Assembly (NCBI RefSeq): GCF_050947875.1
Contig: NC_134576.1
Span: forward strand, 53,506,255-53,570,254
DNA from: Dermacentor variabilis
Taxonomy: Eukaryota; Arthropoda; Arachnida; Ixodida; Ixodidae
Length of the DNA: 64,000 bases
Direction of reading: 5' to 3'
Every line of letters starts with the position of its first letter. The stretch's first letter is position 1. Made by a program: the position numbers and the translations under genes. Shown here in pieces: positions 1 through 64,000 of this stretch. A model generated the notes under the pieces. It was not told where the DNA came from. It saw only the letters and a list, made by a program, of their open reading frames with translations, and made no database searches.

Positions 1-1463
1 ACCACGCCCTCGGCTCGCTGTCTTCCCTCCAAGATCCCACAGGACGGCTTGGTCGCTGGGCTTTGCGGCTCCAGGAATTTTCATTTGTTGTCAACTCTAA
101 GTCCGGACGGTTGCACAAGGACGCTGCCTGCCTCGCGCGTCACTCCGTGGATCCTCCTGATGATGTTGCGCCTGATCCGGTGACCTGCGTGATGGCTTTG
201 GCTGACATGACCGACATACGTGCTGAACAAAGTGACGCATCCTTACAGTCCATCATCGCCGGAATGCAATCTGGCAGCATCGACGGCACGTGCTGCATGT
301 TCGTGCTGCACGACGGCATCCTCTATCGCCGCAATATTAACCCTGACAGCCCCGAGTTGCTCTTTGTCCTTCCTCGTCATTTAGCATCCGTCGTTCTCGA
401 ACAATTTCACGATGGACCGGCGGCGGGAGTTTTGCGTACATGCGACCGCGTATGACGTCGTTTCCTCTGGCCGGGTCTCTACCGCTCTGTGCGTCGGTAT
501 GTCACAACTTGAGAATTGTGCCTCCGCCGGAAGAAACCTCACCTGCCACCTGTCGGACGACTACATCCAATTGAAGTTCCCTCTGAACTATTCTTTCGTG
601 TAGGCCTTGACCTGCTTGGCCCTTTTCCGAAAACGACTAGGGGCAATATGTGGATCGCCGTCGCTACTGATTACGCGACATGCTACGCCATAACAAAGCC
701 GTTGCCGACCTGTTGCGCAAGAGACGTCGCCGATGTTCTCCTTCGCGACGTCATTCTTCAGCACGGTGCACCTCGACAGTTACTTACAGAGAGCGGCCGC
801 TCGTTCTTGTCTCGAGCTGTGGACGACTTTCTACGCTCTTGTGCCGCTGAGCCCAAGCTGTCCACCGCCTGCCACCCACAAACGCACCGTATTACGAAAA
901 GTGTCAAAGAAATACTCACAGAGATGCTGTCAATGTACGTTTCAAACGATCACCGCGACTGGGACGCCGCGCTGGACTACGTGACATTCGCGTATAACTC
1001 GTCCCAACATAACACCGCAGGATATTCACCACTTTATCTTTTGTATGGTCGTGACCCCACATTACCATTTGACACCATCCCACCTTCTCTGCCCCGCCTT
1101 GCCACTGAGTAAGCTCGCGAAGTCGTCGATCGCGCTCACATGGCGCGTCAAACCGCCCGATCTCGTTTACTAGCCTCACAGCATCTGCTGAAAGAGCGTT
1201 TCGACCGGTCCCATCGCGATGTTCAGTTCGCCCCAGGTGCTTCGGTGCTGCTTTGGTCACCACATCGTCGGGTCGGCCTCTCCCAGAAGCTTCTCCCTCT
1301 CTACAAAGGGCCTTATGAAGTCCTACGTCAAGTTAGCGACGTGTATTACGAGATCGCGCCGTTACAGGTTGGTCCATCCTCAAGTCCGGCGCCTGTTAAC
1401 GTCGCGCATGTTACGCGGCTGAAGCCATACATCGCTCGCAGTTCTGCGCCTACCATGCGCTGA
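1..1463 (+). pseudogene. Ty3/gypsy pol, RNase H end plus integrase, dead
   Basis: This is the 3' half of a Ty3/gypsy polyprotein that enters from outside the window. Codons 63-455 are the end of the RNase H domain and the integrase zinc-binding region. The core follows with V-G-L-D-L-L-G-P-F-P, then the chromodomain-like tail to the stop at 1461-1463. The reading frame is continuous but has nonsense codons at 453-455, 510-512 (where the zinc-finger Cys of the usual T-C-E-L-C is expected) and 1110-1112. The catalytic triad is also damaged: the second Asp site reads L-L-T-E-S-G and the Glu site reads I-T-K-S. The family normally inserts cDNA into the genome, but this copy cannot. It belongs to the same LTR family as the element at 10634, because both LTRs begin TGTTACGG. 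Confidence 0.9.
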
Positions 1464-1489
1464 GACGGCGGTTAACCACCCAGGGGTCC

Positions 1490-1634
1490 TGTTACGGAAG
1501 GATGAACGAAGAGAGGAAGACGATTGCTAGACGCTGGCTGCTGCGGGTTGTTGGCGGTCAGCCATCTTGTTTACGCTCACTCTTCCTATATATTGTAAAT
1601 ATAGTCTTTATATACTCCTAATAACCCCGTCACA
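1490..1634 (+). repeat. 3' LTR of gypsy element
   Basis: Short LTR of about 145 bp. It starts TGTTACGG directly after a purine-rich stretch (CAGGGGTCC), contains a TATA-like AT tract, and ends CGTCACA. It aligns with the LTR at 10634-10843. The right flank begins ATAT, the same four bases that precede the 10634 LTR. Confidence 0.8.
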
Positions 1635-2141
1635 ATATTCAAAATGAACTGGCACTTGAAGGCACCGTTTGAAGTCCATGCTTTCATTGTTAAACTGTTC
1701 TGTTGTGAAATTTTGTTGCCGTCATCTCAGAGCCGCAGGATGCCAGATTTTCGCATTGACGTGCTTTAATGAGTTATTGTCTCCTGTTTAACAATATGTT
1801 GCACGTAAGTAACTATGTATGCATCAACAGAGTTAGTTTTTCGCGATCAGGATGTTGTTGGCGTTTTGACACACGTTGGCAATATTCGTGGCTGACAAGA
1901 TAATAGTATACCTTAAGGGTTCTTCAAAAATAATTTGAATGTGTAAGAAAAGAAAGGCTCTCCAATAAGATTAACTAATCTGATACACAGAAGTTATATG
2001 GTGTAATAGTGGTCTAAAGAAATATGCGAATTATTCGGTAACACGTCGAGTAGCAAGTAGAACGGAACACAAGGAAATGGATGGAAGCGGAATCATGGCA
2101 GATACACTTTAAGTTCGCTAATCAGTACATCTGCTGCTCAC

Positions 2142-2156
2142 CTTCGGGGCTCCAGT
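2142..2156 (-). other. Micro-exon, 15 nt (T-G-A-P-K)
   Basis: Minus-strand block ACTGGAGCCCCGAAG. Acceptor is ...CTCCCTTTCCAG and donor is GTGAGCAGC. It is the last block visible before the window edge in the direction of transcription. Both splice sites are intact. Confidence 0.6.
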
Positions 2157-5100
2157 CTGGAAAGGGAGCGGAAAGCAGTTGACAAAGAAGAAATTTATTA
2201 TACACATACTGTTACAGAAGAACTTCACTTTGACCTAGTTGGTATTTACTCCATATCATATTGACCGCAAATAAAGACGGGGACAGAGGGAGAGAACACA
2301 TAAACAGCACGGGCGGTAACTTTCTACTGTTTTATTCACAGCAGCCTGTGGGCATATTCAGGCAAATAGAAAATGCGCAGATCGCAGCAAACAAGAATAC
2401 ACATCAGCTTAGCATGGTAACCAATTATCAAAAAAATCTATTTCCGATTAAAACAACATAATGGAGGTATGGCTAACACAGTCTTGGCCTTTCTTTTTTA
2501 TGTGATAAGCCGCCATCAGTTCACGGGCAGTCTGGTCATGGCTTCTCCCCAGAATCTTTGTCTGCTCAAAAAGAGGTGCACAGCGACAGGCATTGCAGTG
2601 CGCAGGTAAGTGCGCCAATTCATCTTTCGTTAACTTTTGTTCATGTTTCCTGGCTCGATCATTCAGGCACCGTCCAGTCTGCCCTATGTAGGACTTGCCA
2701 CACGCCAGGGGGATTTCGTACACAACTCCTACATTGCTTTTTGCATACGGCTTGGTGTGGTTCTTGCCACAACCTTGCCTTCCTTTAGGATCACGGGAGG
2801 TGCGGGGGCAGAGCCGCGCCAGCTTAAAAGGGGCTGAAAAGACATGGGGGACTCCAAACCTGCCTGCCAGCGTCCTTAGGTTGTGAGCGACCCTGTGAAT
2901 ATACGGCACCACTTCTGGTCTTACGGCCATAGTAGTCGTCCTCACCCTTGCTCTGCCCCTAGATCCTTTTACCTTCTGCAGGGGGCCTGCAGGGGTACTG
3001 CTCTGCAAAGCGATCTCAGCTCGCCACACGTGCTTCCATCGACCTGCGGTGGTGGCGCCATTCAGAGAACCAGCGCGTACGACAGCGCTGACCGACCATG
3101 AACTCCCTTCAGAGAACTGGAGACTACGGCAGCAGGGCTGGCCACGTTTGGCGCCCGGTGTATTGTTGCTTGATTTGCCGGGTCTGCATGGTCTCCCTGC
3201 AGCTTCTCTAACAAAAGGGTGCTTTGCGGTACGATTTCTCTACGTCTCTGGTATTTAGAGACGCAAGAAAGACAATGGACAACCGGCGGCCACACGGCGG
3301 GGGTAAGCTTGGGGAATAAGAGGCGCCTCCTTTGGCTCAAGAAGTAAGCCCCGAGTTCTGCGAAGCCCGCCTGGCCTCGGTGGGGGCAGTGAAAGCTTTT
3401 CGTACGTGCGTGTGTGAGCCCTCCTCCTCCGAAAAGGCGGGTCGGCTATGATGACTCGAACGTTTCCCTCACCTAGTGATCTAGGGAGCACGAAGTGTTT
3501 ATAAGCGGCTGTTTGTCCGCTGCTAAGTGTGCTCGTCTGTGTGCTAGTCATCGTGCTCGTGAGCTGTGTGCTCGAGCTCGTATGTTGCATGCTTCGTCTT
3601 GCGTGCTCCATTTGGGAGTCACGCTAGACCGTTGAATGTATCTATTGTTTAAAATGTAAATACTGTAAATAAACCCTGTAGGCTTAGTTCTTCCCAAGTT
3701 CCTCTTTACGACCTCCAACCCCTTCAACTGGTGGCAGCCGCGAGATCGTCCGACAACTCCGACAATACCTAGTGTGATATTTCTTGCCTGGACTAAAATT
3801 ATTCAAAACCACGCTTGATTTCCTCAGGAAAATAGTACTTTGAAAAAATTGTAAGGCTTCTAAAATGACCCCGCACATCAGTAGCGCTTTGTATGCGATC
3901 TCTCGATGATATTTCAGTCTAGTCTTTGCGACACACATCCTATCGGTAACCACATTGAGTAAATAAATACGTAATTATGCATTGTCTACAATAAGTATTC
4001 CTGAAGAAAAAGTTTGTCATGGAACACGCGTTTACAAAGAAATAGCCAGATTTTTTACTTTTAACCTAAAAGTTCGCTGCTTTTAAATTTCTTCAGATAA
4101 TATTTCGACGATACAATGCAGGCAGTAAAAATCATAAAAAACGCCAATAATGACAATCCATATATTTCATACTTAAGATGGACTCACACTTGAAGGCACC
4201 CTTTGAATTGCATGTTTTTATTGGTAAACTGTTTTGTTTTGGAATTGTGCTGCTGTCATCTAACAGCCGCAAGATGCCAGATTTTCGCATTAAAGGCTCA
4301 GTTGTAGTTCTTCTGCGTGAAAATATATTGAGCGTAAGTATCTGTACGCTTATGCGTTCACAGATGTAGTTTTTTGGATCAGAACGTTCCCTTTCACTGA
4401 TACAGATGTTGCAAAGAGTTGGTAAGATCGTTAACTGACACAATAAGAATATTAAAACTTTAAACTTCTCTTGAAGTACTTTCAGATCTAATATAAAAGA
4501 AAGGTACCCAAATAAAATTAACCCATCTGGTACCTAAAAGTTATATGCTACATTACTGTCCTGTATCAACAATCAAATTCCTTTCTTTACTCATAGAGTC
4601 GCAAATACAAAGACAAAGCTTGGACAAGGATGGAAACAAGCGTTAGCGGATAGAATTAGCAAATTAGTAGATCTGCTGCGTACCAGTGGAATCTCCGTCT
4701 GAAAAAGGAGCACAAAGCAGTTATTAAGCAACAAGATTGTTATACACGTACGAACTCCATTACTTCTGGCTTGGAGTGAGATTACTTAGGCGTAACAACG
4801 ACGCTTGAGTTTATCAGGCAAATAGCAATTTGAGGGTTCTAGTACAACCGCACACAACAGAAGCGCCTGGAAAATGATCTTTCGATTTCATTTTAGTGAT
4901 CTAAACAAAAAATTGTGGGGGAACTGTGGTCAACTGACTCCCAAGTGGAGTCAAGATTCCGTATCGAAACGCGTCGGCTACAAACGCGTGCTTTCAGCAA
5001 CCATGCTGTGAGTGTAACTAAATATGCGCAGTTATGCATTCCTTTCGATTAAGGTTTCTGAAGAAAATTTTTTTGTTTACTGCCGACGCTTCTACAAACA

Positions 5101-8100
5101 AATCGCCATATTCTCGACTCACCACGATAACAGTTCCACTTTTCAATTCCTACAGATACTCTAAATAAATGAAAAGGAAATGGCTAATGAAGTCATTCAG
5201 CTACTCTAAATAAATGAAAAGGAAATGGCTAATGAAGTCATTCGAGGTATCTGATACTTAAAATGGATGGTCACTTCAAGGTACCCTTTGAATTGGATGC
5301 TTTGGGTGTTAAACTGTTTCGTCGTTAAATCATGTGGCCGTTATCTCACTGCTGCATGTTTTTGCATTGAATGTCTTCGATAATGTACAGGTCTTCTGCG
5401 TAACAATATGTTGAGTGCAACTTACTGCGCGCTTATGCATTAACAGCCAGTAAGTTTTTGTGGATCACAACGTTCACTATAACCAAGCTAACTTTGCAAG
5501 AGGTTGGTATGTTCGGCGATTGACACGATAACAATAATTTCTTTTATATTCCTCAAGAACAATTTCACCAATGTAATAAAAGAAGAGGAGAAAATTCAGC
5601 TAATGTGGTATTTAATAATATGATGCAATAACACTCTACAGACAACTGAATTCCTCCATAACGCACAGCATAGGAAATACAAACCACCACACGAAAAGAG
5701 ACGACAACGGAAGCATAATTGGAGATCAAATTGAAGTTCTCGAGTGAGTAAATGTGCTCTTACATTTCCCGCTAATGTCAAGAAAAGAAATGTTTGGGAG
5801 TTGGGAAGGACCAATTTATACACATACGCCCTGCCATCCTCCTGACTTGCAGTACGTTTATCAAAATTGTAAAACGAACCTAGAGTTTATCGGCTAAATT
5901 ACCCTTTAGGGCAATTGTGAGGCTTATATTACCGTCCCGCACATCAGAAACACTTGCTACACGATACCTCGTTTGCATTTCTGGTATTTAAAACATAAAA
6001 ATTATGAGGAGTTTCTCTATAGAAAGGCGTTGTTCGACACGTGCTGTCAGTAACCACACTGAATGTAACTAAATGCGCAGAGTGGCGTCCATATAGACTA
6101 TGTCTTTTCTTTTTTTTTTTCTTGCTGAGTGTAACATTTTTTGTTGTTACAGATCATTTTACAATGAAATTGGCACATTTTTGATAAGTGACCATAAATG
6201 TTCTCAACTATTCTAATTCTTGCACTGAAAGCAGTCAACAATAATATTATCAATGATTACGATACCGCGTAATGCGTAATTTGAGCGCAACTCTATACGT
6301 GTTTTTATTTCACAATATATTGAGGCATAGAATGTGAGTGAAACGTGTAGCACAGTCGGCAATCGTAAAAAATATGATCTACGGGTAAAGCGCGTCGTCT
6401 GTTATACAAAATTTGTCGAAGGTTCCCATGTAGGTTCCAGAAAGTATTACAAAGTTCGCATCGTGCATACAACCAGAGTGCAAAACAATCTTGAACCAGG
6501 ACAATAAAAACAAGCGCGAACGAGACCAACCCAACGAAACCAAGCAAGCGCGAGCTGATGGGAGAAGTCAATAGTACGAAACTAGAGGCCCGGCTGAGTA
6601 CTGGTATCCAACATTCGGGCGTGTCCGCATGAAGCCACTTTCCCGCGCGCACGTCGCTGAAGGAGCAGCACTCATTGGTGCCCGCTGTTCGGCGCTCGCA
6701 TCTTCTTTCATATGCCGCTTTGCGTTTGCTCCTTCACCCCTCGCTGTTCGGCTCGTTCACTCGGTTACGCGGAGGCCAACGCACGCCGCAGGAACAGGCG
6801 CCTAAGAGCTGCTCCCTACAAAACCGCCAACCAGGCAATACGATATATTTTATATATAAACTGGACCGCCACGTACAGGCAGCCTTTGAATCGCAGGCGT
6901 TCGTTGTTAAACTGTGTTGTTTTGAAATCGTGCTGTTGTCCTTTAACAGCCGTAAGAAGCTATATTTTCTTTTTGCAACGGAATGCTACGACAACGCACT
7001 GGTCTTCTGCGTAGCAACTGTGCGCTGAAGCAACAACACACGGTACATTTTTGTGAATCAGGGGCCCTATAACGTGAAACTATTTCAATCTGTTGTCAAT
7101 CCAATTTGCTGACGTCAAATTGACGTCGACATCCCAATACAAGGAACGGGAAGTAACCCGCATCTATGTTCAAGAAGTCCTGCCAAACGCGCTGCTCGTT
7201 TGTAGGACGTCACTTTTTTTTTTTGCTTTCAAAGCAAATAGCATTGCCTACATTCAGCGGTTTTGAATACGAAGCATTTCTTGGCGAAAATTCGCCACTT
7301 TGACACTGTCTAATACCCAGCTGCCCTCGTCCTGACGCTATCATGGTCGTCTCCTTAGCTTCGTATGGAACAAAATTGGCATAGCATGACAAGAGTCTAT
7401 GGCGAACATAAACGATAGGTTCTAACGTGAATGTCATGACAAGCGGGTCATGTAGGTCATAAAACAACCGCCTACGTTTTGGTGCTTTCATGGTCTTTTT
7501 GTTAACTTTGCTTGTACCAAAATTGGCATAGTATGACAAGAGTGTGTGACGAACATAATTGATAGGTCATGACATGAAAGTGGGAGGCAACGCACCAAGG
7601 CAAACCAGTAGGTAAGCTCCCCAAAAAAGGGAATGACCTAATGAAGAAATGAGGAAGAATGGAATAGTTGGACTCAAGAAATGAGATGGGATTCGCAGAA
7701 TTGTCAAAACTGATAAGCAAGGAGACTCACGACGCAGTAATAAATGGACGCTGCATGAAATCAGTCAGAAGGAAAGTTGCCAGAGGACAAGCCAAGATGC
7801 ATGCACTGAAAGACAAGCAGGGTGGTATCAGAAATCTTGAAAATATCGTAAAAGCAGCTGAATAATTCTATATTGACTTATACACTACCCCGAGCAGCCA
7901 GGACACTACTATTGAAAGCAGTAATGAACAGGTTACAGAGGCGCTTTCTATAACTTCCGATGAAGTCATCAGAGCCTTCGACGACAGGAAACGGGGAAAA
8001 GCGCCAGGTGAAGATGGAATAACATTCCATTTATTCAAAAATGAAGGAGATATAATGCTTGGAAAACTGGTGGCTCTTTATGCAAAGTGTCTATCAACTT

Positions 8101-10747
8101 CAGGGCTCACAGACAAGTGGAAAAATGCCAACATTGTATTTGTCCACCAAAAGAGACAAAGATTTCACAAATCATAGGCCCATTAGCTTACTTCCAGTAT
8201 TATATAAAATATTCACCAAGATAATCTCCAATAGAGTAAGGGCAAGGCGACTGCAGTCAACCAAGGGCTGGCTTCAAGAAGGGATACGGTACAATGGGTC
8301 ATATCTATGTAATCAGGTAATCGAGAAATATGCAGAGTACAACATGCCGCTCTACATGGCTTAGATAGATTACGGAAATGCATTTGATGCAGTGGAGAGA
8401 CCAGCAGTGATAGAGGCATTACGTTATAAAAAGGTACAGGAAGCTTACGTAAATATCTTGGAAAATATCTACAGAGATTCCATAACTACCGTTATTCTCC
8501 ACAAGTAGGAAGATATCTATAAAGAAAGGGGTCAGAAGAGGAGACACAATCTCCCCAATGGTAATCACTGCGTGCTTGGAAGAAGTATCCAAGCTGTTAA
8601 CCTGGGAAGGTTTAGCATTAAGGATCGACGACGAATACCTCAGCAGCCTTTGGTTCGCCGATGACATTGTTCTATTCAGCAACACTGCGGACGAGTTAAA
8701 ACAAATGATTGAGGACCTTAACAGGACGACTGTAAGAGTGGGGCTCAAGATTAATATGCAGAAGACAAAGTTAATGATAAATAAACTTGCAAGGGAACAA
8801 GAGTTCAAGATCGCAAGTCAGCCTCTATAGCCTGGAGGGGTACGTTTACCTAGGTCAACTGATCACAGGGAACCCTGTCTATCAGAAGGAAATTCTGATA
8901 TACTAGTGCTCTGCATCGATAACTAAATTCCTTTCTTTACACATAGCATAGCAAGTAGAACGGAACACTTGGAAACTGATGGAAACGGAAGTTCTTGCAG
9001 ATGGAATTTAGGATAGCTAATAAATACATTGCTGCTTAACATCTCAATCCCGCTCTGAAAAAGGAAAGCGAAGCAGTTTAGAAGCAACGAGGTTATTATA
9101 CACATATGGACTGCATTATTTCTTGCTTTCACTGAGATTATTGAAGCGATAAAACGATGTTTTTGTTTATCAGGCAAATAGCAGTTTAAGGAGTCCTGAG
9201 GCTTCTAATACAACTGTTCACGTCGCAATCACCTAGAAAACGATCTCTCGATTACATTTCAGTGATCTAAACAAAAATCCTCAGTGAGCTGTCGTCAAAT
9301 GACCCCTAGAAGGAGTTAAGTTCCCGTATCAAAAGGCGTTGCTGGCAGAAACTTGCTCTGGACAACCACGCTGTGAGTGCCACTGAATGGGCAGTTATGC
9401 TTTCCTCTCGAGTAATTTTTTCGAAGATAAATGTTTTTCTTTACAACAGACGCTTTTACAAAGAAATAGCCAGATTCTCAACTAACCGCAATAACAGTTC
9501 TCGACTTTCCAAATTCCTCAGATATTTCAACAATGTCATACAATGCCGGTAGTCAAAATAAATGAAAACGCTAATCACGTCATTTGAGGTATTTATTATT
9601 TAAAATGGACTGACGCTTCGACGTACCCTTTCAATTGCATGCTTTTGTTGTTACACTATTTTGTTGTGAAATTGCGTTGCAGTCATCTCAAAGCCGCAAG
9701 ATGCGAAGTTTTCGCACTAAAGGGTTCTGATGACGTATGGCCCTCTGCTTAACAATATATTGAGCGTAAATAAATGCGCGCTTGTGCATTAACACAAAGT
9801 ACGTTTTCGTAAATCAGGACGTTCTCTTTTATGGATGGCGATCTTGCATAGCGTTGGCAAGGTCGGTGTTTGACATAACGACATAACACATTTAGAACTC
9901 TTTAAGAGTACTTTCAGAAATGTTGTAACGGAATGGTGCTCTAATGAATTAGCTAATCTGGTACTTAATAATTATATAATTAGAGCATTATTACTTAATA
10001 TAACGTCAATCCTCCGTAACTCTTGTCGCAGCAAGTACGACGACGCATTTGTGAACGTATGAAAACGGAAGCATTGCAGATGGAATAAGAAGGCTAATCG
10101 GTACAACTGCTGCTTACCTTCGCCTGCGTCATCTGAAAAAGGAACACAAAGGAGTTGAAAAGAAACAATTGATACAAACACGTACTGTGACATTTCTGAC
10201 TTGGAATCTGCTTACGAGAGTGTTAAAACGACGCTTGAGTTTATCGGATAAATTGCACTTTAGGACAATCGTGAGGATTATAATACGGCCCCGCACATTA
10301 GAAGCACTTAGTATGCCACCTCTAGATTACATTTCAGTGATATAAACTTAAAGATGACCACGCAAATTTGTTAAGTTATTGTAAAGGGTCTGTATAAAAA
10401 GGCGTCGTTGCCACACACTTCCTATCGGTAACCACACTTTCAGTGTAAATAACTGCGGAGTAATGCGTTCCTCTAGAGTAAGTTCTTCTGGAGAAAGCTT
10501 TTTTCATCGAACACCCGTTTGCAAAGACTAGCCAAATTCTTTACTCTCCGCGGTAAAGTAATAAAAAAGCAATACAGAACAGGCATTCAAAATAGTTCAA
10601 AACAATAATCATGTCAATCGAGATATTTCATATTGTTACGGAAGGTCGAATGAAGAGAGGAAGATGATCGCGAGACGTTGACTGCTGCGGGTTGGCGGTC
10701 AGTCATCTTGTCTACGTTGACTCATCCTATATATATATATCTATATA

Positions 10748-10807
<60 letters not shown>

Positions 10808-13800
10808 CATATGTCTTTATGTACTCCTAACATCCTCGTAACATATTGGTGGGAGGTGCGGGGGTTACCACAGCTGGAAACGGAGCTCCGCAGTGGACGG
10901 CGCATCACCGTCCGCACTATGAATGACGGTGAGCACGCGGGATCAGCGTCGTTTCCGCCTCCGTCACCGCCGCCACCTACGACACTGTCGCCTTCGGTTG
11001 TCGTTGTGCAACCTAAGGACCCTGGAACTTTGTGCGGGACCGATGGCGCCGACGTTGAAGGGTGGGTGGCTATGTACGAACGCATGAGTGAAATCACCAG
11101 ATGGGACCCTACGCTTATGCTAGCCCGGCTGTTGTTCTACCTACGAAGCACGGCAAAGGTGTGGTACGAAAACCACGAAGATGAGCTCACCAGCTGGGAC
11201 CAACGCAAAGAAAATTGACAGAATTGTTTGGCAAACCAGCCGGCCGTAAGGCTGCCGCAAATCAGGTACTAGCCCGTGCCCAATCCCCTACGGTGTCCTA
11301 TGTCTCGCACATCCAGGACGTGCTGGAACTTAGTCGTAAAGCCGATCACGACATGACAAAAGCTGAAGAGGGCTGGCACGTGCTTAAGGGAATTGCTGAC
11401 GACGCCTTTTATCCGCTCATGTGGAAAAGCTGTTCTACAGCTGATGCCATCATTAAAGAGTGCCGACAATTTGAGCAGGCAGAAAGCCGACGCGTCTCAC
11501 AACCATTCGTCAGACTTCCCCATACTGCCGCGATGTCGACGTGTGAAGAGCCACCCGCACAGCAGCACGTATCGCCATCAGAGGACGTGGTGCGAATCGT
11601 TCGACGTGAACTGGATGCGATGGCGCCGGCAGGTTTCTGTTCGCGTAGTCCTGATGCTATCACTTTTTCGCTTCCCCTCGTACGAGCCATCGTTTAAAAG
11701 GAACCTGGAAACATTGGATTACGTTCTGTCTTTGCTGTCGCCAATGCCAGTGCTAACGAACGCCCTTCTACTATTTTCGCTCCACCCCGACACTTCTCTC
11801 CGCGTTATGGCAACCCGACTGATTGGAGAACCACGGACGACCAGCCGATATGTTTCACCTGTCGCCGCATTGGCCACGTGGCCCGATACTGTCGCAACTC
11901 GTCGCCCTCAGCAACTTGCACGCCGACCAATCTGAGCCGTCTTCATGAAAATGCCCGCAATGTTTCGCCCACCGCTGAGTCTAACAGCGCCGATAACTCT
12001 GCAAGGAACACGTGATACAGCCACTCACCATCACCGCGCGGACACCAGTCTCGTTCACCACAAATACGCCGCCCATCTTCCCGTTCGCCGCAGCCACGTC
12101 GCCTTTCGTCCCATTTGGATTGTGCCCGAACATTTTCGGAAAACTAAGAAATGCAGCCCTCAGAGGTGGTGCTGCATTGCCTACTACTGCAGCGAATCCT
12201 CTGTATGTGTCCACAAGGAGAATTGTAATAGACGTTAAAACAAATGGCGTACCTGTCCAAGCACTCGTCGACACTGGAGCCCACGTGTCTGTGATGAGTG
12301 CTAGCTTACGTAGGCGCTTAAAGAAGGTCCTCACCCCAGCAGCTGCCCGAGTACTTCGTGTGGCTGACAGCGGCGTGCTGGTTGTTCTTGTAGTGTGTTC
12401 TGCGCGTTTAATCATAGCCAGCCGCCCTACTTCTCTTTGCGGTGATAGAGAACGGCCCTCACGACGTTATCCTTGGATTCGATTTTTTATCCACTCATTC
12501 TGCTCTCATCGACTGCACGACGGGCATTATTTTGTTAGAACTGCCTCAACTCGTTGATGATCCGAGCACCGCCCTACCGCACTTGTTCTCGCTTCACGAT
12601 GTGCGTTTGTCACCGGAGGTAGTTACTTACGTCACTTTGACCGCCAAGCCACAGGTTCCTGACGGTAAATATGTGCTTCGCCCTATCAATGGGATTTTGA
12701 ACGGGAACTTTGCTGTTCCACATACGTTGGTCACGGTTGCTAACAAGGACGTCGTTCTACCGCTTCTGAATTTCAGCCTGTGCCCTCAAGTGATTCCGGC
12801 CGGCATGTTATTGGTTGTTCCAAATTTCACATTGAGAGTATCAATGCCGAGAGTGGCTTATTAGCTCCAATTGCAGCTCCCAGCTGTGGTTTCTTAACGG
12901 ATGACTTCGCGAAAATGATTGCACGTGACCTCACTTCAGCACAGGCCACGGACACACGTCACCTGCTTGAATCGTACAGTGACATCTTTGATTTTAGTGA
13001 CAGGCCTTTTGGCCAAACGCCTGTCGTTGACCACCGTATAAACATAGAAAACACGAATCCTATTGATCGGCGACCCTATCGGGTTTCGCATGCTGAACGT
13101 CGAGTCATCCAACCAAAAGTGGACAAAATACTCCCCTAAGTGGTCGCTGAGCCATCAACCAGCCCTTCGGCTTCGCCTGTCGTCCTTGTGATAAATAAAG
13201 GTGATACCTGGCGCATTTGCGTCCATTATCGCCACTTCAACAAGATCACGCGCAAAGACGTCTACCCACTACCACGCATCGATGACGCCTTGGACTGCTT
13301 GCACGGAGCTAAATACTCATTGTCCATCGATTTTCAATCCGGCTACTGGCAGATTTCAGTTGATGAAATTGACCAGAACACGGCCATCACGCCGGCTGGC
13401 CTTTATCAATCAAATCATGCCCTTTGGCCTCTGGCCAAAGGGCGACATTTGAACGTATGTTGGACTTCTGCGAGGCTACAAATGGACCACCTGCCTTTGT
13501 TACCTTGACGACGTTATTGTTTTTTCTCCCACGTTCGGCAGCCACCTTACCCGACTCGCTGCCATTCTTGCGGTCTTCCGAAAAGCCGGCTTCCAACTGA
13601 ACTCCACGAAGTGTCAATTCGGGCGCCGGAAAATTACCGTGTTGGGACACCTCGTTGATGCATCCGGTGTTCGACCAGACCCGGAAGAAGTTCGCGCCGC
13701 ACGCAGTTTCCCTGTGTCACGTACTGCTTCTGACGTGCGCTGCTTCGTCGGCCTGTGTTCTTACTTTCGCCGTTTCGTCCTTTAACAGCCGTAAGAAGCG

Positions 13801-16800
13801 ATATTTTCTTTTTGCAACGGAATGCTACGACAACGCACTGGCCTTCTGCGTAGCAACTGTGCGCTGACGCAATAACACACGGTACATTTTTGTGAATCAG
13901 GGGCCCTATAACGTGAAACTATTTCAATCTGTTGTCATTCCAATTTGCTGACGTCAAATTGACGTCGACAACACAAAACAAGGAACGGGAAGTAACCCGC
14001 ATCTATGTTCAAGGAGTCCTGCCAAACACGCTACTCTTTTGTAGGACGTCACTTTTTTTTTTTGCTTTCAAAGCAAATAGCATTGCCTACATTCAGCGGT
14101 TTTGAATACGAAGCATTTCTTGGCGAAAATTCGCCACTTTGACACTGTCTAATACCCAGCTGCCCTCGTCCTGACGCTATCATGGTCGTCTCCTTAGCTT
14201 CGTATGGAACAAAATTGGCATAGCATGACAAGAGTCTATGGCGAACATAAACGATAGGTGCTAACATGAATGTCATGACAAGCGGGTCATGCAGGTCATA
14301 AAACAGCCGCCTACGTTTTCGTGCTTTCATGGTCTTTTTGTTAACTTTGTTTGTACCAAAATTGGCATAGTATGACAAGAGTGTATGACGAACATAATTG
14401 ATAGGTCATGACATGAAAGTGGGAGGCAACGCACCAAGGCAAACCAGTAGGTAAGCTCCCCCAAAGAAGGAATGACCTAATGAAGAAACGAGGAAGAATG
14501 GAATAGTCGGACTCAAGAAATGAGATGGCATTCGCTGAATTGTCAAAACTGATAAGCAAGGAGACTCACGACGCAGTAATAAATGGACGCTCCATGAAAT
14601 CAGTCAGAAGGAAAGTTGCTAGAGGACAAACCAAGATGCATGCACTGAAAGACAAGTAGGGTGGTATCAGCAATCTTGAAGACATAGTAAAAGCAGCTGA
14701 ATAATTCTATATTGACTTGTACACTACCCCGAGCAGCCAGGACACTTCCATTGAAAGCAGTAATGAACAGGTTACAGAGGCGCTTTCTATAACTTCCGAT
14801 GAAGTCAGCAGAGCCTTCGAAGACAGGAAACGGGGAAAAGCGCCAGGTGAAGATGGAATAACATTCCATTTATTCAAAAATGAAGGAGATATAATGCTTG
14901 GAAAACTGGTGGCTCTTTATGCGAAGTGTCGATCAACTTCAGGGCTCACAGACAAGTGGAAAAATGCCAACATTGTATTTGTCCACGAAAAGAGACAAAG
15001 ATTTCACAAATCATAGGCCCATTAGCTTACTTCCAGTATTATATAAAGTATTCACCAAGATAATCTGCAATAGAGTAAGGGCAAGGCGACTTCAGTCAAC
15101 CAAGGGCTGGCTTCAAGAAGGGATACGGTACAATGGGTCATATCTATGTAATCAGGTAATCGAGAAATCTGCAGAGTACAACATGCCGCTCTACATGGCT
15201 TAGATAGATTACGGAAATGCATTTGATGCAGTGGAGAGACCAGCAGTGATAGAGGCATTACGTTATAAAAACGTACAGGAAGCTTACGTACATATCTTGA
15301 AAAATATCTACAGAGATTCCATAACTACCGTTATTCTCCACAAGTAGGAAGATATCTATAAAGAAAGGGGTCAGACAAGGAGACACAATCTCCCCAATGG
15401 TAATCACTGCGTGCTTGGAAGAAGTATCCAAGCTGTTAACCTGGGAAGGTTTAGCATTAAGGATCGACGACGAATACCTCAGCTACCTTTGGTTTGCCGA
15501 TGACATTGTTCTATTCAGCAACACTGCGGACGAGTTAAAACAAATGATTGAGGACCTTAACAGGAAGACTGTAAGAGTGGGGCTCATGATTAATATGTAG
15601 AAGACAAGGTAATGATAAATAAACTTGCAAGGGAACAAGAGTTCAAGATCGCAAGTCAGCCTCTATAGCCTGGAGGGGTACGTTTACCTAGGTCAACTGA
15701 TCTCAGGGAACCCTGACCATGAGAAGGAAATTCACAGAAGAATAAAAATGGGCTGGGACCGCATACAGTAGACATACTCGGATCCTTACTGGGAGCTTAC
15801 CATTATCACTAAGAAGAAAAGTGCCGGTAGAATGCACTGATTGTACACATTTCCTTTTAGTAATAATTGCAAGCTTCCAGTAAGGATCCGAGTATTTCGG
15901 CCGTATTAGTTCCAACCGAATTTATTCTTCTGTAAATTTCCTTCTCGTGATCAGGGCCCCCAGTAGAAATATGGAGACTGACAAAGGAGCTAGAATGCAT
16001 GTTAAGGACAGCAGAACGAGCGATGGAAGGAAGAATGATAGCGGTAACGTTAGGAGACAGGAAGAGAGTGGTGTGGATGAGAGGGCAAATGGGCATAGCC
16101 GATATTGTAATTGACATTGAGAGAAAGAAATTGAGCTGGGTAGGTCATGTAATTCGTAGCTTATATAACCGGTGGACCATTATGATTACAGAATTGGTGC
16201 CAAGAGAAAGGAAATGCAGTCGAGGACGGCAGAAGACTAGGCGAGGCGATGAAATTTGGAAATTTTCAGGCGCAATTTGGAATAGGATGGCGCAGGACAG
16301 GCGGAATTGGAGATCGGATGGAGAGGCCTTCGTCCGGCAGTGAACTTAAAATAGGTTGATGATGATGGTGATGAAATGGCTAATGTCGAAAAAGACATCA
16401 AATGAGCAACGACTACTTTTCTTCCGTTCGGACTAATCATGCGGAAACTTTGGGCACATATATTACCGGGAGCCTGTCGCGTCAAGGACAGGCGAAGTGA
16501 GGATGGCCCGAAATTTTTTTTATTAATCGTGGATGGCTTATTGCAGAATCGGAATAGAGAGATTTGGAACAACTTTACGTTAGAGTACCCAGAACTTTGC
16601 ATCACTTATGTCGATATCTCAAAACGCTGTGAAGATCGGTGACTGAGAAGATAACAGTACCGCACCGATTAAATACCCCAAAAATATTTTCGGAAGCGTA
16701 ATAAAAGGAAGGTGTTCAAATAAAGTAATTTAATCTAGCACTCATAAGTTATACTATCAGGTTTTAGTGACGGTCCAGAACACAGCAGCAAGATTTTGTA

Positions 16801-19800
16801 ATGTGGAAAGGTCTCTTTATTGGGCGGACCTGTCGCCGAAAAATCACAACAATAACGGCGAACACAGTCGGCAATCTTTGAAAATTGATCAGCGGCTCAA
16901 GCGCTTCGGCTTTCATAAATGAGTCACCGAATGTTCCAGATTAATTGCTGGTGGCAGTTAGATTCCTTAACGTTCGATGAAACCAGACAGCGGATAAAAC
17001 CGCCGATAACATTCGAGAAACTTCCGATACATGCACGCGCGTCCTGCACTGACAGAACATTTGTTTGGCGGTGAAAAATGGTCAACCAAGAACGATAAAC
17101 AAGTACGCGTTGTTAGGGTTGGCGTATGGCACCACGTGTTGAAAGGAATTTCAACCGACCATCTCACCCTGCCTCGTCGAAATGAGGCGTGACTTCACCT
17201 GCTATTGTTGGCGTCCCGCTCTACGTGCAGAAAGAACTTTCTCTCACCCGAGCTTCTTCCACCAGGCCTCGTCGAAGTGAAGCGTGACTTTCTAATTCAC
17301 CATGACCATTTCGAGTGTCTGCCTGTCTGCCGGAAGCCCCGCAGTGTACAGGTCTCTTTTGTGTGTGTATGTGTGTGTGAGTGTGCGAATTGAGAGAGTC
17401 CCTTTTCTCGAATCGGACCTAGAGGAGAACTTCCACGAACCCGTAACGCGCAGAAAGGCGGACAGGCGCCTACAATTCAAGGAGGCGGGACGACCTCTTC
17501 CTTTCAGCAGGCTCGGTATAAACAGAGGAGGAGGAGCCCTCTTTCTGTGCCAGTCACGTGACGTTGACGGAAGCAAGATCCCGCCCACGATTGTAGAGAG
17601 CCTATTTAAGGGGCTCCGAAATGTACTTTTGATCCCTTCATGCTCTTCTCATTTTCTTTCATCTACCTTTGAATAAACCGTGCAAGTTTCTCACTAGATT
17701 TCGTCTCGCCCTTGCTTGGTCATCATGGTCTACCGGATGCCTGCAGCCCGCCGACAACGCCACGATACCCAGTAAGCAACGTCGGTCGAGCTTCGATTGG
17801 CAGGCGTCACTACTAGTCGGCAGCAGTACGCTACGCTACCCTGGAGTGCGCAACAGCGTGTCATTAACCCCCTCCCCAATTAAAAAACGCATGGGCTCGA
17901 TGCTATAAAACAACGAACGCGAAATCAAAACCAGCCATAATAATGAAAACAACAAAGAAATTTCCTAAGTTCTTCAGCGGGCGTAGAAAGCCTTAGGACA
18001 CACCACGTGGACAAATTCATATCGAGCGCGGTGCTGCTGCGATTGCGAAATGACGTCCGACACGGCCTCATAGTCCAGTGCGCCAATACATGGACGAGCT
18101 TGTAAGGTTTGAAATAGCGCTGTAACAACCCTCGTCGGCGTATCGGGGTCGAGACCCAAACACGGTCGCCGGGCTGGTATTCCACGTAGCGTCGTTGAAT
18201 AGTGCCGGCTGTTGCTCTTTCTCTTGTTCTTGATGCACAGGCGGGCGAGCTGTCATGGTTCTTCGTCGCGCTGGAGATCGGTGGTGAGATTCTCTTCACT
18301 TGGTGATTAGTGGCAACATAGCATCGAGCGTTGTCATCGCGTGCAATTCTTAAAACAGCTTCAATGGGGTGATCTGCGTTTTCTCTTGCACTGCAGTGCT
18401 GTAAGCGTCATCACTTACAGCACTGCAGTGCAAGAGACGTACGGCAGGACGGCATGCTACTTCCTGTGTTTGATTGCGCATTGCATTGCACGTACATTGC
18501 AAGTATGTTGGCGAGGGTCTTGTTCAGCCGCTCCATAAGACCATTCGTTTGCAGATGGTAGGCAGTTGTCTTCCTGTGGCTTGTCTTGAGGTATTGAAAA
18601 AGGACTTCGATAAGCTCCGCAGTGAAGGCCGTTCCTCTGTCGTTGACGACTTCTAGGGAACCATGTCGCAGCAGGACGTTCTCGACGAAGAATTTAGCAA
18701 CTTTGCCCGCACAAACTCTAGGCAGAGATTTTGTTCCGACGTAAGTGGCAAGGTAGTCTGTAGCCGCGATTATAGACTTATTTCCATATGTCGACGTCGG
18801 AAAGGGTCCCTCCCAACGAATCCATCCCGATCTGCTCAAGTGTGCGGCAAGGAGGTTCAATAGGCCGCAGTAATCCCGCAGGCCTTGTCGGCGGTGTCTT
18901 ACGTCGCTGATAGTCCCAGCATGTCTTGAAGTAACGGGCGACGTCCGCGGTCGGGCGCGGCCAGTAAAACGTTTCCGTCCGGAAAAACCCGAGGTCCCCA
19001 GTGGTCAGGCCGTCATGTAGGGCATGCAGTACTTCTGGAAGGAACAAAAAGGAGGTAGTTTGTGCGGACTGGTGAGAAATTCTTTGCGAGGACTTAGTTT
19101 TGCAGACAAAACAAAGAGAATCGTCTCCTAAATGGCCTAAAAACAAAGACGGTGTTGTCTTCTAAACACTCGACGAGGCTCTTTAGCTCCGTGTTTCCTC
19201 AGTGCTGTTTAGCGGTCTTCCTCGCCTATTGTTCCTAGAAAGGCTTCGTAATCCTCGTCGTCTTGCGGCGGTCGGTCACTGGTACGCGTGACAGGAAGCG
19301 GCGCCAAAGTGCTTCTCGCCGGATTTGGAGACAACGGTTACGTCAAATTCCTCGAGTCACACACCACTGTGCGAGGGTCCAAAGGTCCTTCAAGTTTGCC
19401 AGCCAACACAAGGCATGGTGGTCACTACTTTAAAGGACCTGCCATAAAGATTAGGGTGGAGTTTTGTAGTAGCGCAAATGACTGCAAGGTATTCATTTTT
19501 CGTCGTAGAGTAATGGGCTTCCGCTTTCGACAGCGCCCGACTAGAGTAAGCAACCACCGTTTCAAATCCGCCTTTCCTTTGGACTAGGAAGGCGTCGAGG
19601 CTACTTGCGTCGGTGTGGATCTCGGTGTGGGCGCCTTCGTCGAAGCGGGCGAGAACTACAGGCGCTTCTTAGGCTCTTGGAAGGCTTCAGCTCGCAGCGC
19701 TTGCCACTTGAAATCGACGTCTGATTTCATGAGGGAAGGTAATGACTTGGCGAGCCGTGAAAAGTTCTTAAGTGCCTATAATAGGCACACAAGCCAAATC

Positions 19801-22800
19801 TACGCACTCCCTTCTTGTCGGTAGGCTGTGGGAAAATAGCGATGACAGATGTCTTATGCGGATCAGGGTGGACTCCAGATTTGCTAATGACGTGGCCCAG
19901 AACAGAAGCTCGTCGTAAGCAAAGCGGCACTTTTCCGGTATCAGACGGAGCCCTGATCACTTGATGGACTCCAGTACTGCCCCAGCTGTATAAGTTGATC
20001 ATCGAAAATTCCGGCGAGGACAACGATGTGATCACAGTAAACATGACAGGTTTGCCATTTCAATCCTACTCAAATCGTGTCCAAGACGCGCTGAATCGTT
20101 GCAGGCGCTGATCACTCATACAATCCTCCCAGAGTAATGACGGAGGTATTTTCGCGATCTCTGCCTTCGACTTCTATTCGCCAGTAGCCAGTTTTGCGAT
20201 CCATCGACGAGAAGTATTTAGCGTTGCAGAGCCGATCCAATGCGTCGTCTATCCGTGGCAGGGAGTACACGTGCTTTCTTCTCGGTGATCTTGTTCAGTC
20301 GGCGATAATTTTCGCAGCAACACAGGGTTCCGTGCTCTTTCTTTACCAAGATTACAGGAGATGCTAGCGAGCTTTTTGCCGGCTGGATGATGTCGTCGCG
20401 CAGCATTTCAGCTATTTGTTGACTTATAACTTCACGTTCTCGTGTCGAAGCTCCTTAAGGACTCTGGAGTAGTCGAGTGCACTCTTCGGTTATTATGCGA
20501 TGTTTTGCAATTGGTGTTTATCAAATCCTAAATGACTTCGAAAAGCAGTCTTTCTATCGTCGGAGAAGACGAGCTGTTGCTGCTTGCTCATGGACAGACT
20601 TGGATTTATGTCGAAGTCTTGTTCGGGAACTACGGTCGTTGAGGTAGGTGTGGCAAAATTTGAGAGGACAAATGCATTGCGAGTTGCACCATTTCCTCGA
20701 TGTATGCAATCCTCGTGCCCTTGTTATTGTGTTGGCTGCAGTTTGTCAGCATCACTTCCGTTGTTCATTCATGTAGTCGAGCGATCCTTCTTGCGAGGCA
20801 TATTTCACGGTCTGGCAGCAGATGGTGGTCGCCCCCGGTGACGCTTTCTACATCTGCGGGTATTTGGGTGCCGAGGGAAAGGACAATGCTGAAGCGAGGC
20901 AGGATGCTGGCACTATCTTCCAGTACACTCAAGGCATGGTGACTACGAGAGTTCTCCGGCGGTATCGCTTGGTCTTCGTATAGCGTTATCGACTTCAAGT
21001 CCATTATGCGCCGTGTTGGTTCAGCATGTCCATGCCGTGAATGATGTCTCGTAAACACTGTTGAAGGATAACGAAGGTGGCAGGGTAAGTCCAGTCATGA
21101 ACGGTAGGTAATTCTTGCCGTGCAGATTCCAGTCGGCGCTATTTGGTGTCCCAGCTAGTGGTCGGAATTTGAGGGCCTTCCCATGCAGTCTTAACTTTTT
21201 TCAACCGGGCGGCGATGGGTCCACTCACGATGGAGTAGTCAGCTCCTGTGTCCACTAAAACTGACTGCGTGGCCTTCGAGAAGCATGTAGAGGTCGGTGG
21301 CTCTGTCTTGCGTCGCAGTTTGGTCTTGGCGTTGGGTCACGGCTGCATCGTGTTGACCTGAGCCTGGAACGTCGCATCGTCAAGTCTTTTCTCGGCGTAT
21401 TCTCTGCTTGCAGGCTTCGTCGAGGCGGCGACGTGTCATTGTTATGTTGTTGAGACAGTTCGACTCTTTGTCGGCGGTGGACGATCTACACTTCGCCGAA
21501 CAGCAACCGTAGCTCGATCGGTTGCTGCTTTTGGTTTTCCAGATACGGGCTGAGGGATCGGGCCCGGGCTGGGCCAGTGTATTGTCGGTATGGTCATTGT
21601 ATGGGTCAGTGTATGGGTCATTGTATGGTCACAAGTGATGGTGACGGGACGGACGTCAAGTGCTCTATTGAGTGACGACGTTCCCTTTGCTGTGGGTGCA
21701 GTCATTGATGATGAACCTTCGCAGTCCGTAGTCGCGATATGGGCAACGGCGGTAGATATGGCTGGCCTCGCCGCAGTGATACCAGAGTGGCAGTTGATCG
21801 GGAGCGCACCAAATGTCTGTCTTCCTCAGGTGGATGCACTGAGCGACAGGCGGGCGTGCTGGTGGCGGTGGTGGACGACTGAACTGCGGCCTTACGGGGC
21901 CCTGGCGCCGTCGCACAGCGGGACCTTGACCGTGGGCAACGGCGGCGTAGGTCAGCGCTTCCGGCCGGCGCTTCGGTGATTGTGGTTGCACCTCAGGAAC
22001 TCACGAAGTGATCGTTCAACCTCTTTGACGATGTCGGTGATTGAAGTCCCTTGAGGTTACGACTTTAAAGAGCTTTTGCGGTTCCTCGCTAACGACCGCT
22101 GTGATGATCTTTCGCAGATCGTCGTGGCCGAATGCCTGAACATCTGTGCAGTTTACGGCCACACTTTTCTGCAGTTATATTGCCTTGTCCGCATACCAGC
22201 GTCTCAATGGTTGTGCCCTCGGAAAGAAATTCTGCGAATTCTTGGGTGGGCCGTGCGTTGTTTCTCATCCCTCATTAAGAAGCGAACTTTCTTGAGGCAT
22301 GTCCGGTGTCGCCGTGGCAACGGAGGAGAGTTCTCTCCTCCGTAAAGCTCGCAGTGTTCTCATTCGGCGGCTGCACGCCGATTTCTAGCAGAGCTGCCCT
22401 TTCCTTAGGCACTACAAAAGCCGTTGCGAAACAGGCCCCATGTCACCAGGATCGACTCCCGCTTCTCAAAACCACGTCACGGCGGTGTCTTCTCAGGTGA
22501 AGCACACATGCTGAAGCTTGTCATTGGAGTTCCAGTTATTGAGAACAGCGACCTTTTGGCGTGTTCCCAGCCAATTTTTGGGGTTTTCAAACGATGATGC
22601 AAGGAAGGTAGGTTGTTCTTTGGGCTGTTGCAGAAGGATGGAGGATGTTGGGCCTGCCATTCAGGTTGTCGTCTTGGTCACAATCTTTTTGGTTGTCTCA
22701 GGTAGATCTTTGTACTCCAGGGGCAAGTGCTTCAGCTTGCAGCCGACTCAATGGTCCGGGACAGTGTTGGTGTTCTCTTAGCGGTCAGAGCTTGGATCAA

Positions 22801-25800
22801 GGCGTATCGGGGCGTCCGGTAGATCAGCGCAAAGCACCTCCACCAGATGTGACGTTGTAGTGACGGCCAAGAACACAGCAGCAGGACTGTCAATGGCGAA
22901 GCTAGCTCTTTATACTCAAAGCGCAATGATTACTGGCAAAACAGTCGTCGATTGTCACAAATCTGATCAGCGGGTCAGGCGCGACAGCTTTCATACACGA
23001 GTCATCGAATGTTCCCGAGTAATCGCTGGTGGCAGCGTCTCTTTCAACAACTACTACACAATTCGCCCCCCCCCCATGTCGCGCATGCACTCAGATTACA
23101 CAAGGTTCGATCGCAACAGACAGCGGATAGGAGCATGGATAACATTCGAGAAACTTCCGATTGATGTAAGCGCGCCCTGCGTTGAGCGACAAAATTTGTT
23201 AGACGGTGAAATGCGGTCCCGCGAGAATGATAAACACGCACACGTGTCAATATGATGTATTAGTGTTTGAAATATATAACTTGATTACTCCCTAACGCAC
23301 AGCGTAGCAAGTACGACGGATTTTTCTGCAAACGGATAGAAACGGAAGCATTGCATATGAAATTGAAGTTGGCTGATTCGTACATGTGCTGCTTACCTTT
23401 TGCATCGTTGCCTGAAAAAGAAACGCAAAGCAGTTTAGGACAACAAGTTATAAATATACGCACTGTTATGTACCTTGTTTAGAGAAAAGTAATTTAAATG
23501 GCAAAACGGGGGTTGAGTTTATCAGGAAAATAGCACTTAGAGACAATCCTGAGGCTTCGAATACCACGGCTCACATCAGAAGCACCTGGAATACCTCTCT
23601 ATTACATTTCACTGACCTTAACAAATATCCCCAGGTGACTGTCGCAAGACTCCCTCGAGGAGTAAAATTCCTGTATCAGAAGGCGTCGCTAACACATGCG
23701 TGCAGTGGGTAACCACGCTTTGAATGTAACAAAATCAGTAAGTTTTCTTTTAAATAATATCTTTCTTCTCTTTACTCCAGACGCTTGTACAAAGAACTCG
23801 CCGGATTTATTAATACCTGCGATGAAAGTAATCGGCCTTTCTAATTCCTTCGGAAGATTTCATCAATATAATGCGGCAGTCTTTCTTCATTAAAAAAACG
23901 CCAATCGAGCAGTTCGACATATTTCATACATAATTAGAACTGACACGTGGAGGCATCCTTTGAATTGCATCCCTGCGTGAAACTAATTTGTTGTGAAATC
24001 GTGCTCCCGTCGTCTACCAGCCGGAAGGTGTTAATCTTGTTGCGTTGAAGGGCTTTGATCACGTAGCGGTATTCAGAGTAACAAAATAGTGAGCATGAAT
24101 AACTGGACACTGATGCATTACCACAATGATTTAGAGCGATAGCAATTATAAGGACACGACAAGCGCATTTCTGCCGTCGTCGTCGCTGTCCGGCTCCATA
24201 TAAATTCCAAGGTCGATAAAACCGTCCCATCTCGCGCACGAAACGCACAACGCTCCGGGAGAAAGGAGGAAGGCGCTTTGCTTCGCGTGACCCCTGCGCC
24301 CGCGCGCGCCCGCCCGCCCGGACCGCTGATCTTGACAGCCACCTGCGATGGCTACAATGTTCGCCATGGGTAGGCGAGGGAGGGGGGAAGTAACGTTGTG
24401 CTCGGGGCGCAAAGGAGCGCGCCCCGACCAGGCCGCCATCTGTTGAAAGCCATCTGCGACGGCTACAATGTTCGCCATCTTTAGGTGAGGGAGGAGGAAA
24501 TAACGTTCTGCTCGGGGCGCAGGGCAGCCCTCCCCATCCAGGCCGCTGTCTCTTGAAATCCACCTGCGATGGCTACAATGTTCGCCATGGGTAGGCGAGG
24601 GGGGGGGGATGTAGCGTTCTACTAGGGGCGCAGGGGAGCGCACCTCGACCGGGCCGCTGTCTCTTGAAAGCCATCTGTGATGGCTACAATGTTCGCGTTG
24701 AGTAGGCCAAGGAGGGGGAAGTAGTGTTCTACTTGGGGCGGTGGACAGCTCACCCCGATCGGGTCACTCTGTCTTGAAAGGCGTCTGCAATGGCTACAAT
24801 TTCGCCATGGGTAGGCGAGGGAGGGGGAAGCAGCGTTCTACTCGGGGCGGAGGGCAGCACACCCCAATCTGGCCGCTGTCTCTTGAAAGCCATCTGCGAC
24901 GGCTACAATGTTCGCCATGGGTAGGAGAGGGAGGGGGAAAGTAGCATTCTACTCGGGGCGCAGGGGAGCGCACCCCGACCGGGTCGCTGTCTCTTGAAAG
25001 CCATCTGCGATGGTTACAATGTTCGCGGTGAAAGCCACCTGCGATGGGTAAAATGTTCGCGGTGAGTAGGAGAGGGAGGAAGAAGTAGTGTTCCATTCGG
25101 GGCGGAGGGCAGCACACCCCGACCGGGCCGCTGTCTCGTGAAAACCATCTGCAACGGCTACAATGCTCGCCAAGGGTAGGGCGAGGGAGGGGGAAGTAAC
25201 GTTCAGCTCGGGGCACAGGGCAGCGCACCCCGACCGGGCCGCTGCGTCTTGAAAGCCATCTGCGGCGGCTACAATGTTAGCCATTGGTAGGCGAGGGATG
25301 GCGAGGAGTAGCGTTCTACTCGGTGCGGAAGGCAGCGAGTAGAACGCAGGGAAGGCACCCTGACCGGGCCGCTGGGTCTTTAAAGCCATCTGCGACATGT
25401 AGAGTGTCCACTGGGCGCGAATGCAACTGTCGATCGCAGTTCACCCTCCCGCGCCATATATGGAGGAAAGCGGGAAGGCAGCGCGGGAGAGAGGGAAGGT
25501 GGCTTCGACTCCTCCAACACATGTGTACGTATGCGCGCGCCGCATCTTAAAAGATCGGCCAACGGCTCATGCCTTTGTGCGCTGTGTCCTCGCCGCTCTT
25601 GCATTATAGGGATTGACCGCACAGTCATTTCGCTGGCTTCTGCTGCTGCGCTTGCTCACACCAGTGTCTTGACAAGAGACTGTCCATGGTCATCGACTAC
25701 ATGAGTTCATGTTTGCTTGTGTGCGCTGACACCATGTTTGTTAATTAATTTAGTTAGTAAGCGAATGTTTTCCAGTTTATACTGCCGATAAAACTACACT

Positions 25801-28800
25801 TACTCGGTATGGCTGTCCACTAGTTTGCTATCGCAATCGGTGCTTCGCCTTCCAGGTGAAAGTGCGTCTTTTTTCTTTGATGACATCGTTGTCTTTAACC
25901 GACGACGATGCTGAAAACGTTGGCAAGATACGTGATTGACAAGGATAACAAAATTATACCTTTAACATTTTTGATCAATATAATAAAACGTGTAATATAG
26001 GAAAGCTGCTCCAAGAAATTAGGTAATCAGGTACTATATGGTGCATTAGTGCTCTACATGTATATGCGGAATTCTCTCTAACGAGATGCGTAGCACTTGG
26101 AAACGAATGAAAACATTGGGTTATTGCTTACGAGGGGAATGTTTAAATGAAAAAATGAGCGTGAATCAGTTGAGAAGAAGCAAGCTTAATATACACAAAA
26201 GTATTATTGTATGTGTTGTTTGGACTAAAGTTATTTAAATGGTAAAACGATGCTTGGTTTTGTCAGGAATATAACACTTTAAAACTATCGTGAGGCTTCG
26301 AATACCACCGCGAACATCAGAAGCACATGCAATACGATTTCTCAATTACGTTACACTAATATAAACGTAAAAATCCTGAGGCAAATTTTGTCAATGAACT
26401 CCTGAGAGCAGTAAAATTCTTTATTGAATGGCTTCTTTACCAAACGCCAAATGCGCAGTTATGTATTACTGAATAGTGCGTGTTTTAGGTAGAAACATTT
26501 TTCTTTACTGAAGACGTAAACTGGATACTGATGTTCGTACTGAAAGAACTGGCTATGTTCTTGACAGATCTGAATTGCAGTTCCTGACAGACCTGAATTG
26601 CAGTTGCTGACTTCTACAATTCCTCCGGTTTGATTTCAACAAAGGAATACAGCGCAGCTTGTTGAAATAAATTAAGAAGACTAATCACTCAGCTCGATAT
26701 ACATGACATTTAAAATAGTCTGACATTTTTTGGAATCCTTTGAATTAAATGCCTTTGTCGTTTATTTTCTTTTGAAATTATGTTGCCTTCATCTCACGGC
26801 TGCAAGAAGCAGACTTTTTTTTGCGTTTAAACGCCTTGATCGTAAGGTCATCTGAGCAAAAATATATTCAGCGTAAGTAACTGCGCGCCTCATGCATAGA
26901 TATAAATTAAGATTTCTTGTTGATCAGAAGACTGTCTTTAAGCGCGGCTAGGTTAAAAAAGGATGGGAAGCTTGCCGATTGACACCATAATAATAATAAA
27001 TCGTTTCTATACTTCAAAAATACTTTCCGAATTCAATAAAAGCAAGGTACCCAACTAAGGTCATCTGGTACTTAATAGTAATATGATGTATTACTGCCTT
27101 AAACTTAAACACGCATGGAAACGAAATTAAGTACATGTGCTGTTTACATTCCGTACAGTAGCCTGAAAAAGGAAGGGAAAGTGAAGTGTAATTTATACAC
27201 ATACGCATTGCGATATTTCTGTCTTCGACTACATATACTGAAACGGCAAAAGGACCATGGAGTTTACCGGCTAAATAGCATATTCGGACAATCGTGAGTT
27301 TTGTAATACATCCGGGCATATCAGAAGAACCCGGAATACAATTCTCGATTACATTTCAGCGATTTAAATGTAAACATCAGGTCATATTCGTTAGCTCACT
27401 GCCTGGACGAGTCAAGTTTCTGTAAAGAAAGGCTATACCAGGCACGTGGTGTCGGTACGCTGAGTGTAATTAAATGCGCTGAATTGGTTCATCCACAGTA
27501 TGTTATTGTGGGGGAAAACATTTTTTTATGAAAGGGGCTTTTGCAAAGAGCTGGCCAGGTGCTAGCTGAGCACCATAGAAGCTAATTATCCAGCTTATAT
27601 TTCAACAATGAATTCAGGCAGACAAAATAAAGAAAGGCTGCGATCAGGTAACTCTACACATTTCATATTAAAATGGCCTGACACTTGGAGGCGCCTTAGG
27701 AATTATATGGTCTCGCTGTTAAATTTGTCTGTTCTTAAATTGTGCTCAGATACGTATTTTGCATGGAAGCTTGAGTCTGATAACGTACAGGTCTTCTGCG
27801 TAAAAATATATTTAGCGTCGAGAAGTGCGCTTTGATACATTACCGCCGTTACCATTTTTCGATGGGAACATTGCCTTTAACCGATGGCGATGTAAAACGT
27901 TTGGAAGATCGGTGATTGCCACGATAACAATAGTATATCTTTCAAAAGCTTGGTAACTATATTAAAAAATGAGAAAGGTGCTCCAAAACATTGATTGACA
28001 AAACCAGTACTTAAAAGTTATATCGTCTACTAGTGCTCTATATCTATACCCGCATTCCTCCCTAACGCATAGCTCAGCCACTACAACGCAACACTTGGAG
28101 ATGGATGAAAACGACAGCAGTGCAGGTGAAATTGAATTGTGTAATCAGTACATCTGCTACTTACCGCTGTTGTAACGTTGGTCTGAAAAGGGAACGAAAA
28201 GGAGTTGAGAAGAAACAAGTTTAATATGCACATAATGTATGTGTTGCTTGATATAAACTAATTATACGGTAAAATTATCAAACGCGATTGTGAGGCTTCG
28301 AATATCACCGAGTACATCGGAAGCATCTAATGCGATCTCTCGATTGCATTTCAGCAATTTAAACGTAAAAATCAGGGAAATTTCGTCAACTAAATGCAAA
28401 GAGAAGAAGAGTTTCTGTAAAAAAAAAAAGGCTACGTTACCAGAGACGTTCTGTCGGTAACCAGGCTTTGAGTGTAACTAAATGCGCAGTTATGCGTCCC
28501 TAAACAGTAAGTTTTGTAGATAGAAGCATTTTTCTTTACTGGAGACGTTTTGACAAACCACTGGCGAGAACCTTCACTGACATAAATGACAGTTCTCGAC
28601 TTTTCCAATTCCTCAGATGCTTCAACAATTAAATACAATGCAGGTAGTCCAAATAATTGAAAAAAATTGCTCATGACATACGAGGTGCTTTATATTTAGA
28701 ATGGTCTGACACTCGGAGGCACCCTTGGAATTGCATGCATAGGTTGCTAAAATTTATTGTGAAATCATGCTGCCGTCACGTCAAAGCCGCTGGAAGCTAG

Positions 28801-31800
28801 CTGTTTGCATTAAAGAGCTCTGATAACATAAGGCCTTCTGCGTAACAATATCCAGCGTAATATGCGCTTATGCATTAACATACAATAAATTAAGGCGAAG
28901 TCCTTAGGTGGCTCATGGGTCGAAAAATCCGTTTTTCGGCGTTATGCCACTTAAACACAAGCGACCAATCTCCAACTTCAATTCCAGTTTACATCGTAAG
29001 GATGGCAGTCGAACCCACGACCTTTGGTGTTAGTTAAGTCGAAGTTTGTACAGGCACTAGAACCCACATACCGACGTGGAGATGTGGGCGAACCGGCCAC
29101 ATCCCCAAGTTGGATTAAGTTTAAAATCGTGAAGGTGGAGAGTCGAACCGACCACATTTGACGTTAGGGCAAAGGTATTTAAGGTTCAGTTAATTAAGTA
29201 TTGCTAATAAACGCACTCTAACCCATACATAACCTTTAGTGAGAGAAAGCAATATAAAGTAACAACGATTCAAATGAAAATGTCAAGTAATGTAAGGAGT
29301 GTCTCGTGAGCGCGTAGGCTTTCGCCTTCATCCTCCTTCGCACATGCTAAGGTGACTGTAAACATTTGTGCTTGTCTTTCACCAATGGCAATCTTGCAAA
29401 ACGCTGTCAAAATCAATGATTGACGCGATAACAATATTAGATATTTAGGATTCTATCAACTACTTTCAGATATATAATAAAAGCGATGTGCTCCAATAAA
29501 ATCAGCGCTAATGTGTTATTTGAGAGTTATATGATGCTTTATTGTTTTAGATAGATAACGGAATTCCTCGCTATACACGCCGTAGCAAGTACAACGCAAT
29601 ACTTAAAAACGAATGGAATGGGAAGCTTTGCCAGATGGTGTTGGCTAATAAGTACATCGGCTGCTTACCTTGCCAACGTTCGTCTGAAAAAGGAGCGTAA
29701 AGCAGTTGAGAAGAAAGAAAGTTAATATACACATACGTACGTGTTGCTTGGACTAAAATTATTTCAGCAGTAAAATGACGATTAATTTTATAAGTAAGCT
29801 AGCGCACTCAGAGGATCGTGAGGGTTCGAACGCCATCGTGCACATCAGAAGTGCCTGTAATACTATCTCTAGATTGCATTTCAACGATTTGAACGTAAAA
29901 ATCAGGCAACTTCGCCAAATGACTCCAAATAGCAGGAACGTTCCTGTATAAAAAGGCTTCGTTGCCAGACACATTCAGTCGGTAACGACGCATTGACTGT
30001 AACTCTAAATGTTTATTTACTTATTTATTTATTTATTTATATATTTATTGATGCCACAGCTATAGCAGGAGTCGGAACATTATACATAGTTTTTCATTAG
30101 ATATGAAAAACACACATACACAAAAGGATGAACGAACAAAAAGGAAGCGCTTTACACGTTAGCGAAGTGCTTACCAGTGGTAGCTATCAAATCTTTTAGT
30201 GATAGTGAACGCATGTTACCGGGTAGAGAATTCCCAAGCTCTATTGTACGCGGAAAAAATAAACTACTTGAATGTGTTAGTATGGGCATAAATAGGTGTT
30301 ATGTTCAAGGCGTGGGAGCTACGGATATAACTTGCGTTAGTAAATGTGATATAGCTATAATTAGACAGACCAGAGTTAGTTAATAATTGCATAACTGTTT
30401 TAATCTTTCAGCGTAATAACGCGAAAGTAGTCGCTCAATGTTCCTAAACAATTTATTCATGATGGACACACCACAATTAATGTTAAGATGAAATTAAGGA
30501 ACAGTTAATTAAGATTAAGATTAAGTTTTTAAGGCACTCGAACTCACGAGCTTTGGCTAGAGAAAATAATAATAGGAAGTAACGCATTCAAATAAAAATG
30601 TCAGGTAATGGAATAAATGTTTACTGAGTTCGCACGCTTTCGCCTTCATCCTCTTTAGCCTATGCTAAAGTGACTCAACCTTTGTGTTTTACTGCAGCTG
30701 ATAGCGATATTGCAAAACCTTGTCTGGATAGGTGATTGACACGATAAAAATATTAGATCTTTAAGATTTATAGAAATATTTTCACAAATATATATTAAGA
30801 GAAAGGTGCTCCAATGAAATCGGCGCTGATGTGGTACTTGTCATGTGTTACTATGTCACGTGCTACTATTTACATTATGTTTTATTGCTCTAAGTATATA
30901 GCCGAGTTTCTCGCAAGCGCATAGAGTAGCAAGTACAACGCAACATTTAAAAACGAATGGAAAGGGAAGCGTTATAGATGGAGTTGGCTAATCAGTACAT
31001 CAGCTGCTTAACTTGTGTGCGGTTGTCTGAAAAAGGAGCGCAAAGAAGTTAAAAAGAAAAGTTTATTTGTACCGTGATATTTCTTGCTTGGACTAAAATT
31101 ATTTGAATGGTAAAACGACGCTTGAGTTTATCAAGAACATAGCGCTTTGAGACGCTCGTGAGCCTTCGAATACCATCGCTCATATCAGAAGCACCTGAAA
31201 TATGATCTCGCAACATATTTTAGTTTTTGTTTTAGTTTTTAGTTTTTTGAAACGTAACAATCCCCAGGCAGAATTCGTCAGCTGAGTGGCAAGAGGAGTC
31301 AAGTTTCTGTATAAAAAGGCACCAGTAGCAATACATGCTGTCGGTAACGACACTGAGTGGAACGGAATGCGCAGGACTGCATTCCTTTGAAGACGCTTTT
31401 ACAAATAACTGACCAGAATCTTGAGAAACCGTGACAACAGTTCTCAACTTTTACAGTTCTTGTATAAACAATATATTAGAGTGCGCATAGTGGATGTAAT
31501 AAAGTGCTAATCATGTAATTCCAGATGCTAGATGTATCAGTTGGGTGCACTGAATCGATGGAAAGATTTCTTCAAAAAAGGGTCAATGAACGAACATAAA
31601 GTATTTTGAAAGAAAACCGTTGTATTTTGAACATACAATATGTAATTAGCCATGTCATACTTACGGTCTTCAACTTTTATGAAAAAAATGCAACATGAGG
31701 TAATTAGATATTTATGTTATTAGTGGAGTGCACTCAATAGTTAAGCGAATACTGCCAGAAACGATTGAATGAAGGAACTAACATGAAAGCTCCCCTACGC

Positions 31801-32479
31801 CGCCGAGAAAACTATCTCGTCTATACATTTTCCCAAAAATGTACTTATAATTTATATTTCCGTTCTCTCTATGTTCAACCGCCACCATACGTTTATTCTT
31901 GCATTATCTACCGCCAAAAAGTAAATATTCCGCGCTGTAACACCGTCGGATGTTCATATTCTTTTCTTCCGCAATCGAGCAAAGATTGGAATAACTTACC
32001 CGCAACACTTACAAGCACATCTAACACTGATAATTTTAAAACAACCCTTGAATGACTCATTTTATAAGACTGACAGATTCACTTGTATAATAACTTCTGG
32101 TGCCATATTTCTACTTTAACTTATGCCTTGTATTTGATGTGATATGTTTTCTTTTTTTGTATGTTAAACCATGCGATGCTTTTTTATTTATTTATTTTTC
32201 AGTCATACCATGTATTTCTCTAACGCTTGCCTTGTTTCTGATTACCATTCTCATCATTCCTGATGCCATGTTTGCCCTGTTATTTGCAATGTATAAGCTG
32301 CTTGTCTAACAGTACTGGTACAATTCGTTGTTTGTCTTTTTTTTACCTTCTCTTCTCGCCCTCCTTTTGTTTCATAGTTTCTTTTATCGATAATATATAA
32401 ACAGGTATGTCTTGTTTGCCTCCCTATCTACATTTGCCCTCTCCCCTCTGCAATGTACAGCTGTACCTTGAAGGTATAA

Positions 32480-32514
<35 letters not shown>

Positions 32515-35500
32515 GAAAGTAACCGAAAGCACTGCACTACATTTCGGAAAAGGAACGTCGTAGTTCAAGTTTATGCTAGCGAATTAGCCGTTTCATACTT
32601 ACCATCATCGTCTTGTATGAAAATAAAGAACGCACAGCACATGTGAAACAATAGGTAGTTTATACAATTATGTTTTCCGACATTTATGTCTTTGACTGCA
32701 TTTATTGAAAGGCTAAAACGATGTTTGAGTTAAAGCTAGAGTGCGCTCCGAGACCACTGTGAAACTTCAAATACAGTCGCGCAGATCAGAACCACCTGAA
32801 AGGCAATCTCTGGATTACATTACATTGTGATATTAAGTGTAGGAAATGGAATGTACAGCCTTCGTCATTTTAAACTACAAGCAGTGAAGTTTCTGTGTTT
32901 AAACGCGTCATTAAATTTTACGCGTGGCAGGTAATCAGTCTTGAAGTGGTTACAACGCAGTTGTTGAATCATTCAATATCAGCTTTTATATACAGCTGAA
33001 TTTTGTACATAATCACCATGCTTTTACGGAGGAATAGCAAGACGCGATATTGACCTCGATCACATTTACACCACATATAGATGGAAGCATTTGCACATCA
33101 TATATGATTGCGTATTTAGCCATGGGGTGCTTACCGCGATCACCTTGTGTGGAGAAAGAAAACCGAAAGCGCATGAAAAACAAGAGATTTCATACATATA
33201 GGTGTGGCGATATTTGTTTCTCGAAGCGCAGGTTTTGAAAGGTTAAAACTGCGCTTGTTGTCAGCTATAGTGCACATCGAAGCAATAATCGTGAAGCACT
33301 GAATAATACCGCGCACGTAAGAACAGTGGTTCTGACCCCCCCCCCCCTCCCGTGGTTCTAACGCACTCCCCCCCCCCCCCATGAATGTTTTCAGAGCCGG
33401 CGATCGATTCACTTTTATGCTTGGAACGTCAACTACGAACTAAGATGCATATCCTTCGAGTGCCCGCCACAGACAACTACAGGTTGGTACACACCTTAAG
33501 CAAGATGAAGGGTCTGCTGAAGGTAATAGTTGTATTAGTATGCACGAAGCATGGAAACCTAACAGAAGATAATAGACGCTGACGTACAGTTTGTTTTCGG
33601 TAGCCACAATGTTTGTTGAAGATAGAGCGCAGCTATTACTACAGTGCAAGTTTCTGCAGAAGGTGCTGTTAGTGTATGAAGTGCAATATGCGTGAGTGGC
33701 CTCGATAAGAGCATTTACCCTTTCGAATACTTTTAAAATGTGTCGAATATAATACAATGCAGGCAGTGAAAATAAAATTCGGGTAAACCGGTGAAACACT
33801 TTCTTGATAGATTGGTGAAGTGTTGTAAATTTATATCACAATTGCTAGAAAGCTTATTGCACATCAAATATGGAGCCACACATCGAAATACAAAGATTAG
33901 AGATAAAATTAGGACCGTCGAATCAGACGTTTCGTACTTACGATCATAAGCTTGTGTCAAAAAAGGAAGCGCAATGTCTAGGTTTAACCAGAACTTATGA
34001 ATGGGCAATATGACAGAGTGCATCAGCTAACAAGCACTGAGACAATCGGGAGACTTCGAATACCACGGCGCGCATTGCCATCACCTCCTACGGCAACAAC
34101 CAACAACATTTCACAGATACTATGCGCAAGAAATAACTTAAAGCGGTGCAGAACTACACCTCGGGTTTGGGGGAAAAACGCTGCTGCGAATATTTCAGCC
34201 AAATGTTGCATTCGTGCGTGGAGTTGGCAAGCGGATCGCTGAGTCACCTTTCTCAAAAACGCTCTCTTCTCAAAAGAAGGCTGCTCCTCACTCTTTTCCG
34301 GACGCTCGATTTCGTAATGTGGCAGGTGCCAATACGTAGCTCCTGGCCAGTTCCAATGTTCTGGATCAGTGCGCTTCTTTTTACTGCTACCGCGTAAGTT
34401 AACTGAGGCAGTTTAATGAATAGGCTGATGTTAGCGAAAATCCGCTTTGGAATACTGATAATTACGTACTTCCGGAAGAACCTGATTATCGTCTGCTCGC
34501 GCTCGGCCGCGGCAGCTCACGTAGGAGCTTTAGCCACCCTGCTTATTAGTGTCGTAACCGTCGGGCTATAGCCTTGAACCACACGAATCTGAAGGTCCAA
34601 CAATACGCACGCTTGCCAGCGCTCTCTCACTCCTGGTCGCTCCTAGTTATACCCCTGACACACGGGCACTCTAAAGTCCATTAGGTGAGGGGAGATCTAA
34701 CGGAAAGGCGTTCAAGCGCAGTGACACACGATAAAGGAGTATCTACCTTACGGCGAAGTTCCTTTGCGGGAAAGGAAATCGCGCATCTACTTTAAGAGCC
34801 GAAAGTGGGTTACTCTCGAACTCAACGCGTACAGATGGTCAACAAAAGGAAACCTGTCACAAAACTACGGTGCCTAATTTGTTTACCTTGCGAAAATGTT
34901 TTCATTGTTAGCCATAACGCGATTTGTCGAACAGTAAATATTTACTCAGCTATACTCTCAAACGCTCGTATCACGACACGTGAGGAATGACGGCAGAAAC
35001 GTGGCTAGTACCATTGCAACATCATAATAAACTGCATGCGCAGCAAACGACTCGTTCATTTGAGGGATCTCCAGCCGTTTGTGCGCAGGCTTTAGTAAGA
35101 GCGGGCGTGAGAGAAAATATGGGGGCTTTTGCTCCTTGAATATATTACTCCGCCTAGGCACTATGGAGGACATTTCTTAGCGCGTGTTGTATGCGTTTGT
35201 CCCCTAGACATGCCGGTGTTGCGGAGTGCGGTTGAGTTCGTTTACGCTCCGCCGCTGGCTGCCCGCGCAGTGAGGCGGTGGGCACGGACGCCGAATTCGG
35301 TGATCGCTTTGTCTGAAGGGGCAAGGTTCTGACTAGTTTTAGAAGTCGCGGGTCGCTTTTATCGCCGCGGCAATAGATTGGATTTTTTATAAGCACTGCT
35401 CCAGGAGGGCACATGTAACCGACAAACGCAGGCCTCAGGAGTGCAGCTGAGGTTATAATAAAGCAGGCGGCGCGGGTTCTTCAGGGCACCGAAGGGGTAG

Positions 35501-38500
35501 CGGGGGGATCAAAGGTGGAAGCAGGGCGGATGGTGGGTTGGGGCCGCGGAGGCCGAATCGTGCCAGAGGGTGTTCGCATAAAAAAATGGGCTGTCCGCGA
35601 TAGCGGACAGCAGATATTATCCACCCCTGGCACACTTCGGTCTCGGCGAGCCCCAACCCATGGACCAGTCCGGGTTCTCGCTTTGGTGTCCCCGTTGCCG
35701 CTTTGGTGTCAGGGAGGCACCGACAATAATGCGTAATAAGGACACGTTGTTACAATTGGCAAAACACGATTGAATAAATATGGTTCCGCCCAGCCGCGAG
35801 CTTGCGAGGCTAAGTTCAGCGCTACCGCGCCGCGCGACATCTGTATCACCACTCAGAACGTTGCCTCTGAAGGTACATCGGACAGACTTTCTCGCGCCTG
35901 CGGCACTGGTGCTGAGTCAGTCATCCTCACCGGCGGCCTTTCAGCCACTTGCGTTCAACCGCCGTAACTAAGGGGCTCTGCTTTCTGGATCGCGGCATGG
36001 CGCGAGAAAGCTATGATCCGCCATGACTGATTTAGCACGAGCGCCGCAAGTGCGAGACAGTCTGTCCGAAGCGGCCGCCCAATCTGGCGTAAATACACGC
36101 TGCTTCACCTATTTTACCGCGCCGGCAGCCAGCGTCCGAGCGTAAGCTAACTAGACTCCACTCCGCAATGCCGGCGCGCCTAGGGACAAACGCATACAAC
36201 ACGCGCTAAGAAACCTCCTCCGTAGTGCCTGCATACGCGCCGAGTATACGGGGGGCTCCGGGGCCCGAGCCCCCTCCGGACTCTTATGGCGGGGGGGGGG
36301 GTGCGATGCTCTAGCCTACCCCCCTCCCCTTCACTTAACCTGTCATTGCCAGTGTTTTGTCAACCACATCATTCGAGGTTCCTTTTCACTTGCCTCGACC
36401 TTTTCACGTAAAATGTTATGGTGGCTAATAGCTTACTGCATCATTACTGCAGCTGCATCAGCTTACCGCATCATCACCCGCGGACATCCACGGATTTCAA
36501 TTCATACTTCGCTCTATTTCTGCAAATCCTGACAATAGGAGAACGAGCGCAGTCAAACTTCCCGCGGCGGCTGCCTCGTCCGTATTTTCCCACTTCAATG
36601 TTGTTTTAAATGTCCACTCTAAACACTAGGCGCACACACAATATACTTAAATATGTACACAGGAAAAAGTTAATTATATTTTTTTAAGGAGAAGGGGGTA
36701 GCGAATAATTTATTTCTAAAGGTATGGATAGCCTATGCCTATAGAATTAATATGCTGCTGTATGTTCACCTCACTTCAAAATGCTTTGCTGCTTTTTTGG
36801 CCCTGCAAAAGACCTCACCCCTTCGGTAGAGTCTTATCAACGTGAATGATGTGTCTCAGTCTCGCTTCTCTTTCCAGTCAACTAGCCATATGCAGCTTGG
36901 CTGTAAAACATTATGATCGAGATAGTGCCTTATCTGCCGCGCCTCGGCCGAAGTAACACGTCACGTTTGGTGTTAGTTTGAAACCAGCTGCGAAAGCTGT
37001 TGTCTTAGCGTAGATAAAGGGCACGGAAGACTTTTTTACATAACACCTATCACCACAAAAGCGAATTGACAACGTCAGTGCAAATGTTCAAAATGGCGCT
37101 TTGTTTCGTCCCAGGCGCCATGTGTGTATTTAAATTTACGCCTGTGCTATAACCGGTCCCATCTTCTTCGATCACACACTGACCGGACAGCCTTGGATGG
37201 ACGAAATACAACAAGGAGTGGTGGATGAGTTTCTCAGTGGCGTCGCGCTATCATGTCTTCCCCTTCCGTGGTATCAGCAAGATGGGGCACCAGCACACAG
37301 CAGCAGCCGAACACGAAACTGGCTGGATGCTACTTTTCATGCGAAATTGGCCGGCCAGGCCACCTGACCTCCTGACTCGATTTCTTTCTTCGAGGTTATG
37401 TGAAAGATCGTGCTTACATGATGGAGACGGACGTCAGATTAGGTAAAGGCAAGGATAACCGAGGTATGCTGTCGAATTCCAGCATGGGTCATCAAGAAAG
37501 CCACTGATGATGTGATAAAGCAAACTCGGTACTGCGTAACTGCAAACGGAGACACCCATTCTAACTTGTCCTCTAGGCAGCAGCTGGTGTTCAACGGCGC
37601 TTACGAATCCCTGGATAATAAGGGCGCGCTGAAGCCTGATACATTTCTTATTTTTTTTAGTTTGTTTTTTTGTGCAGGCGTCCCGATTGCCAATTCGGCT
37701 GATTTAGAAGTGAGAAGTGCTATATTTACTTTCTTGAACGCATCAGGCTTGCCTTCTTCCTACATGTGGTTCACTTCCCAGCCAGTTTATATGGCTTTTA
37801 TTTTTTCCCACGAACCTGTTTTAGAAGCACGTATGCACTTTCATGAAAAATAAAACAATCACTTTAATTTGGCTTTGGTCCGAAGCAAATTTCTGGCGCG
37901 AAATATAGCTGCGCACGCTCTCTGTCGGCTCGGTGGGAGCAAAGCCGGGATTTTGAAACATGCTATTAATTTGCTTTTCGCGTTTTGTGCGTGGTCTGAG
38001 CGGCCCTTCGACTGCGTCATCAAGGGGCTTTTGGTTATCCGTGGGATCATCGGCCTTGATATACGGATAATAAGTGTGACGTAGAAATTAGAGGAAGGAA
38101 TAGCTGTGAAGCCAAAAAACCTGCTGTTCCTCCCTCTTCGGGTTTGCGACAGGCAATGTGGTTGTTTTTAATAAGCTTAGTTCCGGGCGCTGTTTTATGC
38201 TGTGCGTGGGAGCGAAGCCACGTCGTATTTTTAATATTTCGTGAGGTTTGTTTGCCAGTCGGAAAAATTGCAAGCAATTACTACGTCGCTGAAAACGCAG
38301 CAGTTACATGTCATTCGGGGGTGCCTACAAGTGCCTCATTGACACTTTGATGATTATGACAGTACTTCTCGAATTAGATAATTGCAATTGTCGAACTAAA
38401 TTTCAGGAACGAAAGAATTAATGGCGGCTACTACATTGTACTGGAAACAATACGCAGTAGGTTTTGTTCGAACAACGCAACTTCTCTTGATTTTAAATCT

Positions 38501-41500
38501 TGGTGCTTTGTAGTTAAGGCACCAAGCATAATTCACTCACTAACCAACATGAAGCCAAGCCGGATTCACTCGAAATCAGAATCAGCAGCAGTCACACGCA
38601 GCAGCGCTTATACTCAGACTCACAGAATAAGAAAGAAAGATAGCGAGGCTGTAGTTTCGCCGGAAACGCGAAGCAGTATTAGCGATAGTGAAGTATAGGA
38701 CAATTATACGAAGGAAGATTACACCACCGAGCGACGCCAGATTCTTGGTGGTGGGAAAGCACTCAGACTATGAGATCTTCTAAAATGTCATGTAAGGCCG
38801 TCACTTCAGTGAACAATTCTTCGAGGTTACACGAAGTTTCTTAAAGGGCAAGAAACATATATGGGGGTTACGAAAGCTATTTAGGCCCTAGACACCCCCC
38901 CCCTCCTACCTTCCCGGTGAAGTGAAAACATTCAGCCTATGGTGCCTAGTCATAGTCATATACTCAAGGAACAAACGACCCCAGATTTTCTCTCTAGCGC
39001 CCGCTCTCACTCACGCCTGCGCACAAATGGCTGGCGATCCCTCAGTTGAACGTCTCGTGCGCGGCAAAACACGGAGTGTCCATAGTTACCGGGTCAATTT
39101 AAATTGCTAAGAACGCAAAAACATTAAGAAAATAAATGAATATGCGCATTATAAGTCATCAACGATGAAAAAAAATGTTTTTAGGTTCTACAATCGCTAA
39201 ACGTAATCCACATTAGCAGTTTCTTTTAAATATATTTTCTTTTCCTGCTCTAACAAGCAGCGCGCTTTTTTTTTTTTTTTGCAGCGTTTCATTTGAGGAA
39301 CCATATAAAAAAAATTACTGCGGTGCCGTGTGTCATCGGCGCTAACTCCTTTCTGCAAAAGGTGCTTCAGAGTAACAAAATGGGTTTACTGCAAAAGACT
39401 AATTTTACCCGTTTGTCAGGGTTATTAGACGCCTTGGTAGACTTCGCTTAGTATTAAGCTATCCGTAGCACTTCACAGTGGTATAAGTTGCATCTGGCTG
39501 CTGTCCATCGGTGAAGCTGGTGCATGTCAGCCGGTCCGCGCCACGTAGAACAGCCAGATATGAGAGCGAGCGCGCACTCAAGCCCTGCCGTGCAGAAAGC
39601 AAACGCTGAGCATACGCACTACAGTTGCGCGTAGCTTGCGCGCTGCTACGTAGCGCAGATACCGCGGCTGCCGCGTGGTTGCGCTGGCTAAGAGCACTGC
39701 GGCTCCTTAAACCCCTTAAAGGGACACTAAAGTGAAAAATGATTTCTTCTGCATCAGTAAATTACCGTTCCACAACACCAAAGACTCCACTCTTGCAACG
39801 ATAAGACGTTTGGTAAGCCAGAAAAAGCGCAAGAACGAAATACGGGTGGCTGGGTACCTGGGGGCTGTGACGTCCTGCATTTTGATGGCATCTTCGAGGA
39901 CCTACTAATTGCATATAGCGGTACAGATTAACTACATGGTGTTCTAAAGGAACCAAATAATAAACATGGCAAGTTTCGGGAACCTTTATTCAGCCAACGC
40001 GGCCCAAATTCGAAAACATACTTTGGAATCCCTGACGTCAGGCTGACGTACGGGCGCTGGGGTTTCGGCGCGAAATACAAATACTGATACTTGCACCTTC
40101 ATTTTCTCTTCTAATAATCAACCTATCTTTTTTTAAATAACTGCCTGCAGGGTTCTCAAACAACGCTCCATTATTCTAAATTGATTTATTGTTTCGCTTT
40201 AGTGTCCCTTTAAACTTTGTAAAGAAGCGCCAGGCTCTGAAGAATGCCGCCTGCTCCTCGCGTGCTCTCGCCGAGGCCAACGCCGCGTCGCTATTGGCCT
40301 AATAGCACCACGTGGGACCTCGCGCCGTGCTTCGGTGCCTTTTTCGCTCGAGAAGCGTAGTGCCGAGGAGCGCATGTCGGCGCCGCTGCTACGCTCGAGC
40401 AGTGTAGGCGGCGCCACGGTCGAGGAGGGAGCGTGAAAGAGAGGAGAAACGAGGAGGAGTGAAGGCGGAGGAGGAGAGAGTTGCTACTTTAGGACCTTTA
40501 AGGGACTTTAGGGACAACCGCGTTTTGCGCGCCCTGGGCGCCAAAATAGGAAATAGCGGCCTCTACGTGAATAAGTCACATCAAATTTGAGCTGCGTCAC
40601 CCGGTGACACTTCGCTACGTCGTAGCCTTCGCATTAGAAGTCATTGAAGAAGGAGCGGAAGCATTGCGGAGCATTGCCAATAACTCCGCCTCTGCTGAAC
40701 GAACTGGACCACTTTTTCTTACGGCAAAGTATGTCTCAAATAGTCAAATTTAACTTCGAATCATTTCTCGACATGGATATTAAAAGTCCTAATGCCGCAA
40801 AGAGCCAATTTTCTGCAAATTAAAGAGTTAAAGAACAGCATGCTGAGGACAACCACACTACGAGCGTCAACGGCAACGCCTTTATAGGTTATGTTTGTCT
40901 AACACTTAGTGGAGCGGAACATTTTGCGTCAGTAATCACCCTTTACAAATGATTTGCATGATGCGTTACTGACTGCGATGGCAAAAATTAATATTTGCAA
41001 TTTTAGAGAAATTCTTTCGCAAAATATACGATGCAGCTGCGTGAAAAAAAGATGGATAGTTCCCTAACCCTTTCAGCTCTGGTAGGGCAAATACGTCCCA
41101 CACAATTCATGAAACGTGGTAAACAGAAGCTTTCGACACGAATCCAGCGTGGTCTTGAAGCACTTTCCAGAAATTTAGCTTGAATATGGCAAGTCAAGCA
41201 TTGTTCTGCAGTAGTAGTAGCAAATCAATAGTAGCAGCAAAAGTTTGTTTTAATTTCAGGCGTCGCAGTGTCAAACGTTGGGCATGTGGCTTGATAATTT
41301 TGTTGTACAACGAAAATACGCTTAATATCAGCTCATGGAAAAAATATGATGAAAGTACTTTTTGCTGCTAATGTAGCATCTCGTGTTTCTATGTACGAAT
41401 ATGACGCCACCAGAGATCAATGGTTCTAAAATCGAGATTGGGAGCAGTCTCTTCGTATCATTTTATTCGTTTGTGTATTTACTGGTTTATTTATTATACT

Positions 41501-44500
41501 GGAGGGCATCTGGACCCAAACCCGATGGGTAAACGTGGACAATAAAAGGAAAGAATGCACATATAAACACAAACGAAAATGACCTCAGAACTCATCATTG
41601 AATTATGTGTTCTAAAGAATCGGTAGAGCCAAGCAATGGCAGTGTATGAGAGTTCTATGCGCCAAAGGTGTCAGAGGGGAGGGGCGGAATTGAAATTCGG
41701 GAACGATAGTTCGTACCCGATGTGGAGTTAACGATTCCGAGTTATGAGATATGCTTAGGCATGATTACATTGAACGGACATACGCACCAGGGAGCAAGGA
41801 GAATTTGTTTTTTTATTGAGAAAAGAAACTTAAACCTCACAACTTTCCGCCGAAGTTGCAATGCCTTGATGTCATGCATTTACATTAGAGTTTCGGTTGA
41901 GTCGGGCTTACGGACAAACGTAATTGATATTTCATATATGTATTAATGTGCGAATCCCAGACGGTCCAAAATACATTTTAGGCCAAATAAGTGATGAGTA
42001 TGCATGATGTTGAGATTTGGAAGACGCCTCTTTTTTGTTTACGTGAAAGAGTACGAAGCTTTCGGAACGAGGCAGTGCATATGTTAGGGACATGGGAATT
42101 AAAACTTATCGAGCTTTACAGCGAAGTTGTATACGCCTAGGCAAAACGCTCGCAGTCCGACCACAGAAACCCTCCTGCGGGGGTATGAGCCATTGCATTT
42201 GTCTTGCGTAACGGACGGATAACTTTCTCGTTGGGTAGGCATAGACATGCATACGCAGTTAAAACGTACATTAATCTACTTATTATTCCACGGAAGGGAC
42301 ACAGAGCGCGATGGGGTTAAGACAGTATCATCATGACATAATTAAAAAAATACTTTTACAGCGAAGCTCTACATGCCTACGATACACTCGCTGTCCGACC
42401 AAAGATACCCTCCAGCGCAAGGTGCGGCGCGCCATTGGCTAGGCCGATAGTGACGTCAGCACAATAAGACGCCGACAAAAAAGAAACGCGCGTCCTAGAA
42501 GAACAATTTGATTTAATAATTTCATGGTTATCCATCTGATTTAATAACAGTAACACCACCGCCTGTAGTATGTCAGTCACGTCGAAAAACCTGGTATGAG
42601 GGTGGAAACACATCAGCGTTTTAACTGTCGCCATGAAGCCTGGTCTTTGTTACAACATCGTCATCATAATCTCGAAGAACAGCTTCAAGTTGGACAAATT
42701 TCTTGACGCTGCGCGTACTTTTGTTAACGGGTTAAAACTGATTTGTAGACGAATCTACAGGCCCGTCCTTTTTGGAACTACCATGACAAGTTGTCCATTC
42801 ACTCGCAGTTTTGTTGACAAGTGAAACTTTCTTTCCTTGTTGTTTCTCGCATCACTTAACCATAAAAGCTTACTTTAATGCAGTGTATCCCGAGAGTAAT
42901 CGTGCTGAATAGTTATTTTTGTCTCTTTCCGTTTATGAACGTTCCTAAACACTAGTTTCTCATTGTAGTACCAATAATTAACAATATATTGCCTAGGTTT
43001 GCCTAGTCTGCCTAGGTGGTGCAACCTACCTAGAGAGACGCATGGCGCATGTAAGCTTGCAGTGAAAATGTCATGTAAAACTATTTTCACTAAATCAGGG
43101 CCACTCTCTCTCATTAGTGCCTTACTCAATTCCAAAAATAACCAGGATATGCCTTCTGCTAACGTCCTCCAGAGCCATAGCCTTTCCTTTCAGAAACCTA
43201 ATTGCACTCTTGAGGGATTTGACTTCAGTACGTTCTTTCTATTTCAGCAAAGCCCAGAGTAAAACTAGACATCAGTTTTTCCATATTCGTCTGCTGATCG
43301 CGAACTCATTTATCTTGCTCTGTTAGCAAATCCTTGAGTACTCATGTTGTAGGCGCTGGATTATGCTCCACTTCACCAAAAGGAAAAAGCGCACACACCG
43401 AAAGCACAATATATGCAATTGTAATGCTCTGTTGTAGGCACGGAATATGTTTCCCGAAGCGTTTTGCACAAGCATAGCAGGCATTTTTATTGTTTTTCAT
43501 CACAGTTGCTCGTTCGTGAGCTTTATTTAGCTGAAAATGGTATTTAAGCCATTGGGACATTCAGGTGTATATAGATTGATAGACTGATTAAACTGGTTTT
43601 CCCAACCTCTCCGCTAGACGAACAAAAGCTGAAGATTTTTTTGATCAACTTTTCATTTCGTATGGTAATATTTCTTTGAAGTGACAAATGCTAGCATATT
43701 GTTTGACGAAAGCGCAATCCTACTTTTCCAGCCCATGCAGCGTGAAAGACAAATGTTGCCGTTCATAAAAGAAAACATGGGTTCTTTCCCAATCATCGAG
43801 CCCTGGTGTTGTCATTTGACACCATAACGGCAATCTTGCTTAAAACGAATATTTTTTATTTCTAGTTGTGTGTTCCCCTAGGGTAAATCCTTGCGCAAAA
43901 AGCATTTTCCTTCATTGGCGATGATAGTGCAGAAGATTAGACACATGCCTTACAGGCAGAGCCAAGTATGGATAGCCTTTCGAACATTCAGGAGTGCTTT
44001 AACTTACTTCACAATGCTATGTGGGTGGCCAAAATAAAGTTCCGCTGGTGCGTTCTATATACTTAAATGATCTATTTCTGGAGTCCTCTGAATAGATAAA
44101 CGATTTTATACAACCTGAATAGCACATAGGATACGATGTACCACTTTCAAACGAATTGAAGATAAAGATAAAATTGGCAAATAGCAGTCTACTTACCACA
44201 ACGAACTTGCACACAAAAAAGACGGAAACGTTTGGTGAATCAAGGGGTATTTTTACGCATACTTATGACGATATATGCAGCTTGAACTACAGTTAATAAA
44301 AAGAAAAAGCGACGCTTGAGTCCATCAGCTAAAATGGACTTCGAAGTAACCGCGAAACAGCGAATACCACATCATGCATATCAGAAACACCTGACACGCA
44401 AGAGAGAAGCTTTATTGAATAAAAGTGAAGTCCATTGTTGAGGCACCTAGTCCAGGACCCGAGTGGCGCGAGCAGCTAGCTGGGCCTGGTACAGGACATC

Positions 44501-47500
44501 CAGTTAACTTCCTCGTCCTCGTCCACAAGCAGCTCCTCCCGCTGCCTTTAAATATCTTGTATTCGTAGTTGTGCGAAATTGGCATGTGTTGGTCTGATGG
44601 CGCACATCCACGATATGTGCGATAACTTTGACCTGTCCCCACACCCCGGGCATTCGTTAGTATATAGTGTGTCGTGAAAACGGCTAAGTATGTAGGTTCG
44701 GGTACGTGCGTGTTTGAAGTCGGCACAAACTCCTCGCCTATTGAGTGTTAACCTTGTGTGCGGACGTCTATGTTGCCTCCGCTCCTGTCTTTGTTGCACG
44801 AGGATCTCATGTGGTGTAGACGGAGGGGGGTCGTCACCCGCTTGGTCTCCAGCTCACCTAAACGATCTGCCCTCGTGTTACCCTCCATACCCTCCTGTGC
44901 TGGGTACCATATGAAATTGTGGAATTCGGTAGTTTGATTCCCTAGAATTGAATACTAAGCGTTGCGCAGTCCCGGAGAGATACAGGCGGCAGCCGGTTGG
45001 AGGGACCGCGGCCATGGCCGCAGATATGTTCCTATTCTCTATGTTCCTAATCGCAAGTGCAATCGCTGCGGCTACTGCCGTGCTGATTTTTGTCCCTACC
45101 GATGCCGCTATGACGCGATTTTGGTTGGTGCTAACAACCGTGTGCTTGCCCCTGTCCCGTCGTACGTCGTCTAGTAATCATCCGCTACGCTCTGAAACTC
45201 CGGTGCAAGGCTTTCGCAGGGGACTTTTGGCGCCCTGCACGATACCTGGGACTCATTTTCCAGAATTGGTGACACCACTGTGTGTCCTCCGACTTGTCTG
45301 GTCATCTGCACTGTCTGTCCTACACTGAAGAGGGGGAGAGGGGCAGGGAGGGAAGGAGCACCCGTTCCTTTTGCGTGATGCCACATGCTCTTTGAAAGTA
45401 CTGTGGATTCCAAATTTCTCGAGACGTACTAGTATGTACGTTATGTACTAGTATTTTGCAGGAGCGCTAGAGCTGCTTCAAAGACCCACAGAATTATGAC
45501 TTCAAGCGGTTTGAGCTCCTGATTTGTAATGCTTTGCCAAAGAACTCCGTGCGCAATCCTGCTGATGACAAAAACGTGTCCCAGTTGAATCGTTTGCGCT
45601 TCCGAGAAGGCCACGCGCATTCACGTAACCAGTTTTAGCTAGGTTTTGCGTGGTTCCTTTGAGCAGGCAGAGTGTGTACGCTACTCCGGCCATCTGTTGA
45701 TTCTATAATCCAAGGACGCATAGTTTGTCCACTCCTTCCTTCCAAGTACAGTACGAAACTCGGGCGATTCGCCACGCGTACCTCTTTCTTGTCTGAATAA
45801 ATTCACATTTCTCTGGGCCACACGTCGTGCCGGTCCTTTGCTTGAAGGTCTCGACTTGTTGAATTGGCCACTGGAGAAGGTCCTGCTTATCGCCGTAGGG
45901 TACCCGATTTGCCCACAACATAATGTTGTCCGCGTAAATGACGCTCCCTAGGGCTTGCTTCGCCTTCAGTTTACGTGAAGGCTCACGCATTCGCACAATA
46001 AATAGGAGGAGGAAGAGCATGGACCCTTGAGGGGTGCCTAGATCGTGAACTACAAAGAGGTGACTAATACAGCCCAGACTGATAGTGATTGCATGGTTTA
46101 TCAGAAAGCTGCACGCATACTTGTGAATGCGCGTCCCGCAACCTATCCATTCTAGTCCTTCCAGTATTGCCTCTTGTGAAATAGTGTCGAATGCCTTTTC
46201 TTCATCGCGAAGGCTCACGCAATGTTGTCGTTTGAGCCCCTTAACCTTGTGCAGGACACGTCTGGCTCAGCAAACCTCCTGCGCAGACACGCGCGGGCGA
46301 AAGCCGAGCCGTTTGTGGGGAAAAGGTTGTTGCTGTCTATGGTAGTCGAATAACCAGGTCTCGACCAATCTTTCAAAGTGCTTTCCATTGCATGAACTTT
46401 GCGATATGGGTCGTAGGCTTCAAATACCTCGGTCCTTCCCAACTTTTGGAATGAGGATGATTTTTGCTTCCTTCCATTCTGCCAGGAGGCCTACCTGATC
46501 CCCCTCATATATTATCATTAAACTATTCAGTTATCTGTTATATGGTTTCGTTTCTCAAGTTTCGAATTATGCGCTAGTAATCTTGTTCGGCCCTCGCGCC
46601 GTGTTTATTTTGAACGACTGCGCTGCGGCATAGACCTCGCCCGAGGTTATCCGTGCATCTAACTTCGGTCCAGTTCCTGTCGCTTATAGCTACCGCACCG
46701 GCCCGCTTCTTCAGCATTCGTACCAAGATAAATCTGCATAAATCGCCCTTGAATTCATTCTCCGGTAGCTTCACCATCATATCCGCTGCCGTCTTGGTTC
46801 CCCCGGGGTGCATCATGCTGTGGAGAATGTGCCATTTCTGTACTGATGGGACCCTTAAGGGAATCGCAAAACTGGCGCTAGTTCAATGCGCGTATGTGCT
46901 CGCCACCGGAGCTAACTGAGCGATGCGGAGTTTAAGATTAGGAGGAAAGCCTTTTCCATGTCATGGAAAGGCTGCGTCGGGCCTCCCATAAATGTCGCAA
47001 GTGCCTGTCCGATCGAGTACCAGAGCGTCTGGCTTTGCATAATTAACCTTCGTCATCCACGCCAGTGTGTTGCCAAGTTTCTCCGCCTAGACCCCAACGT
47101 TTGTCATCGAACCTGAGCTACCCTGGCAATCACGATATTTTATTCAATCTGTCTGTATCACCAGCGTAGTCTCACGTCTTACACACGACGAATTTCACGA
47201 ACGGATGAGTATGTAGCAGTCACATCCAAAGTTGTCGTCGCCCCCCCCCCCCCTAGGTTCGTCGACGTTATCTTCTCTTGGTTAGTAAGACTTCAATTCA
47301 GCTAGGTATCTTTCGAAGCGCTTTTGCCTACTGTGTTGGGTGCGTCGAGTCGAGTTTACATGGTTAAATCGTATCTCACCACCAGACCTAGCGGATGTTT
47401 TCCTTCCGGAGTGTCTGCCGCGTATCTATTCTGAGCATTGCGCATTAATGTACCCAAAAAGCAAGACTGTCCTGCCTAGACACTGAACGTATCATCGCAG

Positions 47501-50231
47501 CAAGCACACCTACAAAACTCCACCAGTTTGTTTCTGGGAGGTCTGCATCTGTTTGCAATCACCGTTTTCGGCTTGCCGCGCTTATGTGGCGATATCCTGA
47601 TTATTTGATTTTACACTGATCGTCGAGTCTTTGGTATTCGCCTAATTTACAGTCTTCCTCAGCAGCTGCGGTCGTCTTCGGGATGGACCTGTCCACAGGC
47701 GGCACATTACGAGCTGCACACGCCTCCTCCGTTGGGTCCTGCAGCCCGCACGCGCGGTATAGGGATAAGTCCAGTTGAGGACACACGTCCGCTCTGTGGG
47801 CGACACTGCAGCAGGTTCGTCCCACCTGAGTTGCATTAAGGTACGGATGGCAGGTCTTCTCTAAACCGTAGTATTATTCGTATCTTGGTATGAAGTATTC
47901 GAAAAAAAGTAATCATTGCACTTTCGGAGTTGCCGAGCATTCGGGCTTTCACCACCTCCACTCCGTGGGTACCGATTTGGAGGTATGACTTTAAACCTGG
48001 GGGTGATGTGGATAGTTCCATTCATAGTACGACGCCGCGTACTGCCCATTCTACGGTCGTTACGTACGCATTAACGTGATGCGGTCGTCATTAAAGTTCA
48101 GCGTTTTGATGTTCTGCATCATCCGAGCCATCTTGTGATTCTCCGGTGTTGATACAGCGGCAATGTTCGATTTTGGTTTGATACACAGGATGAAAATTTT
48201 CTCTTTGTATTCGGTTTTGGCATGCCTCACACAACGGCGCGGGACCGCCATTGGCTGCTGATGCTCTTAAGGGGTAAGGCGTAATGCAGGCCGATAACCA
48301 CTTTCAGATCTTCCCGCGCAGCCGTAGTAAGGTGCCTCTTGCGTGGTCGGCGTCGTTGTTTGCTGTTTATCAGTTAAGTGAGACAAGGCATCTCTTCGCG
48401 GCGCATTTGGGCGCTCCTTAGCCTGCCGTTTCTTCTCGCGCAATGACAGGACTTTCTTGCATCCCGTTTACATCTCGGTATCATACAGCGCAACTGAACA
48501 ACCGCCGCCTTCCGAGGAAGCCGGCACATCGCTCGGCAGCGGTCAGCGTGCGAGTGGCATAAGGGTGGGATAAATGAATATTTTCATCGCCTCGTGGCCG
48601 TCGTGGAACGTCTTGAGCCGAGGTGGATGCTCCCGCCACACCGGACCAATCCGTCGATGCCATTGTTTAGGCCAAAGCCGCCGCGGTCGAGCGCGCGTTC
48701 GCCGGCGTCGCCGCCGCCACCCTACTTGTCATTAGGGTTAGCGGGCCACCACGTGATCCAGGCGGTATCTCGGCCGGAAGTCCCGAACAAATGTTGAGTC
48801 TCCGAAATTTTTGTGTCGCCGGAGAGTGGAGCGCTTCGCGTACCGGGTAACATTGGCTTGCAGGTGGTAGCGAGCGATGGTCTCACCGAAAAACGTCGAA
48901 ACACGTGCAGCTCAATGTTAGCGCTTTCGCTATGCTCGTTGCCCCCTAGCGTCTTCCACAGGTATGCAAACTATTGATGAATATTACACAGGGGCTAAGC
49001 GCAAATCTATTCAGTTCTCCATTAGCCTAATATCAAAAAGAGCGAGTTTTAGGTAGAGAAAGGTGTTAACGTACACGTGCTATGGGTACCACAGGTTCTA
49101 TTCCAGGTGCATCACAATTATGCGCTCCATTAGAACTTCTACTTAGACGCTGTCTGGCTCTACCTCCCATGGGTCTGTCGCGTCCCTATGCAAAAACTCA
49201 ACGGGAACCGCGCGTCACGTGGGCCGCTCGGTTCCTTGCAGCACCACCAGATGTCGCTTGCTTTCCCGCCTACGTGGCGGCGCTGGCCGTGCGGGGGAAC
49301 GATAAAAATTAGAAAGCGCGCCTTCGCCATACCCATCGTCGCTAGCGTTTGCTGGTAAAGATTACGGTTGCATAAGCTGCAGTTGCCGGGAAGTGTCAAC
49401 TGTAGCACGCGCAGCGGGCTTTGGCGTAATGACATTTTCGCATGTAAAACAACAACCCGCCTATCAGATGATTTGTGTTGTGACAGTGCTATGGAAACTT
49501 AGTGAGGATTCCTGGGGAACAGCGTGCACACGCGACACGGTGAAAGTGTCGCTAAGTGCATTTCTCTTTTCCCTGGCCCACCCTTTGTGGGTGCACGAAG
49601 TAGCAGCGCAAGCAAAGTCGTAGCCGTTGAAACGCCTTAGGCTAATAATTAGGTAAAGTGCATGTGAACGTGCCAATGTGAATTTGAAGCTACGTCACAA
49701 TGGGTAATCGTTCTGGTTGTTTACAGTTTTGCGCTCCCACTACCTTCACAGGGTTGGTTGGAGACCAGTTTATTTTGTGGAGCGGCACATTTTGCTTTGT
49801 TAAGAACGCTTATAGAAAGACTGGCTAGCTGTGGGATGATGGCGAACCCAACAGTTACCCTTTCTAATCCTTCAGAAAATCACAATAACATAAGACAACG
49901 CAGGCGTATAAGGATAACTTCCGCTACTGCTTTATCTGATTAGAGTTACCTGATCTATTAGTTTAGAGCTTTGAATAGAAGCAACGTTTTCTTAAAAATT
50001 TTAAACGCAGAAAATGGTGCAGCATATCGAAACGGAAATGCTGAAGATCTCGTGCTTACCATGAGGCCGAAAAACATGGCTGAAAAAATATCGGAAAGCA
50101 ATTTTCAAACAAAGGTACATCATAAACATGCACAATGCGGTATCTTGACAACTAAGAACATTTCGACAAGCACAACATTTGGACATGTAGGCGCTGCAGA
50201 TCAATTCGATAGTGGGGTACTTACGTGGCAT
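2142..50231 (-). CDS. Putative secreted micro-exon gene (partial)
   Basis: Proposed spliced gene built almost entirely of micro-exons. Reading on the minus strand from 50231 to 2142, the blocks are 7, 20, five of 9, then eleven of 15 (one 18) nt. Nearly all have a pyrimidine tract ending in AG and a GTAAG/GTGAG/GTACG donor. The 9/15/18-nt blocks are phase-symmetric and share the only stop-free phase; the other two phases meet TAA/TGA or TGA. The 7-nt block is ATGCCAC. Joined to the 20-nt block it stays in frame and runs into a hydrophobic stretch spread over five 9-nt exons, which reads as a signal peptide. The mature part would be short T-x-x-x-K-like pentapeptides. Four exons have damaged splice sites, but symmetric exons can be skipped without a frameshift. 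The 3' end lies beyond position 1. The product is unrecognised. Alternative: a dead relic, or conserved intronic elements of another kind. Confidence 0.6.
2214..3029 (-). pseudogene. Penelope-like element, GIY-YIG endonuclease end
   Basis: A 193-residue frame (2448-3029) holds a GIY-YIG nuclease at about residues 101-185: G-V-V-Y-E-I-P-L, then Y-I-G-Q-T-G-R-C-L-N-D-R, and a downstream E-L-M-A-A-Y helix carrying the conserved Glu. A C-x-C-type cluster (R-Q-G-C-G-K) precedes it, as in Penelope-like retroelements, where the GIY-YIG domain follows the reverse transcriptase and nicks the target. No reverse transcriptase is recognisable upstream, so the copy is 5'-truncated. The 3' untranslated part continues to about 2214, where the array unit is interrupted; the unit resumes near 3772. 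Confidence 0.8.
3250..3771 (+). repeat. LTR-like sequence inside the Penelope insertion
   Basis: Contains a TATA-like GTTTATAAGCGG near 3497 and a polyadenylation signal AATAAA near 3669. It then has TTCAACTGGTGGCAGCCGCG (3725-3744), which looks like an LTR end followed by a primer-binding region. The left edge is not clear. The array unit resumes at about 3772 (TGTGATATTTCTTGCC). Confidence 0.5.
4684..4698 (-). other. Micro-exon, 15 nt (T-E-I-P-L)
   Basis: Minus-strand block ACGGAGATTCCACTG. Acceptor ...GTGCTCCTTTTTCAG, donor GTACGCAGC. Both sites are usable. Confidence 0.6.
5157..5246. repeat. 45-bp perfect tandem duplication
   Basis: The segment starting TACTCTAAATAAATGAAAAG occurs at 5157 and again at 5202 without visible change. 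It is a recent local duplication inside an array unit. Confidence 0.9.
5764..5778 (-). other. Degenerate micro-exon, 15 nt (T-L-A-G-N)
   Basis: Aligned to other units, the block is ACATTAGCGGGAAAT with donor GTAAGAGCAC. The acceptor position reads TTG where other units have CAG. An alternative AG inside the block (CATTAG) would give 8 nt and break the frame. It is probably inactive. Confidence 0.4.
6300..6855 (-). repeat. Probable solo LTR of a gypsy element
   Basis: Positions 6340-6460 resemble the LTR at 16855-16950 and 22900-23030: CACAGTCGGCAATC, then a TGATC...CGGGT...GCGC block, then GTCGAAGGTTCCC and a TTCCAGA-like string. The sequence interrupts the array unit, which returns at about 6860. 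Exact ends and target duplication could not be fixed. No coding sequence is present. Confidence 0.45.
6938..8896 (+). pseudogene. RTE-type LINE copy 1 plus upstream repeat, truncated
   Basis: Positions 7583-8896 encode fragments of an RTE-clade reverse transcriptase: G-E-D-G-I-T-F-H, N-H-R-P-I-S-L-L-P-V, and the catalytic box W-F-A-D-D-I-V-L-F at about 8652. The frame is broken, including TAG at 8362-8364 where copy 3 has TTC. The endonuclease part is missing, and the 3' end stops abruptly at 8896 where array sequence resumes. Positions 7080-7610 are a different repeat, with two sub-units about 150 bp apart (AAATTGGCATAG near 7372 and 7522). The whole 6938-8896 segment recurs at 13777-15735 with a constant offset of 6,839 bp. 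Confidence 0.85.
9040..9054 (-). other. Micro-exon, 15 nt, donor shifted (S-G-I-E-M)
   Basis: Aligned block AGCGGGATTGAGATG with intact acceptor CTTTCCTTTTTCAG. The expected donor GTAAGC reads TTAAGC. The nearest GT lies one base earlier and would give a 14-nt exon and a frameshift. Likely skipped or dead. Confidence 0.4.
10118..10132 (-). other. Micro-exon, 15 nt (M-T-Q-A-K)
   Basis: Minus-strand block ATGACGCAGGCGAAG. Acceptor ...TGTTCCTTTTTCAG, donor GTAAGCAGC. Both sites are intact. Phase +1 would read TGA at its start, which argues for phase 0. Confidence 0.6.
10634..10843 (+). repeat. 5' LTR of gypsy element
   Basis: Begins TGTTACGGAAGG and ends CGTAACA, giving the terminal inverted repeat TGTTACG/CGTAACA. 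It is expanded relative to the 1490-1634 LTR by an (AT)n tract at about 10727-10802. It is followed at once by TATTGGTGGGAGGTGC, the expected primer-binding region; the tRNA was not identified. It is inserted right after TTTCATAT of the array unit. Confidence 0.85.
10919..12150 (+). pseudogene. gypsy Gag, frameshifted
   Basis: The frame opens with M-N-D-G-E-H-A-G, a Pro-rich stretch, and then capsid-like sequence (V-E-G-W-V-A-M-Y-E-R-M). A one-base slip in the A-run near 11208-11214 moves the frame to 11215-11697. After a TAA at 11695-11697 the same frame continues to a CCHC zinc knuckle, C-F-T-C-R-R-I-G-H-V-A-R-Y-C, at 11851-11892. It then runs through an Arg/Ser/Pro-rich tail with another stop at 12013. 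Gag packages element RNA in the cytoplasm; this copy is dead. Pol follows in a different frame. Confidence 0.85.
12151..13778 (+). pseudogene. gypsy protease and reverse transcriptase, truncated
   Basis: The protease active site is L-V-D-T-G-A-H near 12268, and after a frame change the flap end D-V-I-L-G-F-D-F-L is near 12465. The reverse transcriptase starts about 12860 (S-Y-S-D-I-F-D), has a stop at 13137-13139, continues S-P-V-V-L-V and D-V-Y-P-L-P-R-I-D-D-A, and loses frame near 13430. The catalytic Y-L-D-D-V-I-V-F-S box is at 13501-13527. It ends at S-Y-F-R-R-F-V (about 13776), where it is joined to sequence copied from 6938. RNase H, integrase and 3' LTR are absent. Confidence 0.88.
13777..16376 (+). 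pseudogene. RTE-type LINE copy 2 with longer 3' end
   Basis: Positions 13777-15735 repeat 6938-8896 and share the TAG (here 15201-15203). This copy keeps the catalytic W-F-A-D-D-I-V-L-F near 15491 and adds the LINE 3' part: an inverted segment at 15825-15957, then R-T-A-E-R-A-M-E-G-R and the C-terminal W-V-G-H-V-I-R-S module typical of RTE elements. It ends after GATGATGATGGTGATG at about 16370, a short-repeat 3' end. The coding frame is broken many times. Confidence 0.85.
15706..15957. repeat. Imperfect inverted duplication within LINE copy 2
   Basis: The left arm, about 15706-15799 (CCCTGACCATGAGAAGGAAA ... CTCGGATCCTTACTGGGAGC), is repeated in reverse complement at about 15866-15957 with several mismatches. 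The loop also contains reverse-complemented LINE sequence (GTAGAATGCACTGATTGTAC). A stretch of the 3' region, apparently from a diverged copy, was inserted backwards. Confidence 0.85.
16768..17863 (-). repeat. 3' LTR of minus-strand gypsy, interrupted
   Basis: Outer part 16768-17110 (plus strand starts TGACGGTCCAGAACACAGC) aligns with the 5' LTR at 22861-23249. The last bases, GCGTGTCA, are found at 17856-17863 after a nested insertion. The strand reading from 17863 downward begins TGACACGC, matching TGACACGT of the other LTR. Directly outside it, 17864-17880 is the minus-strand polypurine tract (AATTGGGGAGGGGGTTAA). Confidence 0.8.
17111..17855 (+). mobile_element. Nested solo LTR with 4-bp target duplication
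   Basis: A 745-bp LTR, TGTTAGGG...GCAACA, flanked on both sides by GCGT (17107-17110 and 17856-17859). Internal promoter-like features run on the plus strand: GGTATAAACAG near 17515 and AATAAA near 17671. It is a different LTR family from its host. Confidence 0.8.
17890..21300 (-). pseudogene. gypsy Pol, heavily mutated
   Basis: Domains run from right to left. The protease is V-D-T-G-A-D near 21250. The linker (D-L-K-S-I-T-L and P-P-E-N-S-R-S-H) spans 20765-21058. The reverse transcriptase start (D-D-I-I-Q-P-A-K-S, S-P-V-I-L-V-K-K) is at 20218-20406. Its catalytic box reads Y-C-D-H instead of Y-L-D-D (about 20022-20042). The connection to RNase H is at 19727-20044. The integrase zinc region is at 18778-19146. 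The integrase core at 18411-18860 still shows N-D-R-G-T-A-F-T-A and T-N-G-L-M-E-R-L-N-K. The C-terminal G-D-R-V-W-V module is at 17925-18299. Several frameshifts and stops separate these pieces, so no active protein is possible. Confidence 0.88.
18382..18437. repeat. Perfect 24-bp palindrome, 8-nt loop
   Basis: Arms 18382-18405 and 18414-18437 are exact reverse complements (TCTCTTGCACTGCAGTGCTG is the start of the left arm), with loop CGTCATCA. It lies in the integrase region, where it replaces expected coding sequence. Confidence 0.95.
21442..22850 (-). pseudogene. gypsy Gag, zinc knuckle damaged
   Basis: The Pro/Arg-rich end of Gag lies at 21665-21991. Its zinc knuckle reads W-Y-H-C-G-E-A-S-H-I-Y-R-R-C. 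The first Cys of the normal CCHC box is Trp, so metal binding is lost. Upstream Gag sequence (21991-22850) has no long frame. The start next to the 5' LTR, minus-strand ATCTGGTGGAGGTGC, is the primer-binding region. Confidence 0.75.
22861..23249 (-). repeat. 5' LTR of minus-strand gypsy
   Basis: About 389 bp, plus-strand TGACGGCCAAGAACACAGC to CACGTGTCA. It pairs with 16768-17863. The flanking array sequence (TATGATGTATTAG) overlaps what is left of the other flank by more than a normal target duplication. The insertion site was therefore later rearranged, or the flanks come from different array units. Confidence 0.8.
23397..23411 (-). other. Micro-exon, 15 nt (A-T-M-Q-K)
   Basis: Minus-strand block GCAACGATGCAAAAG. 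Acceptor ...GCGTTTCTTTTTCAG, donor GTAAGCAGC. Both sites are intact. Confidence 0.6.
24136..25834. mobile_element. TIR element carrying a minisatellite
   Basis: It interrupts an array unit. The ends are GCGATAGCAA (24136-24145) and TTGCTATCGC (25825-25834), a perfect 10-bp terminal inverted repeat. No transposase is visible inside, so it would be non-autonomous. Open frames of up to 209 codons across it are translations of the internal repeat, not genes. The element family was not identified. Confidence 0.6.
24330..25400. repeat. ~110-bp minisatellite, about 10 copies
   Basis: The core GGCTACAATGTTCGCCATGG recurs near 24354, 24464, 24570, 24680, 24790, 24900, 25011, 25155 and 25268, with a partial extra copy near 25045. 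The period is about 110 bp. Each copy holds a GC-rich G-tract (GGCGAGGGAGGGGGAAGTA) followed by CTCGGGGCGCAGGGC-like sequence. Confidence 0.9.
26132..26146 (-). other. Micro-exon, 15 nt, acceptor lost (L-N-I-P-L)
   Basis: Aligned block TTAAACATTCCCCTC with donor GTAAGCAAT. The acceptor position reads CAT instead of CAG, so splicing into it is not expected. The peptide resembles that of the 4684 exon. Confidence 0.4.
27148..27162 (-). other. Micro-exon, 15 nt (A-T-V-R-N)
   Basis: Minus-strand block GCTACTGTACGGAAT. Acceptor ...CCCTTCCTTTTTCAG, donor GTAAACAGC. Both sites are usable. Confidence 0.6.
28165..28182 (-). other. Micro-exon, 18 nt (T-N-V-T-T-A)
   Basis: Minus-strand block ACCAACGTTACAACAGCG. 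Acceptor ...CGTTCCCTTTTCAG, donor GTAAGTAGC. It is three bases longer than its neighbours, so the reading frame is kept. Confidence 0.6.
28880..29370. mobile_element. Insertion shared by two array units
   Basis: Begins AAGGCGAAGTCCTTAGGTGG and ends with a loosely inverted counterpart (GGCTTTCGCCTTCATCCTCC), so it may be a TIR element. No coding sequence. It contains the motif GTCGAACCCACGACC, which superficially resembles a tRNA B box. A shorter relative occupies the equivalent place at 30490-30690. Confidence 0.5.
29669..29683 (-). other. Micro-exon, 15 nt (T-N-V-G-K)
   Basis: Minus-strand block ACGAACGTTGGCAAG. Acceptor ...ACGCTCCTTTTTCAG, donor GTAAGCAGC. Both sites match the consensus of the array. 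Confidence 0.62.
30008..30480 (-). pseudogene. CR1-like LINE 3' end
   Basis: On the minus strand, S-L-F-F-P-R-T-I-E-L-G-N-S-L-P (about 30200-30255) is the terminal motif F-F-P-R-T-I-x-x-W-N-x-L-P of many LINE proteins, with Gly in place of Trp. A short 3' region follows, then an (AAAT)n-type tail (TTTATTTATTT on the plus strand, about 30008-30045). Only the last few hundred bases of the element were inserted. Confidence 0.7.
30490..30690. mobile_element. Second copy of the 28880 insertion, shortened
   Basis: Shares GGAAGTAACGCATTCAAATAA-like sequence and the end GCTTTCGCCTTCATCCTC ... GCTAA(A/G)GTGACT with 28880-29370. It sits at the same point of its array unit. Confidence 0.55.
31012..31026 (-). 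other. Micro-exon, 15 nt, donor shifted (T-T-A-H-K)
   Basis: Aligned block ACAACCGCACACAAG with intact acceptor ...GCGCTCCTTTTTCAG. The donor reads TTAAGC. A GT one base upstream would give 14 nt. Same change as in the 9040 exon. Confidence 0.42.
31665..31673 (-). other. Micro-exon, 9 nt (L-K-T)
   Basis: Minus-strand block TTGAAGACC. Acceptor ...TTTTTTTCATAAAAG, donor GTAAGTATG. Confidence 0.5.
31780..32514 (+). pseudogene. LINE 3' end with microsatellite tail
   Basis: The frame ending at 32055 finishes with Y-S-F-L-P-Q-S-S-K-D-W-N-N-L-P-A, the C-terminal motif of CR1/Jockey-like LINE proteins. A 3' untranslated part of about 420 bp follows and ends in (AATA)n at 32477-32514. The rest of the element is missing. 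Inserted between two micro-exon units. Confidence 0.7.
32603..32611 (-). other. Micro-exon, 9 nt (T-M-M)
   Basis: Minus-strand block ACGATGATG. Acceptor ...TTTATTTTCATACAAG, donor GTAAGTATG. Confidence 0.52.
33135..33143 (-). other. Micro-exon, 9 nt (V-I-A)
   Basis: Minus-strand block GTGATCGCG. Acceptor ...TTTCTTTCTCCACACAAG, donor GTAAGCACC. Confidence 0.52.
33327..33380. repeat. Two poly-C tracts
   Basis: Runs of 13-14 C separated by about 20 bp. Low complexity, no other function visible. Confidence 0.9.
33942..33950 (-). other. Micro-exon, 9 nt (L-M-I)
   Basis: Minus-strand block CTTATGATC. Acceptor ...CCTTTTTTGACACAAG, donor GTAAGTACG. Confidence 0.55.
34150..35150. other. No gene seen
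   Basis: Array similarity fades after about 34.1 kb. Short open frames here have no recognisable domain. Nothing else was identified. Confidence 0.5.
35156..36230. mobile_element. Fold-back element with ~120-bp inverted ends
   Basis: The left end AGGCACTATGGAGGACATTT is repeated inverted at the right end (reverse complement AGGCACTACGGAGGAGGTTT). Similarity continues for about 120 bp through CGCGTGTTGTATGCGTTTGT. A second, internal inverted repeat of about 47 bp (TCGGACAGACTTTCTCGCGC at 35879; mate ending near 36070) lies within. There is also a small 8-bp hairpin, CTGTCCGC-GATA-GCGGACAG, near 35592. No transposase is encoded, so it is a non-autonomous DNA element. Confidence 0.75.
36231..37130. 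other. No gene seen; GC palindrome and poly-G
   Basis: A GC-rich imperfect palindrome (GGGGGCTCCGGGGCCCGAGC) lies near 36251-36275 and a G-run at 36290-36301. The rest is unrecognised. Confidence 0.5.
37140..37480 (+). pseudogene. Degenerate mariner/Tc-type DDE transposase
   Basis: From 37155 the frame reads G-P-I-F-F-D-H-T-L-T-G-Q, then after a spacer W-Y-Q-Q-D-G-A-P-A-H (second catalytic Asp region) and an R-N-W-L-D motif. After a frame change W-P-A-R-P-P-D-L and D-F-F-L-R-G-Y-V-K-D-R appear, the third-residue region of mariner-like transposases. Such enzymes cut and paste DNA between TIRs. This copy lacks the N-terminal DNA-binding part and has at least two frame breaks. No TIRs were located. 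Confidence 0.72.
37500..39700. other. No gene seen
   Basis: AT-rich to moderate-GC sequence with a poly-T tract near 39267. Short frames lack recognisable domains. The frame at 37512-37853 has no match I can name. Confidence 0.5.
39716..40213. mobile_element. MITE with perfect 17-bp TIR
   Basis: Ends are TTAAAGGGACACTAAAG (39716-39732) and its exact reverse complement CTTTAGTGTCCCTTTAA (40197-40213). Length is 498 bp with no coding capacity. TTAA at both edges could be the target duplication or part of the TIR. Confidence 0.85.
40214..42100. other. No gene; fragment of start-module repeat
   Basis: Positions near 40900-40940 (AGTGGAGCGGAACATTTTGC) resemble the repeat at 49775 and 53450. No micro-exon block was found with it. 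Otherwise unrecognised. Confidence 0.45.
42110..42470. repeat. Two fragments of one dispersed repeat
   Basis: TTACAGCGAAGTTGTATACG (near 42115) and TTACAGCGAAGCTCTACATG (near 42356) are each followed by CGCT-GTCCGACCA and an A-CCCTCC-GCG string. A third relative starts near 56044. Non-coding. Confidence 0.6.
42471..43980. other. No gene seen
   Basis: No domain, repeat or RNA gene recognised. The array-like unit that contains the 44197 exon begins after about 43.95 kb. Confidence 0.45.
44197..44205 (-). other. Micro-exon, 9 nt (F-V-V)
   Basis: Minus-strand block TTCGTTGTG. Acceptor ...CTTTTTTGTGTGCAAG, donor GTAAGTAGA. Downstream landmarks (GCGAATACCACATCATGCAT) match the array unit, so it is the first of the 9-nt series. 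Confidence 0.55.
44400..47580 (-). pseudogene. I-group LINE ORF2 (RT, RNase H), dead
   Basis: The reverse transcriptase lies at 45700-46700: A-I-L-E-G-L-E-W-I-G-C-G-T-R-I-H-K and G-T-P-Q-G-S-M-L. The catalytic box is V-I-Y-A-D-N-I-M-L-W, in which the second Asp of Y-A-D-D is Asn. A RNase H domain follows (A-I-A-L-A-I region, about 44950-45130). The C-terminal zinc-like motif N-E-C-P-G-C-G-D-R-S-K-L-S-H is near 44610-44660. Frames are broken throughout. RT plus RNase H plus a Gag-like ORF1 upstream is the arrangement of I/Jockey/R1-type non-LTR retrotransposons. An endonuclease domain between 46.9 and 47.5 kb could not be confirmed. Confidence 0.8.
47590..48260 (-). pseudogene. I-group LINE ORF1 (Gag-like)
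   Basis: Upstream of ORF2 on the same strand, pieces such as K-S-N-I-A-A-V-S-T-P-E-N-H-K and G-T-I-H-I-T-P-R-F-K are followed by zinc-knuckle remnants (H-R-A-D-V-C-P-Q, Y-R-A-C-G-L-Q-D-P-T-E-E-A-C) at 47601-47825. This is the RNA-binding Gag-like protein of such LINEs, frameshifted here. An N-terminal extension to about 48663 is possible but unproven. Confidence 0.7.
50060..50079 (-). other. Micro-exon, 20 nt, start region (M-F-F-G-L-M)
   Basis: Minus-strand block CCATGTTTTTCGGCCTCATG. Acceptor ...GATATTTTTTCAG, donor GTAAGCACG. It contains an ATG at its third base. From there the frame is open and hydrophobic, and it ends in phase 0 for the 9-nt exons that follow. Confidence 0.6.
50225..50231 (-). 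other. Micro-exon, 7 nt, candidate start codon
   Basis: Minus-strand block ATGCCAC. Acceptor ...TTTTCTCCTTGCAG, donor GTAAGTACC, both near consensus. Together with the 20-nt exon it makes 27 nt, and its ATG is in frame with the downstream ATG. Confidence 0.55.
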
Positions 50232-50559
50232 CTGCAAGGAGAAAAGAATAGGAAGCAATGTGAGACAATGCATATTTGGTAAAACAACACATTTTTTTTA
50301 CATCTGGCTTCACTGGAATATTTGGAACAGCAAAACGGCTCTAAGTTCTTCCGGTGAAGTCTACTACGAAGTAACCGTAAGACACCTAATTCCACCAGGC
50401 TCATCGTAAACACCGGCTATCCCATCGCTCAGATACATTTCGGTTATAATAAGCGTAAAAAAAAGTCACCAACGATTACGATAGTCCTTAATTCTAATGC
50501 GCGTCTTGGGCGCAGCTGTTTAGGTGTTTCGAATCCGCGATATAGTGTGAACGCGATAT

Positions 50560-51080
50560 AGTCTATTCTGAACGGCAGCAACAGCGCTGAGCCTTTGGTC
50601 AAGCAGCTCGTTTAGCAGCAGCTGCAGACGAAGCATTTCCACAAGTTGCGTCACTCATTGATGTTTACGAAAACGAAGCGTGAACACGAAATGCGCAGCG
50701 CGCGCGGAGCGCATTTTCTAGCGGCGTGGGCGCAGGTGGGGGGCGCAGGCGTGGGCGCAGGCCCTCGCCACCGCTTTGCTTTTACAGCAATCCCCGCAAG
50801 ACTGGTCGCCGCCGTTGAGCATGCCTCGTGCAGCGTTCCGCTTTCGTCCCCGCCCTGTTCTCATACTATCCACCTGCGCTTTGCAGCTCATGCTTCCGCT
50901 CTACCCTCCTCCGCTACCCTTTCGCGCTCTCTTCGCTCTCGCCGTCTTTCATCTTCGGCTGCGCTGCGCGTTCTCTTTGATCTTTCGCTGTGCTCGTGCA
51001 TTCAGTCCCGAGTGACGCCGACCCTCAGCGCAGGAACGGGCGACTAAGTAGTAGTAGTAGCAGTTGTAGGAGAAGTAGTA
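50560..51080. repeat. GC-rich dispersed sequence, non-coding
   Basis: Composition jumps to high GC with CT-rich stretches (CGCTCTCTTCGCTCTCGCCG) and ends in (GTA)n near 51045-51075. The open frames here look compositional. Probably part of an unidentified repeat. Confidence 0.4.
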
Positions 51081-52320
51081 GCATTAGCAACCTTATTTAT
51101 CCTTTTAATGCGATAACGTTTGGGGCTTTGCGTACCCGGAAATCCGGCGTCCGGCGTCTGGCGTCGGACGTCTTTTCGTCTTTTCGACAAAAAGAATTTC
51201 GGACCACCCATACCTAGGCCCTCATGTGGCGCAAGGAAGTTACTGAACAAATTGAATTTCTTAAGCTAAATACTTAAAAAAACTGTAAAGTACGACACAC
51301 ACACATCCTAGGAGACATGATAGCGTTGTATTATAATTTGAATATACGCTAAAACATAATTATGTTATGCGAGAACTCAAACAAACCCTGTTTGCAGCAT
51401 TTCTACCATACATAAACTATACCGGGCGTCCACAATTTGCACGCGCCGGCACACGAAAGTCCTTGAAGAGCAGAATATAAAACTTAACGACGACACACAA
51501 GCAATTACGTGTTTTGACCTTCACGGCGCTTTTAATAGCGTACATCCATGCGTCATACTTATAGTTAAACCTATTTGTGATTGATCCATGCCTATAATAT
51601 TGTCGCGGTGTGTTTTTAGAGGAATACGGCAATGTAATCGTGGATCTTTTCACCGAACCCCACTAGGTTAAGCTCCCAAATTATGACGCACTGATCCACG
51701 TTATTAAAAACGCCGTGAAGGCCTAAGTGCAAAATTGCTTATGTGTCGTCAGTAGAATCGGGTGTCAAAAGGTCTGCTTCGAAGGAAGCATAGCGCCCTG
51801 GCACGATAGGGAGCGGCGGAATCCCATCATCTCTGGTGAGAAGAGATTTCCTCTATATATTTATTGAGGTGGTTGAGAATGACGTATACGAGTTTTACCA
51901 ATGCATTAGGTGAGCGAGATTGGTCTGAGGTTGGATGAGTTAACGGGTTTGTGTGTTTTAAATGTAAGGATAACTCTGGCAACCTATGACAAGGATGGAA
52001 GGATGCCAGTGTTGAAGCAGTGGCAGTGATATGTACTGAATGCCTTCACATAATTATTGTCCAGGTTACGGACAATTTTGCTATTCGGGGCCAGGAGGGG
52101 AGGTCATGCCGAGGTAACCGGGGCGCGGGGCATCTCTGTTTTTGTGATTGGTGTGCGGATTGGGTACGCCGATGTATGTGGGAGTGGAGAAACCGCATGA
52201 AGGGGAAGGTGCCTTTGTTGAAGTTCGGCGAAGACTTCCTTTAAGTTGTCTTTTTGAGAACGGGTGCCTAGACCTTCCCTCTAAATTCGGAGGAGAGTCT
52301 CTTCCACATTAGTGCCGAAA
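51080..52320. other. No gene seen
   Basis: No recognisable domain or splice-bounded block. Confidence 0.45.
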
Positions 52321-52329
52321 ATAGCCATC

Positions 52330-53220
52330 TTTCTGTAGAGAAAAGCACCCCCAAATTTTTTTGGCTCCAAGATGGGCGGCTGGCATAGCTGACAATATAA
52401 TTCTTTATGCGGAAACACCGTTCTCCCCGCCTCCTGATAACCCTCTTTCTAAAGGAGGGCGCACCGATGAAATAACATGCTCTGTACAGCAGAAAGAAAG
52501 TTTTCCGCATTTTCATATCGTTTCATATCGCTTTCATAGTTCGAATCCAGCAAGGACTGCGGGAACACTTTTTTCATTGTTGCAAAATGCCTTAATGGAA
52601 AGATGGGACCCAGATACAAAGCTGCCAAGACGATGAGTGGCAACCCCCTACTTGAAATCCGCGGAATACAAAATGGAAAACTTGAACCTTGTGACATTCG
52701 GTGATGTCGCAATCGTGGTTACTCCACACCCCTCCATGGGTACAGTCCAAGAAGCCATACAAGACGATGATATTCCAGCAGAACTTTTTGTTAGGTTAGT
52801 TGGTGCATATTACTGAAATACTATAGCACCAAACAGACGACACAAGAAGAAGAGACACGGACGAGCGCTTGTCCGTGTCTCTTCTTCTTGTGTCGTCTGT
52901 TTGGCGCTATAGTACTTCAGTAAGACGATGATGTCCGAAACTTACGGAAGAAAAGCTTCTCGAGGTATGGAGCGACAAGCTCGTTATCAAAGTTCAAAGA
53001 TAGAGATCAAACGTGAGAAAAATAAAAACTGACAAAACACCTGATTCTAACCTTTGCATCGAGTACTACGCCAGAGTCCCTCCATACAGGCTACACACAG
53101 ACGGATACTAGTATACATCCTGAACCTGCTTGAATTTTTTAAGTGCCAAATAGTCAGCAACGCCTCGCAAAGCTGTCCAGGTACACTAACCTGTAGAAAC
53201 ATGCGGCACCCAATGTGAGC
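52330..53220 (+). pseudogene. LINE Gag-like ORF1 fragment, copy A
   Basis: Recognisable pieces in shifting frames are K-A-A-K-T-M-S-G-N-P-L-L-E-I, G-T-V-Q-E-A-I-Q-D-D-D, and after the palindrome T-K-H-L-I-L-T-F-A-S-S-T-T-P-E-S. These match the N-terminal part of Gag-like proteins of Jockey-type LINEs (the ...LILTFASSTLPES... segment precedes the zinc knuckles). It is interrupted at 52764-52934 by a palindromic insertion. A related copy lies at 54640, 2,330 bp to the right. Confidence 0.65.
52810..52923. repeat. 114-bp near-perfect palindrome
   Basis: Positions pair as i and 105733-i. By eye 54 of 57 pairs match. The core is GACACGGACGAGCGCTTGTC with no real loop. It is part of an insertion of roughly 160 bp bounded by the 11-bp direct repeat AAGACGATGAT (near 52762 and 52922). 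Confidence 0.9.
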
Positions 53221-53716
53221 GCGTTCGTTATGCTCGGCGCCCCCTATCGTTCTCCCATAGCATGCTAACTTTTGATAAAAAAATAGAGAAACTAAGCGCA
53301 CATCGTTTCAGCGTCCTCCATAACCCTAACGCCGAAAAGAGACAGTATTATGTATGGAAAGGCGTCAACGTTCACGTGTTGTGGGTACACACATTTTTGT
53401 GCAACCAATGCCACAAGTATGCGTTCCGCTAGAGTAACTTTTTACGGAAGGGAACATTTTGCTTTATGAAAGAGGCTGTTAAAGACCGGCTAGCTGCTGG
53501 AACGGTGCCGATCCATGTGCTAACTCTTTCCAATGCTTCACACAATCATAATAATCTATGACAATCCAGACTATAAGCATTTTCGTTACTGTGTAATCTA
53601 TTTAGTTATCTGTATTATAGGGGCTGTGCTCTGAAGAGGCAGAATGTTTCCTTAATGCGTGAAACAGAAAACGACGCAGCAAATGGAAAAAGAAACGCTG
53701 AAGATCTGGTGCTTAC

Positions 53717-53736
53717 CATGTTGTCGGGAAGCATGG
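53717..53736 (-). other. Micro-exon, 20 nt (M-L-P-D-N-M)
   Basis: Minus-strand block CCATGCTTCCCGACAACATG. Acceptor ...CCCTTTTTTTTTTCAG, donor GTAAGCACC. Same length and same ATG positions as the 50060 exon, but polar rather than hydrophobic. Confidence 0.5.
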
Positions 53737-54360
53737 CTGAAAAAAAAAAGGGAAGTACTCATGAAACAAGAGTTATATCATAAACATACATACTGTGATA
53801 TTTGTGCTTTAGACTATATGTCATGTACGGGTAAATGCAGCGTTTTAGTGGAACAGCATTTTAGGCCTATTGTGAACCTTCTAATCTCATCTCGCACATC
53901 TGAAACACCTGGTGTGCCACTTCACGATCCCGTCTCAGATATTAAGCGTCTGAAATTCATGGGCAAGCTCCCTGAACTTACTGCACGAAGAAACAGCTTT
54001 ACGTAAAGACACTGTTAACGTACACGTATTCTTAATAGTGATATTTCGATTGTAACGGCGGATGCAATTCTGTGAGGCTGAAAATTTTAAACGACGCTTT
54101 TACGAAGAATCGTAAGATGTGTACGACGTTGTTGGCCGGCGATAATGATAATACGTTTTCGAATATTTCAGAAACTATTTCTCAGGAAATACAGGTGCCT
54201 ATAAAAGTTGGCTAATTCTTCATTAACAGTAATGTTATTTGAGTTGTGTAGTATACAGGTATGTTAATTTAGCCGAAATTGATTACGGCGCCACACTTCG
54301 GCATGTAAGCAGTGTATATCGATTCGTTAGCAGAGAATGAGCAGTGTGGTACTACTTGCT

Positions 54361-54367
54361 TGGGTTC
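54361..54367 (-). other. Micro-exon, 7 nt, GC donor
   Basis: Minus-strand block AACCCAA. Acceptor ...CTTTCCTCGTGCAG, donor GCAAGTAGT, a GC-AG intron start. Where copy 1 has ATG this copy has AAC. Confidence 0.45.
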
Positions 54368-54520
54368 TGCACGAGGAAAGAAGGGAAAGCAGTGTGAAAC
54401 AACGCATCTGTGATATAAACAACTAATTCTATCATTTCTGGCTTGAAACATTAAAACGACACGTACTTGTTAACATAAAGCCTAATTCGATGAGCTCGTC
54501 AAACATCAAATTCCCATGCG

Positions 54521-54599
54521 CTCACTAGGCCCACCTGGGCCTAGTGAGTCTGTCTGGATGTAGTTGGCTAGGCCCACCTGGGCCTAGCCAACTACATCC
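54521..54599. repeat. Two adjacent perfect palindromes with one core
   Basis: 54521-54548 has 13-bp arms and 54556-54599 has 21-bp arms. Each has spacer CC and the shared core CTAGGCCCACCTGGGCCTAG. Confidence 0.95.
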
Positions 54600-54639
54600 C
54601 ACTGATAACAAACGTAAAAATTTAACGCTGAGCCTCCCT

Positions 54640-55690
54640 GACATTAGCGCCACAAAGAGCCAGCTTTCTTTGCAGAAAATTGTCCCCATGAAGGACTCCA
54701 GGCTGGGCGGCTGGCATAGCTGCCGAAATCACATTAATTGTTTGTCGCTAAAACGACGTTCTGCCCATTTCCTGATCATCCTCTTTCTAAAGGAGGGCGC
54801 ACCGATAAAATTGAGGTGTTTTGTCGGCCAGAAAAACTGTCCCTTGTTTTCATGTCGTGCACAGTTCTAATCTCGAAAAGACCGTAAGAACACTATATTT
54901 CAATTGACGAAAAATACCTCAACGGAACAATAGCACCCGGATACAAAGCTACCAAAATGAAGAGGGGCAATCTCCCACTTCAGAGCCGCAGCACACAAGG
55001 AAAACTCTCGAGCCCTGTAGCATATGTCCCAACCATGCTGAATTCACACCACTAAATGAATACAGTCCAAGGGGTCATATCAGACGATGTTCTAAACTGG
55101 AGAGAAGAAGAGCTTTTGGAGAGATGGAAGGAGTAGAAAGTTTTTAAAGTCGAAAAAATAAAGATAAAACTTGAGAAGAAAGAAAATCCCATCAAACAGC
55201 TTATCCTCGTCTTTGCATCGAGTACACCGACAGGGTCCCCCCAATCAGAGTACGCAAATACACGGGAACGACCATGCATCTCGAACCCGCGTAGATCCTT
55301 CAAGTGCAATATATTCCGCCATGACTCGCATATCCGCCGAGGCCGACTGACCTGTGCAAAAACGCAGTGACTACAAACACACTATGACAACTATAGTGCC
55401 ACGCCCCACCGTCCGAACTGCGATGGTGGACACGTAGCTGCGATGGTGGACACGTAGGACCCGCGTAGGAAAAGCAATGATATCCTTACACTAAGCAAAA
55501 AAGTTAGTGACGTCTCCCTTCGTGAACGGGGGTGACGCGCAAGCGTACGGGTGCCATAGCGCACAGGATTCCACCGACCCTCGGTGCGCCTAGACTCCTG
55601 CCTACACTGTCCGCATTGCAGACCGCTTTAAAGACAGGGATCGCGCGGTCGCGCCATGCACAGCAGCCGCCGTAGTACAATGCTTCGTTC
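54640..55690 (+). pseudogene. LINE Gag-like ORF1 fragment, copy B
   Basis: Starts with the same 52330-type sequence (GGGCGGCTGGCATAGCTG at 54703). It continues A-T-K-M-K-R-G-N-L-P-L, N-T-V-Q-G-V-I-S-D-D-V, P-I-K-Q-L-I-L-V-F-A-S-S-T, then a damaged zinc-knuckle region R-R-S-F-K-C-N-I-F-R-H and R-G-R-L-T-C-A-K. It reaches further into the protein than copy A. No reverse transcriptase follows. Confidence 0.68.
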
Positions 55691-55699
55691 AAAACAATC

Positions 55700-56190
55700 G
55701 TTTAAAATCTACAATTACCTGGCATGGCTAAGGTGCGCACAGGCAAACATGAAAGCTTCCCACGCGATGACCGCGGACACTCGCCGTCAAAAGGCTGGCG
55801 TGAGGAATCACGGCAGCAGCAGCGAGCGTCGTGACCTCCGCGCTATTTATCGCTTCAGCGCTAAGTGAGCGGCGAGAACACAGCGCACGCGAAGCTACGA
55901 CACGTCGGCCCAGCTATAATGTGCCCCCAAACCAGGTCGCTCTCGAGATAAAACCCGCACACCATGCGTGGTCGAACTACAACGCCGCCCATACCTCCCC
56001 TTTCGCGTCTTTCATTTTCCACTTCGGTCTGCGTTCGGTCATTTTACAGTGAAGCTGTATATGGCTAGGGTTCCATGTATTTTTTCGTGTCCATGCGTCA
56101 AGAAAAAAGAGGTGAGCGTGGGCTGATCCCGGAGATTGTGCAATACCGGGCCCACTGACGGCGGACGTTCAGCCGGCTTGTAGCACTCCG
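55700..56190. other. No gene seen; dispersed repeat near 56044
   Basis: TTTTACAGTGAAGCTGTATA at 56042 resembles the repeat at 42115. Otherwise unrecognised. Confidence 0.45.
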
Positions 56191-56191
56191 C

Positions 56192-56293
<102 letters not shown>

Positions 56294-56299
56294 AATTGA

Positions 56300-58360
56300 T
56301 AAATTAAGATGCATTGCTTCAAGTAACTTGGTATATTAGCATCGTTTGTGAACAGCGCATGGTCTCGCGAGCAGGAGGTATTGCCATAACGGAAATACTT
56401 GACTGATTGCCTTACTGCGTTCATGACTAAATGCATGATTGAATGCATGACAATGTTCTTGAACGCATTGCCAAAAACGGAATTGCTTGACAGCGCAATA
56501 AATGGGCAGCATCTACCTCCCGAAGGTGCTGTCGCGAGCTTCGGTGGGTTTCTTCTCAAAGCGCCTCAAACCCACAGAAGTTTGCTACAGCACCTTCGTA
56601 AGGGAGATGTTGGCAATCTGTTGCGCTGTCAAGCATTTCCGTTTTTTTTTATTATTGAAGGCTATAGCTTCAGTGCGTCAGCTGCCTGATTTTCTGTCCT
56701 AGAGATGTGGTGGATATCCGTTGAAACTTCGGAGAAAAGGAAAGTTGCCGAAGCTCACGTTCTCAGTGCGAGGAACTGTTCTTGAAAACGAAAGCTAACT
56801 GCTTGTGGTTGGTCAGAATGTAAAAGTATATAGCAATTATTTTTGTGCATAATATATATATATATATATAATCAAAAATTTGCGACTGTATCGAAGTATC
56901 TAAAGATACAAATGGAAAATGTAGTATCAGAAATCTATCTTGTATATACCTTAAAATACTTGTTGCCAGAGTATCTTGTATGGTATGATACAATTCTACA
57001 CGAAAGCGTCATGTGCATAGCGGTAGCTGACGGCGCAAGTACCTTTCGGGTTATAAGCGCACTGCCGCTCGCTGGCAATGGCCAGGCGGACGAGGGAGCA
57101 GTTGCACTATCCAGCGTACACGCACATTGTTCTCTTCAGCGCACATATTGCGACAATTCTCACCGATTCCCAGGCTACCTGCCTCGTCTAATGGCTGGAG
57201 GTAGTGACACTACACACCCATCACACCCTAGCCATTATTCCCTCCGACATATAATCCACTGTGCGTATCGTCTGCATTCTTACGTCTTCCTCTCCTTGAG
57301 TGTGAGCACACATATGCACACGAGAGAGAGCTGATGGGCTGCGTTAACATGGATGATCTGCCCAATACAGACAACGTCCTGCAAGCACTCATTCACCATT
57401 CTAACATGTTTAACCTTCAAAACGGAGCCGCTACACGCGTATGCACCGCACAAGCTCTGCCTCCCCCACGCAGCCGCCGTTTCCACATGTGAATTCGAAA
57501 CTAACCCGGTTCTCAAACTTTGCATATTGCACCTCTTCCATCCTACCTTGTTCTTCTCGTACTGTCCGCACTGTGGGGCTTTTCCTATCGTGGTACATTC
57601 CACATGAGAGTGTCCACAAAGACTTTGCGTCCCACTATTCCCTTCACAATATCTACCTCCACCCTCTCATTTCCGTTCTAGAAATCAGCCCTGTGAAACT
57701 CCAGCCAGCGGAAACAGGTGAACTGGAATCGGCACGACTGTCCCGTGACCACTGGCAATGGAGCACTGAACTTATGGCTTCACCCAAAGGAAAACGCACG
57801 ACTTATTATGACGTAATCTTGATTTTCTGTGTCAAACTTCCCCTCGTCCTTTATCCGCGTGCGTATATATCGTTGAGTGCTATATGTGTGGTTTAACCTA
57901 GCTTAGATTGGTCGGCCTTGAATGATCGAAAAACACACCACTGTAGCTTAAATCAGGCATACAACTCCCGTCTTCCTAGTGCTCGCTGCGTTCCCACAAA
58001 AATTACGAGGTCGGTTACCTCCCCCGCCCCCGCCCCCCCATTCCCTCCTTCTCATTAGCTCTAGTATAATCATTGTCCAAAGCTGTAGAAAGGATGAACA
58101 CGCAAGTGAGAGCCGTCAAGGTCGCCTGCTTTGAGCGAATCTCAGCGCGGTAGTGCGACTGAACATTCTGAATGGCCATCCGGGAACACGAGTGTTCGGA
58201 GGACAAGAGACAAGCAGACGCGACGAGTGGATCATACGACACTCGGGGCCTCTTGGTAAGCGCTGAAAAAACTTTTCCCTTTTATATTTTTATGCACAAG
58301 TGTTAAGCCCTGCTCAAATTTAGCAAAAATGTATCGTGTACCTAGGCGCGCTCAAGTCCG
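56300..58360. other. No gene; hairpin at 56521-56598, (TA)n at 56850
   Basis: An imperfect 31-bp inverted repeat with a 16-nt loop lies at 56521-56598 and a short (TA)n at about 56851-56870. The frame at 56843-57334 starts in the (TA)n and has no domain. Nothing else was recognised. Confidence 0.45.
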
Positions 58361-58729
58361 CGTGCACGCTTAAGATGCGGGAAACAAGAGGCTAGGGCAA
58401 GCGAGAATTGGCACTATGTCGTGCAACCTATACCGATGAACACTTTTTTAAGAAACGTAGCAACAGAAAATAGACCTGGAAAAGCCCTAATGGTGAAACA
58501 AGAAATGAAATTGATTTCATACGTTCTGCCGATCCCACCATAGTGCAGGATGTTCATGTAGTAGGTAGGGTAAAATGTAGTGATCATAGGTTAATGAGGG
58601 TCAGGATCCACCTCAATTTAAACAGAGAAACAGTAAAATTGTTCAAGAAAAAACATGTCAAGAGGCAGTAGGGTAGAAGCAAACAAATTTAGGCTGGTAC
58701 TTGCAAACAAATAGGCAGCCTTAGAACTG

Positions 58730-58730
<1 letters not shown>

Positions 58731-58813
<83 letters not shown>
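58731..58813. repeat. (GAT)n tract inside LINE coding region
   Basis: About 27 GAT/TGA triplets. In the LINE frame it encodes Asp repeats. Confidence 0.97.
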
Positions 58814-58814
<1 letters not shown>

Positions 58815-58875
58815 TAGAAGTAATGAATGAAACCGTAACGAGGCTGGCTTCTGAGGCAGCAATTAAAGTGGGAAG

Positions 58876-59510
58876 TGTTGTGCCATTACCACCAGCCCGG
58901 ATTCCGAATCTACAAGATGCAGAATTTATTCTGCGAACGCCCTTTGGACAAACCCGGGGCGGCGCCGAAAGGCACAGCGCCCTAAGCTCTCCCTTGACAA
59001 GTCAACATGCTGAGCCGTCAGGCAGCGGCGTCCTGAGGAGAAGCATCGGCAAGCGACATGTCCAAACGGGCAACAAAGTGCTAGACAGCCCGGCGCCGTA
59101 TTTCCTTTTGCCTGGCGGTCGCCGCGCGCGGCAACTTTGAACCGGGTGGCCAGCGCGGTCACTGGTTGGACCTCTCGGATGACCGTCGAGTGCGGGCTTT
59201 GTATTGGGCCGTTTGAGTGACAATAGTTTCTCGGGACTTTATAAGCTCCGACGCCGCCCCCTGGAGAACCGGATCCACCGAACCACCGTGAGCCGGGTGC
59301 CGCTCTAGAGTGGAGTGAGATGTGTCACGCGTTGGTGTCTCGCCGGGCGTCGCCGTGCGGGAACAGTCGCGTTTGCTGTGAGCTCTCGGCCCCCGTGCCG
59401 ATCCGATCTTGTCCTGCATAATGACCTGTATATAGTGTATAAAGTCCATTTCGTTATTCTCACCGACGCCTGACTCGGAGTCTTCCCTACCAACGCTTTG
59501 TCACGAAACA
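58876..59510 (+). repeat. LTR inserted in RTE copy 3
   Basis: Starts TGTTGTGCC and ends CACGAAACA. GACTTTATAAGCTCC near 59236 looks like a TATA box. About 24 bp after the end (GGTGACGAGCGCTACGGGAC) belong to neither the LINE nor the LTR and may be leftover internal sequence. No target duplication was seen. Confidence 0.6.
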
Positions 59511-61367
59511 GGTGACGAGCGCTACGGGACCACCTCAAAGTCCAATAGAAGCAAGATACCAAGGCAACCACTAGGCAAGCTCTCCCAAGCAACAAAGGAC
59601 CTAATAAAGAAACGACAAGGAATGAAAGTGTCCAACTCAAGAGATAATGTAGAATTCCCAGACTTTTCAAAACTGCTCAACAAGGCGAAAATAAGTGATA
59701 TTCAAAACTATAACGTGAGAAAGACTGAAGAAGCCGTAAAAAATGGACGCAGCCTGGCATAGGACAAACCAAGATGTATGTACTAAAAGATAAGCAGGGT
59801 AATATCATCAGTAATCTCGAAGATATAGTAAAAGCATCGGAAGAATTCTATACTTATCTTTACAGTACCCAGACGACTCAGGAGCGCTCTATTCAAAACA
59901 ATAATGAACAGTATACAGAAACTCCTCCTATAACTAGAGATGAGGTCAGAAAGACCTTGCAAGGCATGAAACGGGGAAAAGCGGCTAGGAAAACTGGCGG
60001 CTCTATATACGAAGTGTCTATCGACTGCAAGGGTCCCAGAAAACTGAAAGAATGCAAAAATTATACTAATCCCCAAAAAGGGCGACGTTAAAGAACTAAA
60101 AAATTATAGGCCCATTAGCTTACTCCCAGTATTATATAAAATATTTACTAAAATAATGTCCAATAGAATAAGGACAGCACTGGAATTTAATCAACCAAGT
60201 GAGCAGGCTGGCTTCAGGAAAGGTTACTCACAATGGATCACATCCATGTTACCAGGTTCTCGAGAAATCCGTAGAGTACAATAAACCTCTCTATATGGCT
60301 TTCATAGATTACGAAAAAGCATTGGATTCAGTAGAGATACCTGCAGTCATAGAGGCATTGCATAATCAAGGAGTACAGACCGCTTACGTAAATACACTAG
60401 AAAATATCTACAGAGTTTCCACAGCCACCTTAATTCTACACAAGTAGGAAAATACCTGTAAAGAAAGGTGTCATACAAGGAGACAATCTCTACAAAGCTA
60501 TTCACTGCTTGCTTAGGAGAAGTACTCAAGCTATTAAACTGAGAAAGCTTTGGAGTAAAGATCGATGGTGAATACCTGAACCTTCGGTTTGACGATGACA
60601 TTGTTCTATTCAGACAATGCAGACGAGTTTCAACAAATGATTGAGGACCTTAACAAGGAGAGTGTAAGAGTGGGACTTAAGGGTAAGATCCAGAAGACAA
60701 ACATAATGATAAATAACCTGGCATGAGAACAAGAGTTCAAGATCGCAAGTCAGCCTCTAGAGTCTGTGGAGGAGTACGTTTACCAAGGTCAACTAATCAC
60801 AGGGAACCCGGACAATGAGAAGGAAATTCACAGAAGAATAAAAATGGGTTGGATCACATACGGCGGACATCGTGAGCTCCTGAATGGGAGCTTACCGTTA
60901 TCATTGAAAAGGAAAGTATACAATCAGTGCATTTTACCGCGGCTGACATACGGCACAGAGAGTTGGAGGCTGACAAAGAAGCTTGAGAACAAGTTGAGGA
61001 CCGCGCAAAGAGCAATGGAACGAAGAATGCTAGGCATAACTAAAAGAAAGAAATAGAGCAGTTTGGATCAGAGAGGAAACGGGCATAGAAGATATTCTAA
61101 TACACATTAAGAGAAGAAAATGGCGCTGGGCAGGTCATGTAATGCGCAGACTAGATAACCGTTGGACCATTAGGGTAACGGAATGGGTACCATGAGAACG
61201 GAAGCGCAGTAGAGGACGGCAGCAGACTAGATGGAGTGACGAAATTATGAAACTTGCGGGCGCTACTTGGAATCGGTTGGCGCAGGCCAGAGGTAATTGG
61301 AGATCGCAGGGAGAGGCCTTTACACGTTTACCATGCTTTACTTAAGCCGTGAACTCAATGTCATGGA

Positions 61368-61589
61368 ATGCAAGTCGATGAGGTCGGAGTTCAACGAAAA
61401 TATTTCGCTCTTGCAACATTGCCTGTTCGGAACTGCGAAACTGAGGAAATGATTCAATCTGTTGAATCTGTCCTGCAGAGATCGTACTTGAAAGATTACC
61501 AAGACTACAGCATAAACACTGCTAGCAACAGTCCGGAAAGCACTGCTTCAGATAACAGCGATGAATGTTTTGGAACACATCCCACATAA
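61368..61589 (+). CDS. Short open frame, unknown
   Basis: 73 codons, acidic and Ser-rich near the end (N-S-P-E-S-T-A-S-D-N-S-D-E). It overlaps the region between the LINE end and the gypsy LTR. No recognised domain. May be chance, or LTR or flank sequence. Confidence 0.12.
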   Translation: MQVDEVGVQRKYFALATLPVRNCETEEMIQSVESVLQRSYLKDYQDYSINTASNSPESTASDNSDECFGTHPT

Positions 61590-61599
61590 TTCTTTATCT

Positions 61600-61907
61600 G
61601 TATTCATAATGTATGTATGCTGCCACGTCTACGTAATTATCCATTCCTATGGTACTTCCATTTCGCTAGTTAACAACCCAATGTTATCACTCTGCGCAAG
61701 ACGCGCCTGCATGATCTAGAACTTCGCGAATGTTACCGTTAACTTTTATCTGTTGTGTGTCCTCGCCGAACATTGTATAATCCGATTACATGCGCGATAC
61801 GAACTGTGTAGTAGTTTCTGGAAACTGGAAAGTTTCTGTAGTAGTTTCTGTAGTAATTTCTTGCCGAGCGCGCGTTCCAGTCACTTTCTCAGCGCTGGCC
61901 CGTGACA
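61600..61907 (-). repeat. 3' LTR of minus-strand gypsy (left edge unclear)
   Basis: Reading leftward from 61907 it begins TGTCACGGGCCAGCG. It is preceded by the polypurine tract GGCGGGGGAATAATG (about 61921-61935). A TATA-like ATTATACAATG lies near 61780. Confidence 0.65.
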
Positions 61908-61939
61908 CCTAATGGCATTATTCCCCCGCCAAAAGGAAA

Positions 61940-64000
61940 GCATCGACGCGATGCTTACTAAAAGAAGTGGAAGTGTGGAAGTCATATGAGATCGGGTTGG
62001 CGCCGCCTTAACGCGCGAAATACGGTTGAGGCTAATAACATGCACTTTCTCTGAGTGGTGCTGTCGACGCCGAGGCGACGCGGCGTCGTCGGGAATGACC
62101 TCATAGTTCATTAACGCGGCGTATCCATTTGTAGGGTCCAAAGAATCTACTCAGCAGCTTCTCAGACAAACCGTGGCGACGGACTGGAGTCCACACCCAG
62201 ACTTAGTCACCTGGCTGGTACTCGACTTGCCGGTTTCGAAGGTTGTAGCGTCATGCGTCTGTACTTTGCTGCTTCGTGATGTGTATGCGTGCAAGTTGAC
62301 GAGCTTCCTCTGCGGGTTGAGTAAGTCGCTCGGCGTCGGAAGTAAGTGATGCATCGGTGTCATGCGGAAGCATTGCGTCTCGCGTGGTCTGGACCTCGCG
62401 CCCGTAAACAAGACGGAACGGTGAGAATCGTGTTGTATGCTGAATGGCGGTGTTGTACGCGAATGTAACGTACGGCAGGACTTGAACCCATGTTTTATGC
62501 TGGACCTCTACATACATAGAGAGCATGTCAGCAATGGTTTTGTTTAAGCGTTCCGTCAGTCCGTTGGTCTGCGGATGATAGGCAGTGGCCTTGCGATGTT
62601 GCGTGCAGCTCAGCTCGAATATGTCCTCTATCAGTTGGGCTGTAAAGGCAGTGCCTCTGTCGGTGATGACATGTGACGGGGCACCATGTCTGAGGACTAT
62701 GTGATCAATAAAGAACTGGGCAACTTCGTAGGCCGTGGCACGTTGTGCAGCTTTCATCTCGGCGTAGCGTGTTAGTCCGTGGCGACTATAATCCACGTGT
62801 TTCCGCTGGCTGACGAGGGAAAGGGTCCCAGAAGATCCATGCCGATTTGATCAAACGGCGCGTTAGGCGGTGCGATGGGTTGGAGTAACCCCCCGGGTTT
62901 CAAAGACGGTGATTTCCTGCGATGACACTCACGGAAGCTTTGCAGGTAACGCTTCACCGTGGTAGAATGTCTGGGCCAGTAGTACGTCTGGCGTACTCTG
63001 GCAAGAGTACGTGAAAATCCCAAGTGTCCAGAAGTGGGCTCATCATGGCAGGCTGGGAGAATGTCATCACGGAGGGAGGCAGGTACGACCAATAGATACT
63101 CTTTGTCGCTGGCACTTGAGTTTTTCTTGTAGAGGACACCCTTTCGCAGGCAGAAGGTGGAGAGACTGCGAGAAATGTGTCGTGCGATTATAACATTCTT
63201 GCCTTCTAGGTGATAGATGGGAGGGCGTATTTCGGCGTCCTCGCGCTGCCGTGTGATGAGGTCAGATGCGGTGAGCACACCAAGGAATGCGCCGTCTTCG
63301 CCCATGTCCTTATCGCAAGTTTTTACGGGAGCGCGCGACAATGTGTCCGCATCTTCGTTTTTGCGGCCCGATTTGTAGACGATGGTAACATCAAACTCCT
63401 GCATACCGAGACTCCGTCGGGCAAGTCGCCCGGACGGGGCTCGTAAGTTGGCTAACCAACCCAAGGAATGGTTGTCTGTCCTCACCTTGAAAGGGTGACC
63501 GTAGAGATAAGGCCGAAATTCCATGATGGCCCACACAGCCGCTAGACACTCTTTCTCGGAGGTGGAGTAGTTGATTTCAGCACGTGAAAGGGTGCGACTG
63601 GCGTAAGCGATCACTCACTCGACGTCTTCCTGGTGTTGAACGAATACAGCGCCAAGTCCGATGTTACATGCGTTGGTATGCACCTCGGTGTCAGCGTCCT
63701 CGTCAAAGTGAGCGAGGACGGGTGATTCCTGCAGGCGCTGTCGTAACTCGGTGATAGCTGCGTCCTGCTCATCCGTCCAAACGAAGGGTGCGGCTTCTCG
63801 CGCGAGGCGTATGAGTGGTTCGGCGATCCGGGAGAAATTAGCGATGAAGCGACGATAGTACGCACACAGACCGAGAAAGCGGCGTACTGCTTTCTTTTCA
63901 CGAGGAGTCGGAAAAGCAGCGACAGCAGATGTTTTGTCTGGGTCAGGCTGGACACCGTCTGCGTTCACATGACCGACAAACTTCAACTCTTCGTAACCGA
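61940..64000 (-). pseudogene. Ty3/gypsy RNase H and integrase, lightly damaged
   Basis: Right to left: the RT thumb/connection (C-A-Y-Y-R-R-F-I-A-N-F) and RNase H at 63615-63986. A TGA at 63615-63617 follows, inside V-E-*-V-I-A-Y-A-S-R; a CGA Arg codon is the likely ancestor. RNase H and the integrase zinc region then run 62772-63614; its second Cys pair reads F-R-E-C, so one Cys is lost. The core has D in I-G-M-D-L-L-G, D in I-T-D-R-G-T-A-F and E in N-G-L-T-E-R-L-N. A small deletion at about 62790 shifts the frame just after I-I-V-A-T-D. The C-terminal V-E-Y-Q-P-G-D module near 62190 also has a stop. This is the youngest-looking retroelement in the window. Confidence 0.9.

Follow-up and report, generated by a model that had tools for sequence, protein, structure and literature searches.

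Twenty blocks of 7 to 20 nt recur along one strand of a stretch of 64,000 nucleotides of the Dermacentor variabilis genome (NC_134576.1, positions 53,506,255 to 53,570,254; hereafter the window), and the question they raise is whether such short pieces are the exons of a single gene and, if so, what that gene encodes. An earlier note had read them as a micro-exon gene in an arthropod, analogous to the micro-exon genes (MEGs) of schistosomes. Our analysis arrives at the same answer, to which we give a probability of roughly 0.7: a micro-exon gene on the minus strand, whose exons of 7-33 nt are spread over at least 60 kb and would encode one small predicted peptide, likely secreted. This reading is supported by the uniform strand of the units, an excess of splice-bounded blocks, a frame that opens with an ATG and continues with hydrophobic residues, coding-type substitutions, the GC content of the exons and a repeat unit that is not dispersed over the genome.

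An array of short blocks on a single strand

The 20 blocks had been placed on the minus strand from position 54366 down to 2142, and all 20 were found where they had been placed (Table 1). A nhmmer profile of the repeat unit, seeded with five units and run for four rounds (model length 537), matched 25 copies in the window, 25 on the minus strand and 0 on the plus strand. The blocks had further been described as lying nearly always within copies of one repeat unit, which is borne out by 20 of the 25 matches that reach a block, the other five being partial copies without one. The same profile search over 264 kb around the window gave 33 matches, again all on the minus strand, and the array extends beyond the window to near NC_134576.1:53,495,600, about 10.6 kb below it. 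Neighbouring blocks in the window lie up to 13 kb apart, and 4 of the 10 intervals from one D block to the next measure 1,001-1,065 nt. The window also contains a Ty3 pol reading frame that, among named sequences, comes closest to those of Ixodes scapularis (62%) and Rhipicephalus microplus (60%); spiders and a pseudoscorpion score lower than ticks.

The proposed order of block sizes along the strand holds overall but has to be corrected at its start, which reads 11, 20, 7, 20 instead of 7/20 and is followed by five blocks of 9 nt and eleven of 15 or 18 nt. The first block, A7, probably represents a copy of the 7-nt exon that has decayed. Similarly, the description of the blocks as splice-bounded applies to 15 of the 20, which have AG before and GT after at the position homologous in the unit, but not to the other five. 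On the minus strand of the window a fixed pattern (13 of 17 pyrimidines, HAG, 6-24 nt, GTRAG) matched 17 places, of which 12 are listed blocks; the plus strand had 2 matches, and 60 dinucleotide shuffles gave 2.6 on average (sd 1.7, maximum 8). Because the unit matches occupy a single strand and the scan exceeds both the plus strand and the shuffles, the array of micro-blocks in the window is real and not a product of chance.

Table 1. Positions of the repeat array, its blocks and the exons predicted below the window. Coordinates are those of the window unless a contig is given.
Feature	Position	Strand	Length and predicted residues	Splice sites and remarks
Repeat-unit array in window	1879..54652	-		25 unit matches, all minus
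A7, first block	54356..54366	-	11 nt to nearest GT	degenerate donor
A20	53717..53736	-	20 nt, CC-ATG... (MLPDNM)	AG/GT intact
B7	50225..50231	-	7 nt, ATGCCAC	AG/GT intact
B20, predicted start exon	50060..50079	-	20 nt, CC-ATG... (MFFGLM)	intact
C1, predicted exon	44197..44205	-	9 nt (FVV)	intact
C2, predicted exon	33942..33950	-	9 nt (LMI)	intact
C3, predicted exon	33135..33143	-	9 nt (VIA)	intact
C4, predicted exon	32603..32611	-	9 nt (TMM)	intact
C5, predicted exon	31665..31673	-	9 nt (LKT)	intact; weakest unit match, E 1e-4
D1, block	31012..31026	-	15 nt	donor TT instead of GT; GT one base earlier would yield 14 nt
D2, predicted exon	29669..29683	-	15 nt (TNVGK)	intact
D3, predicted exon	28165..28182	-	18 nt (TNVTTA)	intact
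D4, predicted exon	27148..27162	-	15 nt (ATVRN)	AG and GT present, donor GTAAAC
D5, block	26132..26146	-	15 nt	acceptor AG gone (CAT)
D6, predicted exon	23397..23411	-	15 nt (ATMQK)	intact; unit apparently split by insertion
D7, predicted exon	10118..10132	-	15 nt (MTQAK)	intact
D8, block	9040..9054	-	15 nt	donor TT instead of GT; GT one base earlier would yield 14 nt; splice sites intact in paralogous locus
D9, block	5764..5778	-	15 nt	acceptor AG gone (TTG); AG inside D9 would yield 8 nt; splice sites intact in paralogous locus
D10, predicted exon	4684..4698	-	15 nt (TEIPL)	AG and GT present, donor GTACG
D11, predicted exon	2142..2156	-	15 nt (TGAPK)	intact, donor GTGAG
E1, predicted exon	NC_134576.1:53,495,606-53,495,588	-	19 nt	length and splice sites common to both loci
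E2, predicted exon	NC_134576.1:53,494,762-53,494,730	-	33 nt	length and splice sites common to both loci
E3, tentative exon	NC_134576.1:53,478,157-53,478,137	-	21 nt	donor GTTAGT

A paralogous locus in inverted orientation

One D unit was searched against the 2.48-Gb genome and gave at least 18 matches, all in two clusters of one contig and none listed elsewhere: at least 6 in the window cluster, on the minus strand, and at least 12 at 51.147-51.314 Mb, on the plus strand. Since the genome matches listed are confined to these two clusters, the unit is not a dispersed element, and a dispersed repeat or transposon is disfavoured as its identity. The second cluster (locus 2) is paralogous to that of the window (locus 1), inverted and 2.2 Mb away from it; apart from one 50-nt inverted piece within locus 2, each cluster has a single orientation. 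The two loci remain colinear, with interruptions, for about 20 kb below the array.

In the parts of locus 2 examined we recognised 17 blocks of the C or D type, 12 with both splice sites and 5 in which a splice site is lost or displaced. Of the splice-intact blocks, one contains a TAA in frame and one measures 19 nt. C3 alone among the 9-nt blocks was detected again in locus 2 (L004), in a copy with both splice sites gone, and a genome search with C2 found no copy besides C2 itself. When the C2-C4 region was searched against the genome, a many-copy repeat dominated the result (40 of 326 candidates scored).

Predicted product of the joined blocks

Read in the order of transcription from B7, the array consists of the 7-nt block, a 20-nt block made of CC-ATG and 15 further nucleotides, five 9-nt blocks and eleven blocks of 15 or 18 nt; upstream of B7 comes an additional pair of 11 and 20 nt. 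Frame 0 of the joined blocks is open, while frame 1 contains stops. Counted over splice-intact blocks, stops in loci 1 and 2 respectively number 0 in 61 and 1 in 57 codons for frame 0 (C and D blocks), 6 in 47 and 2 in 46 for frame 1, and 0 in 47 and 0 in 46 for frame 2. As frame 2 and one frame of the other strand are stop-free too in the join of splice-intact blocks, the open frame 0 by itself proves little and is weak evidence of coding.

More specific features are found within this frame. CC-ATG is present in all three copies of the 20-nt block, two in the window and one in the paralogous locus, and only 6-9 of the 15 positions that follow are alike among them. The residues encoded by the five 9-nt blocks are mostly hydrophobic; when 50,000 sets of random 9-mers were drawn, 0.05% matched their hydropathy, as did 0.12% of AG-9-GT sets. 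Windows of 15 residues have mean hydropathies of 2.2-3.0 at starts 1-10 and fall below zero from residue 19, so that the N-terminal region of the frame-0 product looks like a signal peptide. The D cassettes that follow are of 5-6 residues and of the type T-x-[VIA]-x-K: T opens 12 of the 17 splice-intact 15-nt blocks of the two loci (two of the 17 are identical), V, I, A, L or M stands third in 14, and K, R or N closes 12. The predicted product would therefore consist of a signal peptide and a Thr-rich peptide. A word-based search, which requires shared 5-residue words and could miss distant homology, found no protein relatives of the 60- or 94-residue model.

All predicted exons measure 7-33 nt. 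In locus 1 the five 9-nt and nine splice-intact D exons all have predicted lengths of 9, 15 or 18 nt, and in locus 2 the predicted lengths of 11 of the 12 splice-intact blocks are multiples of three, the last being the 19-nt block. Other exceptions are the 7- and 20-nt exons, which total 27 nt, and E1 with its 19 nt. The C and D exons are predicted to be in phase 0 and E2 in phase 1. The GC content of the exons is 0.52-0.55, against 0.38 in the flanks.

Substitutions between the two loci

Exon pairs between the loci were chosen by their flanks only; a set partly picked by peptide similarity was left out, and the blocks in L014, L017 and L004, as well as D15, were dropped from all pair tests. 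The reciprocal set comprises 7 of 8 pairs (D11-p13 was dropped for unequal length), 3 of which include a block with a broken splice site, and the flank-best set comprises 12 of the 14 listed locus-2 blocks (p9 and p13 were dropped). In the 7 reciprocal flank pairs, dN/dS was 0.34 in frame 0 against 0.75 and 0.89 in the other frames; in the 12 flank-best pairs, the values were 0.39 against 0.98 and 1.43. Third positions accounted for 16 of 34 changes in the reciprocal pairs (P 0.03) and for 32 of 71 in the flank-best pairs (P 0.004), as assessed by column shuffling. When 16 splice-intact 15-mers were compared in every pairwise combination, a non-independent set, the values were 0.46 in frame 0 against 1.28 and 0.93. 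Judged from these tests, which involve few sites, the substitution signal is frame-specific and lies in the frame that opens with the ATG, on small numbers.

Divergence of exons and introns

The proteins of schistosome MEGs had been described in the note as highly variable, and at this locus the description fits the exons within the array and the 33-nt exon E2 but not the D exons paired between loci. Within the array, D blocks are 38% identical against 61-62% for their flanks, and the block is lower than the flanks in 44 of 45 pairs (10 of the 11 D blocks were compared, the 18-nt D3 being left out). Only 1 of 361 flank windows was as low as the D blocks, and it lay at a ragged end of the alignment. 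Between the loci, in contrast, the 10 flank-paired D exons are identical at 104 of 153 positions and their flanks at 2395 of 3173 (0.755), the exon is less alike than its flanks in only 5 of 10 pairs, and dN/dS is below 1. What the data permit for the D exons is no more than rapid change with constraint on the frame.

The exons predicted below the window behave differently from one another. E2 is 45% identical between the loci against 85% for its local flanks, no window out of 2,126 falls to that level, and it is the strongest dip in identity among 540 AG/GT pairs, many of which overlap; E3 ranks ninth. On these grounds E2 looks diversified. E1 is 53% identical between the loci, a value that 63 of 2,168 windows equal or undercut and that is not very unusual. 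Positive selection on all exons was considered and found no support, given that D exons are lower than their flanks in only 5 of 10 pairs and that E1 does not stand out strongly. No convincing long conserved terminal ORF was found in the region common to both loci, nor a terminal exon or promoter in the region examined around and below the array.

Discussion

The features described above could also have arisen in other ways. A former micro-exon gene that is now decaying and makes no protein would account for the lost or displaced splice sites in 5 of the 20 window blocks, for the mobile-element reading frames and insertions contained in the introns, for the TAA and the 19-nt block in locus 2 and for a terminal exon that was not found in the downstream region examined. 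Such a relic would not, however, be expected to keep AG and GT in 15 of 20 blocks, to hold its intact C and D exons at 9, 15 or 18 nt in this locus, or to have a dN/dS in frame 0 that is below 1 and clearly below that of the other frames. Some decay is to be expected in a live gene too, because the loss of a symmetric exon would leave the frame unshifted, and we judge a relic to be quite unlikely. It is also conceivable, though again unlikely, that the D array consists of alternatives, each mRNA taking one or a few cassettes as with mutually exclusive exons. The cassettes vary on one pattern and have a common phase 0-0 and similar flanks, which fits this arrangement, but RNAalifold predicted 0 conserved pairs in 10 aligned units, so that no docking-selector structure is seen, and the schistosome and aphid analogues mostly join their exons in series, which counts against it. 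Exon skipping is reported for schistosome MEGs in PMC4015677.

We attach very little weight to the two remaining explanations. That the array is a dispersed transposon or satellite whose copies bear splice-like motifs by chance agrees with the repetitive nature of the units and with the regular spacing of 4 of the 10 D-to-D intervals; it conflicts with the single orientation of each cluster (save the 50-nt piece in locus 2), with at least 18 genome matches of one unit all listed in two clusters of one contig, with the frame-specific substitution pattern, and with the order of sizes and of the ATG along the array. The other is a non-coding RNA host gene, comparable to those for snoRNAs, whose introns would be functional and whose exons would be dispensable. 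It is favoured by the higher conservation of flanks relative to blocks, both in the array and around E2, and disfavoured by the codon-position signal that the blocks bear. A structured RNA is unsupported, since a search of Rfam over 124 kb gave no match at gathering score and RNAalifold found no conserved structure in the 10 aligned units.

The best reading of the locus remains an analogue of the schistosome MEGs, probably of independent origin. In such a gene the 20-nt exon would carry the start codon, placed after CC in each of its three copies, and the hydrophobic core of a signal peptide would come from the five 9-nt exons. Tandem intron-exon-intron units of about 1 kb would then supply the pentapeptide cassettes, and a Pro/Ala-rich tail may come from the 19-nt and 33-nt exons below the window, perhaps with the 21-nt exon as well. 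Each splice-intact C or D exon of this locus has a length divisible by three, so that units could be added, lost or skipped without a frameshift, and both the length and the sequence of the product may vary through unit duplication, decay and alternative splicing. By analogy, one may guess that the peptide is delivered to the host in saliva.

A broader proposal, which we place a little short of even odds, is that ticks evolved micro-exon genes independently, adding one more origin to those in blood flukes and aphids. Tandem duplication of a cassette of about 1 kb would build a secreted peptide, signal included, from exons of 3 to 6 codons; the locus would have been copied in inverted orientation; at least one exon would outpace its own introns; and exon turnover and skipping would generate diversity where the tick meets its host. 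If the locus is spliced as predicted, this odd gene design has separate origins in three groups that use secretions to feed on their hosts: blood flukes, aphids and ticks. Micro-exons would then seem to be a way to fast-changing secreted peptides that evolution can take repeatedly, and gene finders, which have difficulty with exons of 7-20 nt, may have missed a class of genes in ticks. The locus would also pose a splicing puzzle, namely the recognition of five successive 9-nt exons with up to 10 kb between them. Searches for micro-exons in ticks, which covered open-access papers and left most of the subscription literature aside, listed papers on schistosomes, one on an aphid and unrelated ones, and no description of micro-exon genes in ticks was among them.

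Comparison with known micro-exon genes

According to published accounts, schistosome MEGs have many symmetric exons of 36 bp or less, the majority of 15 bp (PMC8293314, PMC10526429, PMC4015677). The same sources, with PMC5825161 and PMC4350168, describe long introns of 0.1-5 kb, a signal peptide, the duplication of exons and genes, including that of a 9-bp micro-exon in MEG-3.1, and an enrichment in transposon insertions. The tick locus resembles them in its many small and symmetric predicted exons, the long putative introns between them, duplicated exons and a putative signal peptide. It differs from them in that the core of the predicted signal peptide is itself split into 9-nt exons and that the array is made of recognisable tandem units, with gaps of up to 13 kb between blocks. 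Moreover, no sequence relation appeared in the word-based protein search, which misses distant ones, and the tick locus is known from genomic sequence, its exons being predicted.

In PMC7495047 the pea aphid gene KQY1a is described as spreading 37 exons over 45.7 kb, 33 of them no longer than 15 bp, and KQY/KHI genes as combining a signal region with divergent cassettes and introns of up to about 10 kb; KQY expression in aphid salivary glands is demonstrated there. A large gene for a small secreted product is common to KQY/KHI and to the tick locus, where the product is predicted. The signal peptides of KQY/KHI are conserved family-wide according to the same source, whereas the tick 20-nt exon is variable after CC-ATG, and word-based protein searches gave no match between KQY/KHI and the tick model. 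Aphid bicycle genes, fast-evolving putative effectors, are described in PMC9168663 as having many unusually small internal exons in one phase, almost all in phase 2. The tick locus likewise has many small predicted exons of a single phase, but its C and D exons are predicted to be in phase 0 and its tail in phase 1, not in phase 2.

Repeats and possible insertions among the array units

The minus-strand array of repeat units, most of them carrying a 7-20-nt block predicted to be an exon of the candidate micro-exon gene, appears to be interrupted in places (see table). LTR-like sequence, similar at both ends, lies near the edges of the apparent interruption in the D6 unit (one of the D units, with 15- or 18-nt blocks), and pol-like reading frames were recognised by eye inside it, at 17925-19004. 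These frames gave no Pfam match; the interruption may be a Ty3-type insertion inside an intron. Another insertion may separate the D11 block from the left part of its unit, and the reading frame at 2448-3239, inside this possible insertion, had no match in Pfam either. Long minus-strand frames without stops cross the minisatellite because its period is a multiple of three, and the single frame tested against Pfam gave no match. The short element has many genome copies, on numerous contigs and both strands, and is probably a SINE; its copies flooded one genome search that used the region of the 9-nt blocks C2-C4 as query. Given the rate of matches in shuffled sequences, the two splice-bounded blocks found by the scan outside the units may be chance matches.

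Features in and below the window (plain positions count within the window)
Feature	Position	Details
Possible D11-unit interruption	2448-3765	left part of unit at 3918-3765, apart from D11 block
Apparent split of D6 unit	16632-23189	left part stops at 23189, right part resumes at 16759
GC-rich minisatellite	24313-25323	period ~111 nt; D5-D6 interval
Splice-bounded block, 9 nt	30556	minus strand; scan match outside recognised units
Short element	33366-33576	
Splice-bounded block, 10 nt	34761	minus strand; scan match outside recognised units
Reverse transcriptase reading frame	45703-46266	Pfam RVT_1; interval between B20 (predicted start exon) and C1
AAT microsatellite	56193-56291	perfect, 33 copies; upstream of array
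TGA microsatellite	58732-58814	perfect, 27 copies; upstream of array
Recent copy of D7-D8 segment	G000:C9:53,500,978-53,502,580	holds D12 and D13

Duplication and acceptor position

In the copied segment below the window, the 15-nt sequence of D12 is identical to D7, while D13 repeats the broken D8, whose donor GT is changed to TT, with the acceptor altered too. When units were compared by eye at the acceptor (CATACAAG in the C2-C5 units, window 31665-34129, versus CAGAC... in the 15-nt D units), the AG was found about 6 nt further in for C2-C5. This offset makes a conversion between 15-nt and 9-nt exons conceivable: judged from the sequence, an acceptor shift could have made the 9-nt exons out of 15-nt exons, or the reverse.
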